From Hydractinia symbiolongicarpus (taxonomy: Eukaryota > Cnidaria > Hydrozoa > Anthoathecata > Hydractiniidae): a stretch of 64,000 bases of DNA. The translations under genes and the position numbers were made by a program. The stretch is taken from contig NC_079882.1 of the NCBI RefSeq assembly GCF_029227915.1, positions 10,726,001 through 10,790,000 on the forward strand, read 5' to 3'. This document shows, one piece after another, positions 1 through 64,000 of the stretch; the first letter of the stretch is position 1; every line of letters starts with the position of its first letter. The notes under the pieces are model-generated. The model was not told the DNA's origin and ran no database searches. It saw only the letters and a program-made list of their open reading frames with translations.

Positions 1-107
1 TGTTATGCTCACAAAAAGTGTATAGCAGAATAAGGAAATAAAGAAAATATACATCTAACACTAACTATCAGTATACTGAACTTTTAAACAAAACGGTGTC
101 TAAATTT

Positions 108-494
108 CTAAATCATAAAAAACCTTTTCATGATAGCACTCTCACATAATAGGCATTCCAAGTTATTTCTAACAAGCAGCAAGCAATGTTCACAACACAT
201 ATCTCTCTCTGGTATGTACTCAGATCCTCTTGAAACATAGTGCAATTTATCGTAACCGTTCTCTCTCAGATGCAACAATTGTATGTACTTGTGACGGAAA
301 ATTCTTGGCCAGCAACATTGGAAAGTGGTATTCTTAGAATACTTTACAATCATCTGGTTACAATCATCTGACTTTTGCTCCCGCCCTTCCATACTATTAC
401 ATCCAATTCTGAAACCGTAGCACAGCAAAGTACTTTCAGCGTGGAAAGGTATGCATAAAGTCCATAAACTGGGTGAGACGCTTACATCATACAA
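108..494 (-). pseudogene. Cysteine-containing ORF, possible 3' part of a decayed multi-copy element
   Basis: An open frame of 128 codons with several CxxC-like pairs in its second half (CCEHC, CLLC). It lies on the same strand as, and about 560 bp downstream of, the decayed element at 1054-2488. The other element in this window (61987-63805) also ends in a short Cys-rich segment, so this may be the matching end. I recognise no domain and see no convincing splice sites. The stretch 495-1053 between the two holds nothing I can identify. It could equally be a chance ORF. Confidence 0.25.
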
Positions 495-1053
495 CAGCTT
501 GACTTGGAAAGTAGTTTACATTGCTTCTTTAAATCTTGTAAAAGTTCCAAATTGAAATTCTCTACACGTACTGATAGTGAAATAATTTTTCGCAAACATA
601 TGAACTGAAAGTGGATTTGATGCAGCCTTATTTTCATTTGTTCACTCTTCAATTCATTTAAAATAAGTATATTTAATTCTGGGAAATGACAAAGAAAGGC
701 TTCACTCTCATTTCCACGAAAACGAAAAGTGAACTTCTTTCATTCTTAGAACTGCTTTAATTAAACCACTGGATAATTTTTTCGACAAAAAATTACATAC
801 ATAAATTACATGGCAATTGCTGAACGTATAAAATTAACAAATTTTATTAAAGCGTGTGAGGAAGGTATATCTTTAAATGCTTAGTAGGAATTCCATGGAG
901 CAGTTGCCAAACATAGATTGAATAACTTCATGAAGTACGCTTTGTCGATATTGTTCTTCAGATGAAGAGGTGCAGCTTTTGCTTTATCAATATAATGGCC
1001 AACCAAGGGGACTTCTTCTTGTCTACCTTTCAAAACTTTAGATATATAAGATT

Positions 1054-2488
1054 TCAAGTTACTACGTTTCGTTGCACTATTTCCTGTGCATTTAACTTCG
1101 ATTTCTTTTTTTTGCCTTCAACCTTTTTGGCATCACTTATGCGTTTGGGATAGTTAAAGGGCATCCATTTGTCACTTTGCTTGGTTCCATATGTATATTC
1201 AAATTTGGCTGAATTATCTTTATTTACATTTCCGAACGTTAAAAAGTAGTAGGCTGAATTTGTTAGTTCCCCAGCCAAAAAAGGCAACATCTTTATATCG
1301 TTAGGTAATTCACCCAATAAAAATTCAACTTTGTAGGCAACTTCATCAACACAAACTGTGAAAACCTGACTTTCCAAAAACTTCACGTCCGACAACAACT
1401 TGAGAACATAATTGCGTACAACAGTAGTATTTTCCTCAGTATCACCACTAAAAATTAAAAAGTTTTCAGAGCTGCTGCATATCCGATTACCAACATTAAG
1501 AAAAGAGACTAAAATTGACATACCACAAATAGGAGCTCCATCCCCACCAAGAGCAAATACAAACAGAAAAGATTCAAAACATTTTTTTCAAGCATATTGA
1601 ATGTTTTTAGTTTGTCACTCCGTTGACGATTCACTTTTAAATAGAATTTTGCCAATCGTAACAAAAATTCATCATACGATCTATAATTTCTGATTTTGTT
1701 TCATCTCCACATGTTAGAGTTGGATGTATGTCATATATGTTCCTATATCAATGTTATTATTAATAGTTGCTAAATGAGGATACTGAATATAATTAACCAC
1801 TGAATTCTGTTTATTCTGGGAAATTCTATTTGCCTTTCTAATTGCCATGTATTTAGCTTTCCCCATGACATTGTGGCTGTAAAAAACATTGAGAGAACAT
1901 AGTTTATTATCTTCTGAATTGTAAAATTCTTCATTTGCTCTTTTGATGGTAGTTTCCTTTATCTGTTTTACTACAGATTTCGCATTCAATAAACTTTTTG
2001 CAAACATTTTTGAGGGGATTTTCGAACACAATGTGTCAATCATACCAAACATAACCGGCTGAACAGATTCCTTAGACCCTCCGTGAATGGCAGAACAAAC
2101 TTCAAATGTTTCCAGACAACGTGTATCTTTTGCTGATCTATTTAAATCAATAGAAGATGGGAATTTACTTAGCTGTTACCTTTCTGATGCTAAATTTGAC
2201 TTCATAGTCCACTCTATTCTTACTACACTCATAGTTTAGGTGTCTAACACGTTTTCTTTTTCTAGCTAATCTATTTCTTAACTTATCAAGATCCCTTTCA
2301 ATCAAAGTTATCTCACTGCTCAATGCTGCTAATTGTTTTTGTTTTTCCTCGATTAGGTTACTCTTATTTGAGATTTTTAAATCCATAATGTTGATTTTTT
2401 TTCTGTTTGATGTGTATTTTCCTAACTGGGAAAATTTAATGTTTTGTGCCTTTGACTTTCCTTTAGGAGGCATGGCATAGAACAACAA
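1054..2488 (-). pseudogene. Decayed multi-copy invertebrate ORF (transposon-associated type)
   Basis: Three minus-strand open segments (2488-2165, about 2135-1640, about 1600-1054) read as consecutive pieces of one protein separated by stops and frame changes. The N-terminal piece starts MPPKGKSK and has a Lys/Arg-rich coiled-coil-like stretch. The C-terminal piece contains GGDGAPICG, SSENFLIFSG and LPNDIKMLPFLAGELTNSA. From memory, motifs of this type belong to an unnamed protein family present in many copies in cnidarian and other invertebrate genomes, probably spread by transposition; this assignment needs a search. The frame is interrupted (for example near 1640), so this copy is unlikely to make a full protein. 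A short intron near 2180-2135 is possible but not proven. Confidence 0.5.
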
Positions 2489-2581
2489 AATAAAAACATT
2501 TAACTAGCATAAAAATCCAATTTTGTCAATAACTACATACCATACCATATTGGTTGACAACTTTGTACGATGCAGTTATAT

Positions 2582-2995
2582 TTAATGTCTTTGTTGACAG
2601 TTTGTAATGTAAAATACATTTTTTTCATTGTCACATATCATATCACTGACAGCATTGCTTTTAAACTTCTTTTTGAATATTTTATTGATATTAAGGCTAA
2701 GCAAGTTTGATAAATGGAATTTCAATGACCCAAGATGATGAAAAATAATACTAATTTCTTTAATGATACCACTTTTGTCTTTCTTAATAATCAATTCTCT
2801 ACCGTAAGCTGTGCGGAAGTCGCGAATGGCTTTGTAAACAGCTAAAAATATTTCGGAATAGACACTTTCATTAATGACAACTTTGAAGGGATTATACAAA
2901 GTTTGTTTTGCTTGAATTTTTTGATTAAGAGATGTTACAATTGTATCGAACTGAAACTTTATTAAATTGATGATGAGGATATTTTTTTCGTCCAA
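2582..2995 (-). other. Unassigned 137-codon ORF
   Basis: An open frame starting MDEKNILIINL. It is Lys/Ile/Asn-rich and predicted mostly helical, with no signal peptide, obvious membrane segment or known motif. It is on the same strand as, and just upstream of, the decayed element at 1054-2488, so it may be a 5' ORF of that element or a host fragment. I do not recognise it. Confidence 0.25.
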
Positions 2996-3058
2996 CTCTG
3001 ATGAATCAATTAAATCTTACATCATTATACATGATCTAAAAGCATAGGTAATTATAAT

Positions 3059-3518
<460 letters not shown>

Positions 3519-3540
3519 AGAAAAGTTATTATCTGTCATT

Positions 3541-5563
3541 TTAGAAAAAGAAGATAAAAAAGAGAGGATATTTTTATTTACTACCTTAAGTGGATAAAAT
3601 TTGGCGAGTATTTAATGGTGAATGACCAAAGAAATATTTATTTTAACGGAATTTATTTTAGCGAATGACACAAAGAAATGATTTTTTTTGTCTTGAAATG
3701 TTTTAAAAAAAAAAAGAATGAACAAATATATAAACACAAGGTCGTTATATAGCGAAAAAACATTTTTCTTTTCTTAATTAACAAAAAAGTATTTTTTTAA
3801 AAATTGGTGGGGATTTAATTTGACGAACGGTAAATTATGTTAAATTTAGCGAGTATTTAATTTAGCGAATAGTCAGTTATCAGAATTCTGCCAGGTATCA
3901 GACCGCAGAGATTGAAAAAATGAGTTAAAAAGAACTTACATTGTGAAATAATTAAAACCTGATCTTAAAAAGAGAAAATGACAGTTAAGAAAAACCAATT
4001 CCAACTCCTTTTAGATTGTTTATTCCTTAAATATACAAATTAGTGGAAATAGTTTTTCTTATGTGGTCCTTCTTTTATTGCCTGTAAGAATGCGCGCGCA
4101 TATACAGAACTTTGTAAACATTCGCTCATCTATACACAGAACTCTAGCTAGCTACGGTTTAACACATCTATTTTGCCTAAAAACCCTAAATTTTTCCTTG
4201 TTGCTTGTGGATGAATGAAAACTTGCGAAAAAATGCGTAGCTTACTACAATTTTCCCATACTTTCGTTACTTTTTTTACCAAAAAAACTTCAAAATTAAA
4301 AAATGTAAAACAACAGAATTGAAGATTCGTCTTACAACTTGCGTTTTAATGCCTTCAAATAGAAAAATAATACCATTTAATACTATTCTATACCCAACAA
4401 AGTTTGTAACTGGATGGGGGAAATTGAAAGAGGCACTATTTCAAGACAGCTCAAAAGACATTCTATGATGTTAAACATAAGCATGTTTATATTCGATCGA
4501 AAGAAAATTTATTCGACTTTCAAATTCTAGCGCTCCTAAAACCATTAGACACGTTTAAAACCACATACCAGATAAAAGTATGGTACCATGTACCAAAGAT
4601 ATAATACTTACGGTCCTCGACCGTTTTTAAAAACCTACTGGCCGAAAAACGCAGATGCTTTTGATAAGCATTTCTTGGACCGTTTTTACCCGCCGTGAAA
4701 ATGTTAGGGCTGACATTTCGCCAAATATTAATAAGCATTACAACGTACATTAAAAACACCAATAACAATGTCCAATTGCCTGTAACCTTGCCTGTACATT
4801 AAAGGAGAACTAACTACTGTTAACAAGTTGTGCTTAAAATCTTCATTAGAGTGTGCATATGAACTGTATTATTTTTTATAAATGTAAGCTTCGGTTTTAC
4901 AGATATTTAAGGTCAAAGTAGTACCACGATTGCTGCCATTGAAGTGTCAATTTAGTCAGATTTTTAATTCGGTAAATTAATAACTTGTGTGACGTAAGTC
5001 CGTAGTGATGTCTATATAAGACTAGTTATACAAACCTGTGGAGGAGCCGGTTTAAAAGTTATTTAAATTTTTTGTGTTTCTTATCACAAAACTGTTGTTT
5101 ATTTCATTAAGGTTTAAAGGAAAAACGTGTAATAGTTCACCCCACAAACATTTTTAAAAAATATTTGCAATCTGTCAAATATTATAATGGGAGTCAAATA
5201 AAATTGCTGAAGAAAACGGACAGCAATAATAAACAGCGTTAATTGACTGTGATTTACCTGTACAAAAATTTATAATAAATTACCTGTCACAGTAAATTAA
5301 AAATAGGGGCTTAATAAGAAAATTTTAGGACACAACTTTTGTATTGATATAATGTATCCTTATACCATAAGATAATTTTACCACTATATTTTGAAAACAA
5401 AAACAAAACACTAATAAAAACATTTGAGATTAAAAAAGGCATAGGGGTAAGTACGTCCAGCCTCAGCTGAAATTTAAAGGTTCTTATAAAAAAAGAACTG
5501 TGTGTATATTTTCTTTTTGGTGATTGAAATAGTATACATTTCCATTGCTGTTTTTATATTTAG
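3541..5563. other. Gene-free stretch between the AT tract and the receptor exons
   Basis: AT-rich DNA with diverged repeats of a phrase like 'tttagcgagtatttaatttagcgaat' (about 3600-3660 and 3840-3875). No ORF with coding character was found. I looked here for a signal-peptide exon ending in splice phase 1 for the downstream receptor and did not find one. One short candidate at 4861 would create a stop at the junction. Confidence 0.6.
5013..5020 (+). promoter_or_regulatory. TATA-box-like TATATAAG upstream of the receptor exons
   Basis: TATATAAG sits in less AT-monotonous sequence about 540 bp before the first exon I can join. No ATG-containing first exon follows it, so it may be a chance match in AT-rich DNA or an internal promoter. 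Weak evidence. Confidence 0.2.
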
Positions 5564-5677
5564 AATTGTTTTACCATGATACGAAGTGTAAAAATGGTTT
5601 TAGTTTGACGTTATCAATGGAACCATGTGCTTGTTATGATCAAACATTACGTCACCAGACACCCAGTTGTGAAAATG
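5564..5677 (+). CDS. Receptor exon 1 (first visible), short Cys-rich segment
   Basis: Acceptor TTTATATTTAG and donor ATG|GTAAATG bound a 114 bp phase 1-1 exon with four cysteines (KCKNG, PCACYDQ, SCEN). Its phase matches the following LamG exon exactly. It begins mid-codon, so it is not the first coding exon. The fold is unknown; an EGF-like or disulphide-knot fragment is possible. This is the least certain exon of the gene. Confidence 0.6.
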
Positions 5678-8600
5678 GTAAATGACAACTTTCTAAATTA
5701 TTGTTCTTCGTAACCATAAAAGTTAAGACGATACTTTAAAGTTTTCGTAATTCTGTATGCATATATTATAGCAAAACTTTTAAAATAGTTGCAACTACCA
5801 TTCTATTTTTTGGGAAAATATAGTTTTAAACCATTTAAAATTCCTGTTATTTCAATGATATTCAGTGCATCCAAATCTTGTAACGAACTTTCTGGTTTGA
5901 TTTCCTATTAAGTTGAAATTAGCAACTTACGTGATTATGCTTTCCATGACAAAATTAAAACTTTGCGTTACTGGATAAGCACTGTAATAGTAACTTAAAA
6001 AGTTAAACCAAACAAAATTGTAATTTCAGGTAAAACACTGCACTTTTAACTTCTACGTTTAGCATTTGTTGGAGGTATTTTCAAAGATGCTCTTGTGTAC
6101 ATTCCATTTGACTATGAAACAGCAACACAGTCTGACAAAGGTGAATTCAGATTAACTTATCAAAGTAATGGTTATATTCGCTTGAAACCAGGACCAATGG
6201 ATTATGCAGCTTGTGTAGATAAACGGTTTTCCAACATTGGTTCTGTTGCAACTCCATGTTCCGGTGATTTTTCCACCTGCACAGAAAAATATGTGATTGG
6301 ATTTTGGTTTTATGTTTCTCATCGAGTAAATGAAATAGGACAACAAAAAGTGTTTCAATTTGGTGATATATCTATGCAGGTAACATCAAGCGAAGAAACC
6401 ATTGCTACTAAGACTAACATTCAATGGAATGGCAATATTTGCTGTTCTACAACATTACCATTAAACTCATGGATTTATGTAAACGTAGAACTAAATTCTA
6501 CACATTTAAGCATATTTTTAAATGGTGCTCCTGTTGCTAACAATGGAAATTGCAACTACCCATTTGGAAGTAACTCTGCTATAATGAAATTATCAATTGG
6601 ATCATACAGTTGTATTGATGAATTTTCAATCTTTTCATATCCCAATTCAAATTCCCGTACAGAAGTTACTTACAATTGGTACTTGTATGGTATGTGATTA
6701 TGCATGTTAAATTTTGCCTGAAAACTAATTTGATTCACGCAAATTAATAATAATTATGAATTATTGTAGTTTAGATTTTTGACATGCTTTAACTTTTTTT
6801 TATTATTTAGTTGTTTATTAATGTAAACTTATGTTACATATACTAGGAAGCACCAGCGACTACCGCAAGTATGTACAAATTAAGTTCATTGTTTCATCCA
6901 AAGATTTTTATCAACCTAATGAGGAAGAAAATTCTGAGGAAGACGATTTCATACATCAAACTGTAGACCTTATGGTGTGTTCACAATAAATTATATTTTT
7001 TGTTTGTTTTTTTGTGTATGTGTTAGTTACAATGGTCTTTTTAGTAGACAAGAAAAAAGAAATATGCTCCCTTTGCAATAATTTAGTTTAAAATATTGCT
7101 AAAAGTCTTTGATAATACCTGTTAGTACATTCGGTCAGAGGAACTGCAGTACTTGATCTTTAGCAAGTTAAGGTGTCCTACATGTCGGGTCCGCAGTGTT
7201 GGCAACGTCACACTGTTACCCAGCTATCAAATAACAAGGTAGAAAAAACTGGCTTGGGGTGGTTTGTGTCACTGATAAAATGGTAAAATGTGTTGAGTTT
7301 AGAAGTCAGGTAGAGAGAAGCTTTAAAAAGATTTGTCGAAGGTGGGAAGACAAGGTGGGAAGATAGTGATGGATATGGAGGAGTGGGCATATTTTTGGCA
7401 GAGAAATAATGAGTAAAAGACTGAATAGTGTTAATAGTCGTACTAGAGTGATTAGTTTTTTTATAGTTAGAGAATTGTCACTTTTGTTTCAATTTATTCT
7501 TTTCTGTGTGGCCTCAGTAAATCTGTATTCACATATGGAAATTTTCACGTAATGGCTGGTCTTCATTCATTCTTTTAGTTTCTTTAAAATCTTTACGTAC
7601 ATGTGACATGTTTAACGAAAAGTACATAAACCCTTCCAAAGTTTTGTTCGTGTTTAGGTAGCTTTTACAAACCAAAATTTGTGTTCTTAAAAAAGTGAGT
7701 CAGAAAAAGGAAAATATGGAAAAACTTGCGCAATTTCATTCGGTTCTGTTTTTAAATGCCTAAAATTTAAAATCTCAATCAAAACAAAAACAAAATCTAA
7801 AATGTCTTTGTATAACAGAGATAACCTCTTTCGACTGTTTTTTTTGACATGCTGTTCTTTTCGACAACAGGACTACATTCTGAATTCGCCAGAAGCCTCG
7901 CCAAATAATTTTCTACAAAAGCTAAGGAGCTTGGAAAAGTTCTCCAAAAGCTAAGGATCTTGGAAAAGTTACAATACATTGCACTCTGAATTCGCCAGAA
8001 GGCTCGCCAAATAATTTTCTCCAAAAGCTAAGGAGCTTGGAAAAGTTACGATACATTGCACGCAGCACTTTGCTGCTATTTTGAATAAACCGAAAACTAA
8101 AAGTCAAGAAGAAGTGAACTAAAGTCTATGTAACGTTAACAAAACCTCACATAAGGAGAGATTTCTACGTAAAATTTCCTGTAAGCATTTACGTAAAAAA
8201 ATGCGTACATGTTGCTGCTTGAATCCTGCTAAAAGAACACAAAATTAAGTCTAATGATAGTTTATAATGGTCACATCTAAATGCCGAGACAGTGAACTTG
8301 TCATGGTAGGTGGTGACTTCATTGGTCAGGTCATGCCTGAGAAAATGGTAGCTATGAAAGATTAAAGTTAATAAAGTAATTTTTATGTGTACTAATTTTT
8401 CTGCATCTGAAGAAAAATCTCACATAAAGAGAGATTTCTTACGCAAAATTTCCCGTTAGCCCTCACGTAAAAATCCTGTACATAAATTTGCATCAGAAAA
8501 ATGTATTAACTCTTGAACAATAGTTCAAGTATATTAATTTCCGCCCAAGTTTAAATTCTTTCGCAAATAAAATGTTTCTTTTATGTAAACTTATATATTG

Positions 8601-11600
8601 TTACTAAAATGCGCAAAAAAATTAGTGCAAATAAGCTAAAGTTTATAAACAAAAGTGATCTGTTTTTTCCCTTACAGATTTAAAAAAAGCTTTTATTAGA
8701 TATTTTGTGGTGGGTACGACCAGTGTTCATAATGGAAAAACAAACCTCTACTTCTTAACACTTTTGATATGCTTTTTTGCCAGAAACAGGGAACTTACAA
8801 CAAAAAATTTATCAATCATGTATTGTCTGCATAAGTAGTGTAATGGTATTCCACGAAGGTGAGAAGTTGACATTCTGTTTATATCTAGTTGTGCTAAAGA
8901 TGATTATAGATAACGAAGTATTTTTAAATTTAATAATGTACCTCAGCGACTTGTGGGAGATAATAGTGGGAGTAAGAGGGGTGTGGGGTGCCATTTGCAG
9001 GGTAGGTTTTGCATGGGGAAAGTTCCAAGGTAGGAAGTCATTGATAGTGAAGCAAGAATAGCTTCACTATTTAGAAAGGCATAATATGAGAATGGTTAGG
9101 TAGATGTGTAAAACACCAGTTTAAGAGACACAAGAAGTTCAGATGAGGTATAAGCATTCGAGATTCAATTCAGATAAAAATGTTAAGTTAGTTAACTAAT
9201 GGGAGAAGATGATGAAAAATAATCAGGTAAGATGGTGTAGAGGCGGTAATGGAGTAGCCAAGCAGGGAGTGGCCAAGCCCATTACCGAAAGGGACTTATC
9301 AAGAGGTAATAAGGATATACTTGCTGCAGAGGAATTCTAATTTAGACCAAACACAGTTCACATCGTATTGAAGAAAGGTCATTAATATACCCAGCCCAAC
9401 TCATGCTAGCATTAGAAAATTGTATTTTATTTAAATATTGAATGTTTCTTTCGTAAAAATAGTGATTGTAATTTTTTTCGTGTTTCAGTTAAAGGACTTC
9501 TTTCGTCAAATGAAAGACAATAGAATGAAATATATTGGTTCTAAGCCAATTGATATATTGAGGTGAGTGTTAAAAGTTTTTTTTAATATTTTTTTTCTGC
9601 TTCTATAAGCTTAAAAAGCATGAACGTTGTAGTTGGGTGAATATCCTCTTTGCTTTAGCTACCAATAATTGTAATAGCAAACATTGTCTTTTTAAGTAGC
9701 TTTTATAAATACTATATTTTGTAAATCCGTATTTTACTTTGAAAATCTACCACCAAATGATTTGTTTTCATTTGGACAATATTTAGAATTGAACCTCCTA
9801 AAACCAAAGTTTTCCTACTGGTTTCAATATCATACCTACCATATCAACTTGAAAATGCATTTTACACAATACCAATTCATCATTATGAACATAATGGCAG
9901 AGAATACTTTATCGAGAGAGAGTACGATGAAGCATCAACTATTGGAGGTAAAATCTTTTCTACATGTTTCGGTATATTAAAAGTGATATATATTTTACGG
10001 AAATACAGAAATTGGTTTTGACATTGTACTTTAATTCAATTACTAGAATATTTTTTTCTTTTGTTGAAATTTTCTTGTATAACAGTATAATTATGCTATA
10101 ATATATGCTAGCAAAAGCATACAACTTCTCTTTTGAACCATTTATGGGAAAACAACTTTAAACTTCAATTAACCACATAATAAACAACTTTTAGCGTCAA
10201 TTACTGAAAATAGTAAACAGCTCTAGAATTTTCAAGCATTAAAGTTGTTTATAAAAAAGTGTGTAAATGCGACGTTGTCATTTTCATATATTTAGTGCTG
10301 CCTACACCAGTAAATTTCACAGCTAAACCACTGAACTCATCTACTGTTAGGCTTCATATAAATAACCATGTTGAAGACGAAAGATATCATCTTGGTTTTT
10401 TTGTAAACATTACCAGCTATTTCGTAGTACATTCTTCGTCATTCCATCTTACATTTTGGAAATATTTTTATACTGGCCGATTATATCTCTACCTTGTCAA
10501 CCTTTCGCCATACAAGAAATACGAAATCACTTTATGGTCTTTAACCCACCAAGGGCTTGGACCGAGAGGAAAGCGGATTGTATACACACATATTGATGGT
10601 ATGTCATTATTTATGTTGCATTTTAAAATGTGAAAATATGTTTCTGTTGTTTTGTTATGCTATAGAAAATCTTATGTTCTCATTAATAAGATTCTAAAAT
10701 GAAGACGGATATTAGTTCTTTTCTAAGACAAATTTAGGTTTCTGTACACTTTCTTGCAAATTCGACCATAAACAACACCTGTAAATTCTATTGTCCCAAA
10801 CTGTGAAGCTAATGCATGAAAGTTCATTTGTCATCTGTGTCTGTAGATCTCGTGAACAAAGTAGAACTATTTATAATAGCAAATTATGAATCTGTTGATT
10901 TCGGTTTGCATCTTATTAACAAGCGAGCTTTTAAGATATGATCCATATACTGCAAATAGAGACGTAATTCACATTTTGTTGTGTTGTCATACTTGCATAA
11001 CCATTTGCAATTTGAGTGGCATACAGACAAGTGCATGGCTAAAAAACTAAGTTCGGAAAGTTTAAACATCTATTGTAAGACCTTTATGTCAAAAAAATTT
11101 GGAAAATTCGCCTAACCCTTTTATTAGATACACAATAAAATTTCTATATTGCTGCTACCACCTGGACTACAAAAAGTTTCTGTGTAGAGGTTCTGTTTAA
11201 ACTGGCTTATATTGCTCCAGGGGGTTCTGGTATAATGAACTTAACCGCAAAGTGTGTCAAGAGGCTGATTTAGGGGGGAAAACCCTACCTAAAAACTATA
11301 AAAATAAAACAGACTTGTTACTTCAGGGGGAAAAAACCCTACCTAAAAACTTTAAAAATAAAACAGACTTGTTACTTCACAAAAGCTTTGAGATTTTGCT
11401 TTGTCAAAACATTGCATTCAATAAAAAGATAGAAGAATTTCTTACAATGTTTTATTAAAACTAGGACCTTGATGTGAAATAAACCTACCGAGGAGTGTCT
11501 ACCATTTTTTTTGCATTTTGTTTTAGTCGTTGTTTTCGTAAGATATAATATAGATGATTTAAATTTGTCAAAAAACAAGACACTTTACACCCATTAGGTG

Positions 11601-14600
11601 GCGGTGTTGGAAGTTCTGGTGTTAGTATTTTAGCATGTTTACATGAATAACATCTTGTAAGAAAACCTATTTTCGTTAGTTTTATTTGTTCTGGTATCTC
11701 TTTAGTTAATGTGATGCCACCCCAAAATGTCCAGGCACATAACACTAGTCACACGTCAATTATGGTTGGGTGGGCGTTGTACGATAATGGAACGTATTGG
11801 AACAGCAACACTATGAACTTTAGAATTTATTGGAAAAGAACTAATTTGACCCTAAGAAGTTCTCAGTACAATTTGTTATCATGGAATTACACAGATGTAC
11901 ATTCCACTTTCAAAACATTTTCTGAGTTAAATTATGGTCCTGATGTTATAACCTCATATGAAATAACAGGTTTAGAATCTTTTACTAATTATACCATATT
12001 GGTTGCAACAGTAAACCCAGCTGGAGTTGGTGCTTTTGCTGTGACCTACTGTAGATCTAGTCAGTGGTGTAAGTATCTTGTTTTCTATAAAGGTTATATT
12101 GGAAGTTTTTAGTCACAGTTATACGGTTGTTACTTTGTCGTGTTACGACTTTACTACCTTAGGGCATACATTTTAGTGAGAACTAATTTTGGCATTATTG
12201 ATATTTGCAGCTTGGCAAATGAAAAATAAACTATGTTTGATTTGTCAAGAATTAAATGTGCGAATAGAAATTAAAATAATTTTGTAAAAAAAATGCGCGA
12301 ATCTCGTGAAAGTTTAATTTTGTGCGATTTCAAGAGAATTATTGTTTGTTTATCATAAATTTACAGGTATAATGTTCTAATAAGTAAACCTAAAATTGGA
12401 GTAAATTGGAGTTCAATTATTTTATAGTTACTTATGTTTCTTATAGTGCCAGAAGAAGCACCAAACTTATTTTTGGTAGATTTAATATCTCCTGGCGTTG
12501 TACTCATACAATTCAATTACACAGAAGACATTGAAATTTTTAACTCATGGAAAATGTCTGGCTATAACTTGACAATTGAACCATTATATCCAAGTTTGTC
12601 TCAATCAGTAGCTGTCACTTTATTGGTACCATACAAACAAAATATGTTTAATTCAACTGTCCTCGATTATTTTAACTTGTTCAAAGTAACTGCATCTGCT
12701 TTTAATGAGATTGGAAATGGGCCTAAAGCTCAAATTTGTTTTGCTACAGGACAATTTGGTAAGATGTTGTTTTTCGAAAAACTGAGTTACGTGGTTATGT
12801 GGTTTTAATTATGTTTGCCATTGTCATTGTTTTTATTGTTTTGTGCTATTTTCTTATTAGTGCCAAATCATTACCCAACTATTTCCAAGCTGATAAACAA
12901 AACACACAATTCCCTAAATATAGAATTGGGTCAAGTTCCTCTCAAGAACGAGAACGGTATAATCACCCATTATCTGATTAACTACAGATCAGCTGATTGG
13001 GAAAGTCTTTTTGTTAACGTAACAAAAAATCTCACTCATACTTCAGATGACTGGAGTTATTGGACACAAATGTCTAATGGTAATATTTCATGTTCTATTG
13101 AGCCACAACCAAATTCCTCGAAAGTAGTTGATTTCAATTTTACTGGTCTGTATCCCTTTACAAATTACGAATTTCATTTTGAATCTTGCACCGTAGTAAA
13201 TTGCTCTAACATACAACATAGTGTTGTGTTTCGAACAGCTGAGACATATCCCTCGTGTGCGCCTAACTTCACAGTGTGGAATACGTCATCGTCATCTCTG
13301 TTTATTACAATCGATCCGCTTGGACATTTTTGTATGAATGGTATTTTAAAGTTTTATCATGTCGTTTTTCTGGAGAGTGAGTTGTATGGAGAGAGTATTT
13401 ATAATTTATTACTTAATGATATTCCAAAAGAAAATGTGGCAGATTTGACTGCAAATACGCATACTGCAACAGGATTAAAGAAATATTGGAATTACACTGC
13501 TGTTGTGTATGTTGAGAACAGTATTGGTAATGGGCCACACAGTTTTAAATGGGCTGTGACTGCTCAAGATGGTAAGCTAATCCGAACTATTTTTTTTTAT
13601 CTTTTAACGTTACTTCCTTTTTCACTTATTTTTATTGGGTAAAGTTTACAGCCTGTAATTATTTCTATTTTTTGGTAGCTCCTGATGGCCCACCTACGAA
13701 CATATCCGGATATGCAAACAGTAGCAGTTCGATCATCTTAAATGTCACCTTACCTAAACGAGAACACAGAAATGGCATCATCCGTGGTTATAAGGTTCAT
13801 CTTTTGAATTTGGGTAACTTAACAGCGCATGAGTTGGTGTTTGACGTTATTGAAGAACCAGCATCCATATTAGTAGTGGAAAGTTTGAATTTTTTTACCT
13901 CGTATGAGATCAAAGTGAGAGCATATACAAAAATAGGTGACGGACCTTACACGTCTGATGCACCATTTTTATTTTTTCTCATACTAAAAACATTTGAGGA
14001 CGGTACGTATATTTATTTGTTACTTCAAATGTGCGAATTCTTAACTTTGTATTTTTTGGTTTGAAAATTTCGAAAACATAAACCCTTCTTTTAAAACAGT
14101 GCTTTCATTTTAGTTCCTACTGCTCCACCTTCAAATGTTAATGTCACATCATTAACTTCGGACAGTGTGACTGTTACATGGCAAAAAGTTCCAGGTGACT
14201 TTCAAAATGGTATTTTAAACTCGTTCCAGTTAGAAATATCTGGGATATTGGCGAATAATACGTTACATACTCTTCGACCACCTAACATCAGTTTTTTGGA
14301 TTACCTGGATGATTACAGAAGTTCCATTTCTGGTTTGTTTCCAAATACACAATATAATGTATCTGTACAAGGATGCACCACCCCCGGATGTGGAATGAGA
14401 GGTTGGTTACAGTTTACTACAGATGAAATGGGTAAGTTAACAAAAGATATTTATAGATTCTGGTTTGTAATTGAAATTTAGCTTGGCATGTATTTTGACA
14501 ATATTTATTTATTTTTATGTAGCACCCATTGGAAAAATACAGTTTCTCCAACAAATAAATATGGACATAAAAGAGAGCTTGCATTTCAATTGGTCTGATA

Positions 14601-17600
14601 TTAACCCAATGGAAAAAAGGGGAGAAATTACTTTCTTCATATCTTACGATAAACATGAAAAACCATGGGAGGAATACAATGAGTCTTCTACAACTTTCAC
14701 TGTTCCTGGTAGTCAGCTGAACGCATCGATTTACAACTTAAATAATTATACTATGTATCGAATAGAAATTTATGGTATGGGAAGAGAAGGAATTGGACCT
14801 TCAGTAACAAGTGACATGCTAACACCTGAAAATGGTAAAAACATCGCATTACTTCTTGTAGTCCCTTTTTTATTCGTATGGACTCGTAGACTTGTACTAA
14901 AGTGTTTGCTTCCAGTGTGCCAGGTTATTGTCCAGAAAATTGTTTATTAAAAAGCAGTGCAGGATTGATATCTTAGGCTGCCCAATTGATCAGTCACGCC
15001 GCTAAGGAAACCTTAAATACACTGTAACTGGTGTCTTCATTGGTAATAGTACCAGCAGAAATTGTGCAAGGAGTACTTTTCTAATAAACTACCATTTTTA
15101 GATGTTTAAACATTTAAATTAGAAACGAAAATTTTCGGACGAACAAGCTTTCGGATTTTTTTGTCCGAAAATTTTTCCGTCCGAAAGTTTTTTATCCGAA
15201 AATTTTTTTCTAATTTTGTTTAAAAAGGCCCAGTGCATAAAAATTATATATAGGTAATCAGAAAATTAAAACTGCAGTTTTTGAACTTATTATTTTCGTT
15301 ATTTTCACATTTGGCCGAGGCTCTATCTATAAAGTTGGATCCTGAACACCCTTTTTAGATCTTGATTGAATATATGTACAATTTAAATGCTTCTACCCTT
15401 TTTTTTGTGTCATTTCCCGTAATCATTACTTTTGAAATTTGGTAAAAATTCGTTCAAAAGACTTACCCATATATTTTTTTGACTTTATAAATGTTGTCCG
15501 AAAATTTTTCAGCTGAAATAAAAAATTGTGTCCGAAAGTTTTTCCGCCGAAACATTTTAGTTCTTAATGTATTCTACATACCTGTTGAGTTTCATTTTTA
15601 ATTTTACTGTTTAGTTCCATTATATTATATTAATAACAAACTATGTAACTTGATCAAATCTTATAAAAACCTTCATCCTATATGCATGTTAAGTTTAATT
15701 TTTAATGTTTAGTTCCATTATATTCTCCACAAATTACATATGCAAATAACATTAGCAGTTCAGGAATAAATGTGAAATTTACGAAACTACCTCAATCATC
15801 GTGGCAAGGTGAACTATTAGGTTACCATGTTTATTACCAACATGCAGATGGACCTACCAATTGCACTGCTGGACAAATATGTAAGAATATGGAGTTTACA
15901 GATTGCATTGGTAATGATATAAATACTTGTGATGTTACAGAACTCGATCTGCATACAAACTACAGTGTATGCATTGCTGGTTACACGAGTGCTGGAGCAG
16001 GACCAATGAGTGAATGTGTTTATGTAGTTACTGATACGTTTGGTAAGTCTAGGCTTAAGCAGCTTTTAATATCTATTTGTAGTTTACAATAGCTACTTTC
16101 AAGGACAGAAAGATTGTGCTAAGAAATGTTACTGCGAAACATAATTATTTATTCTCGCGTCTAACATCTTTAGAGGAATTTACTTTGTTTTGTTAAATAG
16201 TTGATGGTAATTGGACGGAATGGGGAACATGGGGCAACTGTGATAGGAGCTGTGCAAATGGTACTGAAGCTAGGTTACGATTTTGCATTAACCCAATACC
16301 AGCAAAAGGTGGAGCCAATTGCTCTGGCTTAGATGTTGAACGAAGACCATGTAATGATTTTCCTTGTCCAGGTTAGCCCTATACATATTTTAAGTAGTGT
16401 TCGCAAAACTTCGTCACCACATGACTATAACTAACTTGTTTTAGGTTTCTATCTTGCAAAACCCTTAACTGATTGTACAGAAACATGTGAGAATCTTGGA
16501 AGTAAATTTGCGTGCTCTAATATTATTGATACGGAGAATACAACGCATGTATTTGAAACATCTATCAGTGGATATGATTATACTGATATACAAGGCGTGA
16601 CTTGTTCTCCTGATGATTCTCAAAAGACATTTTTAAAGGAACACGATCCTTTTTTCTTTATTGATGGAAATATTTGCTCTGGATATGCACGAGTTCCTGG
16701 TCGAATCAAATGTTCTGTTGGTGGCAAGTTAAGTGAAACGATTCGACGACTCTGTTATTGCATCGATAAAGGTATTAGGAATTTTTATTATAGTTGTTGA
16801 TTTGTGTGATTGCAGGTAATTACAATACTAATTAGGACGGACCGGCTTTAATGTTATTGTTTTTTTCCGGCAGAAACAATGTCTTACACATCCTGGGCTA
16901 TATGGAGTCCTTGTTCTGTGTCTTGTGCTGGCGGATTATCACAGCGCTTTCGTACATGTTTGTTAGAAAGTGGTTGCAACAAAACACTAGATGCCAAGGA
17001 TTGCAATACACAACTGTGTCCAGGTATGTGAAAATTAATTAGTTACAAAATCATTCGTACCTATTTATCTCTATAATAATAGCCGTCGTCTGTCTGTCTC
17101 TGCGCAACATGGCGGAGCAAGTAGCGAGACCCGCCAAAAATCCCCGCGGCCCTGCAGCTTTATTTCGAATCCCCGGCAGACCCCGTTTTTTTTACCGGCC
17201 TTGCTTTGCCGCTCATTGTAATAAACCAATCACGAGGCTCCATTTTCACTAATGACCAATCCAAGTGCTTCGCGGCCTCAACATGCCGACGGGAGGAAAC
17301 ATGCTACCCCTACGAAGGCCATTTTGGTTTGGAAGTGATGGTGTGAAGTTTGTAGGTTTCCTTTCAATCCTCCTTATTTCTTCTGAGTACTTTTTATCCT
17401 ATAGGATTATTTAGTTTGTTTTCACATGTTAAGGTGAATATTTCATCACGTTTTCTAGCTACGTATAAATCTTAAACAAACCAATTTTAAGTTTTTGGCT
17501 AGCTACAAAACGTACATTTTGAGGCAGCTAGCTATAGCTAGCTTTATTTATTCCTATTCTTTTAAAGTTTTTATTCAGTTTGGTATATTGTTCTTTATTT

Positions 17601-20600
17601 TTATGTTGAAGTTGGGTCTACCTATCTAGCTCCTTTTAGCTCTACCTCTGGCTAAAAAGTGAAAATAGCTAAATGCAGTTATAGGAAGCTACCAATTTTA
17701 TTACTGCTATGAAAGCTTATGCTGAAAAATAAAATTGCTGAGTATATATTTTTTTAGCTGAACTTGATAACGACAGGCGGTTTCCTGATTTTTTTTAAAC
17801 TGAAGTCGCGATAAAGTTTTTTTAAAAATGGTGTTATGCCTATACTCATGTGCGACACAGTCTAGATGTACTAAGCGCTTAGTCCGGTGGTAACAACGGG
17901 CTGTTTCCTGTGTTTCTGTTTAACCGAAGTTGTGATAACGTTTTTTACAGAAAAAAAGTACACACTGTTTACCTATACTAAGCGCTCAGCTTAACATTTT
18001 TTTGAACTTTTCCCGGGAACATTCCCTGAAAAATAAAGAAGGTTGGCCAGCTGCTTTCGCTATGACGGGGTAACATTGAATTGTAATCTGGGTTTTTATT
18101 TGACCTAAGTTGTCGAAAGTTATTTTTTGAATAGTATATTACACCGGAAACACCATAAAGTTGTGTGCACTTCACTTGATTTTTTACACACTATATGGCT
18201 GTACTAAAGCGCTTTACCTGAATGTGTGGCACAGTTGACGGTTCTTATTAATCACTCAATCTGGTGTTTAACGCTGGGTAACACAGCTACTTGTGGCTTA
18301 ACCCGGCGATTCAACAGAGTGTATTCTGTGTTTTGTAAACCAAAGCTTCAATAGTTTTTTTGAATAGGGTCAGCCTAAACGCATGTGTCGCACGATGTCT
18401 CTTTAATAATAGCCGTATTTTGTCTGTCTGTCCGCGAAAGCCGCTTCCTGTTACGGAAACACGAAATGCGGTATATAAAGGACGGGCGACCCCGTGGATT
18501 TTTCCACGGGTTAACGGCTAGTGTCTTATTATTGTGAGTATTTTTTATTAGTTGATGGTCAGTGGAGTGCGTGGACAGGATTCGGGGAATGTTCCAAATC
18601 ATGCGGTCTGGGAAGTAACACTCGAAGTAGATATTGTAATTCACCACCTGCATTATTTGGAGGAAAGAAATGTGAGGGAAAGGACTCAGAATCTATTGAT
18701 GGATGCAACCCAAACCCATGCCCAAGTAAGGAATTCGCCTATAAATTAGTTTACTCTACTTTCGAAGACTGTGGTTAATGCCAGATAATATTTTATCACT
18801 TGACATTTAAAGGAGATGGCCAATGGAGTGCGTGGTCATTCATAGGTCTATGTACTCGACCATGTGGTGCTGGTGGTGTACAAGTAAAAAGACGTTATTG
18901 TAACAATCCAGAACCAATGTATGGTGGACACTTATGTAATGGGCCAAAGGAAATTCAATATCCATGTAATGAGGATGTGCTGTGCAGAGGTATATTGCTT
19001 TACATGAATTCATTTAGTATATATATTTACCTTTTTACTTATAAGAAACTTTTTGTTGCAGAAATTGGAGTAAACTTCTTGATAAAGATGACCAACGAGA
19101 CTTGGCATTACACTATGCATTACGATAACTCTGTCAAAGGGAGAAAAGTCCGAAGTCATCTGATTAACGAGGTATGTAAATTTGTTTAGTTGCAACAGGA
19201 TTTTCTTTCACTTAGACTATCATTACTTTTTATCTTGTTGTTTAGGTGATGGCTGTTATGTCAAATAGTTACGTTGGTTTATCTGTAGTTAGTGATGTTG
19301 TAGTACATGAAATGAGGTAATGTTATAACAAGTACATATAGAACGCCAAAGCTGGCATAATTAAACACGTATAGAACGCCAAAGCTGGCATAATTAAATA
19401 GGTAATACTTCGATAATGATTGTTGTTATTCAGTCTGTGAATATTTAACGTTAAAGTCATCATTTAGTTCATGCATTGTATCATTCTGGGCCAATACTTT
19501 GCCATTTGGTGGCGACATTTTTTCATTCGTTACAAGTATTATGACATTTGATACCAATATTTTATTTATTTTCAATACGCTGAAAAACTATCATTCGCAT
19601 ATTATTTCCAATTCGCTTAAAAAATAACATTTTGCTGTATGTAGATAACAATACAAAAAAGAAAAAATGTGTGAATGTTGTTTTTTGAGCGAATAAAAAA
19701 ACTGCAAAAGCAAATAGTTAACGTAAAACATCACGCATACACGAATGAAAAATGTTGGCACGAAATGACATGATATTTGTAGTGAATAATAAATTATCAA
19801 TACCGATTGATGAAAAGTCAGCATCACATCAGGCAAGGTCACTAACGAATTATAAATTATTAAGACAGGATGATAAAATATCATCAATTATAAAATATAA
19901 TTACTGGAGTGTAATAATAGTAATTTATGGCAGCTATAGTGATCCATAGATGCAAATTTATTGTTTCATGCGGTACGTTTTTTTTATACGAACATTAAGC
20001 CACATACCTAAAGTACGTTTCTTTTTTTAGCCGGGGTAGTGTAATTGCAAATTTTACAGTCTTCTATCATGGCAACCCATTCGCCGAAACATTGATTTTA
20101 CAAAATGCTATTGATGATATCGGCTTCATAAACACGATACCAGTTGAAATGCTATCTATAACATCGGACAGTGGTAATTGTCGTATTAATTTTTATGTTG
20201 AATTCAATTGAAATGTACTGTATTATAAATGCGCACCCCTTCTTATAATATTATACGTATTTGGAGTTAAATCAGTAAGATAGTGTTTTGTCATTTACTT
20301 CTAAATATTTTATAAAGTAGGTTAGCCTGTACAATATTTGATTGTATATCCAACTCTTTGTAAACTTCACTGTTGAGTCGATTTCCTAAGTCGGAGCCAA
20401 ACATTAAAAAAAAAACTACTAATTCACCATTTATAACATAAGCAGGATAAATTTTGCACTTCCACAAGTTTTTTCTCTAGTTATGTATTTTATGTTATAG
20501 CGAAATTCTCTGAGACCATTTTTAATATATGTTACCGTACAAGCTTACGACCGACTTTACGAATTGCGGGAATGAAGCAACAGCGCAATTTCTTCGCTTT

Positions 20601-23600
20601 TAGTAGACTGATTTTATTTTCCATTGCTGATTTGTCGGTGACATTTTTATTCACCGTTGGTTATAACATTAGATTAACCCTAACCCTAAGCAGGATAAAT
20701 TAAAAACAATTTCATCGCACCTTTGAATTCTAATAATTGAAAATCGAAAATCATCGTTTTTTCGTAAACGTTTTATTTTTTATATGCTTGGAATGAAATA
20801 GAAAATTGTTAAGTACAAGTATGAAGTCGTTTGTCGGTGCGTAGAAATTAGTATGTATAATTTAAACTCTAAATTTGCATGGAAATTATTATGTTCAAAA
20901 ATACGTACAAAAGTATATGGTCAGGTATTTTTTCGTTTTGACAACACTTTACCTTCTGTGAAATAACAGTGTGGAAAATAATAGATTTGTAATGATGTAA
21001 AACGTTGATTACATTCTTTTAGTGCCAAGCAACGCACCTCAGTTCACAGCAACTTCTACCGTATTTGACAGAATTTTTATCAGTTGGAAAAATGATACTG
21101 AATGGGCTATTCCAGAAGAGTTTTCAATGTATTACGTATTTTATCGTGATTTGACTGTTCCGAATGTGAATTGGACATCGCTTACTACTGTGAATAAATC
21201 TACAGAGATAACTGATCTGAAAGGTCACACTCTGTATGGGATTCGTTTGGTAGCTGGAATATCTGATGCCAATGGTATTGCATCAATGGAACTAAAGGTT
21301 CGGACAGCTGAAGGAGGTAGTTTTTTATTCTGTTTCCTTATCTTGACGTGCACAACAGGTACAACTGGAAAATAAATTTACCAAGTCCTAGAATTACCGA
21401 GCATTTTTTTCGCATTTAGTTCCATTTATCGCTCCACCAAATTTTATTTATCAAGAAATGAGCCCGACCTCAATATATTTGGAATGGGGTGAGATACCGG
21501 AAAAAGAAGTCCCAGGAACTTTGCTTGGTTATAAAATTGTTTATGGAATATTGGGTAGCAATTTAACTCGTGACACAACAACTGCAGCTAATATGTTACA
21601 AAGAACATTAAATAATTTAAAACCCGCTTCATGGTATCTTTTTACGATTTATGGTTACACTGTCGCTGGCAATGGTCCAGTTTCTTTTATTACTTTAAAA
21701 ACAGCATTTGATGGTAGGCATCTATTATTAATATCTTTGATAGTAGCAACCCTAAATATTTTCTTATCATCTCTTTTTCCGCCGTTCTCGAGTTGTTTTG
21801 AGTACTTCTTTTTACATATTTAAGCACCTGGAGTAGCTCCACCTAAGGTCGCTTGGGAAGATCGATTTTCATCATACCAGATAAAAATAACTTGGAATCC
21901 CATACCAGCAGAAGAGGAAAATGGTTATGTGGTTGGATATAAGATCAAATACGTTCTTGTACGTCAAGCAGATATAGACGTGACAGTAGGTGAGACGCCA
22001 TCAGTCAAACAAGTTGATCGTTTTACATTCTCTGCGTATATAGATGACTTATCCCCTTACTCGATGTATAAATTTGAAATCTTTGCGTTTGCTAAAGAAG
22101 GAGATGGCCCAGCTTTCACATTTACAGCTGGTATGTATGTTTTTTTCTCGTACGATGTTTTTCATCCAGTGATGATTGATCTATAGATGTCATTTAGTTT
22201 GGTTATAATTTATTCCAAGTGGTATTTTTTTTGTTGTTGTTTTTAATTTTAGCATTAATACTTGCAGCACAAAAAATACAAATGTTAAGATGTTATGCAT
22301 TTAACATTTAGAAACATGCAGATGTCCTCAAAACATTTATGCGAATTTCTATAGCTTGAAACCATACATTTATCATGATAAAAGCAAAGGCAGGGACACT
22401 CAAGGTTTTTTTCCCCAGCTATTAACAACCATATTGAAAAACGTATGCACGAATTGCAAAGCATACACTATTCCAAAAATTTACTTTGATCGAACAGTAA
22501 CTGGTCATTCTGCAGAGAAACTGAAGTCACAACACATGAAAGAAGACATCGGATCAACAGTGCAGTTAAGCATGCCCGTCTATGGCAAATTTGCAATAAG
22601 GAGATACGCTGGTATCTATCCATACATAGGTATTGTAAAAACACAAGGAAGTGCAGCTATTATGTACGATCAAAAGGTGAGAAGATATCAGATGAAAGAC
22701 TTGTTAAGAAATGTAGTTGCATCATGGACAACCGTTGCAATAATGGTACTGTTGTCCATAATATGTGGATGGTTACTATGGTTTACTGTAAGTAGTTTAT
22801 TTATACTGAAAACTCCTATATTTCAAGTCCACTTTGCATGTGTTTAACATTTTTAGGAACAATCTTCTTCCGCGAGTGATTTAACGTTGGATAACTGTTG
22901 GAGAGGAGCTTTACAAGGAATGTGGATGGCATTTATAACGATGGGAACTGTGGGGTATGAGATGATTTTCTTTCTTGTTGTGTACACTATTTAGCATAAG
23001 TTACGGAATATTTCATCAGGACTGTGATTTAATCTAGATTCACCTATGTATACACACCATCCGGATAAACTATCTGCCGCACGTAGTGTAGTGGGTTCGT
23101 CTGCGTCTCTTATTTCTAGGAGCTACCAGACAGTATGTTAGCGATGAGGAAAGTAGTTCTTCAATATGACACTGTGATTTGTTATTCTTTCTCATGGTTA
23201 TTTTAGATATGGCGATTACAATCCGAGTACGAACGCATCAAAGGCTTTATTGATATACTGGACATTGCTTGGCCTAATCATGACCAGTATTTTTATTGCA
23301 TCGATTTCAACAAATTTGGTGTCGAGCAATTTACAACAAGAAGTTATATTATATGGTGTTCAAGTATGTTCCACAATTTAATTATTTCGGCAAAAATGAA
23401 ATTACCTTAATAAATTAACAACTCAGCACATAAACGCACAAGAAACTAACATAGTTTTTTTAAAAAATCACGTTTAGGTAGCATGAAACTTAAGGCTGTT
23501 TTATTTAATATCGCAAAAAAAAGATCATAAGTTGCCTGTTTCTTAATCTCTAATCACATAAATGGCTTAAAATCAACTATAGCACCACTTCTGTTTTCTT

Positions 23601-26600
23601 TAACTGCACGAATCACTCCAGCTGCTTTCTAAATATTTGACATTGTCCTACACCCTTCGTATTTTTAAGTTTGCAATCCAGAATATGTTGAATATTTCAT
23701 TAATTCTCAAGTTATTCGTAAGGAACTACTTTGAGCAAATGTGAAGGGAGTGATATTTTGTTTTCTGATGATATTTTGTTATTTTAAGGGACGACTTGTT
23801 TTAGATGGATAGATTTTTCGGACCATGTCTGGTGCATTGAATGTCAAATCTTAGTTTTGGCATTCAATGCATCAGTTTTGCTATTTATAGATTTTACCGG
23901 AAGTATCAGCAATCATACAACGCGAGGCTGTTAACATTAGCATTCTTTCGTTGCATGTATACTTCATGGAAAGAAAGTGTTTGCGAAAAAGGCTTTCGCA
24001 GATCAGTTTTAATGCAAATTTTTTTACATTTTCCTGGAAGAACTTTTGAGCTTTCCTCTAGTTCCATCTAGATGTTATGAATTTTATGTTATAGCGAAAT
24101 TCTAATTAAAATATGTTGCGGGAAAAACTTTGTGGTTTATGACTGATCTTACTTTTTGCGGGAATAAAGCGAAAGCGCGCTTTCTTTCTTTTAGTAGATT
24201 ACACTAACAAGTCATTACTGACTTGTTGGTGAAATTTTCATACTTAATTGGCTTATTTTTTTCTGAACAAACTCGTACATGTATGGATGGTTTATACGTG
24301 TAGATTCCACACATTTTTTGGTGTCATGTATAGGAACGCTTAAGCCTAGTTCACGCCAGTGACTTCTAAATAGAAATTCACTCACTGAGGTTCGTTATTC
24401 TTTAAAACCCCTACCGCACTAAAAAGATGATATTTATTCTGATAAACTATTAACTGTCGTTCAATTATGTACAGACACTGTACTGAATTGTTAAAAAGTC
24501 TAAAAATGATGTTAGAATATGAAAAATCAAATTAGAGTTTATCTAATATTTAACACACAGTAAGGAAAGTCGTTTCATACTTTGGTTTAAACAATGCGTC
24601 CCTATAATAAGGATTCCTTTTTTCAGTCAGTACATATTTTACACCAAATCTTCGCTTAAACAGTAAATAAAATAGGCTTTGTTCAGAAATTATTAGTACG
24701 TATAATATGTTATATATTATAATAGATTATTATTATTATTGCATATAGGTTGCTGTTATTCCTGGGACTGCAGAGTATAGTTTAGCTGTTGCACGAAACG
24801 CAAAGATATACAACGTAAGTCGACCGATAGATGTATTGGAAGCTGTCAGCAAAGACATTGTTCCGATTGGTCTGCTCGATGCATACACAGCAACTAGTTA
24901 CAGTGACCACCTAAAGAAAATGACTCTTACTGTAAAGAAAATATTTGACACAAACAGTGGATATGGAACAGTGTTGTCGGGAGGCTTGGAAAGCCTTGAA
25001 GACGATGTTCGCAGTTATGTTGACGCAAATCAGGGGAGCATTAGTGCGTTCATTAGCAGTCAGACAGATGTTTTAAAAGTAGGTTCACTTTTCAAGATAT
25101 TTTTGAATTGTTTCAGATGAAGCGGTTTTGTTATTAATTTTCGAAATACTTTTGAAATAAAAAATATATGTAGAGCTTCAAGTTAGTTGATATTTCTAAC
25201 CATTGAAGTGGTTTCTCATTTCTTAAAGATACATTATACATCTATTAACCATGTCCATAATACTGTCTATACTCCTATACTGCGAAATAAAATTGTATGA
25301 AAGTATTTATTTTCTAAAAGCCAGATAAATTTCCTATCGAGTAGTGTTATTTTGCCATAAAATAACTATGAAGACGTAAAAAATTATCAAACATCTTTTT
25401 TAAGTTGCCGACACTCGAGCCTAAAAGGTATAGACATTTTTAAGCTTATTGCATAAAAACCACACTATTCAAGTCTACTCCACTAGAGTACTAAATCGGT
25501 GTCTCGGTTTTGCAATTTATGGTCTAGCCTCAAATTTATATTGAAAAGTTGATTTTCGTAATTCTCCTTTGTACTTTTTTACATTCACGGTATCATAAAA
25601 TTTTAACAATTTATTTTTCAGTAAAAACTGACACGGTTTAAAAGCTTAATTTTATCTCCATATTTATAAATGCTTGTACCTTTTAACTTAAAACGTTGTG
25701 GTGTATCAAGCAAAAAGACAATCCAGCTTCAAACTTTATAAACAAATTACAAATATTTTTCTTATCAAAAACTTATATTTTTTATTTATAAATATTCTAT
25801 AAATTATAAACTTTCCAAAGATATTGAAAGCCAAAATTTGACAAATATTTTTTTGTTATAAAGGACAGAAACAACATTTTCATGTTGTTTCAAGGCTAAT
25901 ATAGGTCTCTTGGACTACGTTCCAAGATGCGCTATTGCTTGAATAATACCAAATCTGGTTAGTATGGGAAAATCAGTTTGGTTTTGTGAACTGACAAAAC
26001 TAAAATTAAAATCGATCTAAGGATTTTGGACTTGAAAGTTATTAATGGGTCCTTTTTTTTTATTTGCAAAAGATATCAGATGGTTTTCCCGAAATAATCC
26101 AACAACACTACTTTTAAAGGGGCTACGAAACTGTTGTTGGTTCTCGGCTTTAGTGACTTGCACGAAAGTCCAGCTAATGGCGGTAGAAAGGTTTATGACC
26201 ACTGAGAACAAAACAACAACTTAAGTCATCTTAAATATCATATTGAGCATCCAAATATAACAGAAAATCAAAGAGAAGTGTCCTACACATATGGTTATGG
26301 TTATCCATGATTTATTCGATAAAAGTACTTACCTTGATTTTAACTCATACTTTCTAATAAAATAAACTTCAAACCTTTTAAACTACCTAGCTTTATCCTT
26401 TGAAATTTTGCATAGAAACGTAAGTTTATTGTCTAAGCCAGTCAAAGCAACAACAATGACTATAAAATCTCTTAAGAGGAATTAATTCCTTTCTTGAAGC
26501 TAGTAACATATTATTTTTTAACAAACACAACTCTCGTGTTGTCTCTGTTCCCTCGTCAAAGCAAACTTTTGATTAACTGATATTTAATATATTTAACAGA

Positions 26601-28905
26601 CCGTTTAAAAGAATACTGAGTGATTTTTTTTTTTTTAGAAAATAAAAATAAAAAGGTAGCAAATTCATCATAAAAAATTAATTATTCAAAAACAGGTCGT
26701 CTAGACGTCTATGTATTATTGGTAAAAAAAAGATGAACATAGAAATTTGTATCTACCCTTGCTGAAGCTTCTGATAACAATGTGTGTTGTTGGTCAAAAT
26801 CTTAATATTTTGTTTGTTTATCTGGCTAAAAACTTTATGCAATATTCCCTAAATATGTAGCTAGGAATCAAAACAAATATTTCGCAAATACAAGGCAATT
26901 GGATTATAAAAATGTCAAAAGGGGGCTTTAAAATGGCTAAAAAGGCTATGGAAGAGACTATATCCAAAGTACGATTCCGTACTCCTATTTCAGTAATATT
27001 TAGAAGTTACTAATGGTTGCATGCCCCTGAATGGAAATAATATCAAATAACGGAACCGGATATTGGATATAGAGTTACGTTCCTAGAGTTTTCAAAAAGC
27101 TGGACATGGTTTATGACTGTGATTCTAGGTACAATTATAATGGCGTTTCCGATTATAAAGCCCTCGTTGGCTCACATGCAGACAAGTACTATATATAATA
27201 TAAATAAACTGTAAAATTTATTACCATCTTTGTCGAACAGTTTAGTTGAGGAAATAAAAACTCATTTTGTTTTTTCGTTAAAAAAGCAGGAATAAAATAG
27301 ACAAGGGTTAACAATAATTCTTCGTTGCATTTATTTATGACGATGATAGATTAGAAAAAGCAGCATGAAAACAATCGTGGAGTTAGCCCTTGTTTATATG
27401 AATTAGCCCGGTTTTTTCCTAGATAAGATATTCAAAGTGGATGGCTTAATACCATACTTACTTTCTTTTAGCCCAATGCGACCCTCATAAAGACTGAATT
27501 TATTCCAAAGGATGAATTGATTGACTTCTCAATTTTGTTGTGCTATGTTTTTCTTGGTATGTGTGTCCTTGGAACTTTTGTATGGTTGTGTTGCCTTAAA
27601 AGAAGAGGAAAGAAAAAAATTCAACCTATAGGTAATATATATTCTATTCATATATACATTTTTTTCATATACATATTCATATATACGAACTCCAGATGTA
27701 AGGAACATGTAGGTTTTACAAAGGAAAGTCTTTTCCCCCTTTTTAAAGAAAAGCCTAATAACACCTTTTAATAATACAGAGTTGGCACGTCTCCTTAAAA
27801 CTTTTCGCCTCCTCAAAACTCCTCAATTCCCCTCTAAGGTCGGTTTTCCACTAGGCGGATCAAGAACGTGTGGGGCGAAGCGGGCATTGTTATTGTAACA
27901 GCCGACCTGCTTTGCGCTCCATCTATCGCTTTTTTGCAACATTTAAAAAAACTTTTGAAATAAAGGTCGAATTAAGTTGATAGATGTTTAAAAGTTTGGA
28001 CGAAAAATAAAGAAGCAAGAGCACATAAGCTAGAACTTGAGATGAAAAAACTAGGAAGAACCCTAGCTGCTCGTAGGAAAAATGAGACTATATGGCCAGC
28101 AACTTTTTTTTAACATTTCTGGACGTTACAGCGGAAGCATATAAAAAGTTTATATTTTCTCTCTGGTACACTCGTTATCATATTTTTCCAGGTTTTATCC
28201 AATATTTTGAATAAAAAATGTCTAAATATGTTCTAGTTTCGTGTTTACATCACGTATACAATTTGCTCTGATTGGATGGCGTATTTACGTATGGCATTTC
28301 GCGCGAAGCGGATCGCTTTCAGCGTAATTCTGATAGAAATAACAAAGCCGCCTCGCACAGAATAATCCACTAGTTTGAACTCGCGTAAAAGTAGATTTTG
28401 TTAACATTTTTTTAAACACAAAAATCTCCTCGAATCTCCTTAATTTCCTTTATAAATACCGTCATCTTTTTAAAAAAGTTTAAACATTGTCGTCAAAGGT
28501 CCTCAATTCCAAAATTTGACTTTATAAAAGTGGGAATACCAATGAGTTTTACGAACCTTTTTTGTGTTCGTTTAGTTTTTGCTTCCTTACTGTTCCTCTT
28601 TATTTTAGAAAATATATATTTACTATATTTCAGCTTCAAGGGATGAAATAGTTAAGAACGAATTAACACAAGATATAAATGACTTTGCGCACAATTTTAA
28701 AAGTCGTGTAGAGAAGATGGATGAAAAACATTCCAGTGAACTTTCTCGTCTGCAAGTCTTACGAACAAACTTTATGCGACTTATGAAAAGACATGGCCAT
28801 ACAGAAAAAGAAGTGAATGATCGATTTGATGCAATACGAAAAAAGAGCGTGAAAAAAATTAGAAAACATCGCAAAAGATTAAAATATTTAGAAACAAGCA
28901 TTTAA
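5564..28905 (+). CDS. Giant receptor-channel: LamG/SEA/FN3/TSP1 ectodomain fused to an iGluR-like channel with a TVGYGD filter (5' end missing)
   Basis: Thirty exons with GT-AG junctions join into about 2,595 codons with no frame conflict. Domain order by residue of the visible protein: short Cys-rich segment 1-38; laminin-G-like 39-247; SEA 248-368; FN3 x9 369-1359; TSP1 1360-1416; Cys-rich module 1417-1525; TSP1 x3 1526-1692; SEA 1693-1800; FN3 x3 1801-2098; iGluR-like S1-M1-pore-M3-S2-M4 2099-2505; basic tail 2506-2595. Almost every ectodomain exon is phase 1-1, the pattern of shuffled extracellular modules. Inferred role: a surface receptor whose adhesive ectodomain is linked to a K+-selective pore. 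S1/S2 resemble glutamate-receptor ligand domains, but the usual agonist-binding arginine appears to be absent, so the ligand is unknown. The first exon(s) with start codon and signal peptide are not visible. Introns carry several transposon insertions. The 3' exons are repeated at 31573-38617. Confidence 0.88.
6063..6689 (+). CDS. Receptor exon 2: laminin-G/concanavalin-like domain
   Basis: A single 627 bp phase 1-1 exon (acceptor TACGTTTAG, donor TATG|GTATGT). The protein has the strand pattern of LamG/pentraxin folds: the early phrase DALVYIPFDYE, then GFWFYVSHR, SWIYVNVELNSTHLSIFLNG and a closing SCIDEFSIFS. The last is typical of LamG-type domains of animal adhesion proteins, where it reads 'iDdv.if'. 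Cysteine pairs and N-glycosylation sequons (NSTH) fit an extracellular location. Likely a glycan- or protein-binding head of the ectodomain. Confidence 0.75.
6847..9947 (+). CDS. Receptor exons 3-5: SEA-like domain 1
   Basis: Exons 6847-6974, 9489-9562 and 9787-9947 have phases 1-0, 0-2 and 2-1 and together encode 121 residues: QIKFIVSSKDF..., LKDFFRQMKDN..., then TKVFLLVSISYLPYQLENAF. The SEA assignment rests partly on exon structure. The second SEA region of the same gene (19062-20173) is split by introns of the same three phases, and it has the more typical RGSVIANFTVFY strand. No G|SVVV self-cleavage site is evident in this copy. The intron 6975-9488 is long and repeat-filled. Confidence 0.6.
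7873..8060. repeat. Tandem repeat in receptor intron 3
   Basis: A unit containing 'aattcgccagaaggctcg' and 'aaaagctaaggagcttgg' occurs twice, about 110 bp apart (from about 7873 and about 7986), with a third copy of the second half in between. The minus-strand ORFs here are repeat translations, not a gene. Confidence 0.8.
8147..8475. repeat. Pair of diverged direct repeats in receptor intron 3
   Basis: The phrase CTCACATAAGGAGAGATTTC...TACGTAAAATTTCC...TTACGTAAAAA near 8147-8205 recurs as CTCACATAAAGAGAGATTTC...TACGCAAAATTTCCC...CACGTAAAAA near 8410-8472. It probably represents the ends or units of an old mobile element. No coding sequence was seen in the rest of 6975-9488. Confidence 0.55.
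10296..16042 (+). CDS. Receptor exons 6-13: nine fibronectin type III repeats
   Basis: Exons 10296-10598, 11706-12068, 12447-12758, 12861-13571, 13679-14002, 14114-14431, 14523-14834 and 15713-16042 are all phase 1-1 and each about 100 codons, except exon 9 (711 bp), which holds two repeats. Each repeat starts with a Pro-rich linker (VPTAPPSNVNV, APDGPPTN, VPEEAPN). Most show the FN3 core: Trp in strand B (SVTVTWQ), Tyr/Leu in C (GILNSFQLEI), the tyrosine-corner region (L.P.T.Y...V) and G.GP in the F-G turn (GNGP, GDGP, GIGP). Many N-X-S/T sequons support extracellular exposure. The repeats form a rod-like stalk and possible adhesion surface. Confidence 0.9.
11273..11386. repeat. Two-copy tandem repeat in receptor intron 6
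   Basis: A unit of about 57 bp (GGGGGAAAACCCTACCTAAAAACT...AACAGACTTGTTACTTCA) is present twice in a row with only small differences. The short ORF over it is not coding. Confidence 0.9.
15126..15555. repeat. Possible mobile-element remnant in receptor intron 12 with repeated TCCGAAAATTTTT words
   Basis: Between 15126 and 15200 and again between 15490 and 15555 there are clusters of TCCGAAAATTTTT / TTCGGACGAA words on both strands, enclosing about 300 bp of unrelated sequence. The arrangement suggests an insertion with repetitive ends. I could not define exact terminal inverted repeats or a target-site duplication. Confidence 0.4.
16201..16371 (+). CDS. Receptor exon 14: TSP1 repeat 1
   Basis: A 57-residue phase 1-1 exon with NWTEWGTWGNCDRSC at its start, then C-N-P-x-P, and CNDFPCP at its end. 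This is the six-cysteine thrombospondin type 1 fold with a WxxWxxW C-mannosylation-type motif. It follows the FN3 stalk directly. Confidence 0.92.
16445..16771 (+). CDS. Receptor exon 15: unassigned Cys-rich module between TSP1 repeats
   Basis: A 109-residue phase 1-1 exon. Cysteines fall as DCTETCENLG...FACSN...VTCSPDD...NICSGYA...IKCSVGG...RRLCYCID. I recall similar 'CxxxC...RLCYC' modules in unannotated extracellular proteins of cnidarians and protists, but I know no family name. It is inserted between TSP1 1 and TSP1 2, so it is probably a binding module. The conserved phase shows it is part of the gene. Confidence 0.75.
16874..18989 (+). CDS. Receptor exons 16-18: TSP1 repeats 2-4
   Basis: Exons 16874-17023, 18552-18725 and 18813-18989 (all phase 1-1) encode three TSP1 repeats: SWAIWSPCSVSCAGG, QWSAWTGFGECSKSCGLG and QWSAWSFIGLCTRPCGAG, each followed by an R.R.C / R.RYC strand and a closing CxxxxC. 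Repeat 2 lacks the central CxxP..GG.C part and is short. The 1.5 kb intron between repeats 2 and 3 is almost entirely a Helitron insertion. Confidence 0.92.
17068..18521 (+). mobile_element. Non-autonomous Helitron, about 1.45 kb, in receptor intron 16
   Basis: It begins A|TCTCTATAATAATAGCC and ends with hairpin CCCGTGGATTTTTCCACGGG (18491-18510), 7 nt later CTAG|T. These are the Helitron hallmarks: 5' TC, 3' hairpin shortly before CTRR, insertion between A and T, no target duplication. Removing it leaves a normal intron of about 75 bp. The interior holds degenerate repeats of about 150 bp ('actaagcgctta', 'gtttcctg...ttttt...gaagt') and a second 5'-end-like sequence at 18398 (TCTCTTTAATAATAGCC). 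It may therefore be a nested or chimeric copy, with a 124 bp element at 18398-18521. No Rep/helicase ORF is present. Confidence 0.75.
19062..20173 (+). CDS. Receptor exons 19-21: SEA domain 2
   Basis: Exons 19062-19171, 19246-19316 and 20031-20173 (phases 1-0, 0-2, 2-1) encode 108 residues. The order fits a SEA fold: a first strand (NFLIKMTNETW), a helix (KVRSHLINEVMAVM), then a typical second-half strand RGSVIANFTVFYHG and a helix ending LILQNAIDDIG. SEA domains often sit next to the membrane and may autocleave; the canonical GSVVV site is not strict here (GSVIA). It separates the TSP1 block from the juxtamembrane FN3 repeats. Confidence 0.75.
19336..19396. repeat. Two-copy tandem repeat (about 31 bp) in receptor intron 20
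   Basis: TATAGAACGCCAAAGCTGGC followed by ATAATTAAA occurs twice back to back. It contains the near-palindrome GCCAAAGCTGGC. Confidence 0.85.
20482..20645 (+). repeat. Dispersed repeat copy A in receptor intron 21
   Basis: The stretch TTTTATGTTATAGCGAAATTCT...TTGCGGGAATGAAGC...CGCTTTTAGTAGA...GCTGATTTGTCGGTGA is a diverged copy of 24071-24235 (and of its duplicate at 33783-33947). It is an unclassified interspersed repeat. The rest of intron 21 holds nothing I recognise. Confidence 0.65.
21023..22130 (+). CDS. Receptor exons 22-24: three juxtamembrane FN3 repeats
   Basis: Exons 21023-21316, 21420-21713 and 21825-22130, all phase 1-1. Openings are VPSNAPQF, VPFIAPPNF and APGVAPPKV. B-strand Trp residues are seen in RIFISWKND, SIYLEWGEI and QIKITWNPI, with late turns VAGNGP and EGDGP. 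Exon 24 contains the left breakpoint of the 9.7 kb tandem duplication (21861), 36 bp after its start, so the duplicated copy of this exon lacks its acceptor and first 12 codons. Confidence 0.9.
22312..27631 (+). CDS. Receptor exons 25-29: iGluR-like channel core with K+-channel selectivity filter
   Basis: Exons 22312-22787, 22857-22954, 23207-23363, 24749-25078 and 27472-27631. S1 has GFFPQLL and a region alignable with iGluR 'DIA..PLT...R' (DIGSTVQLSMPVYGKF). The transport-type Arg position falls on Tyr. M1 is TVAIMVLLSIICGWLLWF. The pore loop reads GMWMAFITMGTVGYGDYNP, matching classical K+ channel P-loops. M3 is LLIYWTLLGLIMTSIFIAS followed by ISTNLVSSN. S2 has VIPGTAEY, VLEAVSK, LLDAYTATSY (the Asp is in the place of the agonist amine-binding acid of iGluRs) and GYGTVL. 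M4 is FSILLCYVFLGMCVLGTFVW followed by KRRGKKK. The order equals that of iGluRs and of K+-selective GluR0. The filter codons are split by an intron (TVG|YGD). Confidence 0.9.
24071..24235 (+). repeat. Dispersed repeat copy B in receptor intron 27
   Basis: A diverged copy of 20482-20645 with the shared words TTTTATGTTATAGCGAAATTCTA, GCGGGAATAAAGC, TTTTAGTAGATT and GACTTGTTGGTGA. Duplicated again at 33783-33947. Intron 27 (23364-24748) otherwise shows nothing I recognise. Confidence 0.65.
26654..26714. repeat. Short dispersed repeat with AGACGTCT palindrome
   Basis: TAGCAAATTCATCATAAAAAATTAATTATTCAAAAACAGGTCGTCTAGACGTCTATGT matches 43832-43887 with few changes and is duplicated at about 36366-36426. 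Probably a fragment of an interspersed element. The remainder of intron 28 (25079-27471) holds only the pseudogene-like frame noted separately. Confidence 0.7.
26912..27214 (+). pseudogene. Intronic 101-codon frame with two in-frame stops, possible retropseudogene of a small membrane protein
   Basis: One frame starts at an ATG (MSKGGFKMAKK), runs to TAA at 27212-27214 and is interrupted only by two TAA codons at about codons 34 and 43. The last half reads like real protein: EPDIGYRVTFLEFSKSW, then a hydrophobic segment WFMTVILGTIIMAFPIIKP. A basic N-terminus with one membrane span resembles small mitochondrial inner-membrane subunits, but I cannot name a family. It lies in the sense direction inside receptor intron 28 with no splice sites of its own. 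A chance frame is possible. Confidence 0.35.
28634..28905 (+). CDS. Receptor exon 30: cytoplasmic basic coiled-coil-like tail and stop
   Basis: The acceptor TACTATATTTCAG leads into 90 codons ending in TAA. The tail is highly charged and helical, with regularly spaced Leu/Ile/Phe (SELSRLQVLRTNFMRLMKR) and a very basic end (KKSVKKIRKHRKRLKYLE). It fits an intracellular assembly or trafficking helix after M4. No PDZ ligand is evident at the C-terminus (ETSI is only weakly PDZ-like). Confidence 0.85.
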
Positions 28906-29129
28906 TTATACACGCCAATGAATGTGAAAAAATATACATTGTTAGATTGTATGATTTTTACGATGATTCTGACGATGGTAAAACGACCGTTGGTCTGCTG
29001 ATAATGCACTTTTATATATTTACTTATTTATTTATTTGTTTATATTCACCTTTTTATATAATTTTATCTTTTTTTCACTACAATTTGTTAGCATACACAT
29101 TTTTATAAGCATTAATTTCTTTTCATTTT

Positions 29130-29135
29130 AATAAA
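29130..29135 (+). terminator. AATAAA polyadenylation signal for the receptor
   Basis: AATAAA lies about 225 bp after the stop codon in a T-rich 3' UTR, the first good signal after the tail exon. Its duplicate is at 38842-38847. Confidence 0.6.
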
Positions 29136-29287
29136 TATATACGATTAAAAAAATACCAGTGTTTATTTTTCTTTGCAATCCTTATTTGGAATAACACCAA
29201 CAATCAATGATATTACCTATAATCCAGATATGTTGCAACAGAGCTTTAAGCTAATCTCAATTATCTTTTATCCAAAAAAAGGGAAGT

Positions 29288-29430
29288 AAATCTAAGTGTG
29301 AGAACTACCGACCCATATCTCTTTTTTGTTTACCTGAAAAAAGTTTCGAAGGTGTCATTGCCTCGATTCTTGACAAGCATGTTTATAGTAATAAACTGCT
29401 AAGCAGAGATCAATGGGGTTTCAGAATAGG
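29288..29430 (+). mobile_element. LINE reverse-transcriptase fragment
   Basis: An uninterrupted 47-codon frame includes CENYRPISLFCLPEKSFEG, then LLSRDQWGFR. This is the NYRPISLL...K.FE...L...QFGFR block of the RT fingers region of non-LTR retrotransposons. No RT catalytic YxDD block follows, so this is a dead fragment. Duplicated at 39000-39142. The rest of 28906-31572 shows no gene that I can support. Confidence 0.8.
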
Positions 29431-31572
29431 TATTTTGGCATGGAGGTATATATCTTTATATCGTAAAAAGCCGCGATATACAATATCATTCTAACTTTTA
29501 TTTTAGCCACACTTTGGGGGAACAATGCGCGAGCCGTAAAAAAGCGACTTGTGATTTTTGTGCTGTGGACCCACATGCTCACTCACGCAAGGAAATTAAT
29601 ATATAAGACAAAACTTAAAGGGCAGAAAACTCATACTTTTTCATCTATCATAAAACGTCTTTAACAACCCCTTTTCAAGCTCTCTCCGATTTTTACTTGA
29701 GATTTATTTTCATATGTTAGATTTTCAGCTTAATATATTCTCTGTTCTCACTTTCAGTTTGGCCTAGGAGAGTTTAGGAAAAAACAAACTGACATACGAA
29801 GCTTTAATTGATACTAAATCAGTAAAAACTGACCAAGGACAAAAGTTACGTTTTAGGTTTGAATTTAAAAAAACACAGATTGTCCTATAAAATTCTATTT
29901 ATGATAAGCTGACTGTGGAACTTCATGTCCTCCCTAATCATCATTAGATGATATATTATTACCGAACATAAATTGGGCCCAGGGTTTATTCGGTTGCTTG
30001 CCCCCGGATGTTAAATAAACTAATATACTATTGACGTCAGTAACGTCGTAACGTAACGTCAATAAAATTTACAAAAATGTAAAAAAGAGGATTATTCTAT
30101 AATTTCGTACATGGGAAGGCTTTTCTCTCTGTGTTGACTAAGGAAAGTGTATACTTGTTTTTGTTTGCAACAATGAAATTGTATGACACAAAAAATTGCA
30201 TCGCTTTTAAGGGAAGCTAAACGGACGCCAAATTTTATTCTCCCTTGTGGTCAACGATGTTAGCCTCTTTGATAGACACTACACATTGTTCTCTTGAAAT
30301 GATTTTACTTTTTACGGGCCTATGGAGACTAGTAACTTTACAATATACTCCAGAATTCTTACTACGGAGCGATGCTTTAAATGTTTCAAGGCATAGTGTC
30401 ACTTTAAAATTGCCATTCTGGATCGTTAAATACGCCGGCAAACGAAAAATTGATTTTTATATTCCATCGTGACAAGCAGCAACACGGAAAAAAAACGACT
30501 AAGCTGATAGACTCCTTTGTAAACAGAAGAGTGCAAAAGAAGGTTAACTTTTTCCGTATTAAAATAATCCTCATTAAAGATCAAAGAGTTTTTCAGAAGA
30601 CTTTAAGTTTCGAATGACGTTAATCGCATCTTGTTTTTTGATAAAATATAATAAAAGATAATGAATAAACAGTTGAAAACTGGAATGTTATATGCTACTC
30701 TCATTATCTGGACAATGAAGAGATTTGTTTGTATATAATAAAGTTAGCGTGGAACACACGATCATTATATAAAACGAGTCAATAGCCCGTGAAAAATTGT
30801 TTGAAATGTATTGGATCGTGTATCTTTGACAAAAGGTTGCAGGTTTTTTGATGACGGTTGATACCTGTTTATTCCGAAACAGATTTAGGGACCCCCAGGT
30901 TTGGAAAACTTGCCCAAATTGTCCCAGGTGGTCCCTAGTTACCTACGCAGTGAAAAATGGCTGACGTCACCACCTCGATTCCAAGTTATTTGGCCTAAAA
31001 GTTTTAGGTGCACTGTAATGACTTCACTAATTTAATATAGCGAAGTTTAACATTTGAGACATGACATTTTCGGCGACATCAAAGGAAAATGAACACATCC
31101 ACTTTGCCTGTCACAGACACACACACTCTCTGTATTATTATAAAAGAAGATTGACAAACATTTTTCTTAATAACTTAATATCTTTGTGCAATTTAAATTA
31201 AAAGCTGAGTATAAACAAAACATTTTAATGACCAATCACACATTTATACATGTGGAGTTATGAAGCATATGCAACGGAATCTAATAACTTTTCTTCCTTC
31301 TATAGCAATTTCAACCATTCAAATGTCAACTGAAATTATCCAACGTTGTACTGAAGCATTTTCGTTTTTAATGCATTTTAAAGGGAAAGTAAAAATGTGC
31401 GAAACATAAAATTAGCAAAAATAGTACATGTTTTTTTATAAGCAACCGAGTTGCTAACGTCTCGGCCTCAAATTTGGCTTAAAAATTAAATAACTTTTTA
31501 GCAACACCTTAGGCCTACAGAAAAACTGCACTAAGCAACTTACTGAGAAACAGATGAAATAGACAAACAAAT

Positions 31573-34500
31573 ATCGATTTTCATCATACCAGATAAAAAT
31601 AACTTGGAATCCCATACCAGCAGAAGAGGAAAATGGTTATGTGGTTGGATATAAGATCAAATACGTTCTTGTACGTCAAGCAGATATAGACGTGACAGTA
31701 GGTGAGACGCCATCAGTCAAACAAGTTGATCGTTTTACATTCTCTGCGTATATAGATGACTTATCCCCTTACTCGATGTATAAATTTGAAATCTTTGCGT
31801 TTGCTAAAGAAGGAGATGGCCCAGCTTTCACATTTACAGCTGGTATGTATGTTTTTTTCTCGTACGATGTTTTTCATCCAGTGATGATTGATCTATAGAT
31901 GTCATTTAGTTTGGTTATAATTTATTCCAAGTGGTATTTTTTTTGTTGTTGTTTTTAATTTTAGCATTAATACTTGCAGCACAAAAAATACAAATGTTAA
32001 GATGTTATGCATTTAACATTTAGAAACATGCAGATGTCCTCAAAACATTTATGCGAATTTCTATAGCTTGAAACCATACATTTATCATGATAAAAGCAAA
32101 GGCAGGGACACTCAAGGTTTTTTTCCCCAGCTATTAACAACCATATTGAAAAACGTATGCACGAATTGCAAAGCATACACTATTCCAAAAATTTACTTTG
32201 ATCGAACAGTAACTGGTCATTCTGCAGAGAAACTGAAGTCACAACACATGAAAGAAGACATCGGATCAACAGTGCAGTTAAGCATGCCCGTCTATGGCAA
32301 ATTTGCAATAAGGAGATACGCTGGTATCTATCCATACATAGGTATTGTAAAAACACAAGGAAGTGCAGCTATTATGTACGATCAAAAGGTGAGAAGATAT
32401 CAGATGAAAGACTTGTTAAGAAATGTAGTTGCATCATGGACAACCGTTGCAATAATGGTACTGTTGTCCATAATATGTGGATGGTTACTATGGTTTACTG
32501 TAAGTAGTTTATTTATACTGAAAACTCCTATATTTCAAGTCCACTTTGCATGTGTTTAACATTTTTAGGAACAATCTTCTTCCGCGAGTGATTTAACGTT
32601 GGATAACTGTTGGAGAGGAGCTTTACAAGGAATGTGGATGGCATTTATAACGATGGGAACTGTGGGGTATGAGATGATTTTCTTTCTTGTTGTGTACACT
32701 ATTTAGCATAAGTTACGGAATATTTCATCAGGACTGTGATTTAATCTAGATTCACCTATGTATACACACCATCCGGATAAACTATCTGCCGCACGTAGTG
32801 TAGTGGGTTCGTCTGCGTCTCTTATTTCTAGGAGCTACCAGACAGTATGTTAGCGATGAGGAAAGTAGTTCTTCAATATGACACTGTGATTTGTTATTCT
32901 TTCTCATGGTTATTTTAGATATGGCGATTACAATCCGAGTACGAACGCATCAAAGGCTTTATTGATATACTGGACATTGCTTGGCCTAATCATGACCAGT
33001 ATTTTTATTGCATCGATTTCAACAAATTTGGTGTCGAGCAATTTACAACAAGAAGTTATATTATATGGTGTTCAAGTATGTTCCACAATTTAATTATTTC
33101 GGCAAAAATGAAATTACCTTAATAAATTAACAACTCAGCACATAAACGCACAAGAAACTAACATAGTTTTTTTAAAAAATCACGTTTAGGTAGCATGAAA
33201 CTTAAGGCTGTTTTATTTAATATCGCAAAAAAAAGATCATAAGTTGCCTGTTTCTTAATCTCTAATCACATAAATGGCTTAAAATCAACTATAGCACCAC
33301 TTCTGTTTTCTTTAACTGCACGAATCACTCCAGCTGCTTTCTAAATATTTGACATTGTCCTACACCCTTCGTATTTTTAAGTTTGCAATCCAGAATATGT
33401 TGAATATTTCATTAATTCTCAAGTTATTCGTAAGGAACTACTTTGAGCAAATGTGAAGGGAGTGATATTTTGTTTTCTGATGATATTTTGTTATTTTAAG
33501 GGACGACTTGTTTTAGATGGATAGATTTTTCGGACCATGTCTGGTGCATTGAATGTCAAATCTTAGTTTTGGCATTCAATGCATCAGTTTTGCTATTTAT
33601 AGATTTTACCGGAAGTATCAGCAATCATACAACGCGAGGCTGTTAACATTAGCATTCTTTCGTTGCATGTATACTTCATGGAAAGAAAGTGTTTGCGAAA
33701 AAGGCTTTCGCAGATCAGTTTTAATGCAAATTTTTTTACATTTTCCTGGAAGAACTTTTGAGCTTTCCTCTAGTTCCATCTAGATGTTATGAATTTTATG
33801 TTATAGCGAAATTCTAATTAAAATATGTTGCGGGAAAAACTTTGTGGTTTATGACTGATCTTACTTTTTGCGGGAATAAAGCGAAAGCGCGCTTTCTTTC
33901 TTTTAGTAGATTACACTAACAAGTCATTACTGACTTGTTGGTGAAATTTTCATACTTAATTGGCTTATTTTTTTCTGAACAAACTCGTACATGTATGGAT
34001 GGTTTATACGTGTAGATTCCACACATTTTTTGGTGTCATGTATAGGAACGCTTAAGCCTAGTTCACGCCAGTGACTTCTAAATAGAAATTCACTCACTGA
34101 GGTTCGTTATTCTTTAAAACCCCTACCGCACTAAAAAGATGATATTTATTCTGATAAACTATTAACTGTCGTTCAATTATGTACAGACACTGTACTGAAT
34201 TGTTAAAAAGTCTAAAAATGATGTTAGAATATGAAAAATCAAATTAGAGTTTATCTAATATTTAACACACAGTAAGGAAAGTCGTTTCATACTTTGGTTT
34301 AAACAATGCGTCCCTATAATAAGGATTCCTTTTTTCAGTCAGTACATATTTTACACCAAATCTTCGCTTAAACAGTAAATAAAATAGGCTTTGTTCAGAA
34401 ATTATTAGTACGTATAATATGTTATATATTATAATAGATTATTATTATTATTGCATATAGGTTGCTGTTATTCCTGGGACTGCAGAGTATAGTTTAGCTG

Positions 34501-37500
34501 TTGCACGAAACGCAAAGATATACAACGTAAGTCGACCGATAGATGTATTGGAAGCTGTCAGCAAAGACATTGTTCCGATTGGTCTGCTCGATGCATACAC
34601 AGCAACTAGTTACAGTGACCACCTAAAGAAAATGACTCTTACTGTAAAGAAAATATTTGACACAAACAGTGGATATGGAACAGTGTTGTCGGGAGGCTTG
34701 GAAAGCCTTGAAGACGATGTTCGCAGTTATGTTGACGCAAATCAGGGGAGCATTAGTGCGTTCATTAGCAGTCAGACAGATGTTTTAAAAGTAGGTTCAC
34801 TTTTCAAGATATTTTTGAATTGTTTCAGATGAAGCGGTTTTGTTATTAATTTTCGAAATACTTTTGAAATAAAAAATATATGTAGAGCTTCAAGTTAGTT
34901 GATATTTCTAACCATTGAAGTGGTTTCTCATTTCTTAAAGATACATTATACATCTATTAACCATGTCCATAATACTGTCTATACTCCTATACTGCGAAAT
35001 AAAATTGTATGAAAGTATTTATTTTCTAAAAGCCAGATAAATTTCCTATCGAGTAGTGTTATTTTGCCATAAAATAACTATGAAGACGTAAAAAATTATC
35101 AAACATCTTTTTTAAGTTGCCGACACTCGAGCCTAAAAGGTATAGACATTTTTAAGCTTATTGCATAAAAACCACACTATTCAAGTCTACTCCACTAGAG
35201 TACTAAATCGGTGTCTCGGTTTTGCAATTTATGGTCTAGCCTCAAATTTATATTGAAAAGTTGATTTTCGTAATTCTCCTTTGTACTTTTTTACATTCAC
35301 GGTATCATAAAATTTTAACAATTTATTTTTCAGTAAAAACTGACACGGTTTAAAAGCTTAATTTTATCTCCATATTTATAAATGCTTGTACCTTTTAACT
35401 TAAAACGTTGTGGTGTATCAAGCAAAAAGACAATCCAGCTTCAAACTTTATAAACAAATTACAAATATTTTTCTTATCAAAAACTTATATTTTTTATTTA
35501 TAAATATTCTATAAATTATAAACTTTCCAAAGATATTGAAAGCCAAAATTTGACAAATATTTTTTTGTTATAAAGGACAGAAACAACATTTTCATGTTGT
35601 TTCAAGGCTAATATAGGTCTCTTGGACTACGTTCCAAGATGCGCTATTGCTTGAATAATACCAAATCTGGTTAGTATGGGAAAATCAGTTTGGTTTTGTG
35701 AACTGACAAAACTAAAATTAAAATCGATCTAAGGATTTTGGACTTGAAAGTTATTAATGGGTCCTTTTTTTTTATTTGCAAAAGATATCAGATGGTTTTC
35801 CCGAAATAATCCAACAACACTACTTTTAAAGGGGCTACGAAACTGTTGTTGGTTCTCGGCTTTAGTGACTTGCACGAAAGTCCAGCTAATGGCGGTAGAA
35901 AGGTTTATGACCACTGAGAACAAAACAACAACTTAAGTCATCTTAAATATCATATTGAGCATCCAAATATAACAGAAAATCAAAGAGAAGTGTCCTACAC
36001 ATATGGTTATGGTTATCCATGATTTATTCGATAAAAGTACTTACCTTGATTTTAACTCATACTTTCTAATAAAATAAACTTCAAACCTTTTAAACTACCT
36101 AGCTTTATCCTTTGAAATTTTGCATAGAAACGTAAGTTTATTGTCTAAGCCAGTCAAAGCAACAACAATGACTATAAAATCTCTTAAGAGGAATTAATTC
36201 CTTTCTTGAAGCTAGTAACATATTATTTTTTAACAAACACAACTCTCGTGTTGTCTCTGTTCCCTCGTCAAAGCAAACTTTTGATTAACTGATATTTAAT
36301 ATATTTAACAGACCGTTTAAAAGAATACTGAGTGATTTTTTTTTTTTTAGAAAATAAAAATAAAAAGGTAGCAAATTCATCATAAAAAATTAATTATTCA
36401 AAAACAGGTCGTCTAGACGTCTATGTATTATTGGTAAAAAAAAGATGAACATAGAAATTTGTATCTACCCTTGCTGAAGCTTCTGATAACAATGTGTGTT
36501 GTTGGTCAAAATCTTAATATTTTGTTTGTTTATCTGGCTAAAAACTTTATGCAATATTCCCTAAATATGTAGCTAGGAATCAAAACAAATATTTCGCAAA
36601 TACAAGGCAATTGGATTATAAAAATGTCAAAAGGGGGCTTTAAAATGGCTAAAAAGGCTATGGAAGAGACTATATCCAAAGTACGATTCCGTACTCCTAT
36701 TTCAGTAATATTTAGAAGTTACTAATGGTTGCATGCCCCTGAATGGAAATAATATCAAATAACGGAACCGGATATTGGATATAGAGTTACGTTCCTAGAG
36801 TTTTCAAAAAGCTGGACATGGTTTATGACTGTGATTCTAGGTACAATTATAATGGCGTTTCCGATTATAAAGCCCTCGTTGGCTCACATGCAGACAAGTA
36901 CTATATATAATATAAATAAACTGTAAAATTTATTACCATCTTTGTCGAACAGTTTAGTTGAGGAAATAAAAACTCATTTTGTTTTTTCGTTAAAAAAGCA
37001 GGAATAAAATAGACAAGGGTTAACAATAATTCTTCGTTGCATTTATTTATGACGATGATAGATTAGAAAAAGCAGCATGAAAACAATCGTGGAGTTAGCC
37101 CTTGTTTATATGAATTAGCCCGGTTTTTTCCTAGATAAGATATTCAAAGTGGATGGCTTAATACCATACTTACTTTCTTTTAGCCCAATGCGACCCTCAT
37201 AAAGACTGAATTTATTCCAAAGGATGAATTGATTGACTTCTCAATTTTGTTGTGCTATGTTTTTCTTGGTATGTGTGTCCTTGGAACTTTTGTATGGTTG
37301 TGTTGCCTTAAAAGAAGAGGAAAGAAAAAAATTCAACCTATAGGTAATATATATTCTATTCATATATACATTTTTTTCATATACATATTCATATATACGA
37401 ACTCCAGATGTAAGGAACATGTAGGTTTTACAAAGGAAAGTCTTTTCCCCCTTTTTAAAGAAAAGCCTAATAACACCTTTTAATAATACAGAGTTGGCAC

Positions 37501-38617
37501 GTCTCCTTAAAACTTTTCGCCTCCTCAAAACTCCTCAATTCCCCTCTAAGGTCGGTTTTCCACTAGGCGGATCAAGAACGTGTGGGGCGAAGCGGGCATT
37601 GTTATTGTAACAGCCGACCTGCTTTGCGCTCCATCTATCGCTTTTTTGCAACATTTAAAAAAACTTTTGAAATAAAGGTCGAATTAAGTTGATAGATGTT
37701 TAAAAGTTTGGACGAAAAATAAAGAAGCAAGAGCACATAAGCTAGAACTTGAGATGAAAAAACTAGGAAGAACCCTAGCTGCTCGTAGGAAAAATGAGAC
37801 TATATGGCCAGCAACTTTTTTTTAACATTTCTGGACGTTACAGCGGAAGCATATAAAAAGTTTATATTTTCTCTCTGGTACACTCGTTATCATATTTTTC
37901 CAGGTTTTATCCAATATTTTGAATAAAAAATGTCTAAATATGTTCTAGTTTCGTGTTTACATCACGTATACAATTTGCTCTGATTGGATGGCGTATTTAC
38001 GTATGGCATTTCGCGCGAAGCGGATCGCTTTCAGCGTAATTCTGATAGAAATAACAAAGCCGCCTCGCACAGAATAATCCACTAGTTTGAACTCGCGTAA
38101 AAGTAGATTTTGTTAACATTTTTTTAAACACAAAAATCTCCTCGAATCTCCTTAATTTCCTTTATAAATACCGTCATCTTTTTAAAAAAGTTTAAACATT
38201 GTCGTCAAAGGTCCTCAATTCCAAAATTTGACTTTATAAAAGTGGGAATACCAATGAGTTTTACGAACCTTTTTTGTGTTCGTTTAGTTTTTGCTTCCTT
38301 ACTGTTCCTCTTTATTTTAGAAAATATATATTTACTATATTTCAGCTTCAAGGGATGAAATAGTTAAGAACGAATTAACACAAGATATAAATGACTTTGC
38401 GCACAATTTTAAAAGTCGTGTAGAGAAGATGGATGAAAAACATTCCAGTGAACTTTCTCGTCTGCAAGTCTTACGAACAAACTTTATGCGACTTATGAAA
38501 AGACATGGCCATACAGAAAAAGAAGTGAATGATCGATTTGATGCAATACGAAAAAAGAGCGTGAAAAAAATTAGAAAACATCGCAAAAGATTAAAATATT
38601 TAGAAACAAGCATTTAA
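31573..38617 (+). pseudogene. Headless copy of the receptor channel exons
   Basis: Contains the last 270 bp of exon 24 (31573-31842, no acceptor) and intact exons 25-30 at 32024-32499, 32569-32666, 32919-33075, 34461-34790, 37184-37343 and 38346-38617, with stop and poly(A) signal. It lacks all other ectodomain exons, a start codon, a signal peptide and any recognised promoter. All splice sites of exons 25-30 are intact. It would be expressed only if a new promoter lies in the copied 3' flank (28906-31572) or by read-through from copy 1 with trans-unit splicing. If the duplication is an assembly error, this feature does not exist. Confidence 0.8.
36624..36926 (+). pseudogene. Second copy of the intronic 101-codon broken frame
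   Basis: Identical to 26912-27214 through the tandem duplication, with the same two in-frame TAA codons. Confidence 0.35.
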
Positions 38618-38999
38618 TTATACACGCCAATGAATGTGAAAAAATATACATTGTTAGATTGTATGATTTTTACGATGATTCTGACGATGGTAAAACGACC
38701 GTTGGTCTGCTGATAATGCACTTTTATATATTTACTTATTTATTTATTTGTTTATATTCACCTTTTTATATAATTTTATCTTTTTTTCACTACAATTTGT
38801 TAGCATACACATTTTTATAAGCATTAATTTCTTTTCATTTTAATAAATATATACGATTAAAAAAATACCAGTGTTTATTTTTCTTTGCAATCCTTATTTG
38901 GAATAACACCAACAATCAATGATATTACCTATAATCCAGATATGTTGCAACAGAGCTTTAAGCTAATCTCAATTATCTTTTATCCAAAAAAAGGGAAGT

Positions 39000-39142
39000 A
39001 AATCTAAGTGTGAGAACTACCGACCCATATCTCTTTTTTGTTTACCTGAAAAAAGTTTCGAAGGTGTCATTGCCTCGATTCTTGACAAGCATGTTTATAG
39101 TAATAAACTGCTAAGCAGAGATCAATGGGGTTTCAGAATAGG
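39000..39142 (+). mobile_element. LINE reverse-transcriptase fragment, duplicated copy
   Basis: Copy of 29288-29430 within the second 9.7 kb unit; same frame and motifs. The remainder of 38618-41284 is the copied 3' flank. Confidence 0.8.
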
Positions 39143-42040
39143 TATTTTGGCATGGAGGTATATATCTTTATATCGTAAAAAGCCGCGATATACAATATCA
39201 TTCTAACTTTTATTTTAGCCACACTTTGGGGGAACAATGCGCGAGCCGTAAAAAAGCGACTTGTGATTTTTGTGCTGTGGACCCACATGCTCACTCACGC
39301 AAGGAAATTAATATATAAGACAAAACTTAAAGGGCAGAAAACTCATACTTTTTCATCTATCATAAAACGTCTTTAACAACCCCTTTTCAAGCTCTCTCCG
39401 ATTTTTACTTGAGATTTATTTTCATATGTTAGATTTTCAGCTTAATATATTCTCTGTTCTCACTTTCAGTTTGGCCTAGGAGAGTTTAGGAAAAAACAAA
39501 CTGACATACGAAGCTTTAATTGATACTAAATCAGTAAAAACTGACCAAGGACAAAAGTTACGTTTTAGGTTTGAATTTAAAAAAACACAGATTGTCCTAT
39601 AAAATTCTATTTATGATAAGCTGACTGTGGAACTTCATGTCCTCCCTAATCATCATTAGATGATATATTATTACCGAACATAAATTGGGCCCAGGGTTTA
39701 TTCGGTTGCTTGCCCCCGGATGTTAAATAAACTAATATACTATTGACGTCAGTAACGTCGTAACGTAACGTCAATAAAATTTACAAAAATGTAAAAAAGA
39801 GGATTATTCTATAATTTCGTACATGGGAAGGCTTTTCTCTCTGTGTTGACTAAGGAAAGTGTATACTTGTTTTTGTTTGCAACAATGAAATTGTATGACA
39901 CAAAAAATTGCATCGCTTTTAAGGGAAGCTAAACGGACGCCAAATTTTATTCTCCCTTGTGGTCAACGATGTTAGCCTCTTTGATAGACACTACACATTG
40001 TTCTCTTGAAATGATTTTACTTTTTACGGGCCTATGGAGACTAGTAACTTTACAATATACTCCAGAATTCTTACTACGGAGCGATGCTTTAAATGTTTCA
40101 AGGCATAGTGTCACTTTAAAATTGCCATTCTGGATCGTTAAATACGCCGGCAAACGAAAAATTGATTTTTATATTCCATCGTGACAAGCAGCAACACGGA
40201 AAAAAAACGACTAAGCTGATAGACTCCTTTGTAAACAGAAGAGTGCAAAAGAAGGTTAACTTTTTCCGTATTAAAATAATCCTCATTAAAGATCAAAGAG
40301 TTTTTCAGAAGACTTTAAGTTTCGAATGACGTTAATCGCATCTTGTTTTTTGATAAAATATAATAAAAGATAATGAATAAACAGTTGAAAACTGGAATGT
40401 TATATGCTACTCTCATTATCTGGACAATGAAGAGATTTGTTTGTATATAATAAAGTTAGCGTGGAACACACGATCATTATATAAAACGAGTCAATAGCCC
40501 GTGAAAAATTGTTTGAAATGTATTGGATCGTGTATCTTTGACAAAAGGTTGCAGGTTTTTTGATGACGGTTGATACCTGTTTATTCCGAAACAGATTTAG
40601 GGACCCCCAGGTTTGGAAAACTTGCCCAAATTGTCCCAGGTGGTCCCTAGTTACCTACGCAGTGAAAAATGGCTGACGTCACCACCTCGATTCCAAGTTA
40701 TTTGGCCTAAAAGTTTTAGGTGCACTGTAATGACTTCACTAATTTAATATAGCGAAGTTTAACATTTGAGACATGACATTTTCGGCGACATCAAAGGAAA
40801 ATGAACACATCCACTTTGCCTGTCACAGACACACACACTCTCTGTATTATTATAAAAGAAGATTGACAAACATTTTTCTTAATAACTTAATATCTTTGTG
40901 CAATTTAAATTAAAAGCTGAGTATAAACAAAACATTTTAATGACCAATCACACATTTATACATGTGGAGTTATGAAGCATATGCAACGGAATCTAATAAC
41001 TTTTCTTCCTTCTATAGCAATTTCAACCATTCAAATGTCAACTGAAATTATCCAACGTTGTACTGAAGCATTTTCGTTTTTAATGCATTTTAAAGGGAAA
41101 GTAAAAATGTGCGAAACATAAAATTAGCAAAAATAGTACATGTTTTTTTATAAGCAACCGAGTTGCTAACGTCTCGGCCTCAAATTTGGCTTAAAAATTA
41201 AATAACTTTTTAGCAACACCTTAGGCCTACAGAAAAACTGCACTAAGCAACTTACTGAGAAACAGATGAAATAGACAAACAAATAAAATTTAGGACAAAA
41301 ACAATGCACTCAATATGTTCCCCAACATAATAAAAAAAATGAAATTGTCCAGCAAGCAAGTTCAAAAAAGTTCAAAAAGTCTCCTAATCATGTAATATAG
41401 TCATGCTCTTAGACCAGGTGTTTTTTTGAAGGGAGATACTGAACGATCGAGCAGGGAAAAATGTCTTGCAGTGTTATCTAGGAAAATTTTCAGAAATAAT
41501 TTGTATGCATAGCAACTCTCCTAAGGTTTTCCTGTTAGAAACTACTTAGCAACTTTAACGCTCAGAATTCAATTTTTCCTTAGCAACTCCCTGCACGTAA
41601 CTCTAGGCTGAAATTAAAAATAGATTTGATTATAAAAAAAAGTGTAGGTCGGTTAAAAAAAAAGTCGGTTAAAAATATCAAAATCTTTTGATCCCTATCG
41701 CGCCGTTAATCCACTGCACGCTTTTTCATAAGAATAGCCTTTTTTTCTTTAAACATGAATATTCTTAACTTTAAGAAAAAATCATCCTCATATATTCCTT
41801 GCATATTGCTCGTACAGTTCGATTGAAAAAACCTCAGAATTGTAACTGGTGTAAAAATTACCCTACGTTACTGTTGTTTAAGAGGTCTAACTCAACTGGG
41901 AGACAGATAACTAGATTTTAGTTTATTTAATTCTAAACTAAGATAAAAACTCAGTGTGAGTTTAGTAGGCTAAAACTTAAACCACTGGTGTAAATCAAGC
42001 ATAATTCATGTAAGGTTAAAACATTGAGAAGACTCGCTTA

Positions 42041-42189
42041 TCTATATTATAATGCCCGTATACGTCTGTCCGTCTGTCCGTCTGTCTGTCACGCAAAATG
42101 GTAGCTTAGCTGCGTAGATAGCGAGAAGCACGCAATGCGGTATAAAAAGGACGGGAGAACCCGTGGATTTTTCCACGGGCTAACGACTA
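42041..42189 (+). mobile_element. Short non-autonomous Helitron, about 149 bp
   Basis: Starts A|TCTATATTATAATGCCCGTA with a run of GTCTGTCC repeats, contains AATGCGGTATAAAAAGGACGGG, then hairpin CCCGTGGATTTTTCCACGGG and a TAACGACTA end. The usual terminal CTAG reads CTAT, perhaps a one-base loss. Same family as 47889-48207 and 17068-18521. The stretch 41285-42040 before it shows nothing recognisable. Confidence 0.8.
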
Positions 42190-42466
42190 TTCCTATAAAT
42201 TGATGTTAATCCCATACGTTAATAATTCAATTCTTATCAATTAAATGGCACTAATACACCCTAATTATTTTAATGAATGAATAAATAGATCATTTTCTGT
42301 TTGAAAACACTATCCTCCGGTTTAAATGTGTGCAACTTATAATTTATATTCCTTGTTATGGCGCTTGAACTAATGTTTTAATAACTGTCTTAAAAAAAAC
42401 AAAGCAGTGATTAACAATAACCAATAAAATTGAAACAGTATTATTTTCATTTCTCCTTGAATATTG

Positions 42467-42474
42467 TATATAAA
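42467..42474 (+). promoter_or_regulatory. TATA box and probable non-coding first exon of the phosphatase
   Basis: TATATAAA is followed about 30 bp later by CAGTCAGTTAG, a possible start region, and at 42575 by a strong donor CAG|GTAAGTA with no ATG in between. The phosphatase start codon at 44139 lies just 3' of an acceptor (TTTTTTAG|TTATCACAAG, exon start 44129). A 5' UTR exon of about 80 bp at about 42497-42575 spliced over a 1.55 kb intron fits. RNA evidence is needed to link them. Confidence 0.4.
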
Positions 42475-42575
42475 CCCTACACCTGTATTGAACAGTCAGT
42501 TAGTTGTGAGTTTCTACGTTGATTATTTTTATTTTTGGAAGGAAAGGTGAAGGAACATTTAACACACACTTGCAG

Positions 42576-44128
42576 GTAAGTAAACATTTTTTTAACAAAA
42601 TTTCTCAACCTCGTTTTTAGGGCATATTGAAACTCTTTCGACGTTTGGAACTCGCTTCGCCCAGTTTCAAAAAGAGACAAAAACCCTGGAAACGAAGCTG
42701 GAATTGTAGAACCAAATAAATAAAGGTTATATAACGTAAATCTCAGGTGGTTGGTTCTTTCCTGTCGAATGTACTTTTTCTGCCACAACTAAAAATGCGT
42801 GAAAATTTCCTTATACAAAGAACTTAAACTTAAATTGTCTATTACAAGACCCTGTGCCGTTGGTCGTTGGATAAAAATGGGCCGACAATACGATTTTACA
42901 ATGCGCCAAAATAATTCGAACCCATCATGCGAGTTAATCAAATACATTAAAAAAAACTTTGGCTGTTACAGATAACGAAAGTAATGGATTTTAATTATGA
43001 TGAATAATCTACTATTTATTCTTTGTGTTGATGTTTTTAAATTGGTTCTACTCTCCGGTGTTGGATTCGGAGTATCGTACGTAGAGATGTTTATCCATTT
43101 TTAAATCACACGTACAAAGTAGTGTGATATGTTGGTTTACCTTTTTGTCGCTGAGGCGGCGGCCAAGACATTTTTATCACACTGGATTTGGAATTGCTCA
43201 TTTTACTGCATTCAAAGTTTCCTACTATTTTCTCGCGGAAACAGAAAGCTGTTGTTGTTGTGGTGCTCTGATGATACAAAGTTTAGAAAGAAAACCTAAT
43301 CTTGCAGCTGTTTTTATTAAAGCATGTGGCGACACTACTCAAAATGCAAATTAGATGAAAATGACTTAACCTATAAATATGTTTATGTACATAGCTATAA
43401 CATAAAGTGTTTTAACTAGAATAGCACATAACACAAATTTATATCATCATAATTTCTTCTGCCTATAATACGGAAAGTAAACTGCGAAAAAATAATGAAA
43501 TGCCAGAGAAACTAGTTATAGCTTACTTTGACTGGTTTTTATTGTAGTATTTTCTTTGGTATCAATATTTAAAGCTTTGATAAATATCTTCAAATCTAAA
43601 GAAATTCTTTAAAAGCGTCGGGATATATGATAGTTTGATAATGGTGGAGATATGGCCATGAGGAACTAAGAGTAAAAATAATCAAAACTCCTTTAGAAAA
43701 GAAAAACATATAGACAATTATGTTAGAGCTTGACTTCATTCTCCCGAGTAGTTTTCTTCCTTCCTGAAACCCATATTCTAATTTTTCCCATAAACAGTTT
43801 GCTTGAAGTTTAGAAAATAAAAAATTAAAAATAGCAAATTCATTATAAAAATTAATTATTCAAAAACAGGTTGTCTAGACGTCTATGTGGTTCTAAAGTT
43901 CTATAATTTCTTGCACCTTGACCTTTTGAGTGGTTTGTTAATTACACGCCATTCTTAGGGAATTGCAGGGATTGAGCTTTTGAGTCATGTTGTCGCCTCT
44001 TTAATATCTAGACCGTTATTATATCGACATATTCTTTTATCTATTCTTGGTCGGGACGCGTACGCTGAAATTTTTTTTCGGAACGTGTGATTTTAAACCG
44101 ACTACGGTTTCTTTTTTTTCTTTTTTAG
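42576..44128. other. Probable phosphatase 5' intron, no gene seen
   Basis: Two short ORFs (43124-43354 plus, 42477-42788 minus) have no recognisable domain. A copy of the dispersed repeat also found at 26654-26714 lies at 43832-43887, including GTCTAGACGTCTATGT. Nothing else was recognised. Confidence 0.5.
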
Positions 44129-44138
44129 TTATCACAAG

Positions 44139-47100
44139 ATGATTTTTCGCATAGCAACCAACTTGCTGCTGATAGGAATATTATCATCACAGGAGGAGAG
44201 TGTTTTCGCGCGCGCTGATGAAATAGATGTGTCGGATGGTAAAACATTAAAAATGGTTCACCTGGTAGGATATTTATTTATTCAGAGATTTTTGTATTTT
44301 GTTTTGAAACAGGAACTTGAAACATGTTTATTTATTATATAATATGAAATGTGTTGTCTTATCCAAAAAAAACTGTATTTTTTCTGTTTTACCAAATTTT
44401 GTCTATTTTTTGATATGGTTAAAAAAAACAAAAACAGTTTGTCAGCACGGGCATACAGAATTAATAACCAGAATAGCTAGTAGCTCATTATTCAAAACAA
44501 TAAAGAAGCAAGAACAAGCTATGAGCTAAGGCAGGAATTATTTTGGTTTTCTTTTTACACAGTATAACTAGGCGTATTAAAATGCGAAACGCATACTAAA
44601 TTAATTTCGTTATTTAGGAGAGGTCTTCACGACTGTTCCGCCCGTCTGAAACTAAAATTTTCTGACAAAAACGCATGGCATTTAATATCACATTTTCAGA
44701 ACAACATCAGAGTTTCGCCCATCGCCCATTTTGATTTGACGTGAGGTGGTTTAAAAAACGCTAGACGTGCATCTAACTTTTGACTTTTGGCAGGCTCACA
44801 TTTATCCAGGGAACTTTTTTCAGTTATTTCTCCTAAGCGCGAAGTGCATAGCTAATAGGAGATTCTTGACTAACCCATAGTGCAAGTAATAATACCATAA
44901 TCCCTCGTCATAGAATTTGAGAGATTTTGCGTGTTTTGGAGACCTTCTAAAACTATTGAATATTATTTTGCTTGTATAGATAACAAGTCCCGGGAATTAG
45001 TTTCTTTTATTTATTTTTTTATACATAATTTATCTTTATTTGCTTCCAATTTTGTGCTTCACTTGACAAATTTATCTTCTAGAAAAACCCTTATTCTGTT
45101 TCTGATTTTAAAGCCGTGCTACGGACACACGAAATGCGATAAGGACAGTCGAACCCGTAGATCCCCCCCCCCCCCTACCAATTAGTTCTTTTCTCATTAT
45201 GCGAAACACATAAAATGTTGATAGGTTCACTTCAACAAGAATGATTTAGGTATACCGTCATGGGCACAGATCTCCCGTAGCGATCTATCCCAACAATCCT
45301 TATCAAGAAAATGTGTGGCCAGATGGTCTTTCAAGATTAACTCAGGTGAGAAGATTTGTTCGTTGAATTATTTTCGAAACAAAATTTGAATCATTCACAG
45401 AAACTTCCCAAATTTTATCCTCTTGGTTTATGATTTTCCCCCTAATTTTTAAATTCAGTAAATGTAAATTAGCATGTATGTGAATTTTTAACTTATTTAA
45501 ACTTCATGTCGTCTCGTTTTTATGACATTATTGTGTCCCCCTCCCCCCCCCCCCCCCCCCCTCCCCCAGAAGAAAAGAGTCGAGATATTCATACATATTT
45601 GAACTTGCTTAATTCCATTTCATTACAAAGAAGCTACGGCACACCAAATGAAATAAATTCAGTCTATTACTACTATATATCCAATAGATTGGCATGAACA
45701 TGGAATACGATCTTGGAAAGTTTTTACGAAACCGATATGTCGAAGCGGGCTTTATTAACTCATCATATCTGCACAAGGAGGTAAGTACGAATTTAAGAAT
45801 GTATATTGATAAATGCTTCACATTCTTTGCACTGCATGCTTCGTACGTGAGGGTTTATTTTACTTCAGGTGTACATACGAAGTTCGGGTGTAGACAGGTG
45901 TTTACAAAGTGCAGAGTCTCAATTAGCTGCTCTCTATCCACCCAAAGGCTGGCAGGTAGATTTTCTTATTAAAATATTATCATGAAATATTAGCCAAAAT
46001 AGTAACACTCCTTTATATTTTAGGTTTGGAACACAGAAATTCCATGGCAACCAGTACCAGTTCAGACTGTACCATCAGACAACGACCCTGTAATATTTTA
46101 ACTTTTATTTTATGACAGAGAAAGGAAAAATTATGTACGTTGGATTTTAATGGTTTGCAGCCTGTTTTTTAGGTTTTGCGTCCAGATTCAACTGTTTGTC
46201 CAGCTCTTAAAAAAATTTGGGAAGCAAAGGAGTATGAGCCTGAATATTTGAAAAAGAAAAAAGAATATGAAGTATGTTCTATTTCAAAAATGCTGAAGCA
46301 CGCATGCGCAATCAACTCATTATAAATTATCAACGCTTGATTTTCTCTAGAATCTAATGGCGTACGTGAGTCATCATTCTGGCTGGAACGTTACATTTGA
46401 CAATGCGTGGATGGTCATGGACGATTTTAAGTCTGAGGTATGGAAAATAAAAAGATGCCATTGCTTCATTTTTGCTATACCAAAGATCTTCATACATCTC
46501 CCGTGTTTCTTTAGAAAGTTCAAGGTTTTCCCACACCAGGATGGGCGGTTCCTATTTATGACGATTTGCAATATATTACCGATTGGCTATTCCTGAACAA
46601 ATACGTTGGTGGAAAAAAATTAGGAAGAATTCTTGGAGGAACTCTGTTGGGAATAATGAACAAAGGGATGCTAAAATTTAGTAAAGGAAAAGATCTTGAT
46701 AAACTTCACAAGCTGAATATGTTTTCGGGGGTGAGTAGCTAGTTCTTTCATATATTAAAAAAATAATAATAATTAAAAACGGGCGCTATTTTTTCCGCCC
46801 TAACTTTTCACGCAGTCGCAACATACGTATTTTTACGCAAAAATATATATAGTGCGTAGAATTTTCCGAAAATATATATTTTAAGAGTTCAAATTATTTT
46901 TCATTTAGCATGATACATCAATCTTGTCGTTGTCCACTGCTTTGGACATTCACATTACGGAATCGCCATACTACGCATCGTGTTTCATGATAGAATTATT
47001 TACCAACCGGAGAGGGTAAAAGAATACATACTTTAGAAATTGAATATTTGTTAGGACACAGTACATAATTATATAAGTCGAAGATTGTTTTTTTTAAAAA

Positions 47101-48440
47101 AAGATAGTAATTTTTTAAGTGCCTGTTATTATATTATTTGTTACTTGGGACGTTAATAACAAAAAAATATTGAAATTATAAAGAAGAAAAAAAATTGCAA
47201 AAAATAGTTTTCAACTTTCTTCGTATTAAAGTCACTTTTAACTTTGCGAACAAATAGGACCATTCCCACCATTTTTTTCAACAGAAAAATTTTTTTGTTG
47301 TGTAATTTCCGCAGTGCTCAACTTGTATTATTACTGATCTACTTCCAGACGCAACTACCCTTTCAGTTACATGTCAACTCTCTATTCTTGATTTTGTGCA
47401 ATATTTTACCATTTATTTTTTTGATCTCTATTATCTATTTTTAAGTCAATTAATATATTATTTTTAGTGTATGAACAGGACAAACATTGATAGCTGTTAT
47501 CAATTTTTGTACATTTGTATGCATGCTGAAGTTTTTGTTCTGTATATTTTTTCTTTCTAACTATACTTTTAGGAAATACTTTGTGGAAATGAACTTTCGT
47601 AACGACAGCAGTGGTTCAACCTATCCAGCAAAGTTGAAGGGCTGCAGATACCGATGCCCGTTAAAAAAGTTTATCAAGTAAAAATTATGACTTTTTAACA
47701 CATTTAAACATTTGCAAAATATGTTTTTGTTCTTCGTATGTTCTTTTTTTCTTTAGATTAACAAAGCCAAGAATTCCAAGTGACAGAGACAAAGACTGTG
47801 GCATTACAGATAAAAAACCTGTCCCTAGTTCCAAAACACGCGAAGTCAAGGCAGGGGCCCTATGTAAGTTTTGACATATTTTTTATCACTAGTCGTTAGC
47901 CCGTGGAAAAATCCACGGGTTCGCCCGTCCTTTTTATACCGTACTGCGTGCGTCTCGCTACTTGCGCAGCTAAGCTACCATTTTGCGTGACAGACGGACA
48001 GACGTATATGGGTATTATAATATAGACTAGTCGTTAGCCCGTGGAAAAATCCAAGGGTTCGCCCGTCCTTTAAATAGACCCGTGGCAACAAAGTGGATAA
48101 AAATATATCGCATTTGATATTCGTGCGCATTTTCAATACTTCGTGTTTCCGTTACGGGACGCCCCTTTCGCGGACACACAGACAGACGACGGCTATTATT
48201 AAAGAGATTATATTCCCATTTTATGACGTCAAAATAACAAAAACATTTTGTTTAGACTGGAGAATTTTAACTTTTCTGTTTTTGGCGTTAACTGCGTTAT
48301 TGTTGTTTGTGCTGATTTCTATCCTGGCTAAAAGAAAACGTCCTTACGAAAGACAAGTTGATGAAAGTTTTTCAACTGAGGAAAAGAGCGCGAGTGATAA
48401 AGAATTTGAAGTGCATGGTGTTGTGGTTAAACAAGTTTAA
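44139..48440 (+). CDS. Histidine acid phosphatase, lysosomal/prostatic type, with C-terminal membrane anchor
   Basis: Twelve exons: 44139-44264, 45250-45345, 45688-45780, 45869-45955, 46024-46089, 46173-46271, 46351-46437, 46515-46730, 46909-47015, 47573-47677, 47757-47863 and 48256-48440. The N-terminus is a signal-peptide-like IATNLLLIGILSS. The catalytic site is VYRHGHRSP (RHGxRxP; His forms the phosphohistidine), and the partner HD motif opens exon 9 (HDTSILSL). Conserved family features include VYIRSSGVDRCLQSAESQLAAL, PWQPVPVQTVP, SPYYASC, YFVEMNFRNDSS, and the cysteines in GCRYRCPLKKF. A TM segment (ILTFLFLALTALLLFVLISIL) and a basic stop-transfer KRKRP precede a 31-residue tail. Such enzymes hydrolyse phosphomonoesters in lysosomes or at the surface. 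The tail has YERQ but no clear YxxΦ sorting signal. Helitrons sit in the last intron. Confidence 0.93.
45105..45160 (+). mobile_element. Degenerate Helitron fragment in phosphatase intron 1
   Basis: GCCGTGCTACGGACACACGAAATGCGATAAGGACAGTCGAACCCGTAG matches the right part of the Helitron at 18398-18521 (CCTGTTACGGAAACACGAAATGCGGTATATAAAGGACGGGCGACCCCGTGG). The hairpin and the 3' end are lost, and a poly-C run follows. Confidence 0.55.
45537..45568. repeat. Poly-C/CT tract
   Basis: An almost pure C run (with T near both ends) in phosphatase intron 2; a second C run is at about 45162-45174. Both are unusual in DNA this AT-rich and are prone to length errors. Confidence 0.9.
47889..48026 (-). mobile_element. 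Short Helitron in last phosphatase intron (first of a head-to-tail pair)
   Basis: On the minus strand it runs from TCTATATTATAATACCC (5' end at 48026) through GTCTGTCC repeats, AAAAAGGACGGGCGAACCCGTGG and the CCCGTGGATTTTTCCACGGG hairpin to CTAACGACTAG|T (3' end at 47889). This is a 138 bp, complete-looking non-autonomous copy. Confidence 0.88.
48027..48207 (-). mobile_element. Second short Helitron abutting the first
   Basis: On the minus strand it begins A|TCTCTTTAATAATAGCCGTCGTC (48207) and ends CTAACGACTAG at 48027, directly adjoining the 5' end of the copy at 47889-48026. The hairpin has one mismatch (CCTTGG for CCGTGG). Its 5' end is of the TCTCTTTAATAATAGCC subtype, whereas its neighbour is of the TCTATATTATAAT subtype. 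It lies 48 bp upstream of the phosphatase's last exon. Confidence 0.85.
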
Positions 48441-48839
48441 TAACATGCATTTTTCAGCTTGAAATTTACTGCAGTGCTTGTAACTCTTTATATAATTTTA
48501 ATACGCTCATAGAAACATTGTTCTATGATATATCGTAACTTCTTTGACCTGTATGATCCAGGAGAGGAAAACCGGGATGATATTCTTTACACCATATATG
48601 TGAGATAGAATTGCTTACAGTATGGTAACAGACTAATTTTTATTTTTGAAACGATTCGGACTAAAATAATGTTCACGAAGGCATTATTTCTTCACTGTGT
48701 TATTTTTGTGTATTAGTTTAGGCGAAAACGGATGAGTAAAAAGTTGCAAGTTTTCGTTATGATTGGCAGGTATTTTTCAACATGTACCAATAACTTTGCT
48801 ATAATAATTTTCAAAACATTTTTGCAAAACAGCGTTTTT

Positions 48840-48930
48840 TTATTTGTCGTTTCCCTGTGAAAAATTACACGGGAGATTTGCCCGTCTTTACTTGCAGCAG
48901 CAAACCTTGGCTCACGGACATCGTGAAATC
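48840..48930 (-). mobile_element. Degenerate Helitron relic
   Basis: TTTCCCTGTGAAAAATTACACGGGAGATTTGCCCGTCTTTACTTGC keeps the hairpin and the GACGGGC block of the Helitron family with many changes. No clear ends. Otherwise 48441-49016 shows nothing recognisable. Confidence 0.4.
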
Positions 48931-49018
48931 GTTTTTTTGTTTTTTTTTTGGCATTAGCTACTATTATTTTTAGCATGAATATAGATAAAGAAATCGTTAA
49001 TAATATCAATTATAAGTA

Positions 49019-49453
49019 CAGTCGACGCTCGATATCTCAAAATCTTAGAATCAACGAAAAAGTTTGAGATATTGAATGTTTGAGATAAAGGATAGTCGAG
49101 GTATCAAGCGCCGAAGGCTTATAAAGTTCGAGATAGTAAAATACTCGTACTTGTTTACGAAAGTTTACGTTATTGATTAAATGAGAAAATTGTAAACATT
49201 CCAAAGTCTCTTTTATGTATCAATCGAACTTTTTTAAAATCGAATGTTTTTTTGTTTGAAAAATATGGAAAAAATTCGAGATAACGTGATAAAATCAGCT
49301 TAAGGGACCGGAAAAGTAGTTCGACAAAACGAAAGTTTAAGATAACAGAGTTTCAGATATACAACGTAATTTTGCCTACAAAAGATTACAATGACTAAAG
49401 GTGCCGAAAAAAAGGTTGAAACAGCGAAAGTTCGAGATATCGAGCGTCAACTG
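49019..49453. mobile_element. Pogo/Tigger-like MITE, 435 bp, with TA target duplication
   Basis: Ends are CAGTCGACGCTCGATATCTC on the left and GAGATATCGAGCGTCAACTG on the right, an inverted repeat with one mismatch over 20 bp, flanked by TA on both sides (49017-49018 and 49454-49455). The CAGT termini and TA duplication are typical of the Tc1/mariner-pogo group. The interior repeats 'gagata' / 'ttcgagat' words and has no ORF, so the element is non-autonomous. Confidence 0.88.
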
Positions 49454-49954
49454 TAATACCTAAAATATGCATGAACAAAGCAATAGTCAGCTAGCTATCG
49501 CTAGCCTTATTAAAAAATGAAAAAATAAAGAGTTTGCGTACCTTCTTTGTGATCAAAATTCCATGTAGCCGTATTTGTACAAAACGTAAAATGCCGTCGT
49601 ACATATTTTGATCATCAGGTTATTGCCTTCCGTACATAACCAGGTTATCGCTTTTTCGTGCATACTTAGCACAGAGTAGCGATTCAGCCACCATTTCGAA
49701 AAGAAAACGAGGGTATTAATATAGGAGAATTACCGTTGGTTCATGGTAAAAAACACGGGAAACAAATTTAATAAAAATATATATTTGCCATTCCGTGTGT
49801 CTTTGATGCGACATTTTTTCCGACAGACAGGTAGAATACGGATATTCATAAAGTCGTTTAGCTGAGTCACTCTGCGTTGAACGCCATGTTAAATGGGCCG
49901 CGACACACATCTGGATAGAACGGTTAGTACAGGGATATGTTGATTTATTCAAAG

Positions 49955-50110
49955 AAGCGATTGGTGATGACCTTACGTTAGAGCGTTTACCTCCAGTGCG
50001 ATAGGTCTTGGGTTCAAACCTCGGTTAAGTCATGCCAGAGACTATAAAAATGTGAGTCGATCCTTCCTACTTAGCGTTCAACATGATAATAGGGAGCGAT
50101 TGTTGTTCTT
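49955..50110 (+). mobile_element. tRNA-derived SINE
   Basis: ACGTTAGAGCGTTTACCTCCAGTGCGATAGGTC is followed by TTGGGTTCAAACCTCGG, a good pol III B box (GGTTCAAACC at 50011), and then GTCATGCCAGAGACTATAAAAATG. This matches the layout of widespread invertebrate SINEs with a tRNA head and the tail 'AGTCATACCAAAGACTWTAAAAATGG'. The A box is degenerate. The 3' limit is approximate. Confidence 0.72.
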
Positions 50111-50850
50111 ACACGCGTTTCGTAGCTCAAATAGGAGCTTTTAATGAACTAGGACCCGCAACTTCAGTAAAAGTAAAACACAGACAACAGCCTGTCGTTC
50201 AGAATAGGTTTTCGTGAACTTTTACAATTAATCGTCAGTGGTCAGATTAATAATAAAAAAAACAAAACAGTTCTCCAATTGTCAACAACTTGTCAAATAA
50301 AATAATAAGAAATAATAATCATAAAAAATGAAAAAAATTGTAAAAATTGTGTGCAGAATTCGTTTCATTGGAACAATAAACTTTAAAGAACAATATTTAA
50401 AGGTTCGATGCAGTCAACTTTATTTGGTTACTTTCACTCTCTTTAGCTGGAGGTAGCTGATAACTAGCTACAAGTCAAGTTGCAAGTTAGTAAGAATCAG
50501 GCTAGTAATAATAAATTTTGGCTAGGTTAAACAGCATATTCACAGCTAACTAACTATGGCTCTTTAACGCTCGTAAAAAAAACTTTAAAATTGGATTGGT
50601 ATTTTAACTTTTTCAAATCAAAAATCAAATTTTGAAAAGAAGGGAGATCCTTAAACATGGATACCTTCAACATATCGTCTTTAAAACATGTTTTGATCGG
50701 GCGACTAAAGTTCACGTTGTACTCATAAACGTGATCGGCGTTTGATATCACGGGTTCCAATTTCACACATTTCTGTAAGAATCCGCGGGTCTGCCGGTCC
50801 TCAGATTTTATCCCAGAGCGTTAAACACCTAGTAACTTGCTGCGCTTCTG

Positions 50851-50945
50851 AACAATAACAACAACAATAACAATAACAATAACAATAACAATAACAATAA
50901 CAATAACAATAACAATAACAATAACAATAACAATAACAATAACAA
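50851..50945. repeat. (AACAAT)n hexanucleotide array
   Basis: About 15 copies of AACAAT/AATAAC with one early irregular unit. The minus-strand poly-Leu ORF over it is an artefact. Otherwise 50111-51767 shows no recognisable feature. Confidence 0.95.
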
Positions 50946-51767
50946 AATAGCTACCTTCTCACAGACAGGCACCGCGGAACTACGCTTTGCGTAGAAATAA
51001 CAGGTTTTCGATGATAAGACTAGTAAGGAAAGTTGCAATTAATCCGTAGTATTGTATGTATATGTTACGTATATTATATACCTTTATTATATACCTTTTT
51101 AAAAACTATTTTGGCTTGTTTTGGGTGTCTAAAAAAACAATTTTTTGCTTGAGTTAAATGTTTACATGATAAGATGTCCTTAAGGCTGGTTTAATTTAGG
51201 ATGTTGTTGGCCGCTTCTCCCACCCCAATATCTGCGCACGTTACAATTCTTCCTAGCCGCGACGCCTGTATTTTGGTAACATTGGAAGTTAACAACTAAT
51301 AAAAACAAAAAATGCTATCATCTTTAATGTAATGGAAATTGAGCATATTGAATGTCGACGTCTAAGCTGTGAGAGCTGCAGTCATCAATGTCTTAATGTA
51401 ATGTAGCCTTTAACTATTGACATGATGTTAAGCTCTATTTTAGGAAGTTCAGGTGGAGAAAAAGTCACATAAACATTTCGTTGTCATGTTGTATCCATAG
51501 TTTTAGTATGAAATGTTTCAATCCTATTTAGCCTCTTATATTATATTTGAATGCCCTACTTAATACACTTATTCACTGAGAAAAAAACCTACTCGAAATT
51601 CGTTGATTCATAAAAACTTGAATTGACATTCATGGAAACATATTTCTAAATTTATTTCATGCCGATATATTTGAAAACAATACTGTGCGAAGCAGAAGTT
51701 TTCAAGACATCTTTTTAAAACATCTCCTTTCATTGTTCATTTCGATATATCTTTTCTTTAAAGAAAA

Positions 51768-52370
51768 ATGTGCGTTTGCTGTAAGCATTATCAAGATTGG
51801 AACATTCAACTTGAAGTGATCAGCGAAGAAGGTAAAATTGAACGACATCCATACCACGTCGAAGTTGAATCCGATAAACATGCAAGTTGCGGCTGCTGCC
51901 AAAATGGTGTCCACATTTTAAGTGTAAATGAAGAAGTCATAGCCAACGAGCTTTATGACAACATTTGTTTTCCGTTGTGTTGCGCAGGAGGTGATTACGA
52001 ATGGCAAGAGAAAGGACATTTTTTTCGTTTAGAGCTACCATCTTTGTTTATTCATGATGGTTTGTATGTCGATGGAAAAGAGTTAAAGAGTAGAAAATTA
52101 AACACCAGCGAATGGAAATGCCAATTTGCTATTTGGTTGATATTGGGAATTTTTATGTTTTTGCTTGGGATCGTTTTTGTTGGCATAGATCGATCAGAAT
52201 GCTGTTGGGAGGGGTTCTTGTATTTGGGAATAAGTTGCTTAGTTACTGGTTTGTTGATCTTTCTACCGGGATTAATTGGATGTTTCCGAGCCGAATCTCT
52301 TGGCCGAGAATACAAAAAACTAAAAGAACAAAAGCGAAAAGAAAGTGGTATACATTCGACGAAGTTTTAA
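51768..52370 (+). CDS. Single-exon 200-residue two-TM membrane protein
   Basis: The ATG sits after a T-rich leader, and the frame is open for 200 codons. The N-terminal ~115 residues are Cys-rich at first (MCVCCKHYQDW, CGCCQNG) and look beta-rich (GVHILSVNEEVIANEL, HFFRLEL, GLYVDGKELKS), faintly like the repeat of FAIM proteins. Two membrane segments follow, FAIWLILGIFMFLLGIVFVG and FLYLGISCLVTGLLIFLPG, then a basic Lys/Glu-rich tail. The 'LLIFLPGLIGCF' end recalls the TMEM134/TMEM230 group, where 'L.F.PG.Y' closes the second span. Neither likeness is strong enough to name it. A poly(A) signal AATAAA is near 52554. A second overlapping frame (52112-52453) is a shadow. Confidence 0.7.
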   Translation: MCVCCKHYQDWNIQLEVISEEGKIERHPYHVEVESDKHASCGCCQNGVHILSVNEEVIANELYDNICFPLCCAGGDYEWQEKGHFFRLELPSLFIHDGLYVDGKELKSRKLNTSEWKCQFAIWLILGIFMFLLGIVFVGIDRSECCWEGFLYLGISCLVTGLLIFLPGLIGCFRAESLGREYKKLKEQKRKESGIHSTKF

Positions 52371-52453
52371 AGACGTTACGTCATAGAAAAACGAAAACAG
52401 AATTAGCGACTTATCCTGAAAGCAAGCTTGGATTAACGTTATATCTAAAGTAA

Positions 52454-54070
52454 ATAATTCGCCATATTGTTAGGAGTATAAAAATATTTTTTTTAAAATT
52501 GATAAAGTTTCTGACTCCTGGTACCGTCAGCCGAAAAGCTTTGTCAATTTTTAATAAATATTTTTAATCTTTTTTTTATTATTATACAGAAATGCTGTTT
52601 CTATGGAACTCTCAGAAAATCACTGATGAATGTATCAATTTGATACAATGACGTGCTAAATTCGCATGCTTAGGGACTGTTTATATGTGAGGCAGGACGG
52701 GACGTTTGGCGATATCCCTCCCTTATTAGTAATTGTATTAAATATTACTTTATGTTTATATAAAAAAAATTTGTTCTGGAAAGATTTTGTCCAGTCCCGG
52801 ATAAGCGAAATCCCCCTTCAGGCAAACGGAACTCGGCTCAGGCGGGAATTTTAATTCTACATAAACACACCGTCCGACATGAACGAGATTATTTATCTGC
52901 ATATTTTAATTGAAAAAAAAAACATCCCGGAACACTTTTTTCCATATGAACGCAGGATAAAAAATATCCCGGCAAACGTCTATTCCCGGCATTCGTCCCA
53001 CCCCGCCTTTCATGTAAGAACTCCCCTCACTTGACAGAATAAATCTTATATTATGTTATTTATATTATTTAATATATAATAAACGTTTTTTATTTAAAGA
53101 AACCAAGCATACTGCCAACTATTAAAAATAGCAAAAGTTTTTAATTCTGAGGTTGGTTCTATATAAATTTTTTAACAAGTTTCTTAATTTTAAGGCGGTC
53201 TATAAGAAGGATATTCAATCAAAAACATGATTTTGATACAACAAATATTCATCAAAATAATGTCTTTGTCGTCTTTTATTCATGATTTTAAAAAAATCTG
53301 TTTTATTGAAATCGTCAAATTTTAAATAGTCTTTAGGATTGTCTAATGTATAAGTGTAACTATTATTGTAGAGAATAATTTAAGACATCTGTGAAAAAAT
53401 ATTCTTTCCTAAAAATTTTACTTTTTTACTAGTAAAAGAAGGCAACCAGTCAGTTACTTATAAAGTGGTTCTATATAAAACGATGCACGTATGTTGGATT
53501 TATTTGTGTCACCAATCTCATACATGATAATTGTTTTCATTACGTAGAGATGGCAATGAAACATTTCTAAACCTTTAATTTTTTCATTTTATATTGTACC
53601 ATGTACAAAACATGTCTTTATATCTTATTGAAAAGTTTATATTTATAAAAATAAATGTTGTAAAAATTAAAATGTACAACTATATATCACAAACACAAAA
53701 CTAACTCCCTTCTTTCTATTTCCTTGGAGGCAAGCTATTTTTTAACACGTACAGTAAATCTACAGGAAAAAAATATGAAAGCTGTTTCCACCAAATTTAT
53801 TTTCGAAAAATTTCCAATTAAAATTAGATAGCATTGCTTAAAAATTACGACTTTCGAAGGCTTTTTTTAAACAATATTTATATACAGAATTTCAAAGAAA
53901 TGAAATGTCCAGATTACCATAGTATTGATACCATTTTATCGTTTTGAATGACGTAATACTCTTGGGTTACCCTACTCACCGAGTAGATCATTTATCACCC
54001 AAATTCCACCTCAAAATGTCTGCGTATGTGCACGTGAAATATCATGTTTTATATATCGTGCGTATTTAGT
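52454..54070. other. Gene-free AT-rich stretch
   Basis: Between two convergent genes (51768-52370 plus and 54071-57324 minus). A short ORF at 52666-52854 has no recognisable features. I see no repeats with defined ends. Confidence 0.5.
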
Positions 54071-57000
54071 CTAAGTTTCATTTCCAGCTTTTGTTTTGTT
54101 CACAGGTTTAGCGATTAAACTTCTTTTATCATCAGAAACAGGTCTAATTTCTTTTCTCTTGTCCCATGTACTTTCTGCTTTTTCTTTCTTTTGTTGAATA
54201 CATCCCCCAAGAGGACATTTTGCTTCAGTTCGATCCATTTCTTTTTCCATGGCATCAATTTCAGCTGTTGAATCACAACATTCCTGTGAACAACTTGGTG
54301 CACAGTAATCTGAACAACCTGCAGAACACTGAGATGTTGGAGGTGGTGGCGGTGGTGGCAGAGCTGGTGGAGTGCAACAATTCGCTTCGCAACTGGGTGC
54401 ACATGATGAAGGACATGGTGCAGCGCATTGTGGCGGCGGTGGTGGTGCAGGTGGCATTTGTGCACTGCAACATCCAGGATTGCAAGCTGGTGCACATCCT
54501 GGAGAACATGGTGCTGGACAACTTCCAGGTGGCAACATGGGTGGAAGTGGAGGTGGAGGAGCAGGAAGAGTAATGCGGATTGGTGGCATGTTAATCATTT
54601 TCATCATAGGTATTTGTGGTGGAGCCATGGGCGCACCGCAGCAGCTAGGACTACAACTAGGAGTACACGCTTGAGCGCAAGCTGGATTGCATTGTGGAGG
54701 GGGTGGTGGCAGCATTGGTAGAGATGGTGGTGGAAGCATTGGTGGAAGCATTGGAAGAGGCCGAGGTGGCGGCAGTGGAGGCTGTTGGCCATGACCACTA
54801 CAACATGCAGGTGTGCAACTTGGAGCGCAAGCAGGTGAACATGGTGAGGGACAATGAAGCATTGGTGGTGGTGGAGGGGGAGGTGGTGGTGGTGGTGGAA
54901 GCATATGCATTGGAGGAAGACCACCACAGCATTGTGGAGAGCAACTTGGTGCACAAGCTGGTGAACATCCTGGAAACATGGCACAAGGAAGCATTGGAGG
55001 TGGTGGTGGTGGAGGTGGAGGTGGGAGATGAAAAGTAGTAAAAAGGTGAATTTGATGTGGGAGTTGCGGAGCTGGAGGAGCTTGCATTACACCTGGAAAG
55101 CAGCATTGTGGGGTGCAAGATGGCGCGCACGCACTAGAACATCCTAACGGACAACTTGTTGGAGGAGCCATTGGAGGTGGTGGTGGTAGCATGGGTGGTG
55201 GTGGAGGTGGCATGGGAGGTGGTGGAGGAGGCATGGGAGGTGATGGAAGTGACATAGATTGACTAGCCGCGCAGCATTCGTTACTACAGGATGGATAACA
55301 TTGATCTGCACAACCGTTAGTACATCCTCCCGTACCTGTATTTGGATATGATTGTGGTGCCATCGGTGGCGGTGGTGGTGGTGGTGGTGGTAAAGGTGCG
55401 TATCCTAAAATAAAATATGTAAATGCTAAATACATATCTGGTATTCTAAAATGAAATAAGGTAGGTTATGTTATTTATGTTTGATAACACAAAATTCGTA
55501 CCTTGCGATAAATGTGCAAAATTTGTTTTTCTAAGATAAGCGGGTATACAACACATAAAATCACAGGAAGGCAAGCATAGCTTTTCACAGGATGGATCAC
55601 ATCTTCCAGCAGAACCAGATTTTAATTTTCTACTAGGAGATGGTCTAGGTCGTGGCCTTGGTTTTGGTCTTGGTGGTGGCGGTGGTGGTGGAGGCGGTGG
55701 TGGCGGTGGTGGTGGAGGTGCATCTTCAGGAGGTGTCATGGGTTCGCCATTATCAATATTTTGACAGCAGTCTAAATCAAACATACTTTATATAAATTCA
55801 GCAATTATTCAACACCTTTTATTTACTTACAACTTATTCTAAATTTGTGTACCGAAGCGTCTACAAATATCTTGCATTAAAACTAAAAAACAAGGGAGAT
55901 TTGATTGACTAGGTGAGACAGAAATGTTGTTGCCAAACCGAATTCAATCGTGTTTACCAATTTAGGAACCAAATAATTTAGTGATCGGATGTCTTTCTAC
56001 GAATAATATGGCAAATTATCAAACCCACCTTCTGAGCATGTTGGTGCGCACTCTGCGGAACAAGAATCTCCACATGGCATTTGTTGCATTGCATTCATAT
56101 ATGGCGGTGCCATAGGTGGCGGTGGCGGTGGTGGCGGCATTGGCATCGGAGGAGGTGGAGGCGGTGGTGCGTTACCACTGCAACACGCTATAGAAACGAA
56201 TTAGTTATTTAGTTAATTTAAAACATATCGCAAATTTGCGTATATGCATTCACGTTTTTTATACCTGATCCACAAGTTGGAGCGCACGATGGAGAGCAGA
56301 ATTGCCCACAAGCATAAGGGTCGCTCTGTTGACCACCAGTGTATTCTGCAATCATCTGTTTTTTTGCTTGTTCAGCAATATGTTGCTGTAATGATTCGAT
56401 TTCTAAACGAAAAGTGGAAACATTATACAGGTATTGTTTAATATCAAGATTTATCCAGTTGGGATAAAGCAATATTCCACATGACTTAGCCGAGGGGCAC
56501 ATTGTGTTAACAAAAGTTGGTAAATCTGATATTTTAACAGAAATAGGCGTTTAATATCTGCTTTATTATGTACCCAACTGAGCTTCGTTTGTTGCCGTTT
56601 GACTGAAAATAGATGTTCACAAAGTTCTTCTCTCAGACATTACCTTTAACCAATCAGATAAAGTAATCAAATTTATAACAAAAGAAGTTAATGCTATTTG
56701 AAGAATAGTTTTAACTGATATTTGAATAATTAAAATCCACATGAAATTGATTCCCAAAACAAAGAACAAAGAAAAAGCTAAATTGGCATAAAGTTTTGTT
56801 TTAATAGATAATAGTGGTAAATAGACGGTTTTGCCTACGGGTATATAATAATGCAATTAAGGATTTGTGGAAATATTAAATAGCTATTTGCTTATGAAGT
56901 AACCAAATTTACCTGGAATCATGTCTGGATGATAGTCAGGTGCACCGGGCTTACAACAACTGGATTTGCATGACGGCAGACAGTAACTTCTACAGCCGGG

Positions 57001-57324
57001 ATGACATACCCAGGCTCCTATCATAAAAAAGTAAATTTAAAATGAAATAAAGTGTGAGCATTATATTTCAGTAAAGAAATAGAAGGGGGCTTACTTTTAG
57101 ATGGCGAAACTGCTCTATGGTGGTCAGAAATAAATCTTTTCTCTTTATGATGACCTGAACACAAAATGACATGTGTACAAAATTACTTCCCAAGAATAAT
57201 TCCAGTGTAGTTTTCAGAAGAAAAGAGTGATAAAATATTTCTTACTGTGTTTCAGTTTTAACGTTCTTGCATGGATCCATGTTATCAGTACTAATAGAAA
57301 GGCTAGTAGCCTCCACAACCTCAT
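54071..57324 (-). CDS. Secreted polyproline protein with twelve minicollagen cysteine-rich domains (nematocyst wall type)
   Basis: Seven exons on the minus strand: 57246-57324, 57095-57154, 56913-57017, 56265-56402, 56029-56187, 55502-55771 and 54071-55404. All junctions are phase 1, and the total is 714 codons plus stop. Signal peptide: MRLWRLLAFLLVLITWIHA. A propeptide-like stretch follows with a KEKR site. Twelve copies of CX3CX3CX3CX3CC follow, one with a longer first gap (CAMFPGC). They are separated by polyproline runs with Met/Gln/Ala. There is no Gly-X-Y collagen stretch, so this is not a minicollagen proper. Established knowledge: such CRDs crosslink through disulphide isomerisation in nematocyst walls, and proline-rich CRD proteins such as Hydra CPP-1 exist (from memory). 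Two CRDs are split by introns just before their XCC end. The tail is acidic/basic with an extra CPLGGC. Confidence 0.93.
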
Positions 57325-57425
57325 ATTCTATACAAAGAAAATCACATAGTTAATATTTTCAAAACACAAGATATTCGTGCGATCTTAATAAACTGATCTT
57401 CGCTGCGTTCTAATTTTAACCGCGG

Positions 57426-57432
57426 TTTTATA
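57426..57432 (-). promoter_or_regulatory. TATA box of the polyproline/CRD gene
   Basis: On the minus strand GGGTATAAAACCGCGG lies about 100 bp upstream of the start codon, in locally GC-richer sequence. It predicts a start near 57398 and a 5' UTR of about 70 bp. A strong core promoter fits a gene expressed at high level in one cell type. Confidence 0.7.
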
Positions 57433-58142
57433 CCCACTGCAGATTGAGTTTAATATCTGTAATAAAAAAATCTGGCAAAGTTTCAAGATAATTTCCCTTG
57501 CAATCAACAAATTGACAACTGGTAAGGTTTGTTGGATGTTAGACCTATCGTTTTTTATTTGCTTGTTTGCTTAAAGATTCAGTAAGACGGTGAAAACTAT
57601 ATGCGTCAAATTAAAACAATTTTCAACAAAGATAAACCAAAAAGCAGAACATGAAGATACCTGTTATTGTCAAGAATACTCGATTGTCTGTAAATATTAT
57701 TTCAAAAATGCTATTTTTATAAATTATTATTGAATTCCATTAGAACTTGTTCGTTCCGTCGTGTTAGTGTTTGGTATTGCGTTAGAAACAAAATAGATAC
57801 CTCCTGTCGTTTATGTTTGAATGGAAATTACTCAAGCGTGGTAATCTAATTGCAAGACTTTTTAATTTTTAGTTTACAACTTGCCGCATAATTCTAGAAA
57901 GAAACGCTGTTTAGAGAGTGTTAGAGAGATGCATTATGGGTATAATGAGGTTCTTTCAACATACTGAAACTGAACGCAGGCGATTCTTTTTTCTTTTTCC
58001 TTTTTTTTCTAATTTAACGTAACGTATATGAAAATTTTGTCTAGTGCGAACTATTATTGTCTAGGTTTCGAATAGATTTTGTGGGAAAAAATGTGTAAAG
58101 CTGATACTTTGCTAAAAGAATTCCATTTGTATGTAGACGACT

Positions 58143-58232
58143 CGGAAAAAAATCGCCATTGTTTTCCATATGGGAAAACCAAGCCCTTTTTGAAATTTGC
58201 ACATGTGTCATATGGAAAAAGGCGATATTTTC
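58143..58232. repeat. Imperfect inverted repeat, about 90 bp
   Basis: Left arm GAAAAAAATCGCC...TTTTCCATATG and right arm CATATGGAAAAAGGCGATATTTTC are complementary apart from a few bases, with about 36 bp between them. The centre also has TTTTCCATATGGGAAAA. Probably the core of a small MITE. 57433-58142 shows nothing else recognisable. Confidence 0.65.
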
Positions 58233-58412
58233 TAATTATGATCATGGAGGTGATTTTACTGTGTTTTTAATTATTTTTCAATTGATTGCTCATTCAATTA
58301 ATTATTAGCAACTATGGTCTAAAAATAAAGGGAAATAAGTTATTTGACATACTAATAGCCACTAATATTATTTCAATTTTGACATTGTGCTCTGCTTCAG
58401 CATGTACAGATG

Positions 58413-58446
58413 TTCCGCCCCATTGCCGCCCCACAATGGGGCGGAA
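58413..58446. repeat. Perfect 13-bp GC-rich inverted repeat with 8-nt loop
   Basis: TTCCGCCCCATTG, loop CCGCCCCA, CAATGGGGCGGAA. The stem is exact and GC-rich in surrounding DNA of low GC. It would form a stable hairpin in RNA or a cruciform. There is no T-run or gene next to it to assign a role. Confidence 0.85.
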
Positions 58447-59092
58447 AGGTGGTTGGGGGCTGAGATGTTTACATTTTGGTACTGCAGAACAGATTTCGCA
58501 GTTTAATTTTGATTTCTACGCTTTCTTATTCAAAACTTAAGAATGGTTAAAGTCTCACAACTTACTTCAATAATCGAGGTTAAGTTCCAGTATATTGATG
58601 TTATCCCGAACTAACCATACATATGTATAACATAGCTGCTTGGTAAAATGAGTTACATAAAAAATGCAAAAGAGTTAATTAAAGTTACAAACTAGTTAGC
58701 TACCTGCCATAGCTCATACTTGTGGTCTTGCAATTAACCTGCTACTAGCTAATTAGCAACATATTTTTGTTTTTATTTAGCTTCTGGCAGACATATTTAA
58801 TGCTTTCTTATTGTGGCGTAGCTATAATATTGTATACGTAGCTAATGTTATGACTATCTAGCTATAATTAAAAGTACATTACATCAAAAGCGTTTGTGTA
58901 AAATATCCAGGATGTGTTATTCGTGAGCCTGGTTTAGAAGCTTTTCAGCCACAAAATTGTCTGACTCTATCCGCAACAACTTTGGTCTTAAGGCTAATTC
59001 ATGAGTTTATTTCGTGTAATAAAAAAAGCTGGATGACTAATACCTTAGGCAGGCGACACATGAACTATTTTTTGGAATCAAATTTGCTGTTG

Positions 59093-60357
59093 CAGTAGAC
59101 GTCCGTTAATTCGAATGCCGCTTGATTCGAACTTTCCGTCTTTATTTTGAGCTGCTTAATTCGAACTCTGCGAAATCGAACATTTTTTTAGTCCCAATGC
59201 TACATTGTGCTCGTTAATTCGAACTTTTGTGTATCGATGAATAACATCTTATGGGAAAATAAAAAAATGTTTTCATTACAAGCTCGTGAGCTTGTATTAA
59301 AACGCAAATGTGTCCTACAAGAATGGAAATTTTTGCCTCTCTGGGCACCGACACGGGAGTTGTCGTGTGTTCGAATCTCATCTTGGTAACTATTTTTACT
59401 TTCTTTTTCTTTTTTAAAAAGTCTCCCAATATGCCTGAAAAGTAGTCTGCGAAAAAATAAAATTTCCACAACAATACGTAAGAGAAAAACGAAGACGCTA
59501 CACCTTATATGCTTAATGACGAGAACGAAAAAATGATTTCGGAAACACTCTGAAAAAACGTAAATTTTCCGATTTCCTGCTTGTTATTTGTCTCCGCGCC
59601 AAGTGCACAAGACCCTTTTTATCGAAGTTTGCTGTTTGTGACAGTTCTGGTAATATATATTTTTAACTGCAGCTATTTTTTTTCGCGAACAATAAAGATT
59701 TACTCGTAAATTTTTTTTTTTCATTTTGCTTTTTCTCACGGAGTGACTTTCTTATACCCCGTTTTTTACTGAATTACTGAATTAAGCAAATTATAGGTGG
59801 GGTTTGTGGTCTTTCTTCTTCCAGTTAGTCAGTTTACCCAAGACGGACCCATCGAAAATTAAATTTTCGAGGAATTTTCCGTTCAAGAAGATCTCACAAA
59901 TCAATTTTGAAAAATAACTGCGTAGTGCGTAACAAATATTATTGCCTATCTGAATGGCGAAATATGTCGTGTCTAACTTCGTAACAAAAATCCCAATTTG
60001 ATAGACAGCTTTTTGTAAACTTTATTCGCGAGGTTGTTTGCGTATATCATACGTCTTGTTTCTATTCATTTTTATTACATCAATGGTGGAGAAATTTCTT
60101 TCAAATCATCAATTAAATTGGCATTGCCAATAAAAATAAAGATTACAAGGAATATGGAGGCCTTGCCCATCTCCAAGCAAACAACGTTAAAAGATTTTTA
60201 TAAAAAGTTGTAGTAAAGTTGTAATAAAGTTATAATAGCATAACACCTTTAAACGTTTATTAAAAATCTTGTTTTTTCTGAACTTGCGATAATCCAAACA
60301 TTCGTTAATTCGAAAAAATAATTTAGTCCCTTGCGTGTTCGAATTGGATGTCTACTG
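59093..60357. mobile_element. Pogo/Tigger-like non-autonomous transposon, about 1.27 kb
   Basis: Left end CAGTAGACGTCCGTTAATTCGAA; right end, read inward on the minus strand, CAGTAGACATCCAATTCGAA. The two are inverted repeats and match the 'CAGTMGACnnCCGTTAATTCGAA' look of pogo/Tigger termini. TA follows the right end; the left flank reads TG, so one target base has changed. The subterminal parts repeat ATTCGAAC. No transposase ORF. A stretch near 59340-59390 (GGGCACCGACACGGGAGTTGTCGTGTGTTCGAATC) looks tRNA-like. Confidence 0.78.
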
Positions 60358-61986
60358 TATTCCGAAATAACCGTGTACACCGAAGTTGTATGGTATCAGA
60401 TAACGAAGGTTTGTTCCCTAATTTCTTCTTGCAAGAATATTTATTGACATCTTCAAGCACTTTTCAACATTTTCCTTAAATTTCCATCAAACTGAATACT
60501 CGATCAAGTAAATATAGTAATGACAAATAAGTTAGTGTTCAAGTTAGGATGCAGCAGTAGTTTGTAACTATAACTTAGTAATATTATAATTTAACATAGC
60601 TTTTCACAATTTCGTTCAGAATTAATAAAACCATTTATAAATGAAACTCTGTGTTTTTGAGAGATATAAACCTTCCTGTTATTCAAGTGTCTAACCTTAA
60701 TTGAGTAATTCAAACATTTTTTCAAAGCAACGGATTCATAAAACGATCATTTGGGTGGCTTTATTCCACCATTGCGTAGATGGCGAAACATTGGTGCCTA
60801 AAAATTTGTTGGCGCAATAAATTGGACATCTGATAAAAAATTTGTGCTGTAACAATTTTACGCGAAAAGTGAAAGAAAAACTTGAAATTAAAACCTTAAG
60901 CACACACAAGAATAGGATGAAACTGGACGATGGGGACTACTTTAGCTACTATATAGACAGTAAAAACACTTAAAACAACTAGTGCATAATTCACCAAACA
61001 AAATTTTTGGAAAGAATTTGCCCGATTTTTCTCCGATAACTTTTTGTCCAACGAGGAACAAAATTAAAAAAAGGAATTCATCAGTGGTATTTTATATAAG
61101 TGATTCCAAGAATGTTGGCCTTAAAATCTTTATGCAAATAAATTACATCCAAAGAATGGGCTAAACGGATTTGTTCCTTATGATAAAAAGGATTAAAAGA
61201 CTGCAACAAGTTACGGAAGGCTGTACAACATTCTATAATAATGAAGAAAGTTACGCTATCTTGTTAAAATCTTTTTTGTTAATATATGAACAAGAACCAG
61301 GTGGTAGTTGCATTTTGTCGTCTGCAGGAGAAAAAAGACAAATCAGTTTTTACTAAGAAGAGCAAACATCGAAATTGCGCTACAAAAATACTACCTCCTG
61401 CATGTTCAAAAATATAAAGGTAAGATATAAAAAATCATTGTTTAAATATATACTCTAGGAGCCTGGGGGGGGGGTTGAGTATGCACTTCAATGTACACTA
61501 GGTCTGACTTCAAATCCTGAAAGTACATGATGGAAAGGTCAGAAAAAACTTACTTTCCCATTTTGGTTCATGGTCGTTTGGCGGGAAAGATGGCGGAAGG
61601 GCTCAAAAAATGCATAAGGGCGTAATTTCCCAAATATGGTCATGTTATATATCAATCGATCACAAATTTAATACTGATCAATAATCACATTAGTATCTTA
61701 TCTTTTCAAAAAATATATTGTCTTTTCAAAAAAATGTTGTGTATATTTTCTTGTTTACTACATGTTGCATTTTAATTGAAGATCATTGCTAATTTTGCAG
61801 GTTTGAATTGTTTTATATTGAGTATAGAAATCATACCTAAAGTGTGGACAAAAAGTAAGTAAATTACATGTGAATACTATCATGCGAATGAATTGTAAGT
61901 TTTGTCTCGTGATATTTTATAGCTCTTGTTCATCGTGCATGATATAAAAATTTCTCTTTTTATGTATTTAGAACTAAAAATATGCA
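60358..61986. other. Gene-free stretch before the right-end element
   Basis: Short ORFs at 60982-61164 and 61171-61356 have no recognisable features. A poly-G run lies near 61465. I see no defined repeat. It may hold 5' parts of the element that follows. Confidence 0.4.
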
Positions 61987-63805
61987 ATGACTAGTGTTGA
62001 ATCGCCTACAAAGCTACATGCACCGTCTTGTACAAAAGAAGATAGTAAAAAGAGTACAAAAGACCTTACCAAGTGTATTATTTGTCAGAAAAAACAAGAT
62101 AATAAGGGAAACAAGAAACTTACAAGTACAGAGAATGGAAGAAATGCTATATTTAACTGTTCAAAAAATTTGAATGATGATTTATTGAAGGGGATACCAT
62201 TGAGTCAATACGATGATATCAACTACCATGTCAATACTTGCTATCCCCGGTATGTACGTTCTAAAGAGAGATTTGAAAGAAGGAATGAAACAGCAACAAG
62301 CACAGAAGATCTTGAAGTTAAACCAAATTGTGGAAAATGAGGTATTTGGTCCTGCAATTGTCAATACTGTTATGGATGGTGGCAACTACAATCGCGGTTT
62401 GCGTGGAATGTCATTATTATCAGAGGTTTTCTATACTCTCTTGTTGAAGCAATTCACTGCAGAAATCAAAGATTCATATGAGGAAATCAAGCTTCAGGTC
62501 GGATTACTCAATACATTAATACCAACATGTGAAGTTAAAAAGACTATCACCGAATGGGAAAAACTTCAAACACAATTTCATGAAATGAAAATTGATTCGT
62601 TTAGACAAGATGGCAGAGTTAAAAGTAACCAATTTTTGTACTGGGATACATTTCTGACAAGCATCTACCCAGTGTTAAGAGATCTTACGCGTTCTCACTG
62701 AGAAGGTGACTGGGAATTGCATCTTTCAGTAATCGAACGTGGATTGTCATTGGTGTTTGCTTTTGATAGAACAAATTACAAGCGATGGCTACCAATATAT
62801 TTTGAAGATTGTTTAGCATTAGAGTCAGAGTTCCCTCTTGTTCCATCACTCAGCAATGATCACGAAGAAGCTGATGATCGCATCATGTACCATGTTAGCC
62901 AGTCAATCTCAGAAGAAAATTTTGAGAAAATTATAGTTGCTTCTCCAGATACTGTTGTTTTTGGATGTTCTGTTTACCATTTCAAGCGTTGGATTTTCAA
63001 TGGTTTGAATGAGTTGTGGGTAGTCAGCGGTAGGAGCGGTACAACAGTTGCATTTCCTGTTCATGACCTGGCAGAGAGGATTGCTCCTGAAGTTATAGAT
63101 ATCTTACCAGCTGTGCATGCATTAACAGGTTGAACCATAATTTGAGAATATTGAGTACATTTGTTAATGTAGTAACTGTAGACCTGCAATGTAAACATGT
63201 ATTCAAAATTTAACTGTTTATTCACTTTAAACATGCAATTCATGAAATCTTTTTTTATAGGATGCGACACAACAAGCAAAATTGGAACAAAAACAGCAGC
63301 ATTAAAAGTTGCGTCTGGAAGTTGTTTTGGTGCACTATCTTTCTTTGGTGTATCTACTTTGAATGAAGAATTAGTCGACTTAGCACAACATTTTATGGTA
63401 CATTGTATTTCAAAAGATAAGGACGTTACAACATTTGATCAGTAACGAAACAAGATCTATTATAAAAAATCGCAACTGTTAGATTTAGAGAAGCTTCCTC
63501 CCACATCGTCGAGTGCAATATTACATATTAAACGTGCCTATCTTCAAACGTATGTATGGTTACATGCCCCATTTGTGAGAAGTATTGACATAGATCCAAC
63601 ACATTACGGCTACGTATTGGATGAAGAAGGTGATTGCCTGAAGCCAAAAATAACTGAAGATGACGTTTTGCCTGATGATTTACCACAGCCTTGCAACTGT
63701 CTGAAATGTGCTCGAGCTAATGTCTGTATATGTCGAATAAATAACATTAACTGTTGTCAATATTGTAACTGCAAACGCGAAGAGTGTCAAAACCCATTCG
63801 GATGA
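61987..63805 (+). pseudogene. Broken multi-copy PIN/FEN-like ORF, mobile-element associated
   Basis: Reading pieces: 61987-62340 (N-terminal Cys motif CIICQKKQ...HVNTCYPRYVR), then a different frame 62213-62701, a stop at about 62699, the same frame 62702-63128, an intron 63129-63260 (LTG|GT...TATAG|CDTTS), then 63261-63445, one in-frame TAA, and on to 63805. Family motifs are NDHEEADDRIMYHV, VASPDTVVFG and ALTGCDTTSKIG, and the end is Cys-rich (CNCLKCARANVCIC...CCQYCNC). From memory, the HEEADxRI / SPDTDV / HALTGCDT set marks an expanded invertebrate family with a PIN/FEN-like nuclease fold. Here the second Asp of DTDV is Val. One frameshift, two stops and the lost acidic residue say it is dead. 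Confidence 0.65.
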
Positions 63806-64000
63806 AATTAGTAAATCTCTATATCATCAACGAACAAAGGCGCATGATATTTTTGTTATAATAGTTTTTTATATATATAGTGTCGTTTTACTCTTATCGT
63901 TTGATCAAGATTTTTTATCAAGAGCCTGAATAAAATAATTTACAATACTCCAAATTATGATCAGTATTGAAATTTTTAGTTTAGTATGCTTCACTTAAAT

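Follow-up and report, generated by a model that had tools for sequence, protein, structure and literature searches.

The gene at 5564..28905 on the + strand of the window, the 64,000-nucleotide stretch of Hydractinia symbiolongicarpus DNA analyzed here, joins a long adhesion ectodomain and an iGluR-like channel core with a K+ selectivity filter in one reading frame, and its homologues point to an undescribed cnidarian receptor family in which a conserved channel core is combined with shuffled adhesion ectodomains. We suggest, at roughly even odds (about 0.5), that the protein is one subunit of an iGluR-like, K+-selective channel with an adhesion rod in the place of the amino-terminal domain (ATD), and that the ectodomain biases the closure of the clamshell. 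The original prediction held that a receptor of this kind could be a new signalling architecture, and no earlier description of an adhesion rod with an iGluR-like K+ channel was found in the open-licence literature searched, although this is not proof of absence; the combination of iGluR, cnidarian, FN3, and potassium gave 0 papers in the same literature.

The gene was rebuilt by hand from splice sites and the reading frame and consists of 30 exons. All 30 acceptors are AG and all 29 donors are GT, and the open reading frame of 2,595 codons contains no internal stop and ends with TAA. These intact splice sites and the open frame support, at the DNA level, the proposal that ectodomain and channel are fused in a single gene, and the 2,098 residues counted upstream of the core are in agreement with the predicted length of about 2,100. 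Chance chaining of open reading frames was rejected on the basis of the domains, the splice sites, and the homologues. The features of the gene and of its partial copy are as follows.

5564..5677, +: exon 1, phase 1-1, Cys-containing; the true start lies on one or more earlier exons, none located
6063..6689, +: exon 2, probable LamG/ConA-like lectin domain (Pfam Laminin_G_3 1.8e-4, below the cut-off)
6847-6974, 9489-9562, 9787-9947, +: exons 3-5, degenerate SEA-like domain with no GSV-type site
10296..16042, +: exons 6-13, N-terminal FN3 rod; exon 9 apparently holds two FN3 domains
16201..16371, +: exon 14, TSP1 repeat 1
16445..16771, +: exon 15, Cys-rich segment flanked by TSP1 repeats, with no Pfam match listed
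16874-17023, 18552-18725, 18813-18989, +: exons 16-18, TSP1 repeats 2-4
19062-19171, 19246-19316, 20031-20173, +: exons 19-21, SEA domain; exon 21 opens with the putative self-cleavage site GSVIA
21023..22130, +: exons 22-24, three FN3 domains next to the membrane
22312..22787, +: exon 25, ETCRC...CxxC motif, S1 lobe, and most of M1
22857..22954, +: exon 26, pore helix and N-terminal half of the K+ filter (TMGTVG)
23207..23363, +: exon 27, C-terminal half of the filter (GYGD), then M3
24749..25078, +: exon 28, S2 lobe with the conserved acid (LLDAY)
27472..27631, +: exon 29, end of S2 and M4
28634..28905, +: exon 30, predicted helical cytoplasmic tail and stop codon
31573..41285, +: tandem copy beginning within exon 24, with exons 25-30 again at 32024-38617 and no ectodomain

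The exon phases had been described as 1-1 throughout up to exon 25, which is too simple: only 18 of the first 24 exons are 1-1, and exons 3-5 and 19-21 deviate, each triplet running 1-0, 0-2, 2-1. Exon 25 does enter in phase 1 and leave in phase 0 near the end of M1, as predicted, and the intron between exons 26 and 27 splits the filter ITMGTVGYGD. Exon 1 is entered in phase 1, and its sole Met (LSMEPC) is followed by no signal-like stretch. A sequence scan of 2500-5563 found no signal-peptide exon at the thresholds used, and the true N-terminus lies outside the present gene model. A long (TA)n microsatellite at about 3040-3540 separates the 30-exon gene from minus-strand open reading frames upstream.

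Ten stretches of the ectodomain match Pfam fn3 (E 5.7e-65) and four match TSP_1 (5.8e-29), both above the cut-off; Laminin_G_3 and SEA (0.0035, best stretch 255-323) score below it. The Cys-rich segment of exon 15 is also found in Clytia and in a Hydractinia paralogue. The phase pattern common to exons 3-5 and 19-21 supports a SEA domain in both triplets, and the second of them bears SRGSVIANF, with a Pfam score of its own below the cut-off. A SEA profile was seeded with the domains from the window (exons 19-21), Clytia, and Nematostella P0006, the last of which is above the Pfam cut-off and carries GSVVV. In a search of the 12 fused sequences this profile matched eight, namely the three seeds, the paralogue (P0001), P0007 (9.6e-13), P0003 (3.4e-10), P0008 (2.1e-5), and P0004 (3.8e-5). 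Being a seed, the window domain matches by construction; independent support comes from P0003, whose profile match at 2454-2546 coincides with a Pfam SEA match at 2450-2515 (below the cut-off). The GSV motif is present in six of the eight (the window protein, P0001, P0002, P0006, P0003, and P0007) and absent from P0008 and P0004, and the profile found no SEA domain in the other 4 of the 12, suggesting that cleavage is not essential to the fused family. Judging from other members of the SEA family, the domain before the last three FN3 domains may cleave itself and give a two-chain receptor. As had been supposed for the part of the protein covered, Pfam finds no PBP-like ATD in the 2,595 residues of the model, from which the earlier exons are absent.

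In the core, Ion_trans_2 is above the Pfam cut-off (2e-11) and Lig_chan is below it (6.7e-4). A TVGYG-type filter with a pore helix, a feature of the K+ channel pore family, is present, and TVGYGD is invariant in all 26 aligned rows. The alignment contains three hydrophobic stretches and the structure model a P helix at 195-211; M1, the re-entrant P segment, M3, and M4, a feature of the iGluR superfamily, are predicted from sequence and model together. In the predicted models, residues 24-376 form an S1/S2 clamshell split by the pore and match the ligand cores of GluR0 and AvGluR1. The clamshell has high local confidence, but because pTM is only 0.50 and 0.58 and the whole-chain Foldseek TM-scores by query are about 0.3-0.4, the orientation of the domains is not fixed; the whole-chain matches include metazoan AMPA, NMDA, and delta iGluRs. 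The structure models, Foldseek, and the filter thus uphold the proposed iGluR-like core with a clamshell and a K+ filter, and the absence of an S1/S2 clamshell, named at the outset as the result that would speak against it, was not what the structure prediction returned. PDB sequence searches gave no iGluR among the best 60 of 230 and the best 60 of 482 matches, which were K+-channel-type pores together with a 'Transporter' and an Ion transport 2/NaV entry; the kinship of the core with iGluRs is therefore drawn from profile and fold comparison and not from PDB sequence matches.

An ordinary K+ channel with adhesion modules was considered and rejected, since the core profile reaches bacterial-type LBD channels (1.7e-29 to 3.2e-21) before those of the plant two-pore type (from 2.3e-18), and the clamshell model also counters that reading. 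An ordinary metazoan iGluR was rejected because of the K+ filter and the lack of an ATD. From what is known of GluR0, AvGluR1, and iGluRs, a tetrameric assembly with an inverted, K+-selective pore is expected of the core.

According to the available text of a 2010 paper, the combination of an LBD with a K+ filter was held to be only bacterial (PMC2950845). AvGluR1 is cited as a eukaryotic case in the portions seen of two later sources (PMC12332018, PMC11479355) and is the one animal K+-filter iGluR found in the literature text examined; here such a core is seen in every one of the 11 long homologues, all from cnidarians, and also in standalone proteins (the named one is from Hydra). Unlike the cnidarian fused proteins, GluR0 and the bacterial Group 1 K+-filter glutamate receptors have no adhesion ectodomain. 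GluR0 is described, in the part of the source available, as having neither M4 nor an ATD (PMC11479355), whereas the alignment and model of the Hydractinia protein contain M4, which GluR0-like Group 1 receptors lack. AvGluR1, from the rotifer Adineta vaga, has the eukaryotic iGluR architecture, and the available text describes no adhesion rod for it (PMC12332018), unlike the Hydractinia protein. Entry titles indicate that AvGluR1 structures were solved with phenylalanine, serine, and glutamate. M4 is common to the Hydractinia protein and the metazoan AMPA, NMDA, and delta iGluRs, which have a non-K+ pore and a PBP-like ATD. Hydra LOC105845103 (P0026), a standalone K+-filter iGluR-like core of 413 aa, together with P0013 and P0028, has the same core, TVGYGD, an M4-like C-terminal stretch, and a signal-like N-terminus, but no ectodomain, no ETCRC clasp, and no acid at the aligned S2 column; such relatives suggest that a core of this kind does not depend on the rod. 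Like adhesion GPCRs, SEA mucins, and further self-cleaving receptors of the adhesion type, the Hydractinia protein combines a long adhesion ectodomain with a putative self-cleavage module close to the membrane; its differences are a predicted ion-channel output and a module that is a SEA domain.

In the text available of two metazoan iGluR phylogenies (PMC12226733, PMC6307864) there is nothing on such a fusion, and that of the latter does not mention potassium, fibronectin, the selectivity filter, or GluR0. The novel anthozoan TSP1 architectures listed in an excerpt of PMC5446238 involve astacin, VWA, trypsin, ShK, and Ig, with no channel named there, and a passage of PMC12464821 reports neuron type B of Hydractinia to be enriched in iGluR GO terms, the genes being unnamed in it.

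A full-length search, restricted to proteins between 0.55 and 1.75 times as long as the query and with clustering at 90%, gave 11 matches, none with exactly the same ectodomain and core: 10 were cnidarian fused proteins, and the other, P0011 (2,116 aa, E 5.6e-4, CNG-like domain, four pore matches), was set aside as pore-only. The core search, which scored the 7,992 candidates sharing most words, gave 14 matches, consisting of LOC130655034, two Acropora proteins, one standalone form (P0013), and ten bacterial-type channels. The core-profile search gave 149, the best 120 of which include two Hydra standalone isoforms, standalone P0028, bacterial-type LBD channels, and then plant two-pore and other K+ channels. 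An adhesion ectodomain precedes the core in all 11 long homologues recovered, with a varied set of modules (those of P0007, P0008, and P0014 taken from precomputed domains).

Hydractinia, Clytia, and Nematostella LOC5496379: FN3 and TSP1
Nematostella LOC5521276: FN3 with fibrinogen-C, F5/8, C-type lectin, MAM, and FN2
Oculina P0004: FN3 with F5/8, MAM, and TLD
Montipora and Oculina P0010: FN3 with lectin and F5/8
Rhopilema: EGF

The Hydractinia paralogue LOC130655123 (isoform X2, 2,417 aa) carries ectodomain and core in one protein, with identities to the window protein of 78.7% over 1,924 aligned positions in the ectodomain and 83% in the core, and is without the FN3 domain of exon 23. A 25-row tree sets apart the 12 fused cores (branch support 99/97), the three standalone forms (96/92), and the bacterial-type rows (100/100); it left out P0020 (a truncated Acropora model), P0027 (the second Hydra isoform), and metazoan iGluR sequences, and gave an odd-composition warning for P0013 and five bacterial-type rows. 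One fusion followed by shuffling of the ectodomain is the simplest account of these sequences; it is also possible that ectodomains were replaced repeatedly ahead of the conserved ETCRC join. Clamshell columns, the S2 acid, the cysteine motif, and M3 are common to the hydrozoan, scyphozoan, and anthozoan members, and from this distribution the K+-filter iGluR-like core probably goes back to the cnidarian ancestor and may be older still.

We suggest the following working for the protein. The layout would be S1 outside, M1, a re-entrant loop, M3, S2 outside, and M4, with the LamG/SEA/FN3/TSP1 rod at the place of the ATD of other eukaryotic iGluRs. The rod would bind the matrix or a neighboring surface, and the juxtamembrane FN3 stack would be tied to S1 by a clasp of four conserved cysteines (ETCRC...CxxC). 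A moving or occupied ectodomain would bias clamshell closure, which would pull on M3 and open the pore, and the exit of K+ would hyperpolarize the cell. Gating of this kind, by contact or load, is conjecture. A viral K+ pore swapped in for the GluA1 membrane domain is reported to give a K+ channel under glutamate control (PMC12332018), indicating that coupling of a clamshell to a K+ pore is workable.

The ETCRC and CxxC motifs at the S1 entry are common to the fused proteins. In the 11 fused rows of alignment A2, the second Cys of CRC and both of CxxC are present in 11/11 and the first Cys in 10/11; A2 leaves out P0001 and P0020, A4 leaves out P0020, and the P0013 Cys that makes C5 'invariant' in A2 was not counted, as it belongs to the signal-like N-terminus. 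The four cysteines are read as a putative disulfide clasp by comparison with related proteins. In the iGluR superfamily, the S1 Arg anchors the agonist carboxylate and the S2 acid sits at the agonist amino group. The S1 Arg is invariant in the ten bacterial-type rows (10/10) but not conserved in the cnidarian family, whose 12 fused rows read R, K, H, H, L, V, T, S, A, E, S, E (R in 1/12, with R in the window protein and K in the Hydractinia paralogue), although a nearby gap in the profile alignment means that this column may be off by a residue or two. Since S1 of the standalone and bacterial rows is poorly aligned in A1 and A4, no residue claims were based on the S1 columns of A4. The S2 acid is D in 11 of the 12 fused proteins and E in the remaining one, and D in 10/10 bacterial-type rows; in the four standalone rows this column holds K, K, K, and P, and each has a D two positions on. 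With the S1 Arg not conserved and no ATD recognized, we do not file the protein as a glutamate receptor, and sensing of alpha-amino acids is probably no longer the main role of the clamshell. The retained S2 acid points to a cleft that keeps some binding function beyond plain coupling.

The same acid keeps a second reading close to ours, namely that the channel is gated by a small soluble molecule bound in the clamshell, possibly an amine lacking the alpha-carboxylate, and that the rod only positions the channel at contacts or in the matrix. This reading is a serious contender, if a less probable one: an FPVYG-like S1 motif recurs in the fused family, the modeled clamshell has its high local confidence, and the modules are swapped around a constant core, as would be expected of a rod serving as an address tag. 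However, the Arg invariant in bacteria varies even between the two Hydractinia paralogues, and the standalone relatives lack the acid at its own column. We favor, over a soluble non-carboxylate ligand, a rod that responds to contact, matrix, or load and moves the clamshell through the clasp. A bolder and rather doubtful extension of our reading is that cnidarians possess adhesion channels, in which shuffled, partly SEA-cleaved ectodomains directly gate an inverted K+-selective iGluR-like pore and turn contact into hyperpolarization. If so, contact with matrix, tissue, prey, or another colony would be the trigger, and these proteins would be the ion-channel counterpart of adhesion GPCRs. Cnidarians are rich in contact behavior, such as cnidocyte discharge, settlement, and colony contact, and two of the genera with fused proteins, Hydractinia and Nematostella, are kept as laboratory animals. 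The interchangeable adhesion modules in the ATD place suggest that cell contact could be relayed to the membrane potential in a way that, to our knowledge, has no counterpart.

That the protein is a K+ leak channel, constitutive or under some other control, with a degenerate clamshell and adhesion modules that anchor it, is unlikely. The loss of the Arg anchor, the Pfam scores of Lig_chan and Ion_trans_2 on opposite sides of the cut-off, and the mainly K+-channel-type pores among the best 60 of the 230 and 482 PDB matches are in line with a leak channel, but the features retained from Hydrozoa to Scyphozoa and Anthozoa (clamshell columns, S2 acid, cysteine motif, and M3) argue against it.

The sequence at 21861-31573 recurs at 31573-41285 with 0 mismatches, introns and flanks included, as an exact tandem of 9.7 kb, a feature that the original prediction does not mention; such identity implies a very recent duplication or an assembly error. 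The H. symbiolongicarpus NCBI model LOC130655034 has 519 residues, made up of the final 22 residues of exon 24 and the 497-residue core, and because it starts at the single Met that exon 24 contains, we read it as most likely a model of the truncated second copy. It is very improbable that ectodomain and channel are two genes or transcripts, with the fusion a reading artifact or the locus misassembled around the duplication: although LOC130655034 begins inside exon 24, resembling the refuting evidence named in the original prediction, the exact repeat starts within the same exon, and the length-limited protein search returned no identical combination, the frame runs on over the exon 24/25 intron, the paralogue LOC130655123 holds both halves, FN3 followed by ETCRC (STCAC or STCRC in two) occurs in 10 of the 11 long homologues, with EGF in Rhopilema, and the 519-residue model fits the truncated copy.

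Inside the duplicated unit lies a short reverse-transcriptase-like fragment (29255-29491, +; RVT_1, E 0.0026, below the cut-off). Farther along the window, at 54071-55787 on the - strand, there are polyproline open reading frames with repeated C-x3-C-x3-C-x3-C-x3-CC-like motifs, which we take to resemble the cysteine domains of nematocyst minicollagen or CPP.
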